Below are positions 1 through 51,510 of a stretch of DNA of 51,510 nucleotides, in pieces. Position 1 is the stretch's first letter, and each line of letters opens with the position of its first letter. Made by a program: the position numbers and the translations under genes. The notes beneath the pieces were generated by a model, which was not told where the DNA came from, made no database searches, and saw nothing but the letters and a program-made list of their open reading frames with translations. The DNA is from Metabacillus rhizolycopersici. Its GTDB lineage: Bacteria > Bacillota > Bacilli > Bacillales > Bacillaceae. The stretch spans positions 1 to 51,510 of the forward strand of contig NZ_JAIQUM010000040.1 of assembly GCF_020075705.1 (NCBI RefSeq), in the 5' to 3' direction.

Positions 1-1
1 A

Positions 2-238
2 GGGTTGGGTTTTGAAGAAAAAATACCGAAAGAATTGTTGTCAGTCCTTTTTGCAAAGGAAGCAAAAAAGGGACAACCTCTTTCGGACTTATTCAAACAC
101 TGGAAAGTAGTAAAGAAATGGCATGATAACCTACTAAAAAAGATGAAAAAAATAAAAATGAATGTAAAACACTGCTTTTTACAAGATTTTATTGTTTCCG
201 ATATCTCGTTTACTAGCGAAATAGAATTTCCTTTTTAG
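2..238 (+). CDS. Hypothetical protein, probably partial at the left edge
   Basis: The reading frame is open to the left edge of the window and ends with TAG at 236-238. The first possible in-window start is a TTG at position 5 with no visible ribosome binding site, so this is more likely the 3' end of a gene that begins outside. The 77 visible codons are lysine-rich and carry no motif I recognise; the last 25 are hydrophobic and aromatic without forming a clear membrane segment. I cannot assign a function. It may also be a decayed remnant, since the next 500 bases hold only structured or repeat-like DNA. Confidence 0.3.
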   Translation, partial: GLGFEEKIPKELLSVLFAKEAKKGQPLSDLFKHWKVVKKWHDNLLKKMKKIKMNVKHCFLQDFIVSDISFTSEIEFPF

Positions 239-274
239 CTCTATGGAATAAAAAACTTTAAGCTTGTTTTTCTG

Positions 275-430
275 CACAGACACTTCGGTGTGAAAATTCC
301 GATAGAAGGATTGCTGTGTGGGACTTCAGGTAGTTCTGGTAACTCCAGCCCCTTGGTGTGCTCTTCGGAGATCGAAAGACTTGGGTGACTTCGGCAACTA
401 GACCCTCACCAGCGAAGGGTCGGGTAAAAC
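275..430 (+). ncRNA. Structured RNA resembling a HEARO / IscB-type omega RNA, without its ORF
   Basis: This stretch is much richer in G+C than its surroundings. It contains three short hairpins with TTCG loops (CAC/GTG at 281-290, GCTC/GAG at 359-370, GGTGAC/GCAACT near 384-400) and a strong GACCCT/AGGGTC stem at 401-420. The segment GGGACTTCAGG followed by CTGGTAACTCCAGCC, and the GGGTCGGGTAAAAC end, resemble the HEARO (HNH endonuclease-associated) RNA scaffold as I remember it. HEARO RNAs normally lie upstream of an iscB gene. None follows here, so this would be an orphan copy. The family call is from memory and not verified; that it is a structured RNA is well supported by the sequence. 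Confidence 0.5.
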
Positions 431-658
431 TTTGTTTTGTTCCCTACTTCATAAAACCTACGATTTGTTATGGTTTTATATAACATGTTATGGTTTTGAA
501 GGAGCTGGGCAATACCTGTCTATAAAGGTTATGTATGTCTCACTTGGGACACTTACTTTATTTCAAACTTTTCGTTTCTATTACCTTTTATTTTTCTCAT
601 AACTGTTATACAATGCCAACTATGTTATTCTATAAAGTAAGATTTATCTTAGCTTTTA
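431..658. other. Gene-free AT-rich stretch
   Basis: No open frame with a ribosome binding site is present. There are two direct copies of a TTATGGTTTT motif (near 468 and 489) within an imperfect palindrome around AACATGTT, and nothing else I can name. If the RNA at 275-430 is a HEARO, this is where an iscB gene would be expected; it is missing. Confidence 0.5.
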
Positions 659-735
659 CCGGCAGTTAATGTCCTTGTTCTTCTTTTCGAAGTCTTGAAG
701 TTGGGGTGTTACAGCTCGTAAATCTTAGATAAAGG
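659..735 (-). repeat. Decayed tnpB-3'-end-like element, copy 1
   Basis: Read on the minus strand this shares a layout with two other places (1724-1875 and 41660-41806): an ACGRGCTGT-type box, a short stretch that translates as a Thr-Pro-Thr-Ser peptide (here FTSCNTPTSR), a TAA stop, and a closing ACTGCC box that can pair with the first. In the other two copies a G-rich hairpin follows; here it is missing. It lies immediately upstream of the lipoprotein gene at 775 and may form part of its leader. I infer a remnant of the 3' end of an IS200/IS605-type tnpB gene with its omega RNA. Confidence 0.35.
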
Positions 736-774
736 GAGAGATTTTCCTCCTCAATACTGAAAGGAGAACGACAA

Positions 775-1536
775 ATGAAAAAATTGTTGCTAACAATTGT
801 TATCGGGCTTATAGCATTTACACTTGCTGCATGTAACGATAAGGAGGACAATTCTAAAACAAAAACTGAGGAAACATCAGAAGAAACGACGAATAAAGAA
901 GAAAAGGCTGCTGTTGATCCAGAAGAATTGCAAAAGAAGCTTGATGCACAGAAGGTTAAAGATGATAGTATCGTAGCCATTGTAAACGGACAGGAAATAA
1001 AGGGAATCGAATACAATAATGCTTTAGCACAATCGCAAATCGGTGCACAACAGCAAGGACAAGACCCAACTAATGAAGAAACAGCTAAACAGTTAAAAGA
1101 GCTTACACTAAACAACCTCGTTGGACAAGTCTTATTAATGCAAGATATTGAAAGACTGGGTTATCGTGCTTCTGAAGAAGAGATTACGAAAGAATTAGAA
1201 ACCGAAAAAGCTCGTTTTGATACTAATGAAGCGTTTGAAAAAGCTCTTAAAGATAGTAACATGACACTTGAAGAATTAAAAAAGCAAATTTCAGATGGTG
1301 TAAAAGTTAGTCAATATATCGAAAAAGATTTGAAAGTTGAAGAAGTGAAAGAAGAAGAAATTAAGAAGCTTTATGACTCTTTCACTAGTTCTGCTGAAAA
1401 ATCTGCTGATACACCGAAATATGAAGATATAAAAGATATGCTAAAAGCACAGCTTACACAACAAAAATTGCAAGAAAAAATTGCTCCTAAAGTAGAGGAG
1501 CTTCGTAAATCAGCAGAAGTTGAGTTAAAAATTTAA
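775..1536 (+). CDS. SurA N-terminal-like lipoprotein (PrsA-like, without parvulin domain)
   Basis: A 253-residue secreted lipoprotein, probably an extracytoplasmic folding chaperone. Residues 1-20 form a lipoprotein signal peptide ending in the lipobox LAAC, with the modified cysteine at 20. An acidic, Glu/Thr/Lys-rich linker follows (about 21-60). From about residue 65 the segment IVAIVNGQEIKGIEYNNAL starts a SurA-N/PrsA-type helical domain that runs almost to the end. The parvulin prolyl-isomerase domain of PrsA is not present, and the protein is shorter than typical PrsA (about 280-290). The ATG is preceded by GAAAGGAG. It is a single gene followed by its own terminator. Function is inferred from domain type only. 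Confidence 0.75.
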   Translation: MKKLLLTIVIGLIAFTLAACNDKEDNSKTKTEETSEETTNKEEKAAVDPEELQKKLDAQKVKDDSIVAIVNGQEIKGIEYNNALAQSQIGAQQQGQDPTNEETAKQLKELTLNNLVGQVLLMQDIERLGYRASEEEITKELETEKARFDTNEAFEKALKDSNMTLEELKKQISDGVKVSQYIEKDLKVEEVKEEEIKKLYDSFTSSAEKSADTPKYEDIKDMLKAQLTQQKLQEKIAPKVEELRKSAEVELKI

Positions 1537-1551
1537 TTTGAATTGTAATAG

Positions 1552-1580
1552 AGCTGTGTGACTTCGTTCACACAGCTTTT
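1552..1580 (+). terminator. Rho-independent terminator after the lipoprotein gene
   Basis: A perfect 10-bp stem AGCTGTGTGA/TCACACAGCT with a 6-base loop is followed by TTTT, 16 bases after the stop codon at 1536. Confidence 0.85.
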
Positions 1581-1723
1581 CCCCCCTATTCAATATTTAT
1601 TTAATACTTCTCAAATCATGATATTACTCGTCTTCTACTGTAGTTTATTCACCGAATAGGTCATCCGAACACCCAACTACAAGTTTCTCTAAATTATTTT
1701 TGTGTTTATTAGTTTCATAAAGA

Positions 1724-1875
1724 AGACTTCCATCAGTGGGGTTTTCTTTCATCCCCCACTGATGGTTAGTTCGCACTTATCGGACCTTTACGGGCAGTTA
1801 ATCTACCACACCTACCTTCTTTGTACACTTGAGAATCCCCGAGGTGGGAGTCTTACAGCCCGTTAAGAGTGGGAT
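1724..1875 (-). repeat. tnpB-3'-end / omega-RNA-like element, copy 2
   Basis: On the minus strand an ACGGGCTGT box (about 1857-1865) can pair with ACTGCCCGT (about 1791-1799), enclosing a CCCACCT...AGGTGTGG inner stem. The DNA between translates as LTGCKTPTS and stops with TAA. About 50 bases further on lies a strong hairpin, CCATCAGTGGGG against CCCCACTGATGG (about 1730-1763), at the presumed right end. The best parallel is the 3' end of an IS200/IS605-family tnpB gene overlapping its guide-RNA scaffold, left behind without transposase. The remaining sequence from 1581 to 2072 holds no gene that I can see. Confidence 0.5.
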
Positions 1876-2072
1876 AATTTTCGACACTTCCATTTCTTTT
1901 GTCGATATTATTCTTTTTAACTGTTTTATTAGGATAATAATAAAGATATTGTAAAAATATGTCGTAAGTTTGAATTTTTAGAAAATAAGTTATAAAACAA
2001 TTTACATGATATAATTCTCGAAAACGTATACACTTTTTTACAAAAAATCCTAGATGAAATGAGTGGATTACT

Positions 2073-2285
2073 ATGTTAGTAGAAGACTTAATATTCCGTT
2101 TTGAACAAGTAAAAGAGCGTTCCCCTCTCCATACCAATGAATTACTTGATTATATGCAAAAAAGTTATATTTATGGGGAATTATCAATTATCGAATACAA
2201 AAAGCTCTTTTTTGAACTCGATAAGCTTGGTGCAGAAAAACCACATTTTGATTTTGAAGAACTTGAATCTAGTACTTCAATTTAA
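2073..2285 (+). CDS. yppF: YppF-like small protein
   Basis: A 70-residue soluble protein matching the YppF family of Bacillus by its layout: an N-terminal amphipathic helix, NELLDYMQKSYIYGELSI in the middle, then a YKKLFFELDKLGA helix. The family is about 60 residues long, so the acidic tail of about 10 residues is extra. No biochemical role is known to me for YppF. The start ATG has only a weak GAGTGGA ribosome binding site. No operon partner: it is flanked by an IS605-like element and by Bacillus palindromic repeats. Confidence 0.7.
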   Translation: MLVEDLIFRFEQVKERSPLHTNELLDYMQKSYIYGELSIIEYKKLFFELDKLGAEKPHFDFEELESSTSI

Positions 2286-2338
2286 CAGGTCTCACTATTA
2301 ATTAACTGTATATCCTATTCATATTCGTTTTTATTAAA

Positions 2339-2515
2339 AAGCGCAAGCGTCTTGTTCAGCCTCAGGCAAATAAGACGATCAGAAATAGAAGCTGTTCTTT
2401 GCCTTCAATTCCTGAGTGGCTGTAGACCCAAGAGGCAGTCAAGAACGCGACGTCCTGTCGCATTTGACTGCACTTGCACGTCCTGTGCTTCGGGGTCGGA
2501 CGCTTGCGTTGGACA
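2339..2515. repeat. Dispersed Bacillus palindromic repeat, copy A (with a nested palindrome)
   Basis: It begins GCGCAAGCG and ends CGCTTGCG(T)TGGA, so its ends are inverted. The body contains TTGTTCAGCCTC, AATAAGACG, a CTTTGCCTTCAATTC core and TGGCTGTAGACC, the same order as in the copies at 2590-2690 and 51190-51308. Copy A also has an extra segment of about 55 bases near 2432-2485 with its own symmetry (GGCAGTCAA...TTTGACTGC around GCGACGTCCTGTCGC), absent from the other copies. Short apparent ORFs inside are noise. Confidence 0.75.
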
Positions 2516-2589
2516 ATTTCTCGAAGCCAAAACTTATAAATTCTGATGGACAAGTGAAACTTCCATCAATAGAGGTTTGACACAATCCA

Positions 2590-2690
2590 GAGCACCTTGT
2601 TCAGCCCCAGGTCAATAAGACGATCAGGAATAGAAGCTGTTTTTCACCTTCAATTCCTGATTGGCTGTAGACCTAAGGCTTGCGCTAGAT
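2590..2690. repeat. Dispersed Bacillus palindromic repeat, copy B (diverged)
   Basis: A shorter relative of the repeat at 2339-2515, beginning AGCACCTTGTTCAGCC and running through AATAAGACGATCAGGAATAG and TTCAATTCCTG to TGGCTGTAGACCTA and GCTTGCGCTAG. The left arm has lost the GCGCAAGCG start. It separates yppF from the 3' end of thiY and may supply the transcript end of the thiamine operon, since no classical terminator is seen there. Confidence 0.65.
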
Positions 2691-2752
2691 GGCGTACGCT
2701 AAACGAAAATAAAAATACGTGCTCCCTCAAGAAACACGCATCCTTCGATCAT

Positions 2753-3766
2753 TTACTTATTTATATTCACAAAAATATCATCAACATTCGGCTCATTTTC
2801 AATCAAGCCTGCGTCCTTCATCCAATTAATCGTTTCTTCCCATTGATCCTTATTTTGACTACCAAATTCTGTTTCAGATTTCATAAGTGGTAGTAAAATA
2901 TCAAGGCTTTCTTTTTCGACCTCTTCGACTAAAGGAAAGTTTGCTTCATCCTGATTGTCCAAAAGGATGTTTAACGCTTCTTCAGGATTTTCAGAAGTGA
3001 AATCATATCCTTTTGTTGCTGCACGCCAAAAAGCTTTAATACTTTCTTGCTCGTTATCCCATGTTTTATCACTAGTTACAGCGATTAACTCATTGTAGCT
3101 TGGAATGCCATAATCAGTCGGATTGAGATTTCGAGTTTCATACCCTTCATGTTTAAGAACAGGTACTTCATGATTGATGTATGCACCAATAACAGCATCT
3201 ACATTTCCACTAACAAGGGAAGAATTTAGTTCAAAACCAACATCAACTAATTTTACGTTATCGGGATTACCTCCATCGGCTTTCATCATTGACTGAATAA
3301 GGGATTCATTTAATGGAATACCTGGATAGCCGACTGTTTTCCCTTCTAAATCCTTTGGTGAGTGAATCTCGCTATCGTCCTTGAAAACAACACGATTTAA
3401 AGGCGAACGAACAATGGCGCCAACTGATTTAATAGTTACACCTTGATTCGCGCGAGCAATGATTACATCTGGCTGATATGAGATTCCAAGTGTTACCTGA
3501 CCTGCTGCTGCTAGATTAATCGGATCTGTTGGGTTTGCGGGAAATTGAATATCAACTTTTATTCCTTCATCTTCAAAATACCCTTTTTCTTTCGCTACAT
3601 ATAAATAAGTATGAACAGCATTCGGATACCAATCCAACATAATACTTACTTCTTTTAATTCTTTTGTTCCTTCTCCTCTTATTTCTGTCGATTTGCTTTC
3701 ACCATTTGAACATGCAGTTAGTAATCCAAGCACTAAGCTGATTAGTACGAATAAGGCCTTTTTCAT
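2753..3766 (-). CDS. thiY: Formylaminopyrimidine ABC transporter, substrate-binding lipoprotein
   Basis: NMT1/THI5-like binding protein that captures N-formyl-4-amino-5-aminomethyl-2-methylpyrimidine, a thiamin breakdown product, for import. The signal peptide ends in the lipobox LTAC. The mature part opens with VSIMLDWYPNAVH, typical of this family, followed by the periplasmic binding fold to residue 337. The start is the ATG at 3766, which overlaps the thiX stop by ATGA and has GGAGG upstream. Last gene of the five-gene salvage operon. Ligand specificity is inferred from the operon, not from the binding pocket. Confidence 0.88.
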   Translation of the reverse strand: MKKALFVLISLVLGLLTACSNGESKSTEIRGEGTKELKEVSIMLDWYPNAVHTYLYVAKEKGYFEDEGIKVDIQFPANPTDPINLAAAGQVTLGISYQPDVIIARANQGVTIKSVGAIVRSPLNRVVFKDDSEIHSPKDLEGKTVGYPGIPLNESLIQSMMKADGGNPDNVKLVDVGFELNSSLVSGNVDAVIGAYINHEVPVLKHEGYETRNLNPTDYGIPSYNELIAVTSDKTWDNEQESIKAFWRAATKGYDFTSENPEEALNILLDNQDEANFPLVEEVEKESLDILLPLMKSETEFGSQNKDQWEETINWMKDAGLIENEPNVDDIFVNINK

Positions 3767-4515
3767 TCTGTCTTCCTCCATTTAAGTGTTCTTTTTTCCA
3801 ACCAAACAACAAGAATAAATAAGATGATTCCTACGACGGATAAAAGAGCGATTGGAGCAAAAACGCCAGCTCCATCAAATTGCGTCATCATTCTTCTACT
3901 GAAATAACCTAACCCAGCTTGAGCACCGATCCATTCACCAATTGCTGCACCGATAACACTAAGTGTGACGGCAACCTTAAGGCCCGAAAAGAAATGTGGT
4001 GCACTTGCTGGTACTTGAAGCTTAAAGAAAATATCCCTTTTACTAGCTCCCATTGTTAACAATAGCTCTTTGTATTCCTTACTAGTTGAGCGGAGCCCGT
4101 CAAACGTGTTAACCGTTAACGGAAAAAACGTAATTAAAACGGTCACAACAATCTTGCTCCATATCGAGTAACCGAACCAAAGAACAAAGATTGGTGCCAG
4201 TGCAATCATCGGAATCATTTGAGATGTGATAATCAGTGGATAAAATGTCCTTTCAACGGTTTTACTCACACTCATCCATACCGCTAATCCTACGCCAAAG
4301 ACAATAGAAATCATGAGGCCAATGACAATAATTAACAAGGTAGCAGGTAAATGGATCGTAAATAAAGGTTTCTTTAACTCCCACAGTTTCAGAATAATTT
4401 CCGATGGTGTTGGTAAAATAAACCCCATGTTGACGAACCTTGCACCTACCTCCCAAAAAAGGAGCAAGCAAACTACTAAGAGGGTTGATGCAGCATATTT
4501 TTTAAAAAATCTCAT
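3763..4515 (-). CDS. thiX: Formylaminopyrimidine ABC transporter permease
   Basis: A 250-residue integral membrane permease of the BPD_transp_1 type with about six hydrophobic segments. The conserved cytoplasmic EAA-type loop is seen as ELLLTMGASKRDIFFKLQVP near residues 150-170. It forms the membrane channel with ThiY and ThiZ. The start ATG overlaps the thiZ stop (ATGA), indicating translational coupling, and the stop overlaps the thiY start the same way. Confidence 0.88.
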   Translation of the reverse strand: MRFFKKYAASTLLVVCLLLFWEVGARFVNMGFILPTPSEIILKLWELKKPLFTIHLPATLLIIVIGLMISIVFGVGLAVWMSVSKTVERTFYPLIITSQMIPMIALAPIFVLWFGYSIWSKIVVTVLITFFPLTVNTFDGLRSTSKEYKELLLTMGASKRDIFFKLQVPASAPHFFSGLKVAVTLSVIGAAIGEWIGAQAGLGYFSRRMMTQFDGAGVFAPIALLSVVGIILFILVVWLEKRTLKWRKTE

Positions 4516-5282
4516 GATGTCACCTTCGCTCGTAGTTGATTAATTAGATCCTCTTTTATTCCAATTAGCTTCGTCTCATTTAAATCCTTTAACTTTCTCG
4601 GTCGTTCGAGTGGAACACTGACTTCTTCTAACTTACAAGTTGGTGTTTCAGTTAAAATAAAGATACGATCTGACAAAAATAAGGCTTCATTTACATCATG
4701 AGTAATGAAAAGAATCGTTTCCTTCCGTTTCTCCCACTGTGCTAACAACCATTCCTGCAAAGTCAGTCTTGTGATTGCATCGAGTGCACTAAATGGTTCA
4801 TCCAATAAAAGAACCCTTGATCCACTTAAAATCGTTCGTAAAAAAGATACCCTTTGTCTCATTCCTCCTGATAATTCATTCGGGAATTTGTCTTCAACAC
4901 CTTTTAAACCAAACTCTTCAAGTAATTCAAGCACTTTACGATGTGCTTCACGCTTCTTCATTCCTTTTATTTCTAAAGGTAGGCCAGCGTTTTCAGCAAT
5001 TGTGCGCCATGGTAGAAGTAAATCCTGCTGTGGCATATAGCCAACCTCACCGAGACGATTAAATGCCAATTTGTTTTGCAGAAATATATCCCCTTGCGTT
5101 GGTTGCTCCAATCCAGTAATTAGTTTAAATAACGTACTTTTTCCTGAACCACTTGGCCCAATAATACTGACAAATTCCCCTTCTTTAATAGAGAGATGAA
5201 GATTTTGTAGGATTGGCATCTTCCCCGGTTCATTTTCATAATGAAAGGAAACATTTTTAAACTGTAGCGCTAGTTCACTCAT
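4512..5282 (-). CDS. thiZ: Formylaminopyrimidine ABC transporter ATPase
   Basis: A 256-residue ABC ATPase. Walker A is GPSGSGKS at residues 42-49, the signature is LSGGMRQR at 137-144, and Walker B with the catalytic glutamate is VLLLDEPF near 157-164; an H-loop FITHD follows near 195. It powers import through ThiX. The start ATG overlaps the last codons of tenA by 8 bases and the stop overlaps thiX by 4, so all three are translationally coupled. Confidence 0.88.
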   Translation of the reverse strand: MSELALQFKNVSFHYENEPGKMPILQNLHLSIKEGEFVSIIGPSGSGKSTLFKLITGLEQPTQGDIFLQNKLAFNRLGEVGYMPQQDLLLPWRTIAENAGLPLEIKGMKKREAHRKVLELLEEFGLKGVEDKFPNELSGGMRQRVSFLRTILSGSRVLLLDEPFSALDAITRLTLQEWLLAQWEKRKETILFITHDVNEALFLSDRIFILTETPTCKLEEVSVPLERPRKLKDLNETKLIGIKEDLINQLRAKVTS

Positions 5283-5949
5283 CTGTCGGCCACATCATCT
5301 CGTTGAAGGCCATTTCCCAAAACATGTATTCAAAGCGGGTCGTATTCAAGAAGATTTCCTCTAATTTTACCAACTCTGATTCAATTTTGCCTTCTGCCAA
5401 TTCATCGATGAGATCAATACACCAGATTGCAAGCTGGCCAAATTCGTTGGAAGAATACATTCTTACCCACTCTCCATAAAACTCATGCTCACTTGCACCT
5501 TTACGTTCATTTAACGCCTTGCCAATCTCCCAGTAACTCCACGTACACGGAAGGAGGGCGGCAACTAATTCAGCTAATGTTCCATTTTGACTAACATGCA
5601 ACATGTAATGTGTATAAGCAAGCGTTGTCGGCGAAGGTTTTGCTGTTTCTAACTCTTCAACAGAAATACCAAACTTTTTTGCATATTGGCGATGAAGCTC
5701 CATTTCCTCATTTAATGTTGAATCAAGTAGTTTTGCAAAATTCCCCATTGTTGCAAGATCTGTTGCCTTAACAGCACCCAAGGCAAATACTTTAGCATAC
5801 TCGATTAAATACACATAATCCTGAATCATATAAAAGCGGAACTTTTCTTTATCTAAAGATCCGTCACCAATCCCTTGCACGAACGGATGTGCATGATTCT
5901 TCTTCCAAATTGGTAACACCTTTTCTAGTAATCTTTCACTGAATTTCAC
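5275..5949 (-). CDS. tenA: Aminopyrimidine aminohydrolase TenA
   Basis: TenA/Thi-4 family enzyme that hydrolyses 4-amino-5-aminomethyl-2-methylpyrimidine to the hydroxymethyl form (HMP), the last step of pyrimidine salvage. Family residues seen: HPFVQGIGDGSL near the start, the catalytic cysteine in ALLPCTWSYWE, and the late glutamate in FEYMFWEMAF. I prefer the GTG at 5949, which has GGGAGG seven bases upstream and yields the family-typical MKFSERL start; an ATG at 5964 adds five residues. Lies between ylmB and thiZ. Confidence 0.9.
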   Translation of the reverse strand: MKFSERLLEKVLPIWKKNHAHPFVQGIGDGSLDKEKFRFYMIQDYVYLIEYAKVFALGAVKATDLATMGNFAKLLDSTLNEEMELHRQYAKKFGISVEELETAKPSPTTLAYTHYMLHVSQNGTLAELVAALLPCTWSYWEIGKALNERKGASEHEFYGEWVRMYSSNEFGQLAIWCIDLIDELAEGKIESELVKLEEIFLNTTRFEYMFWEMAFNEMMWPTDE

Positions 5950-6021
5950 GATTAATCCTCCCATTTCCTTTGAAGTAAACTCCTATTTTTCACCTAAAAA
6001 AATTCCTTTACACCTTTAAAT

Positions 6022-7299
6022 TTAAGCTTTCTGCGTATGACACCATTCGTAAATGAACGTTACCATCACTTTCGTATATTCAATAAGCTGTTCGATCGAA
6101 ACCTGTTCATTTACTGCATGTGCGTTTTGTAAATTTCCTGGGCCATATATGGCTGTCGGAATGCCAGCCTCTCCAAGCCAACCACCATCTGTTACTGTCG
6201 GCGAAACGTCGACAACAACATTTTCTTGTAAAACAGCATGGTGAGCAGCTGCTAATTTTTTTACTCCTGAATGATTAGGATCAATCTCTAATGACGGGAA
6301 GATTTCACCGCGATCAACGATCATTGATTTTCCACCCCATTCAAAAGTAGGAAGGTTCTCTCTAAGCCAAGGATCCGCACTCGCTACATGACGTATATGT
6401 TTTTCGATTTCCTTGATAATTTGCTCATAAGATTCATTTGGATAATAATGTACGGTAATCCATAGACGACATTCATCAGCAATAAATGCTGCATGCCTCC
6501 CACCTTCAATAACAGCTGGATTGATTGTATTTGTTCCTGGTAAAAAACCGGGGTAGCTTTTTGTCACCGCCCAATGGCGTTCTAACTCTTGCAAGCCTTG
6601 GATGATTTTCGTCATTTTTTCAATCGTACTTGCTCCAAATAGTTTCCCACCAGCATGAATCATTTGCCTTCTTGTAGCATCATGGAAGGTTTGTGTACTT
6701 TTCACTGTAATCCATCCAGTGATGACACCGCCTTGTCCTTGTATATGTAAATCACTCGTATCAACGACTACAGCGAAATCAGCTTTATACCCTCGATTAC
6801 AACACTCCAGTGTTCCTGCTTCACCAACCTCTTCACCGATAACAGATTGAAACAGCAAACTACCTGGAAGTTCAATCCCTGCTTCATGTAAAAGCTGAAT
6901 GGCAAATAACGCTCCAGCTAAACCACCCTTCATATCCGCTGCGCCTCGTCCAATGACAACCCCATTTTTCACAATCGGTGTAAATGGATCAAGCTCCCAT
7001 TCTTCCTCCTCACTCACCTCCGCTACATCTATATGTCCGTTTATAATTAAACTGTTGAAATGATCAGCATCACTTCCTTTTAAGACACCTACCACATTTG
7101 GATCATTCGGATATACATCCCACATATCTACAGAAAAGCCTCTTTCTCTTAAAAAATCAGCAACAAATGTTTGAGCATCCTTCGTATTTCGTGCTGGTGG
7201 TGCTGGGGTTTTAAATTCAATAAGTTTTTTTAGTAAGTCAATTACCTCATCTTTTCGAACATCTATTTGTTCAACGAGATGCTGAATTTGCACTGACAT
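6022..7299 (-). CDS. ylmB: N-formyl-4-amino-5-aminomethyl-2-methylpyrimidine deformylase
   Basis: A 425-residue M20-type metallohydrolase (ArgE/DapE fold). In this operon it should be YlmB, which deformylates the imported pyrimidine before TenA acts. Metal-site motifs: NGHIDVAE (His89, Asp91), GRGAADMKGG (Asp122) and GEEVGEAGT (Glu156-157 catalytic/metal). First gene after the TPP riboswitch; the ATG has AAGGAGA upstream. Without the neighbours it would only be called an ArgE/DapE deacylase; the thi neighbours decide the call. Confidence 0.85.
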   Translation of the reverse strand: MSVQIQHLVEQIDVRKDEVIDLLKKLIEFKTPAPPARNTKDAQTFVADFLRERGFSVDMWDVYPNDPNVVGVLKGSDADHFNSLIINGHIDVAEVSEEEEWELDPFTPIVKNGVVIGRGAADMKGGLAGALFAIQLLHEAGIELPGSLLFQSVIGEEVGEAGTLECCNRGYKADFAVVVDTSDLHIQGQGGVITGWITVKSTQTFHDATRRQMIHAGGKLFGASTIEKMTKIIQGLQELERHWAVTKSYPGFLPGTNTINPAVIEGGRHAAFIADECRLWITVHYYPNESYEQIIKEIEKHIRHVASADPWLRENLPTFEWGGKSMIVDRGEIFPSLEIDPNHSGVKKLAAAHHAVLQENVVVDVSPTVTDGGWLGEAGIPTAIYGPGNLQNAHAVNEQVSIEQLIEYTKVMVTFIYEWCHTQKA

Positions 7300-7323
7300 G
7301 CGATCTTCTCCTTATAGTGTTTT

Positions 7324-7366
7324 GAAAAAACAAAAAACCACTTCTCTTTTTGAAAGAAGTGGTTTG
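7324..7366 (-). terminator. Riboswitch-controlled terminator ahead of ylmB
   Basis: On the minus strand AACCACTTCTTTC...GAGAAGTGGTT forms a 9-bp or longer stem followed by TTTTTTGTTTTTTC. It lies between the TPP aptamer and the ylmB start, the expected place for the expression platform, so TPP binding should favour termination. Confidence 0.85.
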
Positions 7367-7433
7367 AACATACGATAGTAAGTAAATTTTCGAATAGCAG
7401 AAAAATTGTCTTTGCTCTTCAAATGTAAATTCA

Positions 7434-7530
7434 AACACCTCTTCCCTCCGCTAGTATTATCTAGATCAGGTAATAAGGGTCGAGACAGATTGTCTCTCTC
7501 AGCTCCTAAAAGCTCCCCTAGTGGTGGTTC
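7434..7530 (-). promoter_or_regulatory. TPP riboswitch (THI element)
   Basis: On the minus strand the conserved THI-box pieces occur in order: ACTAGGGGAGC, then GCTGAGAGA, then ACCCTTATTACCTGATC, TAGATAATACTAGCG and GGAGGGAAG. The order and spacing fit the thiamin pyrophosphate aptamer. It controls the ylmB-tenA-thiZXY operon through the terminator at 7324-7366. Confidence 0.96.
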
Positions 7531-7629
7531 TATTAAATTCCAAATTGAAAGAATATTCAAAACTAACTTACACTATTTTAAACATACTATTGTTTATTTA
7601 GCAAGCGAATAAACGATTTTTATCATTTA

Positions 7630-8610
7630 CTATGATGCATTTTTATTTATTGCAAGCCTTTTTTCAGCATCTGTCTTTCGTCTATCAACATGATCAAACA
7701 AGGCTCCGAAAGTGGACGCTAATACCTGTTGAAACAACATACATGCAATAACTGGAACAGCGACAGCAGGAGGAAAATAGTGAACAGCAATAACAGCTCC
7801 AGCACTATTATTTCGCATCCCTCCTGTAAAAATCATGGCAACCATCGTTTCTCGGTCTCTATTGAGTAATCTTCCAATCAACCATGCTAAAATATATCCT
7901 GAACATGCAAGGAAAAAAACGGTTACGATAATAAGAAGTAACTTCTTATTAATCTCAGTTAAATACGGAGCAATAACAGCACCATTCATCATGACAACAG
8001 AAGCGAGCCCTACTTTAGAAAAAGGTGCTAACACTTTGCCCATATTCACACTTTTCCCTTTCGTAAAATAATTAATCACCATTCCCAATATCGAAGGTAG
8101 AACCACCATAATCAGCAAACCATTCATGATTGAAAGCGAATCAATTTCAACCTTTTGACCAATAAGAACCGAAATCGTGAATGGGACAAGAAAAGGGGAT
8201 AGCAGCGTATCAAATAAAATAATTGACAATGCTAACGCGATATTCCCCTTATAAATTGACACCCAAAAAAAGCTTGCAACACCAGTCGGGATAACTAAAC
8301 CCAGTACCAGCCCTGTCACTGTTAAATGATCATTGGTAAAGAGTATTTGCCCTACAAGCCAAGCAATAACTGGCATGATAACATGCAAAAGTAATAAAAT
8401 AACAATTAATGGAAGTGGGCTTTTTAATGCCCCTTTAACTGAAGAAAAGCTAGAGCCAAGACTTCCAGAAAACGTAATGAATGCAAAGACCCAAGGTATG
8501 ATAAACGAGAAAAAGATTAAATGATCGGAAAAAAAGATACCAATTAATACGCTAACAGGAGTAATGATTGGCATAAACCTTTCAAGCTGTCGATTTATTG
8601 ACTGAAGCAC
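7630..8610 (-). CDS. Bile acid:sodium symporter (BASS) family transporter
   Basis: A 326-residue, very hydrophobic protein with about nine or ten membrane segments and the family-typical central region FTGGMRNNSAGAVIA near residue 265. The family moves organic anions with sodium; the substrate cannot be told from the sequence. The start is GTG at 8610 with AGGAGA seven bases upstream. It is co-directional with the thiamine operon but upstream of its riboswitch, so it is not under TPP control unless read-through occurs; a role in thiamine precursor transport is only a possibility. Confidence 0.8.
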   Translation of the reverse strand: MLQSINRQLERFMPIITPVSVLIGIFFSDHLIFFSFIIPWVFAFITFSGSLGSSFSSVKGALKSPLPLIVILLLLHVIMPVIAWLVGQILFTNDHLTVTGLVLGLVIPTGVASFFWVSIYKGNIALALSIILFDTLLSPFLVPFTISVLIGQKVEIDSLSIMNGLLIMVVLPSILGMVINYFTKGKSVNMGKVLAPFSKVGLASVVMMNGAVIAPYLTEINKKLLLIIVTVFFLACSGYILAWLIGRLLNRDRETMVAMIFTGGMRNNSAGAVIAVHYFPPAVAVPVIACMLFQQVLASTFGALFDHVDRRKTDAEKRLAINKNAS

Positions 8611-8886
8611 TAGGCATTCTCCTATTCTTATGAATAAAAAGTTACTTTACCATTGTAGCAAATTTTTGTTCGACCTAGTTATTTTTATTTTGCTAACAAA
8701 ACGGGAGATTTATTTCTCAGCATTAATTCTAAAATGCTGGATAAATTAAAGGTTGCACATGTTTTTCTTTACATGAGCATTTCATTTCACTTTTAAAAAA
8801 ATATCAATTATTGTAGGAAAGTGAATTACTATTTTGAATGTTAATTTCACCAAAATAAATCAATTAAGACATTTGGAGGTAATACA
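8611..8886. other. Divergent intergenic region
   Basis: AT-rich spacer of 276 bases between the divergent transporter and FMN reductase genes; it must carry both promoters. No riboswitch-like structure seen. Confidence 0.5.
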
Positions 8887-9432
8887 ATGAAGGTTGTTGC
8901 AATTGTAGGAAGTATTCGAAAAGATTCTTATAACTTAAAGCTAGCACAATTTATTCAAAAACGATATCAAGAACAGTTTGATCTTGAAATTTTAAATATT
9001 CGCGAATTGCCATTTTATGATCAAGATATTGAAATGGACCCACCCGCAGCTGTAAAGGACTTTAAAAACAAAGTTGCCGGTGCAGATGCAGTATTATGGG
9101 TGACACCTGAATACAACGCTACGGTTCCAGGCGTATTAGTAAATGCAATTGATTGGTTATCTCGTGTAGAGAAAGTCATGAACGGCAAACCATCATGGAT
9201 TGTTGGGGCTTCTATGGGGAACTTAGGAACGGTTAAAGCACAATTACATTTACGTGAAATTCTATTTGCCATGGGCCTCTCATCTCCTCTCCTTCCTGGC
9301 AATGAAGTATACGTAGGGGCTGTTCATGAAAAAATTAATGAAGCAGGCGAACTTACACACGAACCAACTGTTCAGTTTTTAGATACAGTTGTAGACAATT
9401 TTATTAATTGGATGAAGCAACAAAATCGTTAA
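8887..9432 (+). CDS. NADPH-dependent FMN reductase family protein
   Basis: A 181-residue flavodoxin-fold reductase of the YieF/ChrR/azoreductase-like group that transfers electrons from NAD(P)H to quinones, azo dyes or metals through FMN. The phosphate-binding loop GSIRKDSYN is at residues 8-16 and the flavin-contact motif TPEYNAT near 75. Start ATG with TTTGGAGG upstream. Single gene, followed by a strong terminator. A second member of the family is at 47655. Physiological substrate unknown. Confidence 0.88.
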   Translation: MKVVAIVGSIRKDSYNLKLAQFIQKRYQEQFDLEILNIRELPFYDQDIEMDPPAAVKDFKNKVAGADAVLWVTPEYNATVPGVLVNAIDWLSRVEKVMNGKPSWIVGASMGNLGTVKAQLHLREILFAMGLSSPLLPGNEVYVGAVHEKINEAGELTHEPTVQFLDTVVDNFINWMKQQNR

Positions 9433-9441
9433 TCCACTTAT

Positions 9442-9478
9442 GTAAAAGACCCCAATAGGATCCTATTAGGGTTTTTAC
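9442..9478 (+). terminator. Rho-independent terminator
   Basis: ACCCCAATAGGA/TCCTATTAGGGT forms a near-perfect 12-bp palindrome flanked by GTAAAAG and TTTTTAC, just after the FMN reductase stop. Confidence 0.85.
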
Positions 9479-9559
9479 GTAAGAATGGGAGAACGCAATG
9501 CATCAAGCAAAATATCTTTAATACCGTAAAAGAGATAAACTAACTCTAATTCGCTTTTT

Positions 9560-10804
9560 TTACACTAAAACTTTATTTTCAGCAGTTAATGCTAGTAATC
9601 GAGTCTTTATTTCATTTGTATTAATAATCTTTTGTGCAACACCTGTTTTAATCGCTGCGTTCGCAACAGCTTCTGCTACATATGCGGCTACCCTGTTATC
9701 GAAAGGATTAGGAATGACATTATCAGCATGAAGCTCCTCATCTGAGACTAATGCAGCAATTGCATGAACGGCTGCTAATTTCATTTCTTCATTTATTTCT
9801 TTTGCTTGGACGTCCAAAGCTCCGCGAAAAATACCTGGGAATGCAAGAACGTTATTAACCTGATTAGGAAAATCCGAACGGCCTGTCCCAATCACAAGTG
9901 CTCCCGCTTCCTTCGCTTCATCTGGCATGATTTCTGGTATTGGATTTGCCATAGCAAAAATAATTGGATCTTGATTCATTGAACGAACCATTTCCTTCGT
10001 AACAGCCCCAGCCGCTGATACACCAACAAATACATCTGCTCCAACAAGTGCATCTGCCAATGTTCCTTGCATTTGATCTTTATTCGTAATCAGTGCCATT
10101 TCTTCTTTAAAAGAGTTCATTCCCTCCGGACGACCTGCATAAATGATTCCTTTTGTATCACATAAGATAACATCCTTTACACCCATATGTAAAAGCAACT
10201 TTACGATGGCAACCCCAGCCGCTCCGGAGCCGTTAGCTACAACGCGAATCTCTTCTATCTTTTTGTGCACTAGTTTCAGTGCATTTAGTAAACCAGCAGC
10301 AGTTACGATTGCTGTTCCGTGCTGATCGTCATGGAAAATCGGTATATTACAAGCCTTTTTTAGACGTTCTTCAATTTCAAAACATTTAGGTGCTGCAATA
10401 TCTTCTAAGTTCACGCCTCCAAAAGTAGGCTCTAATAATTTAACAACTTCTACAATCTTATCGGGATCAGTTGTATCTAAGCAAATAGGAAATGAATCAA
10501 CATCTGCAAACGCTTTAAATAATAGTGCTTTCCCCTCCATAACAGGCATGGCTGCTTTCGGTCCAATATTTCCTAGACCAAGTACAGCTGTACCGTCTGA
10601 AACAACCGCAACAAGATTTCCCTTCATCGTATAATCATATACTTTGCTCTCATCATGATGAATTTCCATGCAAGGTTCTGCGACACCTGGTGAATAAGCT
10701 AGGCTTAAATCTTTCGCATTTTGTACTGGAACTTTCGAATGTACCCCTAATTTCCCTTGCTTTTCTTTATGCATTTTTAATGCTTCTTCACGTAAGGTGG
10801 ACAT
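9560..10804 (-). CDS. NAD(P)-dependent malic enzyme, small bacterial type
   Basis: Oxidatively decarboxylates L-malate to pyruvate. Seen: SLAYSPGVAEPC with the catalytic Tyr near the N-terminus, GNLVAVVSDGTAVLGLGNIGP, the catalytic-lysine segment MEGKALLFKAF, the metal-binding FHDDQHGTA, and a Rossmann glycine motif NGSGAAGVA. About 414 residues, like YtsJ of B. subtilis. The start at 10804 (ATG, with GGGAGAG upstream) gives the family N-terminus MSTLREEALKMH; an ATG six codons upstream is also open. Monocistronic. It borders the inositol island but by stereochemistry need not belong to it. Confidence 0.9.
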   Translation of the reverse strand: MSTLREEALKMHKEKQGKLGVHSKVPVQNAKDLSLAYSPGVAEPCMEIHHDESKVYDYTMKGNLVAVVSDGTAVLGLGNIGPKAAMPVMEGKALLFKAFADVDSFPICLDTTDPDKIVEVVKLLEPTFGGVNLEDIAAPKCFEIEERLKKACNIPIFHDDQHGTAIVTAAGLLNALKLVHKKIEEIRVVANGSGAAGVAIVKLLLHMGVKDVILCDTKGIIYAGRPEGMNSFKEEMALITNKDQMQGTLADALVGADVFVGVSAAGAVTKEMVRSMNQDPIIFAMANPIPEIMPDEAKEAGALVIGTGRSDFPNQVNNVLAFPGIFRGALDVQAKEINEEMKLAAVHAIAALVSDEELHADNVIPNPFDNRVAAYVAEAVANAAIKTGVAQKIINTNEIKTRLLALTAENKVLV

Positions 10805-11004
10805 CTTGTTAATCTCTCCCATTGTTTTGTTTTTTTGAAAATATAGAAAATTTATAATTTAAGATGTGCGAATTACTAGAAAAAATATTCATTGCAACAT
10901 CTAAATACAATATGTTAAAAATCTTTCCTTACTGTAAATCGCTTCTCTCGATGAAAGCGTTGTCCTATCCAACATCTTTAGTATAAGTTGATTATTTTGG
11001 TAAA

Positions 11005-11145
11005 TCAACTGTAAAATCTGAAAATTTCGTTAAATAAAATCTCATTCAAATGATACATCGGAAAATCTTGAGCAACGATTGATAGAGGGATCTCTTCTTT
11101 TTTTAGATTCTCAATACCCAAAGCTAAAATGGAATAATCTGATTG
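11005..11145 (-). pseudogene. Possible short gene remnant between lacI-type gene and malic enzyme
   Basis: In the 450-base gap one minus-strand frame is open for about 46 codons with protein-like composition (ILALGIENLKKEEIPLSIV, then AQDFPMYHLNE) but has no start or ribosome binding site and is bounded by stops. The ALGIENL...IPLSIV pattern faintly recalls the C-terminal ligand-binding domain of LacI/GalR regulators. I treat it as a candidate decayed gene. The rest of 10823-11272 shows only a weak AGTTGATT/AATCAACT hairpin at 10986-11010. Confidence 0.25.
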
Positions 11146-11272
11146 TTATTTTTATCGGTCAATAGTCAGTACTACGAACAATTAAACGATATCCAACTAC
11201 TGTTTCCAATCATCAAAGTTACTAGCAAGTTCAGTCAAAAATCAATATCTTACATCTTTTCTTTTCCTTATT

Positions 11273-12313
11273 TTATTGGATAGACACATCACTTGCATTT
11301 GTCTTCTTCTTTTTCTTCAAAGGCCCTGTTGAATCTCTTATAACAAGCTCTGCTGACAACATGACTCGTTGTTTCCGCGTTATCTTACTTTCGATTTCTC
11401 CGACAAGCAAATCCACTGCTTGATTCCCAATTTCATCAAGAGGTTGTGCCATCGTTGTTAAAGGTGGATAACAATGTTTAGCTAAAATAGTGTTGTCAAA
11501 ACCGATTATTGATACATCCTCAGGAATGGAGAGGCCTCGTTTGTGTACTGCCTCCATAGCTCCAATAGCTAAAATATCATTAAATGCAAAAATTGCAGTT
11601 GGAGGATCCTCTAGGTTAAGCAATTTCCCTGCCTCTTTTTCACCATTTTCGACCGTCGCTTGCGCCTCAGAAAAAAGATTGTCGTCATATAACAATTCAA
11701 AATCATTAAGAGCGGTCTTATATCCGCGAATCCGATCAGCACTACTTTGAACCTGTTCTGTAATTACTGCAATACGTTTATGTCCCAATTCAGCCAAATG
11801 AGCCGTTGCTTGATATCCACCAGTATAATCATCGACAGAAACCGTATTTAATGATTTTCTAGTAATATTATAAGCAATTAAAGTTACTGGTATTTTATGA
11901 TCCAGCAATTCTTGAACCAAATCAACATTATTAAACCCTGAAGTAATAATAAATCCGTCAACTCGCTTTCGGATTAATAACGAAACATATTTTTGTTCCT
12001 TTTCTTCTTTATAATCAGTACTACATATTACAAGACTGTATCCTAACTCATCTGCCCGGTCCTCCATATTCCTTGCCAATTCTGCGTAAAAAGGATTTGC
12101 AAGATTAGGTAGTAGCAATCCAATCATATGTGTACGTTTTCCTGTTAGTGCTGATGCAACAACACTTGGATAATAGTTTAACTCATCCATTACACTCAAT
12201 ACTTTTTTTCTTGTTTTATCACTAATTCTTCCCGTATTATTAATAACTTTAGATACGGTTGCAATAGAAACTCCTGCTTTTTCTGCAACATCATAAATTG
12301 TCGGTGATTTCAT
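11273..12313 (-). CDS. LacI/GalR-family transcriptional regulator of the inositol island
   Basis: A 346-residue regulator. The N-terminal LacI helix-turn-helix is TIYDVAEKAGVSIATVSKVI at residues 5-24, with the hinge near 45-60 (VASALTGKRTHMIGLL) and a periplasmic-binding-protein effector domain after that. It is the only transcription factor in the 26-kb island, which carries LacI-type palindromes (core AAGCGCTT) at several promoters, so it is the likely repressor relieved by an inositol or an intermediate. This differs from B. subtilis, where IolR is a DeoR-family protein. It ends in a Lys-rich tail. The start ATG has a reasonable GAGG upstream. Confidence 0.88.
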   Translation of the reverse strand: MKSPTIYDVAEKAGVSIATVSKVINNTGRISDKTRKKVLSVMDELNYYPSVVASALTGKRTHMIGLLLPNLANPFYAELARNMEDRADELGYSLVICSTDYKEEKEQKYVSLLIRKRVDGFIITSGFNNVDLVQELLDHKIPVTLIAYNITRKSLNTVSVDDYTGGYQATAHLAELGHKRIAVITEQVQSSADRIRGYKTALNDFELLYDDNLFSEAQATVENGEKEAGKLLNLEDPPTAIFAFNDILAIGAMEAVHKRGLSIPEDVSIIGFDNTILAKHCYPPLTTMAQPLDEIGNQAVDLLVGEIESKITRKQRVMLSAELVIRDSTGPLKKKKKTNASDVSIQ

Positions 12314-12474
12314 GTTCTAACTCCTCATTTCGAAAACAACTTCTTCTGTTTATTATAGCAATTTAAATATAATAATGTTTCCAAAATGCTTCTTAACCTA
12401 TTATAATGTAGAAAGATTCATTGCAAAAGTGACAATGAATCTTCCTCTCAATACAAAGAGCTGCTAATATTTGA

Positions 12475-13902
12475 TTAACCTTCTAGATTTATAACTACCG
12501 TCACCGTTTCAATAAGCTCCTGTATCGCATAGGCTGGACCTTCTTTTCCATTTCCACTTTCTTTCACACCACCATATGGCATTTGATCTGTACGGAAACA
12601 ACATGTATCATTAATGATTACTCCACCGACTTCGAGTAAATATGGAATTTTAAAGGATAGATTCATATCTTTAGTATAGACCCCTGCTTGCAGTCCGTAT
12701 TTTGAATCATTAACAAGGTCAATTGCTTCTTCGATTGTATCATAAGCTGTTACCGATACAACTGGTGCAAACACTTCTTCGTCCACAACCTTCATGCCTT
12801 TTTTCACATTTACAAGAACAGTTGGATCAAAGATATTTCCGTTGCGCTTACCACCTGTTAAAACAATAGCACCTGCTTCTTTAGCCTCATTCACCCACTC
12901 TTCAATTCGAATGGCTTCTTTTTCACTAATCATTGGGCCGACATTTGTTTCAGGATCGAGTGGGTCGCCAACTTTAAGCTCCGCTACATGTTGCAGAAAA
13001 GCTTTCATAAACTGTTCTTCCACAGCTTTTTGTACAAAAATACGCTGAACAGAAATGCATACTTGTCCTGCATTCACAAACGCCATTTTCGCTAATTTGA
13101 CTGCTGCTTGTTCAACATCAGCATCACTATGAACAATCGTAGCTGAGTTAGACCCAAGCTCTAATGTTGCTTTACGTAGGCCGATTGTTTTTTGGATATG
13201 CTTACCAATACCAGGTGAACCTGTAAAAGTATAATGTGCAATACGCTCATCGTTTAATAGCTGCTCACCTACTGTACTTCCTCCGCCCGTCACACATTGT
13301 ACATAACCTTTTGGAACACCAGCTTCCTCTAAAATCTTGCATAATTTTATAGATGTTGTTGCCGTATCAGTAGCAGGCTTTATAATGACAGGATTACCTG
13401 CTGCAAGTGCAGGAGCTACTTTATGCACGACAAGATTTAACGGAAAATTAAACGGCGTAATTGCTGCTACAACACCGACTGGTTTTTTGATTGTGTATAA
13501 GAAACGCCCTTCAACATTGTAATTTGGAATGATTTCTCCCACTAGTTTTTTTGCTTCATCTGCTGCCATTAGAAATGTTGCAACCGAACGGCTTACTTCA
13601 ACTTTTGCATCGGTAATTGGCTTTCCACCTTCTTGAGCAATCGTGTCAGCAAAATCGTCAAGATTCTGTTTAAGCAGTTCTGCTACACGAAGTAAAACTT
13701 TGTGGCGTTGTTCCGGTGTAAATGGCACTTTTTTATGTGCGTGTACTGCTGCTTCCACTGCTTGATCAACAAGTTGATAACTTGCTTTAGGAATCTCAGC
13801 AAATACACCTCCTGTATATTTATTATAAATTTTATACGTATCGTCTGTTGAAACCCAGTCACCATTTATAAACAATTTCTGCTTTTCAATTGTTTGTACC
13901 AT
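12475..13902 (-). CDS. NAD(P)-dependent aldehyde dehydrogenase, downstream of transketolase
   Basis: A 475-residue aldehyde dehydrogenase with all catalytic residues: Asn152 in ITPFNFPLN, Glu248 in ATLELGS, and the nucleophile Cys282 in NAGQVCISVQRIFV. The GQVCISVQR context places it with the lactaldehyde/phosphonoacetaldehyde/sulfoacetaldehyde-type enzymes rather than with methylmalonate-semialdehyde dehydrogenase (IolA), which has a different cysteine motif. It lies 100 bases after the transketolase C subunit, same strand, so it probably oxidises the aldehyde that transketolase releases. From pathway logic I propose 3-hydroxy-4-oxobutanoate to malate; the substrate is not shown by the sequence. 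Confidence 0.85.
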   Translation of the reverse strand: MVQTIEKQKLFINGDWVSTDDTYKIYNKYTGGVFAEIPKASYQLVDQAVEAAVHAHKKVPFTPEQRHKVLLRVAELLKQNLDDFADTIAQEGGKPITDAKVEVSRSVATFLMAADEAKKLVGEIIPNYNVEGRFLYTIKKPVGVVAAITPFNFPLNLVVHKVAPALAAGNPVIIKPATDTATTSIKLCKILEEAGVPKGYVQCVTGGGSTVGEQLLNDERIAHYTFTGSPGIGKHIQKTIGLRKATLELGSNSATIVHSDADVEQAAVKLAKMAFVNAGQVCISVQRIFVQKAVEEQFMKAFLQHVAELKVGDPLDPETNVGPMISEKEAIRIEEWVNEAKEAGAIVLTGGKRNGNIFDPTVLVNVKKGMKVVDEEVFAPVVSVTAYDTIEEAIDLVNDSKYGLQAGVYTKDMNLSFKIPYLLEVGGVIINDTCCFRTDQMPYGGVKESGNGKEGPAYAIQELIETVTVVINLEG

Positions 13903-14002
13903 CTGATTCCCTCCATTAGCTTTGTAAAAATCGTTTCATTTTTAAGGGAAGTATCTGTCTAAAAAATACTCCCCTTTCCTTACCTTAGTGTGATAGATTC
14001 AA

Positions 14003-14956
14003 TTATTTCTTCTTTAAAGCCTCTCTTACTCTAGCTGCAATGTGGTCTGATGATATTTCATATTTTTGAAGAAGCGCCTCATTTGAACCAGATTCTGCGT
14101 TACGGTCTTTAACGCCTACACGAAGCATTGGCACTGGTTTTTCTTCAACAAGCACTTCTGCAACAGCACTTCCTAACCCGCCATAAATGCTATGCTCTTC
14201 AGAGGTTACAATGACACCTGTTTCTTCAGCCGCTTGAATAATCGCTTCCTTATCAAATGGTTTAATGGATGGCATATGCAGAACAGCAGCATTGATTCCT
14301 TCTTCTGCAAGTTTTTGGGCAGCTTCAAGAGAACGAACTGTTTGTGTACCTGTTGAAATGATTGTTACATCTTTTCCTTCCCTTACTTTTACTGCCTTAC
14401 CAAGTTCAAACTTATGATTTTCAGAAAAAACTGTTGGCAGTGGGTCACGAGCAAGACGAATATAAACAGGTCCATAATGATTATTCGCAAATTCCATCAT
14501 TTTCTTAGTTTCAACACCGTCAGCCGGTGCAAGCACAACCATGTTAGCAAGACTACGGAAAATTGCAATATCTTCTAGAGCTTGATGAGTCTTACCTGTT
14601 TTACCAGTTAAAAGTCCGCTGTAAGCTCCAATCATTTTAACATCAAGATTTGGTTGAGCGATTTGCACTTGAATTTGATCAATCGCACGTTTTGATAAAA
14701 ATGCTGCAAAGGTAGTAGCCCATGGCTGCAATCCAGTTGTTGCAAGTCCAGCTGCAACACTCATCATGTTTTGCTCAGCAATTCCCATTTGCAAAAATTT
14801 AGATTCATTTTTTTCTGCAATAACATCGACTTTCGTTGATGTTGCTAAATCACCATCTAACGCATAAACCCTTGGATCAACCTGAGATAATTTAAGTAAT
14901 GTTTCACCAAATACGTCACGCATTGCAACTTTTTCAGCAGTTTTTAAGTTTCCCAT
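14003..14956 (-). CDS. Transketolase, C-terminal subunit
   Basis: The pyrimidine-binding and C-terminal domains of a split transketolase, 317 residues. The catalytic glutamate that activates TPP is Glu61 in MGIAEQNMM. The donor-site loop reads GKTGKTHQ at 118-125, where housekeeping transketolases have GEDGPTHQ; the active-site His124 is kept but the acidic pair is replaced. Starts three bases after the N subunit stop, so both are co-translated. Together they should transfer a two-carbon ketol unit; the loop change and the location suggest a catabolic substrate rather than the pentose phosphate pathway. Confidence 0.9.
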   Translation of the reverse strand: MGNLKTAEKVAMRDVFGETLLKLSQVDPRVYALDGDLATSTKVDVIAEKNESKFLQMGIAEQNMMSVAAGLATTGLQPWATTFAAFLSKRAIDQIQVQIAQPNLDVKMIGAYSGLLTGKTGKTHQALEDIAIFRSLANMVVLAPADGVETKKMMEFANNHYGPVYIRLARDPLPTVFSENHKFELGKAVKVREGKDVTIISTGTQTVRSLEAAQKLAEEGINAAVLHMPSIKPFDKEAIIQAAEETGVIVTSEEHSIYGGLGSAVAEVLVEEKPVPMLRVGVKDRNAESGSNEALLQKYEISSDHIAARVREALKKK

Positions 14957-14959
14957 TTT

Positions 14960-15811
14960 TTAAACCCCCATTACAATTTCTTTAATTGCTGCTTCTAATT
15001 CTTCAGCATTCGGTACTTTCGCATGCCACCCATAAGAATTCTCCATAAAACTTACACCTTTTCCTTTTACTGTATTTGCAACAATAATCGTCGGCTTGCG
15101 TTTTACTTCCTTTGCATCATTTAAAGCTTGGATAATTTGTTGGAAATCATGGCCATCAGTACTAATAACATTCCAGCCAAATGCTTCCCAGCGTTTTTCA
15201 GGAGAAAATACAGGATTTTCTCGCTCTGTTACTGAGCCAGCCCATCCATATTGTTGAAGTTTGTTATAGTCCATAATCACAACTAAATTATCTAATTCAT
15301 ATTTTGCTGCTACATCTGCCGCTTCCCATACTTGACCTTCCTGTGATTCTCCATCACCAATCATGCAATACGTTCTGAAATTTTTCTCACGTAGTTTTCC
15401 ACCAAGCGCCACTCCTACAGCTGCTGAGATTCCTTGTCCTAATGAACCTGTTGACATATCAATTCCAGGCAAAATCTTCATATCCGGGTGACCTTGCAAG
15501 CGAGAGTCAATTTCATCAAATGTTTTTAATTCTTCAATTGGGAAGTAACCTCGTAGTGCAAGCACCGTATATAACGCAATACAAGAATGTCCTTTTGATA
15601 AGACAAAACGATCACGATCATCAGAACGTGGGTCTTCAGGATTAATATCCATTTCATTAAAATATAAGCTTACTAGCACATCAACTGCAGACAAAGGTCC
15701 TCCGATATGCCCTGCTCCTGCGTGGTGAATCGTTTCAAGAATAAGTTTTCTCGTTTCAATTGCTTTTTGCTTTAATATCGTCACCTTTTCTTGATCAAGT
15801 ATTGTACTCAT
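14960..15811 (-). CDS. Transketolase, N-terminal subunit
   Basis: The TPP-diphosphate-binding half of a split transketolase, 283 residues. The TPP/magnesium motif is GDGESQEG at 152-159 with the distal Asn183 in MDYNKLQQ. Other conserved pieces are HIGGPLSAVDVL near 35-46, LSKGHSCIALY near 71-81 and GSLGQG near 122-127. The start ATG has AAGGAGG upstream, and a LacI-type operator sits 42 bases before it. First gene of a transketolase-aldehyde dehydrogenase unit that probably also includes the lacI-type gene. Confidence 0.92.
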   Translation of the reverse strand: MSTILDQEKVTILKQKAIETRKLILETIHHAGAGHIGGPLSAVDVLVSLYFNEMDINPEDPRSDDRDRFVLSKGHSCIALYTVLALRGYFPIEELKTFDEIDSRLQGHPDMKILPGIDMSTGSLGQGISAAVGVALGGKLREKNFRTYCMIGDGESQEGQVWEAADVAAKYELDNLVVIMDYNKLQQYGWAGSVTERENPVFSPEKRWEAFGWNVISTDGHDFQQIIQALNDAKEVKRKPTIIVANTVKGKGVSFMENSYGWHAKVPNAEELEAAIKEIVMGV

Positions 15812-15852
15812 TTGGTTTCCTCCTTAAATATGTTAAGATTAATCACTTAAAT

Positions 15853-15868
15853 GGTGAAGCGCTTAACC
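15853..15868. promoter_or_regulatory. LacI-type operator upstream of transketolase
   Basis: GGTGAAGCGCTTAACC is a 16-base palindrome with one mismatched pair and the central AAGCGCTT shared with 17083, 17239, 33247 and 37318. It lies 42 bases upstream of the transketolase N start. It also resembles a CcpA cre site, so either or both proteins could act here. Confidence 0.7.
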
Positions 15869-16008
15869 TAAAGATATAAAATATTCATATTTTAGCTGAA
15901 TGTATCCAAGTTAGTCATTCTATTTCGGCATATCCTGCATTTCAATATTTATAGAGTGATTATACTTTTGTAAGAATAATCACTCATATTTTTTAAGTTT
16001 AGTATCTT

Positions 16009-17040
16009 TTAAAGAAGTGAATATTCTTCTCTTATCAATTTGATAGGTTTCCCAGTTTCAAAAGATTCTCTTGCTGCCTTTGCAATCAATTCAGCCTGAA
16101 GCCCATCATTTCCAATACAAACAAGTGGTTTATCATTCAATATTGAATCAATAAATGCGTGTGTTTCGATCATGTATGCATCTTTATAACGATCTAAAAA
16201 GAAATGCTTTAATTTGTCTTTATAAACTCCATCCTTTGTACTAATTTCTACATTTGTTGGATGTTCATTCTGAGCAGTTACACTTCCTTTGGATCCGAAT
16301 ACTTCAAGACGTTGATCATAACCATAAACTGCTTTTCGACTGTTATCAATCACACCAATTGCCCCGTTTTCGAACTTAAGGATTGTCATCGCTGTATCTA
16401 TATCACCTAGTTCCTCAAAAATAGGGTCAACTAAATTAACTCCCTGAACATATACTTCTTCAACTTCGCTACCTATTACATAACGAGCCATATCATAGTC
16501 ATGAATAGCCATATCGAAGAATAACCCTCCCGAATTTTTGATGTATTCTGCTGGAGGCGGTTCCGGGTCGCGTGAAGTAATTTTTAATATATGTGGTTCT
16601 CCTACTTTTCCTTCTTTCACAGTATCATGGACCTTTTTAAAGTTCGGATCGAAACGGCGGTTAAATCCAACTTGTAACTTAACCCCAGCTTCTTTTACGA
16701 CCTCCAGAGCCTCTTTCGTTTCTTCTGTTGAAAAACTGACCGGTTTTTCGCAGAAAATGTGTTTCCCGGCACGAGCAGCTTCTTTAATAATCGATCCATG
16801 TGTACTTGTCGGTGAACAAATGAAGATTGCATCAATTTCAGGATCATTTAAAATATCTTGATAATTTGTTGTAACGTTTTGAATTCCAATTTGCTCAGCC
16901 CATAATTTTGCATTTTCAATAAATAAATCTGAAATAGTCTTAATTTTAACATTTGGAATATACACGATATTTTCTGCATGCATTCGTCCAATTCTACCTG
17001 CTCCAATTATTCCAATCGTTAACTTTTCCAACACAGTCAC
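16009..17040 (-). CDS. iolG: Inositol 2-dehydrogenase, IolG-like (Gfo/Idh/MocA family)
   Basis: A 343-residue NAD-dependent dehydrogenase likely to oxidise myo-inositol to 2-keto-myo-inositol. The N-terminal Rossmann motif is GIIGAGRIGRMHAENI, the catalytic-lysine motif FCEKPVSF is near residue 95, the substrate-domain segment QVGFNRRFDP follows, and DMAIHDYDMARY holds the Asp/His pair. Start choice is uncertain: GTG at 17040, GTG at 17034 or TTG at 17031 are all in frame with only a weak AGGTAGGTG upstream. Divergent from iolE with two operators between. Closest in style to the IolG family among the five paralogues here. Confidence 0.82.
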   Translation of the reverse strand: MTVLEKLTIGIIGAGRIGRMHAENIVYIPNVKIKTISDLFIENAKLWAEQIGIQNVTTNYQDILNDPEIDAIFICSPTSTHGSIIKEAARAGKHIFCEKPVSFSTEETKEALEVVKEAGVKLQVGFNRRFDPNFKKVHDTVKEGKVGEPHILKITSRDPEPPPAEYIKNSGGLFFDMAIHDYDMARYVIGSEVEEVYVQGVNLVDPIFEELGDIDTAMTILKFENGAIGVIDNSRKAVYGYDQRLEVFGSKGSVTAQNEHPTNVEISTKDGVYKDKLKHFFLDRYKDAYMIETHAFIDSILNDKPLVCIGNDGLQAELIAKAARESFETGKPIKLIREEYSLL

Positions 17041-17082
17041 CTACCTAATTATTAGTTTACATTTGGAAAACGCCTTTCAAAG

Positions 17083-17097
17083 GGTAAGCGCTTTTCC
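17083..17097. promoter_or_regulatory. LacI-type operator 1 in the iolG-iolE divergent region
   Basis: GGTAAGCGCTTTTCC, 43 bases upstream of the iolG start, with the central AAGCGCTT at 17086-17093. Confidence 0.65.
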
Positions 17098-17238
17098 TTA
17101 TAAATTCATTATATTCTAAATATTACATTTTTTAAAGGGTTTTCTTTTTTATTTTTAAAGAATATACATGATTTATTTAGTATTTCTTTAACATTTTATT
17201 GCTTTATCTAAACTTCTCATTTAAAATTTTCATATAAA

Positions 17239-17254
17239 GGGTAAGCGCTTTAAT
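17239..17254. promoter_or_regulatory. LacI-type operator 2 in the iolG-iolE divergent region
   Basis: GGGTAAGCGCTTTAAT with the core AAGCGCTT at 17243-17250, about 70 bases upstream of iolE. It repeats AAAGGGTAAGCGCTTT from 17083 almost exactly; the two sites are about 157 bases apart, a spacing that could allow looping. Confidence 0.68.
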
Positions 17255-17324
17255 TATATTTTAATGATTTTTCTAATCTTATTAACTGCTTTTAATAAAG
17301 AAAAGGGATGAGGAGGAATTTTAA

Positions 17325-18251
17325 ATGGAAAACATTCCATTCAAATTAGGAATTCACCCAATCAATTGGGTAGGAGAAGATGTTTTAGAACACGGTGATC
17401 ATTATTCGTACCAACAGGTTATGTCGGAAATATCCTCTCTTGATTTTAAAGGAACAGAGGTAAGCAGAAAGTTTCCAAATGATGCAGAAGCGTTAAAAGA
17501 AGCATTATCTCAATACAATCTCCAGCTAACAACTCGATGGAAATCTGTCCTTTTTTCTGATCCGCAAAATCATAAAGAAGAATTGGATGCGTACCGGAAA
17601 CATGTTGAATTTTTAAAACCATTTGGCTGTAAAGTAGTAAGTACTGCAGAAATCGGTGGCTCCATCCTTAATCAAGACCCAAGACGCGGTCAAGATGAAA
17701 CTGAAGTTATTCGGTTAGACAATGATGGATGGAAATACATGGTTGAAGGATTGAATAAAGCAGGAGAAATTTGTCGCGAAAATGGCATGTACCTTGTCTA
17801 CCATCATCATGCAGGCACAGTAGTTGAACAACCTGAAGAAATTGATCGACTAATGGAAATGACTGATCCAAATTTAGTACATCTCCTATTCGACACAGGA
17901 CACGGTTATTATGGCGGAAATGATCCATTAACATTGTTAAAAAAATATTATGACCGAATTAAATATATTCATTTAAAAGATGTTCGACAAGAAGTATTAG
18001 ATAAGGCACGTGAAAATCAATATAGTATTAGAGAATGTATAAGCAAAGGAATGTTTACAGTACCTGGGGACGGTTGTTTGGATTTCAAACCAATTTTCAA
18101 GGAATTACTTGAACAAGAATATTCCGGATGGGCCTTAATTGAAGGAGAACAGGATCCTTTAGTATGTAATCCTTATGAATACGCAAAAAAATCGAAAAAA
18201 TTTATTGAGAACATTTTATTAGATCTTCAAACAAATAAATCAGTTATATAA
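17325..18251 (+). CDS. iolE: Inosose dehydratase, IolE-like
   Basis: A 308-residue TIM-barrel enzyme of the AP-endonuclease-2 superfamily, expected to dehydrate 2-keto-myo-inositol to 3D-(3,5/4)-trihydroxycyclohexane-1,2-dione. Family segments: KLGIHPINWVGED at the start, FKGTEVSRKFP, LVYHHHAGT near 158, HLLFDTGHGYYGG near 186, IKYIHLKD and KGMFTVPGDGCLDF. The start ATG has AGGAGG upstream. It is the only plus-strand gene in the island, divergent from iolG, and is followed by two terminator hairpins. Confidence 0.88.
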   Translation: MENIPFKLGIHPINWVGEDVLEHGDHYSYQQVMSEISSLDFKGTEVSRKFPNDAEALKEALSQYNLQLTTRWKSVLFSDPQNHKEELDAYRKHVEFLKPFGCKVVSTAEIGGSILNQDPRRGQDETEVIRLDNDGWKYMVEGLNKAGEICRENGMYLVYHHHAGTVVEQPEEIDRLMEMTDPNLVHLLFDTGHGYYGGNDPLTLLKKYYDRIKYIHLKDVRQEVLDKARENQYSIRECISKGMFTVPGDGCLDFKPIFKELLEQEYSGWALIEGEQDPLVCNPYEYAKKSKKFIENILLDLQTNKSVI

Positions 18252-18276
18252 CAAATTTGGTAGAATCCTATTTTAC

Positions 18277-18317
18277 AAAACGTCTAGTCCGGTAAAACGA
18301 GCCGCTAGACGTTTTTT
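18277..18317 (+). terminator. Terminator after iolE
   Basis: AAAACGTCTAG/CTAGACGTTTT, an 11-bp stem, followed by a T run. Confidence 0.85.
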
Positions 18318-18344
18318 CATTTTAAGAATAGCTTCCAAAATAGA

Positions 18345-18390
18345 AATAGGGATTATTTTCAGTATTGTACTGATTATAATCCCTATTTTT
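18345..18390. terminator. Second terminator between iolE and the binding-protein gene
   Basis: AATAGGGATTAT/ATAATCCCTATT, a 12-bp perfect stem followed by TTTTT on the plus strand. It may separate the two convergent genes in both directions. Confidence 0.75.
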
Positions 18391-18490
18391 TCATATTTTA
18401 TTTCTAAAAAAATAGATAGCCATCATTTAATTTTAAACAAATATATCACTTTAACTGTAACTGAATGGATTGATTCATCTTCTCAACAGT

Positions 18491-19489
18491 TTAGTTACCA
18501 AGTAAGTTCTTTACTTCTTCCAATTTTTCAGCAGCATTTTCCTTCGTAACAACCATATCTTTACCACTGGTAATTCTTTTATCTATCGTACCACCATCGA
18601 TTACCTTTAATGCATTTTCGATGCCTTTGTACGTCATGTCATGTGGTTGTTGGGCAACAGTAGCTGTTAATTTGCCTTTGCTTATTGATTGGATCGCTTC
18701 ACTTGTACCGTCAATTCCGATAATTGGTATTGACATATTACGAGCAGATACAGCCTTTAAGGCCCCTAATGCCATTTCATCATTTGCTGCAAAAATGCCT
18801 TTAATATTAGAATTTGCTGTTAAAATATTCTCCACTACCGAAACTGCTTTAACCCGATCAAAATCCGCCGTTTGTTTAGCAGCAATCTTTAGTCCCGCTT
18901 CTTTCAACGCATCCTCTGCACCTCTTACTCGATCTTCACTTACTGGTGTACCTAATACGCCTTCAAGAATCGCAACCTCATCTCCTTTATTAAGATATGA
19001 TGCTAATTCTTGTCCTGCCTCTTCTCCAGATGTGTAATTATCAGTACCGATAAATGTTGTTTTTCCATCCCATTCCACATCACTATCTACAAGAAGAACA
19101 GGAATCCCTTTCGCTTTATATTTCTCAAGCACTGGAATCGCTGCTTCTGACTGGCTCGGCATGACAACTAATGCATCAAGATCTTTCGTCAATAAATCTT
19201 CGAGTATATTAATCTGCTCCATAACTTGTGTTTGACTTGAAGGAGCTAGAATCGTTCCCTCCACATCGAAATCTTCAAACCCCTGCTTCGCTCCACTTTC
19301 CATCAATTTAAAATATTCTGCTTCTAATGATTTTAAAACAACAGCTATTTTAGGTTTACCATCATTATCCTTATTGTCTTCACCACTACTTTCAGATGAA
19401 GTACCTGTACTTTTCTGACCACAACCCGTTAATAGTAATAAAATCAGAGTGGATAAGGTAAAAATTGACAAAAATCCTTTTCTTTTCAT
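18491..19489 (-). CDS. Sugar/inositol ABC transporter substrate-binding lipoprotein (SBP-1)
   Basis: A 332-residue Peripla_BP_4 (ribose-binding-protein-like) lipoprotein. The signal peptide ends in the lipobox LTGC with Cys23; a Ser/Asp-rich linker precedes the binding domain starting KIAVVLKSLEAEYFKL. Close paralogue of the proteins at 24483 and 21196 (shared pattern FIGTDNYT, DEVAILEGV, FAANDEMALGALKAV, IGIDGTSEAI). It is separated from the permease and ATPase genes by about 7 kb, so it probably supplies an alternative ligand to the same transporter. Ligand inferred as an inositol or derivative. Confidence 0.85.
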   Translation of the reverse strand: MKRKGFLSIFTLSTLILLLLTGCGQKSTGTSSESSGEDNKDNDGKPKIAVVLKSLEAEYFKLMESGAKQGFEDFDVEGTILAPSSQTQVMEQINILEDLLTKDLDALVVMPSQSEAAIPVLEKYKAKGIPVLLVDSDVEWDGKTTFIGTDNYTSGEEAGQELASYLNKGDEVAILEGVLGTPVSEDRVRGAEDALKEAGLKIAAKQTADFDRVKAVSVVENILTANSNIKGIFAANDEMALGALKAVSARNMSIPIIGIDGTSEAIQSISKGKLTATVAQQPHDMTYKGIENALKVIDGGTIDKRITSGKDMVVTKENAAEKLEEVKNLLGN

Positions 19490-19555
19490 TACATCCCCTC
19501 AATTTCTTTAAAAAAGTTATTTCGTAGTATTTTTTTATAGATAACACCTGGGTAA

Positions 19556-19600
19556 AAGAAGAGTTATTTAAAGATTCATATCTGCTACATTTAATGAAGC
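19556..19600 (-). pseudogene. Fragment of a Gfo/Idh dehydrogenase 3' end
   Basis: A 23-base exact match, GAAGAGTTATTTAAAGATTCATA on the plus strand (given here by position 19558-19580), recurs at 22163-22185 at the 3' end of the dehydrogenase gene at 22138. Both encode YESLNNSS on the minus strand. Only the tail is here, so it is debris of a duplication followed by deletion. Confidence 0.7.
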
Positions 19601-19639
19601 AGGTATTCAAGTAATATATGTTTTCCTTTTTTGCTGTTT

Positions 19640-19800
19640 TAACATCATTCTACATACAATGGTTTTAGCAAAGGGGGTCAACGGCAAATTAAAAAAGACA
19701 CCACAGAAAACTTAACTCATTTGTAATTTTCCTGTTTTCACCATGCGCGCTGCCCTAGCACTTCTTAATAGGGGGAGAATGTAGTTATTAATTCATTTTA
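19640..19800. mobile_element. Possible insertion-sequence end remnant
   Basis: The gap between SBP-1 and the next dehydrogenase contains GGGGGTCAACGGCAAATTA and TTTTCACCATGCGCGCTGCC, pieces unlike the AT-rich neighbours. They remind me of IS21-family termini (TTGACCCCC on the other strand), but there is no transposase and no clear inverted repeat. Low-confidence call. Confidence 0.25.
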
Positions 19801-19876
19801 TAGTGACATTCATGAGAATTATCTCTCCCACTCTTTAGTTAAAGTTCAAGGATAAGGGAGAATATTTTTAAGAATT

Positions 19877-21070
19877 TTATTTTAAATTAGTAACTAAACT
19901 ATTATTGGAAATTTCCGAAATATTGACCCATGATTTTTGCATTGCTGATTTTTCTATTGATTCAAGTACAATTTGGTTTCGTAAGCCATCTTCAAAATTT
20001 GGCTTCGGACTTATGCCATCTGCAATACCATTCATAAAATCAGACAATAAATTAATAAACGTATGCTCGTAACCAATAATGTGTGCTGGTGGCCAATAAG
20101 CACCTGCATAAGGGTGAATTTCTTCAGTACAGTTAATGGTTCTGAAACCTCTTAAACCTGGTTCATCATCAGCAAAATACACATCAAGGTTATTCAAGTT
20201 TTCTAAATCCCAACGAATCGACCCTTTATCTCCGTTAATTTCAAAGCGGTTACCATTAAGGTTTCCACCAGCAAATTTGGTTGCTTCAAATGTTCCAATT
20301 GCTCCATTTTCAAAGCGTGCAAGGATGACAGTGGCATCATCTACGGTTACTTCCCCCATCTTTGTCGCATCTACTTGTACATTAAGACCTTCATTCTGGA
20401 TTGGTCTCTGTTTGATGAAGGTTTCCATCACTCCTACAACCTCTTGAAATTCACCTACTAAAAATCTCGCTAAATCCAAACTATGTGAACCAATATCCCC
20501 AAGTGCACCAGAACCAGTTATCTCTTTTTTCGCGCGCCACGTAATTGGAAGATTCGGATCCATAGATGCATCTTGTAAATATGTTCCACGGATATGGCGT
20601 ATGTTTCCTAAACGACCTTGGTCGATAAGTTTTTTTGCATATTGAACCGCAGGGGCGAAACGATAGTTATGACAAATCATATGAATTACCCCATTTTTTT
20701 GTACAGCTTCATACATTCTTTTCGCTTGATTAACGTTCATAGAAAGTGGTTTTTCACAAATGATATGCTTTCCTGCTTCTGCTGCTGCAATCGCCATTTC
20801 AAAATGCGTACTATTTGGAGTTACGATATCAATTACATCGATATCATCACGTTGTATTAATTTACGCCAATCAGTTTCATATGAATCCCAACCCATTTTC
20901 TCTGCAGCTTTTTTAACTCCAGCTTCGTTCCGACCAGAAATTGCTTGCATAACTGGAACAAATTTTGTATCGAAGAAAAATGGAAGATTGCGATAAGCTA
21001 GACTATGCGCTTTCCCCATAAATTTATAGCCGATCATTCCTACTCTAACTTTCTTTTTCTCTATGCTCAT
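19877..21070 (-). CDS. Gfo/Idh/MocA oxidoreductase of the long (about 390 residue) class
   Basis: A 397-residue NAD(P)-dependent dehydrogenase. The Rossmann motif MIGYKFMGKAHSLAYR and the length resemble levoglucosan- and glycoside-dehydrogenase-like members. The catalytic-lysine motif CEKPLSM is near residue 105 and the substrate-domain GDIGSHSLDLARF near 190. It could oxidise a ring hydroxyl of an inositol, a methylated inositol or a glycoside. Start ATG with AGAAGGTGAG upstream. Lies between a binding-protein pseudogene and SBP-1. Exact substrate not deducible. Confidence 0.82.
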   Translation of the reverse strand: MSIEKKKVRVGMIGYKFMGKAHSLAYRNLPFFFDTKFVPVMQAISGRNEAGVKKAAEKMGWDSYETDWRKLIQRDDIDVIDIVTPNSTHFEMAIAAAEAGKHIICEKPLSMNVNQAKRMYEAVQKNGVIHMICHNYRFAPAVQYAKKLIDQGRLGNIRHIRGTYLQDASMDPNLPITWRAKKEITGSGALGDIGSHSLDLARFLVGEFQEVVGVMETFIKQRPIQNEGLNVQVDATKMGEVTVDDATVILARFENGAIGTFEATKFAGGNLNGNRFEINGDKGSIRWDLENLNNLDVYFADDEPGLRGFRTINCTEEIHPYAGAYWPPAHIIGYEHTFINLLSDFMNGIADGISPKPNFEDGLRNQIVLESIEKSAMQKSWVNISEISNNSLVTNLK

Positions 21071-21195
21071 TAGATCTCACCTTCTTTTTAAATTGTTTTT
21101 CAGCCCCTACATGTAAACAAATTCCAATTCCCTACATTTATTGATTCCACTAATACTCAGCTTTTCTCCTATTTTCATAATGCGATATAAGAAAA

Positions 21196-21819
21196 TTACT
21201 CTCCTAACAATTTGGTTAATTCTTCTAATGTTTTATCAGCATTTTTTTCAGTAATAACGTCAAATCCACTATCTATTCTTTTATTAATAGATTCTCCTTT
21301 TATGACTTTTAAAACACTCTCAACACCTGTATACGTCATATCATATGGTTTTTGAGCAACAGTAGCTTCCATACCTTTAGTCTTAATTGATTTAACAGCT
21401 TCAGTAATTCCATCTATTCCGATAACTGGTATGTCTTTATTTTGTGCTTTTATTGCCCTTAGAGAACCGAGGGCCATTTCATCATTTATTGCAAATATTC
21501 CTTTTAGATCTGGATTGGCTGTTAATATATTCTCCATTACCGAAACCGCCATATTCCTATTTGAATCAGCAGCTCGTGATGCAGCAATTTTCATTCCTGC
21601 GTTTTTCAAACCTTTTTCCGCTCCACTAACACGTTGTTCACTAGTTGGAGTACCTGAAACACCTTCAAGAATTGTAACTTTATCACCAGGACTAAGCATA
21701 GAGGCTAAAAGTTCACCTGCCTTTTTACAAACTGTTACATTTATATCTTTAGAATAGTCCCCAGTTAATAATTTAATTATTGTCGATTTTCCTGCACTTT
21801 GTTCCTCTAGTAGCACATC
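21196..21819 (-). pseudogene. Chimeric pseudogene: ABC ATPase fragment fused to a substrate-binding protein
   Basis: The first 25 codons (21745-21819) read DVLLEEQSAGKSTIIKLLTG and on to DYSKD, matching Walker A and flank of the intact ATPase at 27573 (HVLLGENGAGKSTIIKILTG). From 21744 the frame continues as the C-terminal two-thirds of a Peripla_BP_4 protein (AGELLASMLSPGDKVTILEG to the end), close to SBP-1 and SBP-2. Signal peptide, N-terminal lobe and the rest of the ATPase are missing. The open frame upstream to 21978 is not protein-like. A deletion inside a duplicated ATPase-permease-SBP block explains it; the product should be inactive. Confidence 0.85.
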
Positions 21820-21901
21820 AACCGCGCATTTTAGGAAAAAATCAACTCTTAAAGCACTTAAAATAAGGCGCTTTCCTAGTTGGTCTATAAAAGTGTTTTG
21901 T

Positions 21902-22090
21902 TTTATGAAAATTCTAGAAGTAAAGGAAGTTCTGGAAGTGATAATCTGTAGATAGCATGATGTCATTTGTAATACCACTTAGAATTACATTACAATACGA
22001 TCACCCACGGAAAAAGCGGCCCGAACATCTGAGGAGTAAAAATGTGACCTAGAGGAAAAGTTCGAGCCCTATAGGGTTATTTTGATTAAT
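21902..22090. repeat. Diverged intergenic repeat, copy 1
   Basis: Aligns with 29356-29545 in two blocks: TCTGGAAGTGATAATCTGTA against TCTGGAGGTGGTTATTTGTA, and CATCTGAGGAGTAAAAATGT against CATCAGAGGACTTAAAAATG, in the same order and spacing. Both copies lie just upstream of ATPase-derived sequence, so they are probably the co-duplicated leader of the ABC operon. Confidence 0.65.
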
Positions 22091-22137
22091 TTTAGAAGAA
22101 AATTACTATGAAACTACGAATGCTTTTCATAGATTTA

Positions 22138-23133
22138 TTAGTATAGTAACTCTTGTTTAACAGAAGAGTTATTTAAAGATTCATAGCCCTTTTCAATATA
22201 ATGGATTACCTGTAAAGAGTCCTCAATAGAATACCTTGGCTGCAAGCCATTAATAATGCAATCATGTAAATGCTCTATTTGATTTAAATACTGATCATCT
22301 TCGTAAGCTTCGTATAAGACCGTTTGATTATTATGATCTTTTACAATCATTTTTCCAAAATGATCAGGTGATACGTCTGGACGGAAGGATGAATCTACTA
22401 AAATTGTTCCTTTAGGTCCGATAATTTCGTATCGGTTAATAAAAGGAAGCTCCACACTCGCAGTAATCTCGGCTGTTCGTCCTTTATCATCTGTAAAAAT
22501 ACAAGTAGATAATGTATCCACTTTATATTCTGGATGAATTTTTCCTGCCATCGTTACTTTGGTTGGCTTCATGCCAATTATTTGACTCATAGCATGGATA
22601 CCATAACAGCCGACATCCCATAGTGCCCCGCCACCAAGATCAGGCTTTAAGCGAATGTCATTAGAGTCTTCCAGCATCCAAGAAAAATGCGCCTTCACAT
22701 GAAGATATTCTCCGATATAATTTGAATTCAATAATTCTTTCACTCGCTGATGCTGTTTATGGAATTGATACATAAATGCTTCCATAAAGACCACATTGTT
22801 TTCTAAAACAGCTGTCTGGATGTCTTTTACTTCGGCCGAAGTTAACGCGGCAGGTTTTTCTAGCAATATATGTTTTCCTTTCATTGCTGCTTTAATAGAC
22901 CATTCTGTATGCAAGGCATTAGGTAATGGTATGTAAACCGCATCAATTGTAGGATCATCAAGTAACTGATCATATTCTTTATAAATAGTTGGAATGTTGA
23001 ATCTCTCAGCACGCCCCTCGCTTCTACTTGCTATCGCAACAACCTCAGCACGTTCTGAACGTCTTAAAGCAGGTAAAAGTTGATCGTAAGCAATATTTGC
23101 AGCACTAAGAATTCCCCAGCGAATTTTTTTCAT
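22138..23133 (-). CDS. Gfo/Idh/MocA oxidoreductase, xylose/dihydrodiol-dehydrogenase-like
   Basis: A 331-residue dehydrogenase with the Rossmann start RWGILSAANIAYDQLLPAL, the catalytic-lysine motif LEKPAAL near residue 95 and the group-typical EAFMYQFHKQH near 118. This subgroup includes D-xylose 1-dehydrogenase- and dihydrodiol-dehydrogenase-like enzymes, unlike the IolG/IolX types at 16009, 32185 and 36086. Adjacent to a zinc alcohol dehydrogenase and binding proteins, it likely oxidises an accessory substrate of the island. A copy of its 3' end survives at 19556. ATG start with AAGGAG upstream. Confidence 0.82.
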   Translation of the reverse strand: MKKIRWGILSAANIAYDQLLPALRRSERAEVVAIASRSEGRAERFNIPTIYKEYDQLLDDPTIDAVYIPLPNALHTEWSIKAAMKGKHILLEKPAALTSAEVKDIQTAVLENNVVFMEAFMYQFHKQHQRVKELLNSNYIGEYLHVKAHFSWMLEDSNDIRLKPDLGGGALWDVGCYGIHAMSQIIGMKPTKVTMAGKIHPEYKVDTLSTCIFTDDKGRTAEITASVELPFINRYEIIGPKGTILVDSSFRPDVSPDHFGKMIVKDHNNQTVLYEAYEDDQYLNQIEHLHDCIINGLQPRYSIEDSLQVIHYIEKGYESLNNSSVKQELLY

Positions 23134-23261
23134 GTTGTTTTAGCTCCTTATTTATTATAAATTTTGGTTGATTCAAATAATTCTTGTTATATGAATAACT
23201 AGTTTAATAAATTTTCACCATCTATCTCTATATTTTTTTCCAAGTTTTTTTGTTCTGTTTA

Positions 23262-24275
23262 TCACTCTGGATATACGATTATTTTAATCGCCTCTCCTTT
23301 TCTCATTGTATCGATTCCTTCACTTATTTTATCTAAAGAAATTTTATGCGTAATTAAACTTTCAAGATTCAATAAATTTGATTCCAAAACTTTAACTACT
23401 TTTGGGAAATCATAATTTTGAATATAAGTTCCTTTAACAGTGATTTCATTTTTTGTAAGATCATATTGTTTAATTTGCGGGTTCGCATGTTCGTTCATAC
23501 CTACTAAAAGAATCTGTCCACCATGACGAACTAGTGACATGCATTGGTCAAATAATGCACCTACACAATCGACGACTACATCTGCACCAACCTCTGTTAT
23601 TTCTCTTACAGCTTTTATGAGATCCTTGTTCTTTGGATTAATAACATGAGTAGCTCCAGATTTTTTTGCATAGTCTAGTCGATAGTCTAAAAAATCAGCA
23701 CAGATGACTTTTGTTGCACCCGCAGCTTTTAATACCTGTGTAAACAGCTGTCCCATCGGACCAGCACCTACAATGACAACACTGTCGCCAGGCTGAACAT
23801 TTACTCTTTCACTCCCATGGATAACACATGATAGTGGTTCAGCTAACACAGCTATTTCAGGGGCAATTTCTTTTGAAATTTTAAATAAATTTTTCGAAGG
23901 AACAACACTATATGAAGCCCAGCCGCCATCAAGAAAAATCCCGAGAGTAGAACTATTTTCACACATGTTCGGTTTACCAATTTGACAATAATGACAAGAA
24001 CCACAAGTAGTAGTAGGGTCGACAATTACCTGATCACCAACATTGACATTCTTTACTTCTTTGCCAATTTCAACTACTTCTCCCATATATTCATGGCCTT
24101 GAATAACCCCAGTTGTCGCTGGATGACCTGGGGGGTCTGATAAAATATGAACATCTGTTCCACAAATGCTAGCTGCTAGTACCTTAATTTTTACGTCTAG
24201 TTCGGACTTTAAAGTTGGTACTTCCTTTTCTTGTATAGCTAGACTTCCTACTTTTTCAAATACACCTGCTAACAT
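23262..24275 (-). CDS. Zinc-dependent medium-chain alcohol/polyol dehydrogenase
   Basis: A 337-residue dehydrogenase of the sorbitol/threonine-dehydrogenase type. Catalytic zinc ligands are in SICGTDVH (Cys38) and QGHEYMG (His61, Glu62); the structural zinc site has four cysteines in CGSCHYCQIGKPNMC; the NAD-binding motif is GAGPMG. It probably oxidises a secondary hydroxyl of a cyclitol or polyol imported by the neighbouring ABC transporter. Start ATG with AGGAGGAG upstream. Follows SBP-2 after a hairpin at 24432-24465. Confidence 0.85.
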   Translation of the reverse strand: MLAGVFEKVGSLAIQEKEVPTLKSELDVKIKVLAASICGTDVHILSDPPGHPATTGVIQGHEYMGEVVEIGKEVKNVNVGDQVIVDPTTTCGSCHYCQIGKPNMCENSSTLGIFLDGGWASYSVVPSKNLFKISKEIAPEIAVLAEPLSCVIHGSERVNVQPGDSVVIVGAGPMGQLFTQVLKAAGATKVICADFLDYRLDYAKKSGATHVINPKNKDLIKAVREITEVGADVVVDCVGALFDQCMSLVRHGGQILLVGMNEHANPQIKQYDLTKNEITVKGTYIQNYDFPKVVKVLESNLLNLESLITHKISLDKISEGIDTMRKGEAIKIIVYPE

Positions 24276-24431
24276 ATTTACTCCTCCTTAATTGAATATG
24301 AATTTTTAATCAGGTTATCTGTAATTGTTAAGCATATGAGACAAAATCAAAAACATATTTGAAAATATTGTGGCAAACTTATAATCAGAAGGACAACTAT
24401 TCTTTAATTAACTTCCATAATATAAAGGATA

Positions 24432-24465
24432 GAAAGTGCGGAATGTGTTTATCAACCGCACTTTC
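24432..24465 (-). terminator. Hairpin between SBP-2 and the alcohol dehydrogenase
   Basis: GAAAGTGCGG/CCGCACTTTC is a perfect 10-bp stem 18 bases after the SBP-2 stop. The downstream T run on the minus strand is poor, so it may attenuate or protect the mRNA 3' end rather than stop transcription fully. Confidence 0.6.
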
Positions 24466-24482
24466 ACATGTAATGCTAGAGA

Positions 24483-25472
24483 TTACTTACCTAATATATC
24501 TTTCACTTGCTTTAAGGTTTCTGAAGCGTTTTCCTTCGTGATAACATCTATACTGCTATCAATTTTTTTCTCAACTGATTCCCCATTGATTGCTTTTAAA
24601 GCATTTTCGACACCTTTATATCCCATATCATATGGTTTTTGGGCTACAGAAGCCGATACTCCCCCATTACTTATCGACTCTAAAGCGTCGCTCGTCCCAT
24701 CGATACCAATTATTGGAGTTTCTAGATTACGAGATTTTACCGCCTTTAAAGCTCCCATAGCCATTTCATCATTTGCTGTAAAAACACCTTTAATATCTGG
24801 ATTAGCCGTTAAAATATTTTCCATTGCAGTAACAGCTTTAACACGGTCAAAATCTGCTGCTTGTGAAGCAACAACTTTAATTCCCTTTTCTTCCATAACA
24901 TCTTTTACACCTTTTACCCGTTCCTCACTTACATCTGTTCCTAATACCCCTTCAAGAATTGCAATTTCATCACCTTTTGATAATTTAGAAGCCAGGAACT
25001 TGCCAGCTTCCTGTCCTGCTGTATAGTTGTCAGTACCAATGTACGTTGTTTTTCCATCCCAGTTTAAGTCAGTATCTATAAGAAGAACTGGAATATTTTT
25101 CTCCTTATACCTTTCAAGAACTGGAATGGCTGCTTCAGTGCTTGGCATTACAACTAATGCATCTGGCTCTTCATTTATTAAATCTTCAAGAATATTAATT
25201 AGCTTTTCCGTTTCTGTTTGAGTAGTAGCTGCAAGAAATGTCCCATCTACATCAAAGTCTTTAAATGCCTGTTTCGCACCTTTTTCAGCCAGTTTAAAAT
25301 ATTCTTGATCTAACCCTTTTAATACAACAGCAACTTTCGGTTTGCTACTATCGTCTTTGCTTCCTTCTTCCTTGTTTCCATTTGCTTCTTGACTCGCTTG
25401 TCCACACCCTGTTACAAGGAATAAAACAAGCGTAAACAGTGTAAATACTGCTAGAATTCCTTTTCTTTTCAT
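24483..25472 (-). CDS. Sugar/inositol ABC transporter substrate-binding lipoprotein (SBP-2)
   Basis: A 329-residue Peripla_BP_4 lipoprotein, lipobox VTGC with Cys23, paralogous to SBP-1: nearly the same signal peptide (MKRKGILAVFTL), and shared YIGTDNYTAGQEAG, GDEIAILEGVLGT, FTANDEMAMGALKAV, IGIDGTSDAL. It lies only 17 bases after SBP-3 in the ABC operon, so two different binding proteins are made with one permease and ATPase. The ligand is probably a cyclitol; the pocket was not analysed. Confidence 0.85.
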   Translation of the reverse strand: MKRKGILAVFTLFTLVLFLVTGCGQASQEANGNKEEGSKDDSSKPKVAVVLKGLDQEYFKLAEKGAKQAFKDFDVDGTFLAATTQTETEKLINILEDLINEEPDALVVMPSTEAAIPVLERYKEKNIPVLLIDTDLNWDGKTTYIGTDNYTAGQEAGKFLASKLSKGDEIAILEGVLGTDVSEERVKGVKDVMEEKGIKVVASQAADFDRVKAVTAMENILTANPDIKGVFTANDEMAMGALKAVKSRNLETPIIGIDGTSDALESISNGGVSASVAQKPYDMGYKGVENALKAINGESVEKKIDSSIDVITKENASETLKQVKDILGK

Positions 25473-25489
25473 AACAATTCCTCCAATAA

Positions 25490-26479
25490 CTATTTTCCAA
25501 GGTATCCATTAATTTCCTTAATTGTTTCTTCTACATTTTCTTTAGTGATCACAGTTGCACCAGAATCAATTCTTTTCTCAACTTCTTCTCCTTGTTTTGC
25601 TTTGTAAGCAGTTTCTACAGCTTGATAACCAATTTCATAAGGTTTCTGTGCAATATTCGCTAGCATTTTACCGTTTTTTAGTGCATCGAGGCCATTTGGT
25701 GTACCATCAAATCCAATAACCGGAATATCTGTTTTCCCTTTATTTTCGAGAGCTTGAATCGCTCCTAACGCCATTTCATCTGAGGTTGCAAAAACAGCTT
25801 TAATATCAGAATTCGCTGTCAAAATATTTTCCATCGCGTTAACCGCCTGTACACGATCACTTTTCGCGTCTTGAACGATAAATTCAATATTTTCACCTTG
25901 CATCGCTCCCTTGAATCCATTTGTACGGTCATCGTGTGTCTTACTTCCTAATTGCCCGCGAATAATGGCTACTTTATCACCATCTTTAAGGTCAAGCTGT
26001 TCACTTACAAATTCTCCTCCAAGCTTTCCTGCATCAAAATTCTCAGTCCCAATGAAAGAAACTTTCTTTTCAAATTCTGCATCAGCATCTGCGAGAACAA
26101 TCGGAACACCTTGTTGATCTGCGCTATTTAAAGCAGGAATAATCGCATCAGCCTGGCTCGGTGCTACGATTATCGCGTCCGCACCAGAGACAACCAGATC
26201 TTCCACCATTTTAATTTGTTGTTCATATTGTGCTTCCTCAGGTGGTCCAAAAAATTGAACATCAACACCAAGTTCTTTAGCTGCATCTTCTGCACCAGCC
26301 ATCACGATTTTCCAATATTCACTATTTAGTGACATTAATACAACTCCAAATTCATAGCTATCTTCAGAACCATTAGCTTCTGTTGCACTATTTCCCTTAT
26401 CGCTGTTAGAACAAGCAGATAATACAGCTAGAACAAACACAGTTAAGATTAATAGAATCTTTTTATAATAGTTCAACAT
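25490..26479 (-). CDS. Sugar/inositol ABC transporter substrate-binding lipoprotein (SBP-3)
   Basis: A 329-residue Peripla_BP_4 lipoprotein, lipobox LSAC with Cys23. More distant from SBP-1 and SBP-2 but with the same fold landmarks: YEFGVVLMSLNSEYWKIV, FIGTENFDAGKLGG, FATSDEMALGAIQAL, IGFDGTPNGLDAL. It directly follows the permease gene and is the likely original binding protein of this transporter. Start ATG preceded by AGAGGGGGAAG. Confidence 0.86.
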   Translation of the reverse strand: MLNYYKKILLILTVFVLAVLSACSNSDKGNSATEANGSEDSYEFGVVLMSLNSEYWKIVMAGAEDAAKELGVDVQFFGPPEEAQYEQQIKMVEDLVVSGADAIIVAPSQADAIIPALNSADQQGVPIVLADADAEFEKKVSFIGTENFDAGKLGGEFVSEQLDLKDGDKVAIIRGQLGSKTHDDRTNGFKGAMQGENIEFIVQDAKSDRVQAVNAMENILTANSDIKAVFATSDEMALGAIQALENKGKTDIPVIGFDGTPNGLDALKNGKMLANIAQKPYEIGYQAVETAYKAKQGEEVEKRIDSGATVITKENVEETIKEINGYLGK

Positions 26480-26558
26480 GTTTCTTCCCCCTCTAAAAGG
26501 AAATGAAATTCCAAATTACTTTTCAATCATTACAGATCCTTCTGTCTCTTCACTTCAA

Positions 26559-27566
26559 TTATTTTTTAGATGATCTACGACGAAGCACATCGACATATAC
26601 TGCTGCTATGATGACTAATCCAATAATAATTGTTTGCAAATCAGAAGAGGTTCCTAGTAAATTTAGACCATTACGTAGAACGGCAATAATCAAAGCCCCA
26701 ATTAAAGTTCCCCATACCGTACCAACACCACCAAAGAAGCTTGCTCCGCCAATAATTACTGCTGCGATTGCATCTAATTCGTACGATAAACCAGCTATAG
26801 GAGATGCAGAATTTGTTCGTCCGATTAATACAAGTCCAGCTAATCCAGCCATTAAACCGCTTAATGTATAAACTAGAATTAAAACCCGGTCGACAGGAAT
26901 ACCAGCAAGTCGGGCTGCTTCCTTATTACCGCCTATTGCATAAATATATTTACCAGTTGAAGTACGGGTTAAAAAGATATGGAAAGCTACATAAATCAAA
27001 ATCACCAACAAAAAGCTAACAGGAATAATACCAACGTTTTCTTGACCAACAAAGTTCATAGCGTATGAAAAACCAAAAATAGGTGAAGCACCTGTAATAA
27101 TTAAAGCTAGTCCACGGAACATATTCATCGTTCCCAATGTAGAAATAAACGGGTGAGGTAAACGTAATTTAGTTAACAAGATTCCGTTTAGCCATCCTGC
27201 CAATGCCCCGATCACAAGACAAACTAGAATTCCTAACACTGGACTCATTCCCCACGTTACTGTTACCATACCAGCACTAATGATTGCAAAGGCCAAAATT
27301 GATCCAACTGACAAGTCAATACCAGCTGTTAAAATAGGTAATAACATTCCTAAGGACAACAATGCATTAATAGAAGATTGACGTGCTATATTCATTAAAT
27401 TGTCAGCTTTCAAAAAACTAGGTGTAAGAATCGAAAGAATGACACATAATCCAACTAACCCAAACAATGCACCAAATTTGTTAACAATTATTTTCCAATT
27501 CCATCCTTTTCTTACTACAGTGTTTGTGTTTGTTTTTGTTTCTAATTGAATTGAACGTTCTTGCAT
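26559..27566 (-). CDS. Sugar/inositol ABC transporter permease (RbsC-like)
   Basis: A 335-residue BPD_transp_2 permease with about eight to ten membrane segments. The family motif LPILTAGIDLSVGS is near residue 80, LGTMNMFRGLALI near 150 and the late AVIIGGASFFGGVGTVWGT near 270. It forms the channel with the ATPase encoded six bases upstream. A soluble N-terminal stretch of about 25 residues rich in Thr/Asn is dispensable-looking. No second permease is encoded nearby, so it should act as a homodimer, as in ribose transporters. Confidence 0.9.
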   Translation of the reverse strand: MQERSIQLETKTNTNTVVRKGWNWKIIVNKFGALFGLVGLCVILSILTPSFLKADNLMNIARQSSINALLSLGMLLPILTAGIDLSVGSILAFAIISAGMVTVTWGMSPVLGILVCLVIGALAGWLNGILLTKLRLPHPFISTLGTMNMFRGLALIITGASPIFGFSYAMNFVGQENVGIIPVSFLLVILIYVAFHIFLTRTSTGKYIYAIGGNKEAARLAGIPVDRVLILVYTLSGLMAGLAGLVLIGRTNSASPIAGLSYELDAIAAVIIGGASFFGGVGTVWGTLIGALIIAVLRNGLNLLGTSSDLQTIIIGLVIIAAVYVDVLRRRSSKK

Positions 27567-27572
27567 AGTTCA

Positions 27573-29060
27573 TCATCCTCCCGTCGCAGCTTTCATAATA
27601 ACTTCTTGATTGGCTTCTTTCCGTTTTAAATCACCTGTTATTTTTCCCTCGTGCATAACCAGAATACGATCACACATGCCTAGAATTTCTGGAAGCTCAG
27701 AGGAAACGATAATGACACAAGCCCCTGCTTCAACCAGTTCATTGATAAGGTTATATACTTCAACCTTTGCACCAACATCAATACCACGGGTCGGCTCATC
27801 AAATATAAAAACCTTTGCTTGAGTGAATAACCATTTTGCAATGACTACCTTTTGTTGATTACCACCACTTAAATTTCGAGCTAAAAGATGAATATTATTG
27901 GGCCTGATTTTTAGATCATCTACATATTTATTTGCTACTTCTTTTTGTTTTTTATAACTGATAAGCCCATTTCCCTTGACCCTTTTCAATTTAGCAATTG
28001 TTTTATTGAAGATAAGAGTCTGATCTAGGAAAAGCCCTTCTCCTTTTCGATCTTCTGTAATGAATGCAATTCCAGCGTTAATAGCATCTTGAGGCTTCCG
28101 AATAACTTTCCGTTCACCAAAGATATAAACTTCTCCTGAATCAATCGAATCAGCGCCAAATATTCCTCTCATTAATTCAGATCTTCCTGCTCCAACTAAT
28201 CCAGATATACCAAGAATTTCTCCTTGATAAGCAGTAAAGTTTATCTCGTTTGGTGAGTCTTTTAGTTTAAGATTCTTTACCTTTAATCCTTCTTCCCCTC
28301 GCTTAAATACTTTTTTCGGATACTTTTGATCAAGGGAACGCCCTACCATTAATTCAATCATTTGATCTACAGAAGTATCCTTTACTGGTACGGTAGTAAT
28401 TTTAGTACCATCCCTTAAAACTGTGATTCGATCACCAATACGTTTAATTTCTTCTAATCTATGAGAAATATAGACAAACGTCATTCCTTGTTCTCGTAAC
28501 TTTTCAACAGTAGATAACAATTGTTCAACTTCCTGACCACTTAAACTAGCAGTTGGTTCATCCATAATGATTAATTTGGCATTTAACGAAAGTGCCTTTG
28601 CAATTTCGACTAATTGCTGCTGTCCTACACCCAAATTCCCTACTAGTTCATCAGGATTTACTTTTTGACCTAGTCTTTGCATTAATTTTTTCGCTTCTTC
28701 CTTCATATGCGCACGGTCCAGAAGAGAAAAACGATTGCCCCTTTTTTGTTCATGACCCAAAAAGATATTATCCGCGATCGACAGTTGAGGAATTAGGTTT
28801 AGTTCTTGATAAATCGTTGCGATGCCAATGTCGATAGCATCTTTAGGTTGGATGATATCTACTTTTTGTCCTTCCCACTTAATCTCGCCTGTATCTTTAG
28901 AATAGGCTCCGGTTAAAATTTTAATAATTGTAGATTTTCCTGCACCATTTTCCCCTAGTAGCACGTGGACTTCGCCTTTTTGAATTTCTAAACTGATATT
29001 ATGCAAGACTTTTACACTAGAAAAGGATTTACTAACATCTTTCATTTCCAGCAATACCAT
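27573..29060 (-). CDS. Sugar/inositol ABC transporter ATPase with two nucleotide-binding domains (RbsA-like)
   Basis: A 495-residue tandem ATPase. The first domain has Walker A GENGAGKS near residues 36-43, signature LGVGQQQ near 145 and Walker B LIIMDEPTASL near 163; the second has the degenerate GLVGAGRSE loop near 285, signature LSGGNQQK near 400 and VFIFDEPTRGID. This duplicated layout is typical of ribose/xylose/inositol importers. First gene of the operon ATPase-permease-SBP-3-SBP-2. A possible CcpA site lies about 100 bases upstream. A fragment of a second copy survives at 21745. Confidence 0.92.
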   Translation of the reverse strand: MVLLEMKDVSKSFSSVKVLHNISLEIQKGEVHVLLGENGAGKSTIIKILTGAYSKDTGEIKWEGQKVDIIQPKDAIDIGIATIYQELNLIPQLSIADNIFLGHEQKRGNRFSLLDRAHMKEEAKKLMQRLGQKVNPDELVGNLGVGQQQLVEIAKALSLNAKLIIMDEPTASLSGQEVEQLLSTVEKLREQGMTFVYISHRLEEIKRIGDRITVLRDGTKITTVPVKDTSVDQMIELMVGRSLDQKYPKKVFKRGEEGLKVKNLKLKDSPNEINFTAYQGEILGISGLVGAGRSELMRGIFGADSIDSGEVYIFGERKVIRKPQDAINAGIAFITEDRKGEGLFLDQTLIFNKTIAKLKRVKGNGLISYKKQKEVANKYVDDLKIRPNNIHLLARNLSGGNQQKVVIAKWLFTQAKVFIFDEPTRGIDVGAKVEVYNLINELVEAGACVIIVSSELPEILGMCDRILVMHEGKITGDLKRKEANQEVIMKAATGG

Positions 29061-29161
29061 AGGATTCCACCCCTCATGATTGTTTTTAAATTTAAGCTTT
29101 TCATTTTTGTAAATATGTACCTAATGCATCACCACCTTCGAAAAATGATTCACACTTACGA

Positions 29162-29175
29162 TTAAAACGCTTACA
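29162..29175 (-). promoter_or_regulatory. Possible CcpA cre site upstream of the ABC operon
   Basis: On the minus strand TGTAAGCGTTTTAA fits the cre consensus TGWAARCGYTWNCW at 13 of 14 positions. About 100 bases before the ATPase start. It shares the GTAAGCG half with the island operators but is less palindromic, so glucose repression is the likelier role. Confidence 0.5.
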
Positions 29176-29355
29176 TTATAAGGTCTATTAAATGCTAGAA
29201 TAAACTGTTGCCAAACCTTGAAAAGCTTCAACTAAAACATCAAAATGTTTTGAAGTCATCCATTTATTAGAAGCTCGAATGAACCTCAAAAATTTCTTAG
29301 AAGAGCACTTACTTTAATCTAAATTGTAATCGTGATGTCTAACTATAAAAAGGTA

Positions 29356-29545
29356 GTTTATGAATATACTAGATGTGCGGTCTGGAGGTGGTTATTTGTA
29401 GATAACTTGATGTGAGTTATAATATTTCAATTTATATTTTATTACTAGATCATATGAATACTTTTCAATAGGCGTCCACACATCAGAGGACTTAAAAATG
29501 TAATTGAGAGAAAAGCCGTGAGCCTTCAAGAGTCATTCTGCAAAG
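29356..29545. repeat. Diverged intergenic repeat, copy 2
   Basis: Partner of 21902-22090 (blocks described there). It occupies most of the 544-base gap between the ATPase start and the iolI stop; no gene is seen in that gap. Confidence 0.65.
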
Positions 29546-29604
29546 GGAAACATAGAAGTAGTCAATTCTTTAATAATTCCGACTACTCCATGATTAGAAA
29601 TCCT

Positions 29605-30447
29605 TTAAGCCTGTGTTGCGACAGTAAAGTGTTTTCCTACAACTTCAGCTGTTTTCTCCCTTGAAACTTTAATAAATTTTTCTGGGTCCCATGTGTAATA
29701 TTCTTCTCTAAATAACTCAACAGATACTGCACCATGATAACCAATTTCCTTTAGTGTAGAGAGAATTAGATCTAGATTAATTGCACCATCTCCAGGAAAT
29801 AAACGATGTATATTCTCTTTTAAATATCCACGTGGAAAATCATCGGCATCATCAATGTGTATGACAAAAATTTTGTTTGGATCAAAATTTCTTAGGTCTT
29901 CAATATTTGAACCTAGTGAATGGAAGTGGAAAATATCTAACACCATTCCAACACTCTCTCGATTTACCTCATTAATAATATCTTCACATTGGTCGAATGT
30001 ATTAACACTACAGTCAGGATGACCGACAAATTCAAAAGCCAACCGCATATTTGCTTGTTCTGCATAATCTGCTAAATCATTTAACACACGAACTGACTCT
30101 TTCTTTATTTCCTCCATCGTATAATCACCAATATTAAACGAAGGAACGACCACAATGGTATCACAACCGATTTTATTGCCAACTTCACAAAGAAAGGCTA
30201 AATCTGCTTTTATTTGACTATAATCCTTTTCATTACAAAATGTCACAAATTCAAGTGAATTCAGCGCAAGAGGTTTTATGTGGTGACGTTGAAAGTATGT
30301 TGCAAGTTCATCGATAGAATGATTTTGCAAATAGTCTTTTATAAAGCTTAAACGTAATTCAATTGCATCATAACCGTGCTTTTCACAAAGCTGTAAATCA
30401 TTTTCTAGACTAGATTGCCTAAGCGTCTGATTGAATGATAATTTCAT
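29605..30447 (-). CDS. iolI: 2-keto-myo-inositol isomerase IolI
   Basis: A 280-residue TIM-barrel metalloenzyme interconverting 2-keto-myo-inositol and 1-keto-D-chiro-inositol, which lets the cell use D-chiro-inositol. It agrees along its length with B. subtilis IolI as I remember it: LQLCEKHGYDAIELR, HHIKPLALNSL, FEFVGHPDCSVNTF. The four expected metal ligands are Glu139, Asp171 (VLDIFHFH), His197 (VIHIDD) and Glu244 (VSVELFR). Start ATG with AAGGAG upstream; 78 bases downstream of the iolT-like gene. Confidence 0.92.
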   Translation of the reverse strand: MKLSFNQTLRQSSLENDLQLCEKHGYDAIELRLSFIKDYLQNHSIDELATYFQRHHIKPLALNSLEFVTFCNEKDYSQIKADLAFLCEVGNKIGCDTIVVVPSFNIGDYTMEEIKKESVRVLNDLADYAEQANMRLAFEFVGHPDCSVNTFDQCEDIINEVNRESVGMVLDIFHFHSLGSNIEDLRNFDPNKIFVIHIDDADDFPRGYLKENIHRLFPGDGAINLDLILSTLKEIGYHGAVSVELFREEYYTWDPEKFIKVSREKTAEVVGKHFTVATQA

Positions 30448-30525
30448 ATGTTTATTTCTCCTTTTAAATTTTTTTAGAAGTAAGTACTTGTCATTAAACA
30501 GTAGAATACATTTCCTTTAGCTTCT

Positions 30526-31941
30526 TTATACAACTTCATTTTTACTTGATACCTTGTCACTGCGATCATTATACTTCCGAAAGTTCCGTTCAAGCTGCTC
30601 AAGTGTAAACCCTTTTGTTTCTGGCAAGAATTTCTTCACGAATGTCAGTGCGACAAGTCCCAGTACTACAAAGATGAAAAATGTTGTGGACAATCCAATT
30701 TTATCCAGTAAAATTGGGAATGTCAGACCAACAAAGAAATTTACTATCCAGGAGCCACACACACTAATACCCATACCGAGACCTCTCAACCGTAATGGGA
30801 ATATTTCTGAAAGCATTAGCCATGTTACAGGTGAAATAGCTCCCTGCTGAAAGGCAAGAAACGTGACTGTCAAGGTAAGCACAATATACGGAAGTGCCGG
30901 AGAACCTTCAAAAATCAGTGGTAATATTCCGATGAGCAGAAGTGCTGTCGTTGTACCGATTAGTCCAGTCAACAGCATTGGTCGACGCCCAACCCTACCA
31001 AGAAGCCAGATTCCGACAAAAGTTGCTAAAACTGATATTACACCATTGGCAATGTTTCCGATAAGTGCTGCCTTTGTTTGAAATCCAGCATCTTTAAGAA
31101 TTTGAGTACCATAATACATGATAGAGTTTACACCTGTAATTTGTTGCACTACACCAATTCCGATCCCTAGAAATAAAATGCGGCGCACCCACGGGACAGC
31201 TATCATATCAATAAAATTTGCCTTTTTTGTCTCTGTCTCTTCCGTAAAAGCTGTCTGGATCTCCCTCAGTTCTGATTTGGCGCGATCCTCTCTACGGATT
31301 TTTTGGAGAACAACGAGAGCATCCTCATTTTTCTTTTTTGATACAAGCCAACGTGGACTCTCTGGCATTTTAAGCATACCAAGAAATAATAAAATTGCTG
31401 GAAGTGCTGCGATGACTAACATGTAACGCCAAACATTCGGGTTGTCATCCATTGTGCTACCAAGGATGGCATTAAAAACGAAGGCTAATAGCTGCCCACT
31501 AACGATCATCAGTTCATTCTGGGTAACCATTCGTCCCCGGCTCTCCACAGGTGACATTTCCGCTAAATATGCCGGAACAGTTACTGACGCTCCTCCTACA
31601 GCAACGCCTAATAAAAAACGACAGATAACCATAACAGTTACATTCGGAGCAAGAGTACATCCCAATGTGGTAATCAAAAACAGTAGTGCAAGATAAAGAA
31701 TATTTTTACGACGACCGATATAATCTGATAGTTTGCCGCCGAATACTGAACCAAAAGCAGCTCCCAAAAGAAGTGAACTCGCAACGAGACCTTCAGTAAA
31801 TGAGTTGAGATTGAATGATTCAGACATAAAAGGTAAAGCACCGTTAATAACACCAGTATCATATCCAAATAGGAGCCCACCAAGTGTTGACACTAAGATA
31901 ATAGTCCGTAAAAACGAATTTGGGTTTGCCTGATTATTAAT
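30526..31941 (-). CDS. iolT: MFS inositol/sugar:proton symporter, IolT-like, with a non-standard start
   Basis: A 12-segment sugar porter. Landmarks: STLGGLLFGYDTGVINGALP in helix 1, DYIGRR, PESPRWLVSK, QQITGVNSIMYYG in helix 7, GRVGRRP and LPETKGFTLEQLE. IolT proteins import myo-inositol. The standard-codon start, GTG at 31893, lies inside helix 1 and has no ribosome binding site. In-frame upstream codons encode INNQANPNSFLRTIIL, the expected N-terminus, and GGGG lies eight bases before an ATT at 31941. I extend the gene to that ATT; either it uses a rare ATT start or the original ATG was mutated. Confidence 0.82.
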   Translation of the reverse strand: MNNQANPNSFLRTIILVSTLGGLLFGYDTGVINGALPFMSESFNLNSFTEGLVASSLLLGAAFGSVFGGKLSDYIGRRKNILYLALLFLITTLGCTLAPNVTVMVICRFLLGVAVGGASVTVPAYLAEMSPVESRGRMVTQNELMIVSGQLLAFVFNAILGSTMDDNPNVWRYMLVIAALPAILLFLGMLKMPESPRWLVSKKKNEDALVVLQKIRREDRAKSELREIQTAFTEETETKKANFIDMIAVPWVRRILFLGIGIGVVQQITGVNSIMYYGTQILKDAGFQTKAALIGNIANGVISVLATFVGIWLLGRVGRRPMLLTGLIGTTTALLLIGILPLIFEGSPALPYIVLTLTVTFLAFQQGAISPVTWLMLSEIFPLRLRGLGMGISVCGSWIVNFFVGLTFPILLDKIGLSTTFFIFVVLGLVALTFVKKFLPETKGFTLEQLERNFRKYNDRSDKVSSKNEVV

Positions 31942-32184
31942 ACCAATTTCCCCTTTCTTTATAAGAATTGATTATTAAAATTTGATATATCTATAGGCTA
32001 TTATGACTTAGCAAATGACATATTCTTAGAGACATTTTTTGCAAATTTAATTGAATATTCAGAATTAAATAAAGGTAAAAAAGTTCTTTACTATAACTAT
32101 AAAACTTCTATTTATTGCAAAGTAAAGTCTAGTTTAGTAAAGAACTTTTTCTCAAAACTGAGTAATAACGATTTATTATTCGTT
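31942..32184. other. Intergenic region between iolT-like and iolX-like genes
   Basis: AT-rich, holding the large terminator hairpin at 32077-32150 and the presumed iolT promoter. No ORF. Confidence 0.5.
32077..32150 (-). terminator. Terminator after the iolX-iolD-iolB-iolX unit
   Basis: AAAAAGTTCTTTACTA and TAGTAAAGAACTTTTT form a 16-bp stem around a 42-base loop that itself contains a TTGCAAAGTAAAG/CTTTACT partial hairpin. T runs on both sides make it bidirectional. Confidence 0.75.
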
Positions 32185-33213
32185 TTATCGTGTTAGCAAT
32201 TTATTATTTAACTCGACTGTCTCACCTGTTATAAAAGACTTTGTAGCAGCCGAAGCAATTTCTAACGCTGCCTTTCCATCGATTTCTGTACAAATAGGTT
32301 TTGTCCCTTTACGTAAGCTATCGATAAAGTGAACCATTTCCAGCAAATAAGCATCTTTAAATCGTGTTGGAAAATCAGAGATTAAATCATGTGTACTGCC
32401 TTTAGATGTTAATACTTTTACATCATGGTATCTCATTGAACCAATTTGAATCGATCCTTCTGTCCCAACTACTTCACCTCTGATGTCATATGCATAAGGA
32501 GCAATTCGCATCGTTTCAATATCTCCTGCAGCACCTGAATCAAAAGTGAAATATGTCATCGCTTGATCAACATCATTATATTTTTCCATAAACTTATTTG
32601 AATTCATTAAAATATTACCTGTTGATGTAACAGAGGCTATTTCTTGCCCCATTAAATAACGGGCAATATCATAGTCATGTATAGCTATATCTAAAAAGAT
32701 TCCGCCACTATGCTTGATGAACTCTTCTGGTGGGACGTTTCCATCTCGGCTTACACCTTTAAAATAAATCGGTGTGCCAATATCACCAGCTGCAATTCTC
32801 TTTTTCGCTTCTGCATATGCTGGGTCAAATCGTCTCATAAATCCAACTTGCAATGAAACATTCGTTTCACCAATGACTTTGATCACATCATCCGCTTCAT
32901 CTAAAGTATGTGTTAACGGCTTCTCTACAAATATATGTTTACCATGCCTTGCAGCACGTGAAATCATATCTGCATGAGTACTTGTTGGTGTGACGATCAC
33001 AACAGCATCAATACTATCATCTTCGAATATATCATTAGGATTTTGAGACCAGCTTCCAACACCTAATTCTCTTGCTACTTGCTCCGCTCTTCCTTCAAGA
33101 GGATCTACTACACTAACTAATTGAGCCCCTTTGACTTTAGAGACAAGGTTTTCTGCGTGCCAATATCCTAATCTTCCTAATCCCAACACAGCTGTACGAA
33201 TTGTTTCTTTCAT
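32185..33213 (-). CDS. iolX: scyllo-Inositol 2-dehydrogenase-like, IolX type (Gfo/Idh/MocA)
   Basis: A 342-residue NAD-dependent dehydrogenase. The start LGLGRLGYWHAENLV, the catalytic-lysine motif VEKPLTHTLDEAD, LQVGFMRRFDPAYAEAKKRI and HSGGIFLDIAIHDYDIARY match IolX of B. subtilis, which oxidises scyllo-inositol to 2-keto-myo-inositol. A close paralogue is at 36086. The ATG at 33213 has AAAGGA upstream at good spacing; another ATG three codons earlier is less likely. Its own operator at 33247 suggests an internal promoter in addition to read-through from iolB. Confidence 0.82.
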   Translation of the reverse strand: MKETIRTAVLGLGRLGYWHAENLVSKVKGAQLVSVVDPLEGRAEQVARELGVGSWSQNPNDIFEDDSIDAVVIVTPTSTHADMISRAARHGKHIFVEKPLTHTLDEADDVIKVIGETNVSLQVGFMRRFDPAYAEAKKRIAAGDIGTPIYFKGVSRDGNVPPEEFIKHSGGIFLDIAIHDYDIARYLMGQEIASVTSTGNILMNSNKFMEKYNDVDQAMTYFTFDSGAAGDIETMRIAPYAYDIRGEVVGTEGSIQIGSMRYHDVKVLTSKGSTHDLISDFPTRFKDAYLLEMVHFIDSLRKGTKPICTEIDGKAALEIASAATKSFITGETVELNNKLLTR

Positions 33214-33246
33214 ATTATTCATCCTTTCATTTCAGTAAAGTTTTAA

Positions 33247-33260
33247 GGTAAGCGCTTCAT
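33247..33260. promoter_or_regulatory. LacI-type operator upstream of the iolX-like gene
   Basis: GGTAAGCGCTTCAT with core AAGCGCTT at 33250-33257, 34 bases before the start codon, in the gap after iolB. Confidence 0.65.
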
Positions 33261-33325
33261 CTTGATTCAGAAGTAAATCATAACTATAGGCTCCTACAGC
33301 TATGATTTTACTCTTTGTGTAATCA

Positions 33326-34147
33326 TTACTTCATTAGCCATTCATGATCTTTATCATTTGTGAATTTCCACGTTCTCACAGGACCTGCCATAACATTCAT
33401 ATAATATAAATCATAGCCAGGAGGTGCTGAAACTGGGTGATATCCTTTTGGAACAAGTACAACTTGACTATCATTGACCACAATCGTTTCATTCAAAGAC
33501 TTATCATCCGTATAAACACGTTGTAAAGAAAAGCCACCTTCAACCGGATTCATTTTGTGATAATATGTTTCTTCTAAGTATCCTTCTTGTGGTAAATTTT
33601 CCTCATCATGTTTATGAGGCGGGTAGCTTGACCAGTTTCCTGCTGGTGTAAACACCTCGATAACAAATAAGCTATCTGCTGCATCTGTTTCAGATAAAAT
33701 CGTTTGAACTTCACGTTGCATACTACCTGATCCGCGTGTTGCGACATCTACATCTTCTGGAGCAATAAGTCTCGCCTCATATGTTCCTTTTCCTGGTGCT
33801 TTACAAACAGCAATTTCAAGTTCTGTTAATGCCTCAACTGTAAATTGATCATCATTTGGGATATATACAGAATAAGCCGGAGTTTTTTCAAATACACTCA
33901 TTCTTTTTCCTATATTGTCCCAAGATTTATGTTTTGTCTTAACGTTCGCCCGGCCAGATACTAATACGATAACCGTCTCCTGATCCAACGTTTCTTTTTC
34001 TACAGTTTGACCTGCTTTTAGCTTATGGACATCAAATCCAATATATTTCCAACCAGCCGATTCAGGTGTTATTGATAACACTTTACCATCCTTATCACCT
34101 TTTTGTTCTGGGGTTACAAGTAGATTACTAGCAAGTAGATTACTCAT
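33326..34147 (-). CDS. iolB: 5-deoxy-glucuronate isomerase IolB
   Basis: A 273-residue KduI/IolB-family cupin that converts 5-deoxy-D-glucuronate to 5-dehydro-2-deoxy-D-gluconate. Family features: paired cupin domains, the metal-binding SSYPPHKHDEEN with its His pair and Glu near residue 175, LEETYYHKMNP, and VVLVPKGYHPVSAPPGYDLY near the C-terminus. 35 bases after iolD on the same strand. It makes the substrate that, in my hypothesis, the transketolase uses. Start ATG with GAAAGGAG upstream. Confidence 0.93.
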   Translation of the reverse strand: MSNLLASNLLVTPEQKGDKDGKVLSITPESAGWKYIGFDVHKLKAGQTVEKETLDQETVIVLVSGRANVKTKHKSWDNIGKRMSVFEKTPAYSVYIPNDDQFTVEALTELEIAVCKAPGKGTYEARLIAPEDVDVATRGSGSMQREVQTILSETDAADSLFVIEVFTPAGNWSSYPPHKHDEENLPQEGYLEETYYHKMNPVEGGFSLQRVYTDDKSLNETIVVNDSQVVLVPKGYHPVSAPPGYDLYYMNVMAGPVRTWKFTNDKDHEWLMK

Positions 34148-34182
34148 GTCCTATTCTCCTTTCAGACTTATCAATTTATTTT

Positions 34183-36048
34183 TTAATATTTTCTAGCTGT
34201 AGCTCTTCTTTTTTCAATCTCAACATAGGCTTTTTGAACTTTTTCGCTAGGGGATACTTCAGCTACACCTAGGCGCCACCATGACTCATATCCTGTTGTA
34301 CATGTACCAGGAAGTACTTTAATATCAATTAATGTTGAAACTGTTTCCTTCTTAGCTTGTTCTAATGCCGCTCTCAATTCTTCTACTGTATGAACGGTAT
34401 AACCTTTCGCCCCAAGACTTCGTGCGTTTGCAGCAAAATCGATAGGCATATAATCTCCTGTTAAACGGTTATCTGCTTCTGAGCGATATCGGAATTCATT
34501 TCCAAACCCGTCACTACCTTGTCCTCTTTGCAAATTGTGGATACATTGGAAGCCATGATTATCAAATAAAAGGATATTAATTTTTTTATTTTCTTGCAGA
34601 CTAGTAACTAACTCTGAATGAAGCATTAAATAACTACCATCACCGACAATGGTATATACTTCTTGGTTTTCTTCAGCCATCTTAATACCTAAAGCACCTG
34701 CTACTTCATAACCCATACACGAGAATCCATATTCCATATGATATGTCTTAGGGTGAGAGCTTCTCCATAATCGATGCAAGTCACCTGGTAAGCTTCCAGC
34801 TGCAGCGATAATAATATCTTTTTCATCAATCGTTTTATTGATTTCGCCTAACACTTGAGTTTGAGAAAGTCCTTCTTCTCTTTGATCTGCAAAATGTTTA
34901 TCAACTTCTGCATCCCAATTCTCTTTCAATGTTTGAAGTTGCCCTTCTTCATAAGATGTTTGATAGCCTTGTTTTTTCAATTCCTCTGTTAAAATTTCAA
35001 GACCTACTTTTGCATCTGAAACAAATGATTGCGCATCCAGTTTCAGTGCATCAAAAGAACTAACATTAATACCTAAAAATTCTACATCTGGATTTTGGAA
35101 TGCTGTTTTTGATGATGTGGAGAAATCAGTTAATCTAGTACCTACTCCAATGACTAAATCAGCCTCTTTTGCTAAGATGTTTGATGCTAATGATCCGGTC
35201 GATCCAATACTGCCCATGTTTAAAGTATGATCCCAAGCAAGAGCACTTTTTCCTGCCTGTGTTTCACCAACAGGAATTTGGAAGGTTTCGGCAAACGCTT
35301 TCAATCCCTCTGTTGCTAATGCATAATGAACGCCACCACCTGCGATAATAACTGGTTTTTTCTTTCTAGAAATCAACTCTACAGCACGTTCAATCGCTGA
35401 TGGTGCAGGATTTCTCCTCTCAATATGATGAATTCTCTTTTTAAAGAATTCAACCGGATAATCATAAGCTTCACTTTGAACATCTTGAGGTAAAGCTAGT
35501 GTAACTGCACCAGTATCCACTGGATCTGTTAATACACGCATTGCATTTAGTGCTGCAGTCATTAGCTGTTCAGGTCTTTGGATACGGTCCCAATATTTAC
35601 TTACAGGCTTAAATGCGTCACTTGCAGCCATCGTGTAATCAGCAGGATCTTCAATTTGTTGTAAAACTGGATCTGGTTGACGAGTTGCAAAGTTATCCCC
35701 TGGTAATAACAATACTGGAATACGATTCACTGTTGCAGTTCCAGCAGCAGCAACCATATTTAATGCTCCTGGTCCTATCGATGTCGTACAAGCGAAAATT
35801 TCAAGGCGATTTTTTTGTTTTGCATATGCGGTAGCAGAATGAACCATCCCTTGTTCGTTTTTCCCTTGAATATAGGTAAGACCTTCACTTTGTGTTTCTA
35901 AAGCTTCTCCCATTCCTGTCACATTGCCATGACCAAATATTCCAAATATACCTTTAACAAATTTTCTTTCCTCTCCATCCAGTTCAATGTACTGTTTATC
36001 TAAAAACTTCAATAGCGCTTGCGCCATTGTTAAACGAATCGTTTCCAT
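34183..36048 (-). CDS. iolD: 3D-(3,5/4)-trihydroxycyclohexane-1,2-dione hydrolase IolD
   Basis: A 621-residue TPP-dependent enzyme that opens the inositol-derived ring to 5-deoxy-D-glucuronate. It has the three-domain acetolactate-synthase-like fold: an N-terminal domain with [15 protein letters not shown] and the TPP-activating glutamate region, a central domain, and the C-terminal TPP motif [20 protein letters not shown] ending at [11 protein letters not shown]. Length agrees with the family (about 640). Start ATG with GGAGGGAAAG upstream. Between the iolX-like gene at 36086 and iolB. Confidence 0.95.
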
Positions 36049-36085
36049 TTACTTTCCCTCCTATTACCTTCATGATGTGGTTTAA

Positions 36086-37090
36086 CTAATTTAACACTAC
36101 AGTTTCTTTTGTTTTAAAAGATTTTGTAGCTGCTTCAGCAATTTCCAATGCAATCTTTCCATCAATCTCTGAAACTTGTGGTCTTTCATTTTTTTGTAAA
36201 CACTCTATAAAGTGAGAAAGTTCATTTAAAAAAGATTCTTTGAACTTAATAGGGAAATTCGGAACATTATCGTAAGCGCTTCCCTTAGAGGTAAGGATTT
36301 TTATATCATGATGTTGAAGAGAACCAATTTGAATCGTTCCTTCCGTTCCAATCACTTCCCCTCTAATGTCATAACCAAATGATGAATTCCTACTACCTTC
36401 AATATCGCATGATGCACCATTTTTAAATGTCATAAAAGTCATTGATTGATCTACATCTTGATATTTGTTCATAAACGGGTGGATAAGCACATCCCCAAAC
36501 GCTTTAACAGATTTCACTTCGTCTCCCATCAAGAAACGAGCAATATCATATTCATGGATACATAAGTCTAAGAAAATTCCACCGCTTGTTTTAATATAAT
36601 CTTCCGGTGGTGAACCTGGGTCTCTACTGAGTCCTTTGAAATAAATAGGTTGCCCTATATCACCATTCTCAATTCGTCTTTTTGCTTCTGCGTATGCTGG
36701 ATCAAATCTTCTCATAAATCCAACTTGACAAAATACGTTATTCTTATTGATTTCTTGAATAACCATTTCTGCTTCCTCTAATGTTTCTGTTAAAGGTTTA
36801 TCTACGAATATATGTTTTTTACTTCTTGCTGCTTGAATAATTAACTCAGCATGCGTTTTTGTAGGTGTAACAATAACCACAGCGTCAATTGAAGGATCCT
36901 CAAATATTTCTTGGGGATTATTCGTCCACTTTTTTACACCTAATTCACGAGCTACCTTTTCAGCACTCTCTTTTCTTGAAGACGCGATTGTAACTAATTC
37001 AGCACCTTTGATGCGTGTTGCCAAGTTCTCTGCATGCCAATAACCTAATCTACCAACGCCAATAACTGCACATCTAATTTTTTCCTTCAT
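36086..37090 (-). CDS. iolX: scyllo-Inositol 2-dehydrogenase-like, IolX type, second copy
   Basis: A 334-residue paralogue of the gene at 32185, with the same IolX-type landmarks (IGVGRLGYWHAENLA, CQVGFMRRFDPAYAEAKRRI, SGGIFLDLCIHEYDIARF). Two deviations: the usual EKP catalytic motif reads VDKPLTETLEEA, with Asp for Glu beside the catalytic lysine, and HDYD reads HEYD. It may prefer another inositol isomer. First gene of the iolX-iolD-iolB-iolX unit, with operators at 37117 and 37318. An AAGCGCTT palindrome also lies inside the gene at 36274-36281. Confidence 0.82.
   Translation of the reverse strand: MKEKIRCAVIGVGRLGYWHAENLATRIKGAELVTIASSRKESAEKVARELGVKKWTNNPQEIFEDPSIDAVVIVTPTKTHAELIIQAARSKKHIFVDKPLTETLEEAEMVIQEINKNNVFCQVGFMRRFDPAYAEAKRRIENGDIGQPIYFKGLSRDPGSPPEDYIKTSGGIFLDLCIHEYDIARFLMGDEVKSVKAFGDVLIHPFMNKYQDVDQSMTFMTFKNGASCDIEGSRNSSFGYDIRGEVIGTEGTIQIGSLQHHDIKILTSKGSAYDNVPNFPIKFKESFLNELSHFIECLQKNERPQVSEIDGKIALEIAEAATKSFKTKETVVLN
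36271..36284. promoter_or_regulatory. Operator-like palindrome inside the iolX-like gene
   Basis: CGTAAGCGCTTCCC carries the full eight-base core of the island operators, within coding DNA about 810 bases after the start. It could be an internal repressor or CcpA site, as found in Bacillus catabolic operons, or chance. Confidence 0.35.
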
Positions 37091-37116
37091 TCCATCACCT
37101 ACACTTCACAAAATAG

Positions 37117-37130
37117 GGTAACCGCTTTCC
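37117..37130. promoter_or_regulatory. LacI-type operator upstream of the iolX-iolD-iolB operon (proximal)
   Basis: GGTAACCGCTTTCC, a variant with one changed core base, 27 bases upstream of the operon start. Confidence 0.55.
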
Positions 37131-37317
37131 TAATAAGGGATATAAAAAGCGAAAAATAAAAATAAGCAATCGACGCAACTTAATTTTTTCCGCTTTTCTC
37201 AATAAAAACCATCTAAATCTCTTCTAAGGTTAACTTAAAAAATAATGAACATTTACCTTAAGACTATTAAATTGTAAAAAAATGAAAATTTAGGTTTCTA
37301 GTTTCTCTAACAATTAA

Positions 37318-37331
37318 TTAAGCGCTTAACC
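37318..37331. promoter_or_regulatory. LacI-type operator upstream of the iolX-iolD-iolB operon (distal)
   Basis: TTAAGCGCTTAACC with core AAGCGCTT at 37320-37327, about 230 bases upstream of the operon. The pair with 37117 repeats the two-operator layout seen between iolG and iolE. The rest of 37091-37687 is AT-rich and shows no gene. Confidence 0.65.
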
Positions 37332-37687
37332 ATTGTTGAGTAATAGTTTTTCTTCAAATTCATTTTTCCTAATTCAGATTATAATACATAAAAAAACATA
37401 ATTCAACTAATAAAATGATTTTTTTGAATTTTAAAAATTTTTCTGTTGTTTTATGTATATTCAAAATTTTTCATCATAATAAGTATGTGCTAACTTTTGG
37501 AATAGTACTATTTTATTATTTAGGAACAAACGCCTTCTGTGTCTAACAGGCTTGTGTTCATTGATTTTGCTTACAAACCCCCTTCTTCTTCTACAAAAAT
37601 TCCCAATTTTTAAAAGCTATTTTCTGCAAATAAACAACACAAAATAAATATGTTCATTTACTAAACGAACGGAGTTGACATTTTACT

Positions 37688-38536
37688 GTGAAAAAAATTG
37701 TTTATCTTTTCATCCTATTACTTCTACTTAGTCTATGCGGCCAACATACATATGCAACTGAAGTTGAAGAAGATTCCTGTCAAATAAGCTTCCAGATCGA
37801 AATCCAAGATTGGAATGCAGTCCGTCAGTTCCTTCCAAAATACTCAAAGTTCACTGTTATTGATGTGGAAAGTGGCAAGAGTTTTGACGTACAAAGAAGA
37901 GCAGGCAGTGGCCATGCAGATGTTCAGCCATTAACAAAAAAGGACACAAAGATTATGAAAAAAATATATGGAGGGAGATGGAGTTGGAAACGCAGAGCGG
38001 TGCTAATATTAGCCCAAGATAGCTTAATTCCCGCTTCAATGCATGGAATGCCACATGGCGCAGGTGCTCTTCAGAATGGTTTCCCGGGTCATTTCTGCAT
38101 TCATTTTTCGGGAAGCACGACACACCGAACCGGAAAATCGGACATTTCCCATCATTTAATGATTCTTAAGGCTTCTGGGAAAATTGATGAATATCTAAAT
38201 AACCTTCCACCATCTGAGTTACTAAATGTTTTTTTAGCAATCATAAAAAATGGTGATAAAGGCTTAGCTAAAAAGATTGCCATAAGCAATCAAAAAGATA
38301 TCAATCATGAACTAAATAAAATTGAAAAAATTGTAGCAATCCGATGGTCTTTACCCAACCAGAAGAAAACAGATCCATATTCATTAGCAGCTAACGTCCC
38401 GGTCGATGTCAATCTCTTTATGAATAATATTGGAGCGATAAATACGAAACTAACTTTTACTTTAGTGAGAACCTCACCACTTTCTCCTTGGAAAGTAAAT
38501 ATTGATCCTTTACTATCAACCATAAACAAACCTTAA
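37688..38536 (+). CDS. Secreted protein with an L,D-transpeptidase-like His/Cys motif
   Basis: A 282-residue exported protein. Residues 1-23 form a signal peptide (KKIVYLFILLLLLSLCG, cleavage probably after HTYA). The domain at about 48-160 has VIDVESGKSFDVQRRAGSGH, SMHGMPHGAGA and GHFCIHFSGSTTH. The His-Gly...His-x-Cys order recalls the HG...SHGC active site of YkuD-type L,D-transpeptidases, with Phe in place of Gly; I infer a cell-wall role. The C-terminal 110 residues look like a separate beta-rich domain. Start is GTG with GGAG upstream. A VanW gene follows 37 bases downstream. Confidence 0.65.
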   Translation: MKKIVYLFILLLLLSLCGQHTYATEVEEDSCQISFQIEIQDWNAVRQFLPKYSKFTVIDVESGKSFDVQRRAGSGHADVQPLTKKDTKIMKKIYGGRWSWKRRAVLILAQDSLIPASMHGMPHGAGALQNGFPGHFCIHFSGSTTHRTGKSDISHHLMILKASGKIDEYLNNLPPSELLNVFLAIIKNGDKGLAKKIAISNQKDINHELNKIEKIVAIRWSLPNQKKTDPYSLAANVPVDVNLFMNNIGAINTKLTFTLVRTSPLSPWKVNIDPLLSTINKP

Positions 38537-38573
38537 AATTCGCAGAGGAACTTTTCTGGAGGTGAAGTGTTTT

Positions 38574-39500
38574 ATGAAACTTATCGTAACGTTTCTATTG
38601 CTGACCATGTTACCCAACTCTTTTCAGGATGAGATTTCATTAACTTTTGAAGGTAAAGAAATAAATTCTTTACAACGCTCAGGGTTTGGATTGTCTCCAT
38701 TTGAAGAAACGATGATTGATGAAGGTAAATACCAACAACTTTTAAATACAATTGAGCAAAAGGTCTTTGAAAAACCAGTTGATGCATCCATTGACAACTA
38801 TGGAAGATTAATTAGTGAAAAGAATGGACATAGACTTAATCGAAAGAAATTCAAAGAGGAGTTTTATACAAATTTTTTCTCAGAGGGCACTGCTTCCATA
38901 GAAATACCCATCGAAACCATTTATCCAAAAGTAGACAGTGAACTTTTAGCAAGCATTAGAACGAAACGAATTAGCCAATATGTTACCTACTTTAATAGTG
39001 GAAATAAACAACGCTCACATAATATTGATTTAGCCTCAGAAGCAATCAATAACTATGTTGTGTTTCCAAATGAAACATTTTCATTCAATGCTGTTGTCGG
39101 TAAACGTACAGCCGAAAAAGGCTATTTACCTGCGCCAGTGATTGTAAAGGGAGAGCTTTCTGAAGGTGTGGGAGGTGGTATTTGCCAAGTATCCTCTACA
39201 CTTTTTAATGCAGTTGATCGCGCAGGTGTAAAAATAATTGAACGCTATTCACATAGCAGAAAAGTCCCTTATGTACCACCAAATCGAGATGCTACTGTCA
39301 GCTGGTACGGTCCAGATTTCACTTTTAAAAATCGTCACAACCAGCCACTTCTTATCCGTTCTAAAGTAATCGGTGGCCAATTAATCATTGTTATCTATTC
39401 TTCAGACACACTCAATATTGAAAAACGGGAGGTACCAAGTGCACCTGGGAAATTGCCGAAAGAAGTTAATAAGAATGATAAGAATGGAAACCAGCAATAG
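38574..39500 (+). CDS. VanW family protein
   Basis: An exported or membrane-anchored protein with an N-terminal hydrophobic segment (KLIVTFLLLTMLPNSF). The VanW domain spans roughly residues 125-285: NSGNKQRSHNIDLASEAIN, FPNETFSFNAVVGKRT, LSEGVGGGICQVSSTLFNA (the family's signature with conserved Cys) and ERYSHSRKVPYVP. VanW proteins occur with glycopeptide resistance and sporulation or cell-wall genes; their chemistry is unsettled. I choose ATG 38574 (GGAGGTG upstream); the frame opens at GTG 38562, which overlaps that ribosome binding site. Likely one operon with the secreted protein upstream. Confidence 0.87.
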   Translation: MKLIVTFLLLTMLPNSFQDEISLTFEGKEINSLQRSGFGLSPFEETMIDEGKYQQLLNTIEQKVFEKPVDASIDNYGRLISEKNGHRLNRKKFKEEFYTNFFSEGTASIEIPIETIYPKVDSELLASIRTKRISQYVTYFNSGNKQRSHNIDLASEAINNYVVFPNETFSFNAVVGKRTAEKGYLPAPVIVKGELSEGVGGGICQVSSTLFNAVDRAGVKIIERYSHSRKVPYVPPNRDATVSWYGPDFTFKNRHNQPLLIRSKVIGGQLIIVIYSSDTLNIEKREVPSAPGKLPKEVNKNDKNGNQQ

Positions 39501-39524
39501 CTCTGACACAATAATGCCAGAGCT
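39499..39524 (+). terminator. Terminator after vanW
   Basis: AGCTCTG/CAGAGCT stem with an 12-base loop right at the stop codon, followed by ATTTATTTAT; a moderate terminator. Confidence 0.6.
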
Positions 39525-39585
39525 CATTTATTTATCTTTCTAAAAAAAACTTAAAACCATTTTCAATCACTTATAAATTCAAATA

Positions 39586-39611
39586 AAAAATCCGGTTCCA
39601 AAGAACCGGAT
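39586..39611 (-). terminator. Terminator for the minus-strand AlaX gene
   Basis: ATCCGGTTC/GAACCGGAT, a perfect 9-bp stem with a CAAA loop; on the minus strand it is followed by TTTTTATTT. Confidence 0.8.
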
Positions 39612-39624
39612 TAATCATTAAAAG

Positions 39625-39880
39625 TAAAGTGCCGCGATTGCCGCATCAAGGATTATAGAGTTTTAAAACCACCACTCCTAAAAGTGGGTGTTCGCAGAAG
39701 ATTTCGTATCGTCCTCTTCTCAATGGAGGCTTGATATTCCAGCTTCAATGTTAAACTCCCTATTTCAGCTTAAAGGTTAAAACTTTATAAAAAATGCGTA
39801 CAGCGCAGCTTGTATAGTTATAATACTAAATTTCCTAATTGAACGCAATAGGAATTTTCTCCAGATTGCCAAAAACGGAT
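39625..39880. other. Structured intergenic DNA of unknown nature
   Basis: Between vanW and alaX lie several hairpin-forming pieces: CCGCGATTGCCGC near 39632, CCACCACTCCTAAAAGTGGG near 39668, GAAGATTTCGTATCGTCCTCTTC near 39699, and later CCTAATTG/CAATAGG. No ORF with a ribosome binding site. It could be an insertion-element end or an untranslated RNA; I do not recognise it. Confidence 0.3.
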
Positions 39881-39913
39881 GGACTATCTATCATCCTTTG
39901 ACAGTATAACTAA

Positions 39914-41116
39914 TTAGAACAAACTGACCTTCATAAGCTCTTCCATCAAATGCTCAGCCTCAATAATTCGTTCTCCACCACCTTGAGCTAACGAATCATT
40001 GCCTCCACCCTTTCCATTTATTACAGGTAATACTTCTTTTAGGACTTGTTTCATATTTATATCTAAATCTTTCCCTCGGGTGCATACAAGCTGAAATTTA
40101 TCTTCATTTTCACTAATAAAAAATACGATAACATCCGAAGCCATACTTGTAATCAATCTAGAAAGCTGCTGCAGTTCTGAAATTGATCTGTTTTCATATA
40201 TGGATTGGACAATTTTCTGATTGTTCTTTAACTGAGCATGATCGATATGTTTGTTCGCTTCATATGTAAGTAACTCGTTCTTTAATTCATCAACCTTTTT
40301 TTCAAGATTTTTTGAATACTGTCTTATTTGATTTGCTGCATCTATCAATTTTTCTTGTGGAGCATTTAAAACTGAAGTTAGACTCTGAATCACTTGATGT
40401 TTTACTTGAAGTTGCTTCATCACCCTAGCTCCACAAACAAAATAGACACGAATATTCCTTTTTTGTTTTTCCCAATGTAAGATTTTGATGGCGCCAACCT
40501 CTGCTGTTGAACTCGGATGAGTCCCTCCACAGCCACTATTATCAAAGTTAGAAATCATAACAAGACGGATATTTTCGGAAACAGACAACTCTTTTCTAAG
40601 AGAATAGTGTGAAAGATCCTCTTCGCTTACCCATTTCGCTTCAATCAATCGATTTTCAAGAATGACTTCATTTACCAATGTCTCGGTTTGATTCACTTCT
40701 TCTTCAGTAAGATTAGGAACCTCAAGGTCAATCGTACAATGATCTTTTCCTAAATGAAAACTTATCGTTTTATAGCCATACACATCCTCAAAAGCAGCTG
40801 ATAAAATATGCTGACCTGAGTGCTGTTGCATATGGTCAAAGCGTCGTTCCCATGAAATTTGTCCAACAATATTTTCATGTTCATCAAGAGAACGCTCAAC
40901 ATAATGCCGGATTTCTCCATCAATTTCCTCTACATCATAAACCTGAACATCATTTAATGTCCCGGTATCATGAGGCTGTCCACCTCCAGTAGGATAAAAT
41001 GCTGTTTTTTCTAATACGACGTACAAACGTCCGTCTTCATTCTGATCTTGTTTTACCAGATTTGTTTTAAAGGACTGTTTATACTGATCATCATAATAAA
41101 TTTTTTCCGTTGTCAT
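39914..41116 (-). CDS. Alanyl-tRNA editing protein, AlaX-L type
   Basis: A free-standing editing protein of about 400 residues that hydrolyses mischarged Ser- or Gly-tRNA(Ala). It has the AlaRS second-additional-domain features: AFYPTGGGQPHDTG near the start, the zinc ligands HSGQH and CGGTH, followed by a coiled-coil and a DHHA1-type C-terminus with GGNDSLAQGGG. Long AlaX proteins with DHHA1 are known in Bacillus. I choose ATG 41116 (family-like MTTEKIYYDD); the open frame extends ten codons further to 41146. Confidence 0.88.
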   Translation of the reverse strand: MTTEKIYYDDQYKQSFKTNLVKQDQNEDGRLYVVLEKTAFYPTGGGQPHDTGTLNDVQVYDVEEIDGEIRHYVERSLDEHENIVGQISWERRFDHMQQHSGQHILSAAFEDVYGYKTISFHLGKDHCTIDLEVPNLTEEEVNQTETLVNEVILENRLIEAKWVSEEDLSHYSLRKELSVSENIRLVMISNFDNSGCGGTHPSSTAEVGAIKILHWEKQKRNIRVYFVCGARVMKQLQVKHQVIQSLTSVLNAPQEKLIDAANQIRQYSKNLEKKVDELKNELLTYEANKHIDHAQLKNNQKIVQSIYENRSISELQQLSRLITSMASDVIVFFISENEDKFQLVCTRGKDLDINMKQVLKEVLPVINGKGGGNDSLAQGGGERIIEAEHLMEELMKVSLF

Positions 41117-41374
41117 CAAATTCCACTCACTTTTTAAAAATTTCACTTTCCTCCACTATAGCATATCGTTACGTTCTTATGGTTCACCCCCTGAAAGTCA
41201 TTTAGTTCTACAAAAAACAACCAAAATAGGCATAGTAATTTTGCGAAAATGAAATAACGAACTTATTTTATTACTTCTCGAACATGGCTGTTATATGAAC
41301 CCATGAGATTCGAGAACCTTATTTCATAATTAGTACTGCTATTGGAAAACTAAGTGCAAAAGGAGGGTTAAACT

Positions 41375-41623
41375 ATGGCAAGAAAAAATCAATTACTTGT
41401 TCCTGAAGCTAGACAAGGTGTGGACCAATTAAAAGCACGGGTCGCGAACACACAAAAACCTGTGGATGCTAAATTTGAAATAGCAAAAGAAGTAGGGATT
41501 CCACTAAAGGAAGGCGATAATGGTCATTTAACCTCTAGACAAGCTGGTAAAATCGGCGGGAATTTAGGTGGGAATATGGTTCGGGAAATGGTAAAAATGG
41601 CTGAGGAGCAATTAAAGAAATAG
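41375..41623 (+). CDS. Alpha/beta-type small acid-soluble spore protein
   Basis: An 82-residue DNA-binding protein that coats spore DNA. Family landmarks: LLVPEARQGVDQLK, the germination-protease-type segment KFEIAKEVGIPL, HLTSRQAGKIGGNLGGNMVR and a C-terminal MVKMAEEQL helix. The GPR cleavage region usually reads (T/S)EFASE or EIA with acidic flanks; here FEIAKE is retained. Start ATG with AAAGGAGGG upstream. Expected to be transcribed by sigma-G in the forespore; the -35/-10 were not resolved. It shows that the organism sporulates. Confidence 0.92.
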   Translation: MARKNQLLVPEARQGVDQLKARVANTQKPVDAKFEIAKEVGIPLKEGDNGHLTSRQAGKIGGNLGGNMVREMVKMAEEQLKK

Positions 41624-41659
41624 TCTTTGTTTCGCCAAGTATACACTTCACCAAAAGCT

Positions 41660-41806
41660 AGACTTAAACCAGTAGGGGGTTCTTTCATCCCCCACTGATT
41701 GTGACCCAGGACGAATCGAAAGCAATATTGGTAGTTATCCCCACCTATTTTCTTTGCTTCTCTTGTATCTTGAGGTAGGTGTTTTACTGCCCGTTAAGAA
41801 CCGGAT
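41660..41806 (-). repeat. tnpB-3'-end / omega-RNA-like element, copy 3
   Basis: Same layout as copy 2: on the minus strand an ACGGGCAGT box near 41793, peptide-like LTGSKTPTSRYKRSKE, a TAA stop at 41735, a CACCTACCTC...AGGTGGGG inner stem and an end hairpin CAGTGGGGG/CCCCCTACTG at about 41670-41698. It sits at the 3' end of the kinase-like gene and supplies that gene's last codons. Confidence 0.5.
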
Positions 41807-42406
41807 AAACAATAATTTTCTTTTATATAACGCGGCAATAAAATTCAACATACACTCTGGCAATCTTTTTGGAAAGAGTGGGTGTAGATAAAATCGATAG
41901 TAAGCATTTTTTAAATCATTCCATTGTGTATCATGCTTTTTTTGTTTATATCTTGCTACGTCGATCATTTTAATCTGATTGTCTGGCGTAACGATAATAT
42001 TACGCAGATGAATATCGGAGGGATTTAATCCCACTTCTCTCACTTCATTTAAAATATTGTCAACTTCATTGATTTGCTTTTCACTAATGAAGATTCCTTT
42101 GTTTAGACACATAAACAGGGTATTCCCCTCTATATAATCCATTGTAAGAAAATTTTCACCAGTTTCATAAATAGTGGGAAAATAATTACTATTTATTAAC
42201 AATTTATAAATATCAGCCTCTTTTTGAGCAATATGAGTAAATTGTGAAGGAAACACTTTTATTACTTTGTTCGTATCTTTTATTCGGAATACACACGCGC
42301 TCCTGCCAGTACCGACTAGCTTTAAATCTTGATGATACTGTTTAACTTGAATTCTACCATTACTCACTGCAAATTCGATACTATTTGCATAGATATTACT
42401 ATTCAT
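41735..42406 (-). CDS. Protein-kinase-like protein under a manganese riboswitch; C-terminus altered by an inserted element
   Basis: A 223-residue protein with a small kinase-like fold: LVGTGRSACVFRIKD (glycine-rich loop near 30-44), VIKVFPSQF (ATP lysine near 50), the catalytic-loop equivalent LNPSDIHLRNIIV near 126 and the metal-binding DVARY near 148 in place of DFG. It resembles RIO/aminoglycoside-kinase-like bacterial kinases. The last 23 codons, from about FLTGSKTPTSR, derive from the repeat at 41660, so the native C-terminus is lost. The ATG has AAGGAG upstream. It follows a yybP-ykoY riboswitch, an unusual target. Confidence 0.72.
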   Translation of the reverse strand: MNSNIYANSIEFAVSNGRIQVKQYHQDLKLVGTGRSACVFRIKDTNKVIKVFPSQFTHIAQKEADIYKLLINSNYFPTIYETGENFLTMDYIEGNTLFMCLNKGIFISEKQINEVDNILNEVREVGLNPSDIHLRNIIVTPDNQIKMIDVARYKQKKHDTQWNDLKNAYYRFYLHPLFPKRLPECMLNFIAALYKRKLLFIRFLTGSKTPTSRYKRSKENRWG

Positions 42407-42473
42407 CGCTTACAGCTCCTTTCTTACGTATTGCTATGTCGTCTTATTCTTGTGCTTGTCTGATCAAGTGAAC

Positions 42474-42592
42474 AAAAAAGACCCTCACCAAATAATGGTA
42501 AAGGTCTCACAAACAACGTCCGTTGCCAATAAAGCCGAGGTATAAACCTGTATTGACGACTTTACTGTGACAGCTACTCCCCTTTAAAAAGG
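42474..42592 (-). promoter_or_regulatory. yybP-ykoY (manganese) riboswitch with terminator
   Basis: On the minus strand AAAGGGGAGTAGCTG opens the aptamer, GGCAACGGACGTT lies in the second half, and the closing strand GAGACCTTTACC matches the AGACCTTT end of this family. That end overlaps the terminator GACCTTTACC...GGTGAGGGTC followed by TTTTTTG (42474-42507), so ligand binding to the aptamer should free the downstream gene. The first gene downstream is the kinase-like one, 68 bases on. Confidence 0.9.
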
Positions 42593-43007
42593 TATAAGTT
42601 ATTCAGTTATCGCTATTATAAATAGTATTCAAGTGAAGGTCAATTCATAACTCCAAAATGAGATTTCCACTATTTTCATCTTCGTTTATCTCTATTTAAT
42701 GAAAACCAAAGACGGTAATGAATTTTTATTGAAATAATAGAAACAGTAGGTTCCACTGCCTGACTTTTTCATTTTTTTGAACGGATATAATTCAATATCA
42801 ACTGAATATCAACTACTATTTTATCATACTATTTTCTAAATGATTGTTGTTTTTTGCCCTAATCAAGGAAAAAGAGCCAATACGGGCACCTTTACTTGAG
42901 TTTCGCGCCCAATTTTAGTATATTGGAGTCAAATCGGGCACTGTTGATGGCACTCTATCTGACAATAGCAACAAAGTTTGCGAAAACAGCCTTTATAATT
43001 AAGCACC
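42593..43007. other. Gene-free stretch upstream of the manganese riboswitch
   Basis: AT-rich with no ORF. A segment at about 42857-42955 is richer in G+C and repeats GGGCAC/GCGCCC words around TATATTGG, possibly a decayed dispersed repeat. No obvious terminator for rocD could be singled out. Confidence 0.35.
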
Positions 43008-44201
43008 TTAAGAAAGGACTAGTTTAATCCTTTCCATCGCCCAATCTAATTCCTCTTCAGTAATAATAAGTGGTGGCGCAAATCGAATAACCGATTCATG
43101 GGTTTCCTTACACAATAGCCCTTTCTCCATCAACTTTTCACAATATGGTCTTGCACGTACAGTTAATTCAACGCCAATAAATAAGCCTCTACCTCTAATT
43201 TCTTTGATAATCGGATTGGATAATTCCTTTAAACGTTCAATGAAATACTCACCTAATCTCAATGAACGCTCTACTAGATGTTCCTCTTCAATCACATTAA
43301 GTGCTGCGATTGATACAGCACATGCTAAAGGATTCCCGCCAAAAGTTGATCCATGTGATCCTGGATTAAATATTCCAAGGATGTTTCGATTTGCCGCAAC
43401 ACATGAAATAGGAAACACGCCACCACCTAATGCTTTACCTAAAATATACATATCAGGAATGACATCTTCCCAATCACTGGCAAACATTTTTCCTGAACGA
43501 CCTAATCCTGTTTGAATTTCATCAGCAACGAAAAGAACATTATTTTCTTTACATACTTCATAGGCTTCTTTTAGGAATCCTGTTGGTGGAATCAAAATAC
43601 CTGCTTCTCCTTGAATCGGTTCAATGAGAAGACCTACCGTTTGTGGTGTTATTGCAGCTTTCAGTACTTCAATCTCACCGTATGGAATCAATTTAATGCC
43701 TGGTAACATTGGCCCAAAGCCACTGCGGTATTCTTGATCAGAAGAGAGTGATACCGCAGTCATTGTACGACCGTGAAAGTTGCCAACACATGCAATAATC
43801 TCTGCTTGATTATCTGAAATCCCTTTTTCTTGATAGCCCCAACGTCTAACCGCTTTAACAGCCGTTTCAACTGCTTCAGCACCCGTATTCATTGGTAACA
43901 CCATTTCTTTTTGTGTTAACTTTGCAATTTTTTCGTACCATACCCCTAATTGATCATGATGAAATGCACGTGATGTAAGTGTTACCTTATCTGCTTGGGC
44001 TTTTAGAGCCTCAATAATTTTTGGGTGTCTATGTCCCTGGTTCACGGCTGAATAAGCACTAAGCATATCCATATACGTATTACCTTCCGGATCCTTAACC
44101 CAGATTCCTTCTGCTTTTGTAATAACAATCGGGAGAGGATTATAGTTGGTTGCGCCATATTGCTCAGTTTGTCTAATCACTTTGGCAGTGTCTGTATTCA
44201 T
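43008..44201 (-). CDS. rocD: Ornithine aminotransferase
   Basis: A 397-residue class-III PLP aminotransferase converting ornithine and 2-oxoglutarate to glutamate-5-semialdehyde and glutamate in arginine catabolism. Landmarks: [40 protein letters not shown], the cofactor-binding [12 protein letters not shown] and the Schiff-base lysine in [14 protein letters not shown]. Length equals the family's. The start ATG has TTGGAGG upstream. It follows rocF by 121 bases on the same strand. Confidence 0.95.
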
Positions 44202-44322
44202 TTTTATCCCTCCAAGAAAAATGATTCTTTTTTCGCATTACACCAAATGCGATTTCATTCCTTACCTTTATATATGCAAGAAAAATAGGAGCTGACCCCT
44301 ATCATGTCAACCCCTATACGTT

Positions 44323-45228
44323 TTATAATAATTTCTCACCAAAAAGCGAACCCATTAATGCGACTGCAACTGTTGCTGTTTTATTTCTTTCATCCAAAAT
44401 TGGGTTTACTTCAACAAACTCAGCAGACGTTATTATGTTTGACTCTTCCAATATTTCCATCGCTAAATGACTTTCCCGGTAACTTATGCCACCTAATACG
44501 GGTGTACCGACACCTGGGGCATCGCTTGGATCAATCCCATCTAAATCAAGAGACAGGTGAACACCGTCCGTCTTTGACTTTAAATATGAGACAGCTTCTT
44601 CCATCACCTTCGTCATCCCTAATCGATCAATTTCGTGCATCGTATAAACCTTGATTCCTTTTTCTCGAATCAGTACCCTTTCACCTTCATCTAATGAACG
44701 TGCCCCAATAATCACGATATTCTCCGGCCTTACTTTTGGAGAGTAACCTGCAATATTTATTAATGCGGGATGTCCGATACCTAAACTTACCGCTAAAGGC
44801 ATACCGTGGATATTGCCAGACGGTGATGTTTCACTAGTATTCAAATCTCCATGGGCGTCATACCAAATCACACCTAAGTTCTTGTAATGTTTGGAAATGC
44901 CTGCAAGTGTTCCAATCGCAATACTGTGATCTCCTCCAAAAATTAGTGGAAACGATTTTGACTCAATAACCCTATTTACTTCTAAAGCAAGCTTATCGCT
45001 TGCCTCCGACACCGCTCTCAAATATTTCAAATTCCCATCATTAACCTCTTCATCTTTGCTAGGTCTTCCAATCTCAATATCACCCATATCATGAATCTCA
45101 TAATTTAACTTTTCTAAACGCTCAACAACACCAGCATAGCGAATTGCACTCGGCCCCATATCAACACCGCGTCTTGACTGTCCTAAGTCCATCGGCACGC
45201 CAATGATCGATATCTGTTTTTTCACCAT
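44323..45228 (-). CDS. rocF: Arginase
   Basis: Manganese enzyme hydrolysing arginine to ornithine and urea, feeding RocD. Metal-site motifs: GGDHSIAIG, WYDAHGDLNT and LSLDLDGIDPSDAPG. About 300 residues, as in Bacillus. The open frame runs to 45285, but the protein should start at ATG 45228 or the GTG at 45225, which follow GGGGGAG; the 18 extra codons have no family match. B. subtilis has rocE between rocD and rocF; it is absent here. The gap 45229-45553 contains only promoter DNA and the terminator at 45468. Confidence 0.94.
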   Translation of the reverse strand: MVKKQISIIGVPMDLGQSRRGVDMGPSAIRYAGVVERLEKLNYEIHDMGDIEIGRPSKDEEVNDGNLKYLRAVSEASDKLALEVNRVIESKSFPLIFGGDHSIAIGTLAGISKHYKNLGVIWYDAHGDLNTSETSPSGNIHGMPLAVSLGIGHPALINIAGYSPKVRPENIVIIGARSLDEGERVLIREKGIKVYTMHEIDRLGMTKVMEEAVSYLKSKTDGVHLSLDLDGIDPSDAPGVGTPVLGGISYRESHLAMEILEESNIITSAEFVEVNPILDERNKTATVAVALMGSLFGEKLL

Positions 45229-45467
45229 CATTCTCCCCCTTTGTTCGTTACCTAAATTGTAACTTACGGTAGGAAGATGACTCAACTTAACATTTATTTG
45301 TATAAAAATTCAGAAATATCAGAAATCACCTCTCGTAAGCGATAGATACGTTAAAACTTCCCTCGGTCGGCTATTAATTACTACCCGTTAATATGGAATA
45401 AATGAAAAGAATAATACTCAAACTTATGAATTTTCTTGGCCTTGAGCTCTTTCGTTTTTTACAATAT

Positions 45468-45507
45468 AAAAAGCAGTGGATTCTCATATTATCCACTGCT
45501 TTTTTTC
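45468..45507 (-). terminator. Terminator after the acetate transporter gene
   Basis: AAAAAGCAGTGGAT/ATCCACTGCTTTTT, a 14-bp stem with T runs both ways; placed 47 bases after the stop codon at 45554. Confidence 0.85.
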
Positions 45508-45553
45508 TTGCTTTTCTTATTTTAAAGGGTCATTGATGAAAGCCCGACACTAT

Positions 45554-46174
45554 TTACTTCTTTTTATAAATCCCAAAAGGCTTCCCTACAGGCAATACAA
45601 CTTGTCCAAAATGTGTATTTAAAACAACTGCTGCAGAGCCATAGAAAGATAATAATGCAATCAGAAATTCAGAGACAGCCGCTACCATATGTGTTACTTC
45701 GTACATAATTCCAAAAGTACTTAATGATAAACCGATGAATAAGAAATCTATAAAAACGAAGATGAAAAATAAAACCTTGTGTGTTTCCATCGCACCAATA
45801 GTCATGTAAAGACTAAAAATTAAATAACCAATAAAAGCGACTCCGAGTTGTTTTGGGTCAGCATTTGCAGCTAGATTTTCACCAAAGAAACCCAATTGAA
45901 TTAGCCAAGATGTCCCGACTCCGATCCAAAAAAGTCCAAATGCACCGAAAGCTGTTGTACCAAAGATATTGTTGTGTTTTGCATCTAGTACACTAGCAAA
46001 CAATTGTGCAAAACCACCTAGAAAGAACGCCCACGGTAAAATAAATGAAAGTCCATCTGTTAACCCTAATTTTTGTGAAGAAGCTACGAGTGTAACCATT
46101 GCTAATCCAAATAGTCCTAGCGCTGACGGATCTGCTGTTGATATTTTAACTTGTTGTATATTCTGGTTATCCAT
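45554..46174 (-). CDS. Acetate uptake transporter (GPR1/FUN34/YaaH family)
   Basis: A six-helix membrane protein of about 206 residues. The family motif NPAPLGL appears as DPSALGLFGLAM near residue 14, followed by helices with LPWAFFLGGFAQLFASV and FGTTAFGAFGLFWIGVG, the SatP-type pore segments. It takes up acetate or succinate with protons. The start ATG at 46174 has AAGGAGG upstream; the frame opens seven codons earlier. Monocistronic, divergent from the lactonase gene. Confidence 0.88.
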   Translation of the reverse strand: MDNQNIQQVKISTADPSALGLFGLAMVTLVASSQKLGLTDGLSFILPWAFFLGGFAQLFASVLDAKHNNIFGTTAFGAFGLFWIGVGTSWLIQLGFFGENLAANADPKQLGVAFIGYLIFSLYMTIGAMETHKVLFFIFVFIDFLFIGLSLSTFGIMYEVTHMVAAVSEFLIALLSFYGSAAVVLNTHFGQVVLPVGKPFGIYKKK

Positions 46175-46354
46175 TATGTCCTCCTTAAAAAACATCCCAA
46201 TAGATATTACAGAAGATAAATGATTCTGTCAAACCATTTTTTCATTTGCATTAGTTTAGTATGAAAACAGGTAGAAAAGATCAAAAAGTTGATGATAATC
46301 GACATAAAGCGGTATAATACGTTTATATACAATGTTTGGAAGGAGACAAATATT

Positions 46355-47401
46355 TTGCCAAAATTAATTGGTTATATCGGTACATACACAAAAGGTGATA
46401 GTAAAGGTGTTTATAGCTTTACGTTAGATACTGAAGCTGCAAAGCTTGGTGATATTAAAGCTGTTGCTGAATTGGATAACCCTACATATGTAAACTTGAG
46501 TCATGATAATAAGACTCTTTATGCTGTCGTTAAAGAAGGTGACAAGGGTGGTGTCGCTTCTTACGCGATAAGCAGTCAAACTGGTGATCTTACAAAGCTA
46601 AATAGTCAAGTGAACGAAGGTGCATCACCTTGTCATGTCAGTGTTGATCGTCAAAATCGTCAAGTTGTGACTGCAAATTACCACAAGGGAACCATTGAAT
46701 CTTTTTTAGTAAATGAAGATGGCATGATTAATCCTGTTACCTCTATTATGGAACACTCAGGAGAAGGTCCACATGAGAGACAAGAAAAACCACATACTCA
46801 TTTTTCTGGGTTTACCCCTGATGAGAAATATGTAGTTGCTGTTGATCTAGGGATTGACAAAGTAATAACGTATAAAATTGATGATGGCAAACTAGAAGAA
46901 GTACATAGTCTACTAGTGAAAGCTGGTAGTGGCCCTAGACATATTACCTTCCATCCAAATGGAAAGTATGCATACGTCATGACAGAGCTTAGCAATGAAG
47001 TGATTACATTAAGCTACAATGCAGAAAATGGAGTTTTTACTGAGTTGCAATACATCTCAACGATTCCGACAGAATTCACAGAAAATAGTCAAGGGAGCGC
47101 CATTCATATTTCGGCCGACGGGCGTTTCGTCTATGCAGGAAACCGCGGACACGATAGCATTGCTGTTTTTAGTGTAAATCAAGCAAACGGCGAACTTACG
47201 TTTGTTGAATATACACCAACAGAAGGAAATTGGCCTCGCGATTTTGCACTAGATCCATCGGAAAAATTTATGGTTGCTTCAAATCAAGAAAGTAGTAATC
47301 TAGTCTTGTATGCAAGAGATGCAGAGACTGGAAAATTATCACTATTACAATCAGATGTAACAGTACCATATCCAGTTTGTGTGAAGTTTTTGAATGTATA
47401 A
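46355..47401 (+). CDS. 6-phosphogluconolactonase-like lactonase (beta-propeller)
   Basis: A 348-residue seven-bladed beta-propeller of the PF10282/YkgB type, which hydrolyses 6-phosphogluconolactone in the pentose phosphate pathway. Seen: IGYIGTYTKGDSKGVY at the start, regular blade repeats (LDNPTYVNLSHDNKTLYAV, ASPCHVSVDRQNRQVVTAN), PHTHFSGFTPDEKYVVAVDL and GSAIHISADGRFVYAGNRG. The start is TTG at 46355 with GGAAGGAG nine bases upstream; upstream in-frame ATGs have no ribosome binding site. Monocistronic with its own terminator. Confidence 0.88.
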   Translation: MPKLIGYIGTYTKGDSKGVYSFTLDTEAAKLGDIKAVAELDNPTYVNLSHDNKTLYAVVKEGDKGGVASYAISSQTGDLTKLNSQVNEGASPCHVSVDRQNRQVVTANYHKGTIESFLVNEDGMINPVTSIMEHSGEGPHERQEKPHTHFSGFTPDEKYVVAVDLGIDKVITYKIDDGKLEEVHSLLVKAGSGPRHITFHPNGKYAYVMTELSNEVITLSYNAENGVFTELQYISTIPTEFTENSQGSAIHISADGRFVYAGNRGHDSIAVFSVNQANGELTFVEYTPTEGNWPRDFALDPSEKFMVASNQESSNLVLYARDAETGKLSLLQSDVTVPYPVCVKFLNV

Positions 47402-47460
47402 AGCGTGACTTCCATCAGTTCTATCTGCTAGTCTAGTGAGACTTATCGGATTATTTCCAT

Positions 47461-47499
47461 AGAAAAACGCTTGGATAGTTAGCACCCAAGCGTTTTTCT
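47461..47499 (+). terminator. Terminator after the lactonase gene
   Basis: AGAAAAACGCTTGG/CCAAGCGTTTTTCT, a 14-bp stem with an 11-base loop and a following T run. Confidence 0.88.
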
Positions 47500-47611
47500 T
47501 TTATTTCGTTCAGCAACCATACTCGCCACCACACTCATTCCTAACCTCAGTGTATTTATCAAGCGATAACGAGTAACTAAAAAGAACGAATAGCCAGGGT
47601 TGCTTAGAAAA

Positions 47612-47645
47612 AACAGGTCTCCATTTTATATCATGGAAACCTGTT
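47612..47645 (-). terminator. Terminator after the minus-strand reductase
   Basis: AACAGGT...CCAT and ATGG...ACCTGTT form an interrupted stem ten bases after the stop codon, with TTTTTTC following on the minus strand. Confidence 0.7.
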
Positions 47646-47654
47646 GACAAATAA

Positions 47655-48263
47655 TTATCTAATTGTTTTTAATGCTCCGCTCCAAGCGATCAATTGATCA
47701 AGCATACCAGTCATATTATCTTGGTGTAAATCAGCTGGTTTGAATTCGCTGAAGTTTTCAAAATCAGTGAATAGAGATAATGTTGGATGCGTACGAACGT
47801 CAGCAACTAATAATTCTCCTAAGATTCCACGTAAGTGTTCAGCTGCACGAGCACCACCTGTTGAACCATAGCTTACGATACCAGCTGCTTTATTGTTCCA
47901 CTCATCACGAGCTGAATCAAGTGCATTTTTTAATGCTCCTGTAATACTGTGGTTGTATTCAGCAACAACGAATACAAATCCGTCTAGGCTAGAAAGCTTT
48001 TCTGACCAAGCTTTTAGACCAGGCTCTTCTCCAGTTCCTTCGCCTAATAATGGTAATTTGAAATCTGCGATGTCTACGATCTCATAATTTGCATCTCCAC
48101 GTTTGTCAGCAATTTCTTTAACCCATTTTCCTACTTGTGGACTAACGCGTCCTTGGCGTGTACTTCCTAGAATAATTCCAATGTTTAATTTTGTCATTTC
48201 ATTCGACTCCTTAGTATTAGTATTTTTCCCAAATAATTTATCCAAAAATCCCATTTCTTTCAC
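47655..48263 (-). CDS. NADPH-dependent FMN reductase family protein
   Basis: Flavodoxin-fold reductase, second of the type here. The phosphate loop GSTRQGRVS is near residues 32-40 of the long form, VVAEYNHSITGALKNALD near 97 contacts the flavin and SYGSTGGARAAEHLR near 128 is family-typical. Two starts have good ribosome binding sites: ATG 48263 (GAGGTGA) gives a MKEMGFLDKLFGK leader common in Bacillus, and ATG 48197 (AAGGAG) gives the standard MTKLNIGIILG start; both may be used. Likely a quinone or azo reductase. The next 323 bases upstream hold no gene. Confidence 0.86.
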   Translation of the reverse strand: MKEMGFLDKLFGKNTNTKESNEMTKLNIGIILGSTRQGRVSPQVGKWVKEIADKRGDANYEIVDIADFKLPLLGEGTGEEPGLKAWSEKLSSLDGFVFVVAEYNHSITGALKNALDSARDEWNNKAAGIVSYGSTGGARAAEHLRGILGELLVADVRTHPTLSLFTDFENFSEFKPADLHQDNMTGMLDQLIAWSGALKTIR

Positions 48264-48586
48264 CTCTAAATTTATTCTGAACTTGTCTTGTGGATGGTTA
48301 CTTCACCCCCTTAAAGTGCAGCGATAACACTTATCTATTGAAGGTAATTTAGCATAATCAAAAGCTCTTATTGACTTCCGACCAATTTTCACTTTCCTAT
48401 TATCTCCCCTATTTATACGTATAAACCTATTCATAAATATAATTTCGGGTAGCTCTTTACTAATTAAAATAATCATCCGATTTTGATTATAAACACATTT
48501 ATCTCAATTTGTACTAATATGCTCGCACTGTTGCCACTTGCATTTTTAGTTATGATACTATCATCTTGATCATAGGTTACACGTTA
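48264..48586. other. AT-rich spacer
   Basis: Contains the promoter of the reductase at 47655 and the end of the MhqD-like unit. I see no ORF, hairpin of note or repeat. Confidence 0.4.
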
Positions 48587-49195
48587 TTAAAACCCAATTC
48601 CAAGGTACCACTTAGCAGCAGCTTCTACTTCTGAAAAGGTTAACTGATGCCCCATATTCTCCCAATGAATTTGCACATTTGCATTTGCATTTTCCAACAT
48701 AGACTGCAGTTCAGTAGATTCCTGTGAAGGACAAATTGGATCATTTGTTCCTGCCGTAATAAATACTGATTTATCTGCTATATCTGGTAGATGAATCCCT
48801 CTCCTCGGTACCATCGGATGATGAAGAATGGCACCTTTTAATGCATCTTGGTAATGGAATAATAAACTTGCTGCTATATTCGCACCATTTGAATACCCAA
48901 CTGCCACAATGTTATCGCGATCAAAGTCATATGTTTTGGAAGCTTCATCCAGAAACTCATTTAATTCTGTCGTACGATACACAAGGTCCTCTTCATCAAA
49001 AACACCTTCTGCTAAGCGACGGAAAAATCTCGGCATTCCGTTTTCAAGTACATTTCCACGTACACTTAACACAGAAGCTTCTTCGTCAATTTTTCCAGCT
49101 AAAGGCAAGAGGTCTAGTTCGTTCCCACCAGTACCATGAAGCAAAAGCAAGGTTGGTTTTGCTGGATTGGTCCCTTTTTGAAAAATATGTTTCAT
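48587..49195 (-). CDS. Alpha/beta-hydrolase esterase, MhqD-like
   Basis: A 202-residue carboxylesterase/phospholipase-type hydrolase. The oxyanion motif LLLLHGTGGNELD is near residue 16, the nucleophile Ser in VAVGYSNGANIA near 102, the acid Asp in AGTNDPICP near 151 and the His in ENMGHQLT near 182. In B. subtilis, similar MhqD is induced by quinones; the flavin reductase 26 bases upstream and a VOC protein nearby give a comparable setting. No MhqR-type operator was identified. Start ATG with GGAGG upstream. Confidence 0.83.
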   Translation of the reverse strand: MKHIFQKGTNPAKPTLLLLHGTGGNELDLLPLAGKIDEEASVLSVRGNVLENGMPRFFRRLAEGVFDEEDLVYRTTELNEFLDEASKTYDFDRDNIVAVGYSNGANIAASLLFHYQDALKGAILHHPMVPRRGIHLPDIADKSVFITAGTNDPICPSQESTELQSMLENANANVQIHWENMGHQLTFSEVEAAAKWYLGIGF

Positions 49196-49221
49196 TTCTT
49201 ATCTCCTCCAAAAACTTGTGC

Positions 49222-49830
49222 TTATTTAGGTCTTTCCAGCGAAAAGGTCTCACCTATATGCGCATAATCTTGACCAGCTAAACGACTTATTGCAGCTAAA
49301 CCACTTGGATTAATTCTTCCATTTTCATAAATATCGTTTTCAACATGAAATTGAACAACTCTACCTATAATGAGGTCACAGCCTGGTTCATCACTTCCTC
49401 CTAATGCCAGCGATTTTTCTAGTATGCACTCCATACGAATTTTCGCTTCTTTTATACCAGGTACAGATATTTTTGTACTGTTAATCTGCGTTAAGTTTAC
49501 TAATTCGATTTCGCTTTGCTCAGGCGGTAAATTAGCTGCTGTTGCATTAACTTTTTCAACAATTTGTTCATCTACAATATGGATAACAAATTCTTTTAAC
49601 TCATTGATATTTCTCGCAGTATCCTTTTGTATCCCCTCTTTACGCTGTATCGCTATTGAAATCATTGGAGGATTTGATGAAACAATCGAAAAATAACTAA
49701 AAGGGGCTCCATTTACAATTCCATCACGTGAACTCGTGGTTACAAAAGCGATTGGTCTAGGTATAATACTTCCAATTAAGAGCTTATAATTCTCTCTTTC
49801 CGTGTTTGTAGCTGGATCAATCGAAAGCAT
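49222..49830 (-). CDS. Flavin reductase domain protein (YwrF-like)
   Basis: A 202-residue FMN-binding split-barrel protein. Landmarks: YKLLIGSIIPRPIAFVTT near residue 15, NGAPFSYFSIVSSNPPMISI near 40 and KDTARNINELKEFVIHIV near 70. It probably reduces FMN or uses it as a cofactor in detoxification. ATG 49830 has GAGAGG nine bases upstream; the ATG at 49839 is too close to that site. Probably co-transcribed with the esterase. The 311 bases upstream (49831-50141) are AT-rich and hold no gene that I can see. Confidence 0.87.
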   Translation of the reverse strand: MLSIDPATNTERENYKLLIGSIIPRPIAFVTTSSRDGIVNGAPFSYFSIVSSNPPMISIAIQRKEGIQKDTARNINELKEFVIHIVDEQIVEKVNATAANLPPEQSEIELVNLTQINSTKISVPGIKEAKIRMECILEKSLALGGSDEPGCDLIIGRVVQFHVENDIYENGRINPSGLAAISRLAGQDYAHIGETFSLERPK

Positions 49831-50141
49831 AAGGATCATTCCTCTCTAAAATCAAACTATAGCATGCAATTGAATATTCTTGATTCCGAGATAATTCTTT
49901 AAAAAAAGTATGGGATAATCTACTTGTTGTTCATATATCTTGATTTATATTATTTTTAATTCGAGATAATCATAATATATTGCTTTTATTTTGTCAATCA
50001 TTTAAACTTTTATTCATTCAATTTTTTATAATAAATAAAAAAGGACAAAATCATTGCGATTTCATCCTCTAAATATGCGGATATTACGATTTTCAACAAT
50101 TCATTCCGTAACCTTTACCTTTATATCAATTTAGCAGACCA

Positions 50142-50546
50142 TCATTTCAATAACGATGCCTTATCAACGCTAAATTCAATCAAATTCAAATCAGGATCCA
50201 TACAGAAAACTTGCGCAAAACCACTTTTACTATTCGTTCTTTCATTAATCTCAATTCCTAATTCCTGTAAATACTTTAATGTTGCATGATAATCTTTTAC
50301 ACGAATGGCAAAATGCCCTTCTCGCGAATTAATTTCGCTACTCTTACGGAGCGTAGAAGAATCCGGTAGCGCAATTAAATGAAGTTGTTGCTTACCTATC
50401 TCATACCAAGCACCGGGAAAGTCAAAATTCGGACGGGTTAATTCTTTAAATCCTAGCATTGTCCCATAAAAATGTTTAGCCCTTTGTAAATCTGTTACAG
50501 ATAGACTTACATGGTGGATGTTTTCGATTTCGATCAATTTGTACAT
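50142..50546 (-). CDS. VOC (glyoxalase/bleomycin-resistance) family protein
   Basis: A 134-residue vicinal-oxygen-chelate protein: two beta-alpha-beta-beta-beta units with metal ligands in IHHVSLSV (His), HFAIRV (His) and NLIEFS (Glu). The pattern FYGTMLGFKEL...WYEIGKQQLHLI fits dioxygenase/glyoxalase-like members rather than GloA. It could act on quinone or aldehyde adducts with the neighbouring reductase and esterase. Start ATG with AAGGAGATG upstream. Substrate not deducible. Confidence 0.86.
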   Translation of the reverse strand: MYKLIEIENIHHVSLSVTDLQRAKHFYGTMLGFKELTRPNFDFPGAWYEIGKQQLHLIALPDSSTLRKSSEINSREGHFAIRVKDYHATLKYLQELGIEINERTNSKSGFAQVFCMDPDLNLIEFSVDKASLLK

Positions 50547-50728
50547 CTCCTTATGTATAAGTAGTAGTACTAATTATAGCAAATGAAAACATCATCATAC
50601 ATCTGGAATCTGTCTATATTAATTTGAAAAATATCTGATCACGATAATCGCAAAAAACAGAATTCTGTCTAAAACTATGTATGAACCTTTCCATTTTGAT
50701 CAAAACTAATAAATGGGAGGTTTTGATC

Positions 50729-51184
50729 ATGAAACAAATAACTGTTTTACTAATAAAATTTGTAACCTGTGTGATTGCTTTTACGGTCGGACTTGATTTA
50801 TTCTTTGACGCAACGATCGTTGATATTCTTTCCTTTAGTTTATTTATCACGATTGTTTCTTATGTAATTGGTGATGTAATCGTCTTAAGACAATTAGGGA
50901 AGAGAGCTGCTACTGCGATTGATTTTTTATTAACCTATTTAAGCGTATGGGTATTTGGAAGTATCCTATTAGACAACTATATACAAATAGGCTGGGGAAG
51001 TATTATTTCCGCCATTATTATCACGACAGTAGAAGTCTTTGTTCATTCATTCTTAAATGAGCCAGTAACAGCTAAACAAAAGACTAAACGAGAACGGAAT
51101 TCGGGATTAAATCCCACTCTTGCCTATGGAACAGAGTTTGCAGAGGAAGAGAGTATTCAAGATTTATCACGCTCTAAAAAGTAG
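50729..51184 (+). CDS. YndM-like (DUF2512) membrane protein
   Basis: A 151-residue integral membrane protein with four hydrophobic segments (about 5-25, 30-55, 63-85, 88-115) and a hydrophilic, charged C-terminus of about 35 residues. The order VTCVIAFTVGLDLFF, YVIGDVIVLRQLG and FLLTYLSVWVFGS matches the YndM family. Function unknown. Start ATG at 50729 with GGGAGG upstream; the frame opens 16 codons earlier without a ribosome binding site. Confidence 0.83.
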   Translation: MKQITVLLIKFVTCVIAFTVGLDLFFDATIVDILSFSLFITIVSYVIGDVIVLRQLGKRAATAIDFLLTYLSVWVFGSILLDNYIQIGWGSIISAIIITTVEVFVHSFLNEPVTAKQKTKRERNSGLNPTLAYGTEFAEEESIQDLSRSKK

Positions 51185-51189
51185 ATAAG

Positions 51190-51308
51190 AAAAGCGCAAG
51201 CGCCTTGTTCAGCCTCGGGCAAATAAGACGCTTTTGAATAGAAGGCGCACTTTGCCTTCAATTCAAAAGTGGCTTATGACCTCGAGGGGCCGGACGCTTG
51301 CGCTGGAC
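51190..51308. repeat. Dispersed Bacillus palindromic repeat, copy C
   Basis: The cleanest copy: AAAAGCGCAAGCGCCTTG at the left and GGACGCTTGCGCTGGACA at the right are inverted ends, and GCTTTTGAATAGAAGGCGC / GCCTTCAATTCAAAAGTGGC form internal symmetry. Same order as at 2339 and 2590. Six bases after the YndM stop codon, so it may act as its transcript end. Confidence 0.8.
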
Positions 51309-51435
51309 ACGAAAACTAAGTCAAAAAATTTATAATTTCTGATCTTTCGAAAAGATAATGAAAAAACCAACTGCTATTGATTGGAGGCCACTGAAAAACT
51401 TACGTTTTTTATTCTTTTAATTTCTTTTCAATACA

Positions 51436-51480
51436 AAAAGGCAATTTGCTGTCTGCTTTTTAGACGGCAAATTGCCTTTT
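51436..51480. terminator. Strong bidirectional terminator near the right edge
   Basis: AAAAGGCAATTTGC/GCAAATTGCCTTTT, a 14-bp stem extended by GTCT/AGAC, with T runs on both sides. It probably belongs to a minus-strand gene beyond the edge, or to the YndM gene. Confidence 0.82.
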
Positions 51481-51510
51481 TCCTTTTCTTTCTTATTCTT
51501 TTTCACTAAG

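Follow-up and report, generated by a model that had tools for sequence, protein, structure and literature searches.

Inositol is a common carbon source in soil and gut, and its breakdown in the canonical Bacillus subtilis pathway proceeds through IolG, IolE, IolD, IolB, IolC, IolJ and IolA, the IolC-IolJ-IolA lower half being regarded as standard. The window, i.e. the whole stretch of 51,510 nucleotides analysed here, carries genes for the upper half of this pathway beside those for a two-subunit transketolase (TK) and an aldehyde dehydrogenase (ALDH). This locus raises the question of how 5-dehydro-2-deoxy-D-gluconate (DKG), the compound to which the upper half leads, is processed further. 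On the basis of gene content and genome comparison, the probability that the island encodes a TK-type lower half of inositol catabolism was estimated at about 0.8.

Gene content of the island

The features are listed below by window coordinates, with the strand in brackets.

9560..10822 (-), malic enzyme, uncertain candidate for a step that uses up malate; the G395 and L003 clusters have homologues
11273..12313 (-), regulator of the LacI family, encoded downstream of TK-ALDH; LacI-type homologues near the TK-iol loci L002, L003, L007, L180 and L092
12475..13902 (-), ALDH, candidate (R)-3-hydroxy-4-oxobutanoate (D-malate semialdehyde) dehydrogenase
14003..14956 (-), split TK C-subunit (TKC; Pyr and C domains), from alignment to 6yaj and human TK; Y112/T120/K122
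14960..15811 (-), split TK N-subunit (TKN; ThDP-binding), from TK models; D99 and R104 signature
15856..15865 (no strand), palindrome resembling an operator, upstream of TK-ALDH and before TKN
16009..17040 (-), IolG, inositol 2-dehydrogenase (TIGR04380, 475 bits; cut-off 355)
17079..17251 (no strand), two operator-like sites (17085 and 17242) in the divergent IolG/IolE promoter region
17325..18251 (+), IolE, inosose dehydratase (TIGR04379, 380 bits; cut-off 290)
23262..24275 (-), Zn alcohol dehydrogenase, IolM-like (NF041097, 214 bits; cut-off 450); homologues (about 65%) lie in the clusters of G149 and G001
26559..29060 (-), permease and ATPase of a sugar ABC transporter, from the translations; homologues of 72-97% in the G149, G001 and G395 clusters
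32185..33222 (-), IolX-like inositol dehydrogenase 1 (IolX1; TIGR04380, 354.1 bits, marginally below the cut-off of 355)
33326..34147 (-), IolB, 5-deoxyglucuronate isomerase, source of the proposed TK donor (TIGR04378, 356 bits; cut-off 205)
34183..36048 (-), IolD, trihydroxycyclohexanedione hydrolase (TIGR04377, 974 bits; cut-off 715)
36086..37090 (-), IolX-like inositol dehydrogenase 2 (IolX2; TIGR04380, 366 bits; cut-off 355)
37319..37328 (no strand), operator-like palindrome TAAGCGCTTA upstream of IolX2-IolD-IolB-IolX1

In the profile search of the window, IolG, IolE, IolD and IolB all exceeded their NCBIfam cut-offs. Together with the two iolX-like genes and the split TK and ALDH, they agree with the original prediction; the iolI gene also named there was not recovered, the region 29605-30447 encoding a TIM-barrel-like protein with weak NCBIfam matches (≤60 bits, none above cut-off). 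The predicted lack of IolC, IolJ and IolA in the window was borne out by tblastn with references from relatives: IolC and IolJ gave zero matches at 1e-5 (the IolJ search covered the window only), and the sole match for IolA was the ALDH, at 28-29%. The best NCBIfam models for the ALDH were lactaldehyde dehydrogenase (510 bits; cut-off 650) and succinate-semialdehyde dehydrogenase (371 bits; cut-off 646), both below cut-off. Its homologues (64-87%) lie near TK in L002, L003, L007, G149, G395 and G469, and none was found near TK in G001.

Intergenic sites like TAAGCGCTTA, with at most one mismatch, were located at 15856, 17085, 17242, 33249 (before IolX1) and 37319, and a matching site precedes TKN in G395, G007, G149 and G001. 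The operator type predicted to be shared was thus recovered at TKN, IolG/IolE, IolX1 and IolX2-IolD-IolB. Around ordinary iol loci its core reaches a density (115 sites over 237 kb in 77 other IolD records, 0.48 per kb) not far below that in nine TK-iol records, some of which overlap (27 sites in 37 intergenic kb, 0.73 per kb), so the operator is weak evidence for co-regulation of the TK-ALDH and iol genes, and its value as proof of a single regulon is reduced.

The proposed transketolase-type lower half

Inositol would be converted to DKG by IolG (and IolX), IolE, IolD and IolB, as in the textbook route; for the steps after IolB, we infer all substrates and products. The two-subunit TK would transfer the C6-C5 unit of DKG to an aldehyde, with glyceraldehyde-3-phosphate as the most likely acceptor, to give xylulose-5-phosphate and (R)-3-hydroxy-4-oxobutanoate. 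The latter would be converted by the ALDH to D-malate, and D-malate to pyruvate and CO2 by a decarboxylating D-malate dehydrogenase from the tartrate dehydrogenase/DmlA family. The gene for this enzyme lies in the cluster in several species; in the window species, malic enzyme may take its place. Xylulose-5-phosphate would be returned to triose phosphates via pentose-phosphate enzymes. Some of the putative recycling enzymes (PPi-type phosphofructokinase, Fba, Rpe and RpiB) occur in related clusters: PFK, RpiB, Fba and Rpe genes lie behind TK-ALDH in G395, whose PPi-PFK-like gene (NF010675, 453 bits; cut-off 273) has homologues in the G007, G149 and G001 clusters. The idea that the route is kinase-free and saves the ATP is only partly right, as xylulose-5-phosphate would need recycling and a phosphofructokinase of a PPi-dependent subfamily is encoded in several clusters.

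Both subunits match TK models, with the split N (ThDP) and C (Pyr + C) architecture. E61, R13, R167 and S40, which we take to be the catalytic Glu and the phosphate-site Arg/Ser, are kept in the alignment. The TK class of the window was set by Y112 and K122 (n=26; four loci were unclassified and L180 was without the TKN start), and therefore only the remaining residues are independent of the class. TKN position 99 is D in 25/25 readable rows of this class and R in 60/60 others, so the class bears a paired active-site change, TKN D99 and TKC T120/K122 versus R/D/A in other transketolases. In the E. coli TK mutant D469T, according to the accessible text of PMC5073344, the salt bridge to R91 is lost and R91 is free to bind carboxylate. 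It appears likely that at least two phyla have a complete TK-type inositol pathway, in some species as the sole lower half and in others beside the classical one, and that it is part of a larger split-TK family specialised for 5-keto sugar acids by the swapped charge pair of its N- and C-subunits.

The stereochemistry predicts D-malate as the product. Consistent with this part of the original prediction, a D-malate/tartrate-dehydrogenase-type gene, unseen when it was made, is present in some TK-iol operons. TIGR02089-family genes above the cut-off of 470.4 bits lie directly after the ALDH in G149 (499.5 bits) and G469 (488 bits), and one is present in L011 (502.1 bits). No DmlA-type gene was found in the window or, at 1e-95, in G007; in G001, G002 and G003 the gene is located elsewhere, with a likeness of only 52-54% to that of G149, and such a gene was also found in 2/4 IolC-type control genomes without TK.

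As a variant of the same scheme, the window species might process the C4 acid by malic enzyme, perhaps through L-malate, which we regard as possible and rather doubtful. The malic enzyme gene lies 1.65 kb past the ALDH end, beyond the LacI gene, and besides G395 and L003 its homologues are also found in the iol-free TK clusters G534, G565 and G463. However, the expected product is the D-isomer, and G395 has a TIGR02089 gene elsewhere, beside another ALDH, that is 76% like that of G149. Moreover, the linkage is weak because G395 carries four near-equal malic enzyme copies (84-86% to that of the window), so the neighbourhood may be due to chance and malic enzyme is less tenable as a firm last step.

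Occurrence in Bacillota and Deinococcota

The survey covered 397 genomes of one Bacillota order, with IolC called from ORFs of ≥130 aa at ≥40% identity. IolD was found in 73 genomes at 82 places, and IolC was present in the stretch around 75 of these (73/80 and 2/2). The seven IolC-less places comprise three linked to TK and four with IolC elsewhere in the genome, in one case (G279) only just beyond the examined stretch. The split TK of the window type was found in 3/73 IolD genomes (G007, G149 and G395), each with one IolD locus without IolC, so the expected co-occurrence of TK with iolD minus iolC in relatives was found (3/3 TK genomes versus 4/70 others with an IolC-less IolD locus, Fisher p = 5.6e-4).

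The G149 operon has the order IolD-IolB-IolE...IolG-TK-ALDH-D-malate/tartrate dehydrogenase, and the G149 genome gave no IolC at 1e-40; IolA (MMSDH) was missing at 1e-100 from G149 and G011 and was found in five other genomes searched. G001 gave no IolC above the cut-off of 300 bits (best 188). IolB with no IolC above cut-off was recorded in eight TK-iol genomes (G149, G001, G011, G753, G758, G765, G766 and G767). IolC is present elsewhere in the genome, besides the TK-iol locus, in G002, G003, G007 and G395, and in G469 TK-ALDH-DmlA adjoins IolA, IolC, IolD and IolJ, the IolD being of the ordinary kind. These data support TK taking the place of IolC/IolJ/IolA per operon, not per genome, in IolD-IolE-IolB operons of several Bacillota genomes; the predicted replacement thus holds at the operon level and not for the genomes that also keep IolC. 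The window species probably keeps IolC as well, because its closest relative, G395, has it.

Among 80 TK loci, iol neighbours were found in L001 (with L200), L002, L003, L007, L011 and L060, of which L060 was left out of the TK-iol loci, its iol genes being fragments with IolC in the same stretch. Members of the TK subfamily are also encoded in clusters that lack IolD and IolB (4/7 matches in one search and, judged from cluster content alone, 5/8 in a second); for one of these clusters (G567) an IolC-IolA pair lies about 6 kb away. Plasmid records gave no TKC match at 1e-90.

For Deinococcota, 21/111 genomes were matched by TK at 1e-70 and ten were read (G011 and nine others). Six carry the window-type TK with iol genes, and the other four (G846, G845, G824 and G823) showed no motif-pattern match and no iol genes. 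The order IolD-IolE-DmlA type-TKN-TKC-IolG-IolB was found in 5/6 loci, the contig of the sixth (G767) stopping inside TKN; the ALDH lies downstream in only 2/6. IolC above the cut-off of 300 bits was found in 0/6 of these genomes (best 162), and G753 has a PfkB-like gene (153 bits against 300) about 5.6 kb past IolB. A role of TK in place of IolC/IolJ/IolA is thus supported in this separate group too.

In the IolD tree (87/87 rows used; ORFs >660 aa trimmed to the last 640), the eight TK rows need two changes, as compared with a shuffled mean of 7.8, and 0/500 shuffles were as low. The window IolD falls in a 12-row set with seven other TK-linked and four IolC-linked rows; the placement of L011 (Thermaceae) is unsure because of its very long branch.

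Alternative readings and known systems

The TK-ALDH-dehydrogenase module might instead handle another 5-keto sugar acid, taken up from outside or produced by dehydrogenases of the island itself, e.g. 5-ketogluconate to tartrate, and be merely a neighbour of the iol genes. This reading draws on the iol-free clusters L004, L006, G188 and G353, in which the TK subfamily occurs with the ALDH, a TIGR02089-type gene and two Zn alcohol dehydrogenases, and on the cleavage of 5-ketogluconate by TK, which the accessible part of PMC11066805 gives as proposed in plants and seen with a mutant E. coli TK. It is considered improbable, however, as the eight genomes above have IolB and lack IolC above cut-off, and DKG would therefore be left without its usual exit, and as the TK genes are inserted among iol genes: in Deinococcota they are flanked by IolE and IolG/IolB, in L002 and L003 by IolD/IolE and IolB.

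Still less credit is given to a PFK-like kinase that phosphorylates DKG (at the ketose C1-OH) for cleavage by an Fba-type aldolase, replacing IolC and IolJ and leaving TK for another use. The PPi-PFK-like genes of the G395, G007, G149 and G001 clusters and the Fba of G395 would fit it, but neither the window nor the six Deinococcota loci were matched by PFK or Fba references from related clusters, and PPi-PFK ranks low as a DKG kinase. PFK and/or Fba also lie beside TK in non-iol clusters (the second TK of G001, L004 and G188), which points to xylulose-5-phosphate recycling, and TK, ALDH and the DmlA-type gene would remain unexplained.

If the TK-type reading is true, the lower half of a classic pathway exists in a second form in some soil and heat-loving bacteria, with malate/pyruvate and pentose phosphate as products, not dihydroxyacetone phosphate and malonate semialdehyde/acetyl-CoA, and with a different energy cost for inositol breakdown. 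Genome-based prediction of inositol use would be affected, and IolC-less species could be miscalled as non-users. A literature search (inositol/iol with transketolase; most subscription papers and all preprints outside its scope) found no paper on such a route.

The island shares with the canonical iol pathway the upper half that leads from inositol to DKG; in place of the kinase, the class II aldolase and the CoA-acylating semialdehyde dehydrogenase it has the TK and a non-IolA ALDH, joined in several TK-iol species by a D-malate/tartrate-type dehydrogenase. The inositol pathway of Thermotoga maritima uses IolG/IolM/IolN/IolO. In the window, an alcohol dehydrogenase is IolM-like and a TIM-barrel protein matches IolO weakly, but both score far below their cut-offs (IolM 214/450 bits, IolO 59/300), and the window has IolE/IolD/IolB. 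The split TK of Carboxydothermus (6yaj, 6yak), the best solved relative, shares the two-subunit architecture, but its C subunit retains the H...GEDG pattern and its N subunit R, unlike those of the island TK. In sulfoquinovose breakdown, according to the accessible text of PMC9594981, a dedicated sulfo-TK (SqwGH) cuts an acid-ended ketose and can transfer the ketol unit to glyceraldehyde-3-phosphate, giving xylulose-5-phosphate; the likeness is one of the described reaction, its donor differs from DKG, and its C4 product undergoes isomerisation and a further cut, steps presumably closed to the 2-deoxy product of the island TK. The conversion of 5-ketogluconate to tartrate by TK, putative in plants and unconnected to inositol, is a cleavage of the same type, with the 2-hydroxy analogue of DKG as substrate and a semialdehyde dehydrogenase acting next, and E. 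coli transketolase has been mutated for keto sugar acid cleavage of such a kind (PMC11066805, in its accessible part); the present family may represent natural enzymes for cutting keto sugar acids, with D-malate or tartaric semialdehyde as the outcome.

Gene content of the island and predicted chemistry

The island (12475-37090) was found to carry the noted inositol genes IolG, IolE, IolB, IolD and two IolX-like dehydrogenases, which reached the curated model cut-offs (one being 1 bit short), together with the noted transketolase pair and aldehyde dehydrogenase:

14960-15811, minus strand, transketolase N subunit (TKN)
14003-14956, minus strand, transketolase C subunit (TKC)
12475-13902, minus strand, aldehyde dehydrogenase (ALDH; its two top-scoring NCBIfam models, both hit below cut-off, are lactaldehyde dehydrogenase and succinate-semialdehyde dehydrogenase)

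IolE was the sole plus-strand member among the iol, transketolase and ALDH genes, and TKC showed 99% identity to that of Metabacillus litoralis. Searches with references from relatives bore out the claimed absence of the classical lower half: IolC and IolJ had no match anywhere in the window, and the only match to IolA was ALDH, at 28-29%. Related sugar-binding protein genes (18491-19489, 24483-25472 and 25490-26479), a dehydrogenase (19877-21070; top model levoglucosan dehydrogenase, 439 bits against a cut-off of 650) and a 260-aa ORF (21196-21978) with an ABC-ATPase-like stretch fused to a binding-protein end, resembling a partly deleted duplicate, were also observed.

Transketolase donors share a D-threo C3/C4 arrangement, which is also that of the IolB product, 5-dehydro-2-deoxy-D-gluconate (DKG). 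DKG stereochemistry was worked out anew via Fischer projections, from established pathway knowledge. Ketol removal would leave CHO-CHOH-CH2-COO- in the R configuration, and because of this configuration its oxidation would give D-malate, in agreement with the original prediction. The two best models of ALDH appear to resemble the two halves of this putative substrate.

Distribution of the transketolase among inositol operons

IolD was detected in 73 of the 397 genomes of one Bacillota order, at 82 places, and the sequence stretches around all 82 were examined for IolC, which lay within the stretch at 75. The other seven were three transketolase-linked places (G007, G149 and G395, the closest relative of the window) and four with IolC elsewhere in the genome. 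TKC was found at 1e-110 in 7/397 genomes, three of them with IolD. An IolD place without IolC in its stretch was seen in 3/3 genomes with both this transketolase and IolD versus 4/70 other IolD genomes (Fisher p = 5.6e-4, by genome). In G192, G368, G335 and G329, IolD was 67-73% identical to that of the window, IolC adjoined it, and transketolase of this kind was not found at 1e-60. These four and the eight rows labelled as transketolase-linked formed a fully supported 12-row set in the IolD tree, where the Thermaceae row was on a very long branch.

Relatives were obtained by scanning genome contigs with the TKC alignment and then annotating the neighbours. Paenibacillus validus and P. alginolyticus (L002, L003) had the order ALDH-IolX-IolD-(IolE)-TKN-TKC-IolB, and Aeribacillus composti (L007) had IolB-IolE-IolX...IolG-TKN-TKC-ALDH. 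For a Thermaceae assembly (L011) the order was IolD-IolE-X-TKN-TKC-IolG-IolB, X being a protein above the TIGR02089 (tartrate dehydrogenase) cut-off. This family includes the D-malate dehydrogenase DmlA. G149 is the clearest Bacillota case: PFK-IolX-IolD-IolB-IolE-IolX-ABC transporter-binding proteins-ADH-IolG-TKN-TKC-ALDH-DmlA type-MFS lie in one direction, the DmlA-type gene reaches 499.5 bits (cut-off 470.4), and IolC (at 1e-40) and IolA (at 1e-100) had no match in the genome. Gene order in Siminovitchia thermophila (G001) resembles that of G149 as far as TKC; no IolC reached the cut-off, ALDH was not found near the transketolase, and MMSDH was present elsewhere in the genome.

A search of 111 genomes from the order to which the Thermaceae assembly belongs gave matches at 1e-70 in 21, of which 10 were examined; six of these 10 (G011, G753, G758, G765, G766 and G767) had the same transketolase subfamily. 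Five of the six had IolD-IolE-DmlA type-TKN-TKC-IolG-IolB; in G767 a contig end falls inside TKN, leaving TKN-TKC-IolG-IolB. None of the six had IolC above the cut-off (best 162 versus 300 bits); a PfkB-like gene (153 bits) lay about 5.6 kb past IolB in G753. ALDH was downstream of the operon in G011 and G758, and none was found in the stretches examined of the other four. An ABC transporter and a gene that we liken to glycerophosphodiester phosphodiesterase follow the operons at L253, L255 and L256, perhaps with a role in glycerophosphoinositol use.

Active site, downstream steps and regulation

In alignment with human transketolase, His416 is replaced by Tyr and Asp424 by Thr in this subfamily, with Lys two residues further. 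This Y112/K122 form was present in 26 of 86 classified loci and absent from 60; TKN position 99, no TKN residue having played a part in the classing, was Asp in 25/25 readable members and Arg in 60/60 others. All six Deinococcota transketolases had the same form, FD...SRLQGHP. Positions 99 and 120 are presumably the equivalents of Arg91 and Asp469 in the E. coli enzyme. In E. coli transketolase D469T, the salt bridge to Arg91 is described as lost, with Arg91 free to hold a carboxylate substrate (PMC5073344). We infer that the active-site change would serve a carboxylate donor.

Behind the transketolase and ALDH of G395, genes for PPi-type phosphofructokinase, malic enzyme, RpiB, class II Fba and Rpe were found, a set apparently suited to the return of pentose phosphate to trioses; the route would therefore still spend a phosphoryl donor. 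The term kinase-free accordingly holds for DKG itself and not for the whole route, in which the donor would be spent on xylulose-5-P return. Malic enzyme was matched nine times in G395 with a threshold of 1e-60 (two more rows were pieces of one copy); four malic enzymes were 84-86% identical to that of the window, an unusual expansion. A TIGR02089 gene was present in 7/8 searched genomes with transketolase and iol genes, G007 being the one where it was not found, and lay inside the cluster in G149, G469 and G011; it was also present in 2/4 IolC-type control genomes. The copies of G001, G002 and G003 were 52-54% like that of G149, and the G395 copy, beside a different ALDH, was 76% like it.

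As for the claimed common operator, operator-like sites were found upstream of TKN in the window, G395, G007, G149 and G001, and shared regulation of transketolase and iol genes is plausible, but motifs of this type are not confined to such loci.

Clusters without inositol genes and known systems

The main ground for caution on the inositol reading is the occurrence of the same transketolase in clusters without IolD/IolB, with ALDH and a DmlA-type gene (G188, G353), with ALDH and malic enzyme (G534, G565, G463), or with ALDH and neither of these (G567, G608); Zn-ADHs are usual and a TRAP transporter is frequent. The modules at L185, L187, L195, L196 and L199 (transketolase-ALDH-DmlA type or malic enzyme, Zn-ADHs, often a TRAP transporter, no IolD/IolB) are candidate pathways for another 5-keto sugar acid. 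At L188 and L189 (G319, G344), the same transketolase class is next to a gene that we liken to an ascorbate-type PTS permease. Both branches occur together at L194 (G469, Paenibacillales), where TKN-TKC-ALDH-DmlA type directly adjoins IolA, IolC, IolD and IolJ. The clusters without IolD/IolB may process other 5-keto sugar acids, by analogy with the route from 5-ketogluconate to tartrate proposed in PMC11066805, and their existence suggests where the enzyme originated.

No inositol route via transketolase was found in the literature searched on inositol/iol and transketolase. The first cut proposed here follows the same logic as that described for the sulfo-transketolase pathway (PMC9594981), applied to the inositol intermediate.
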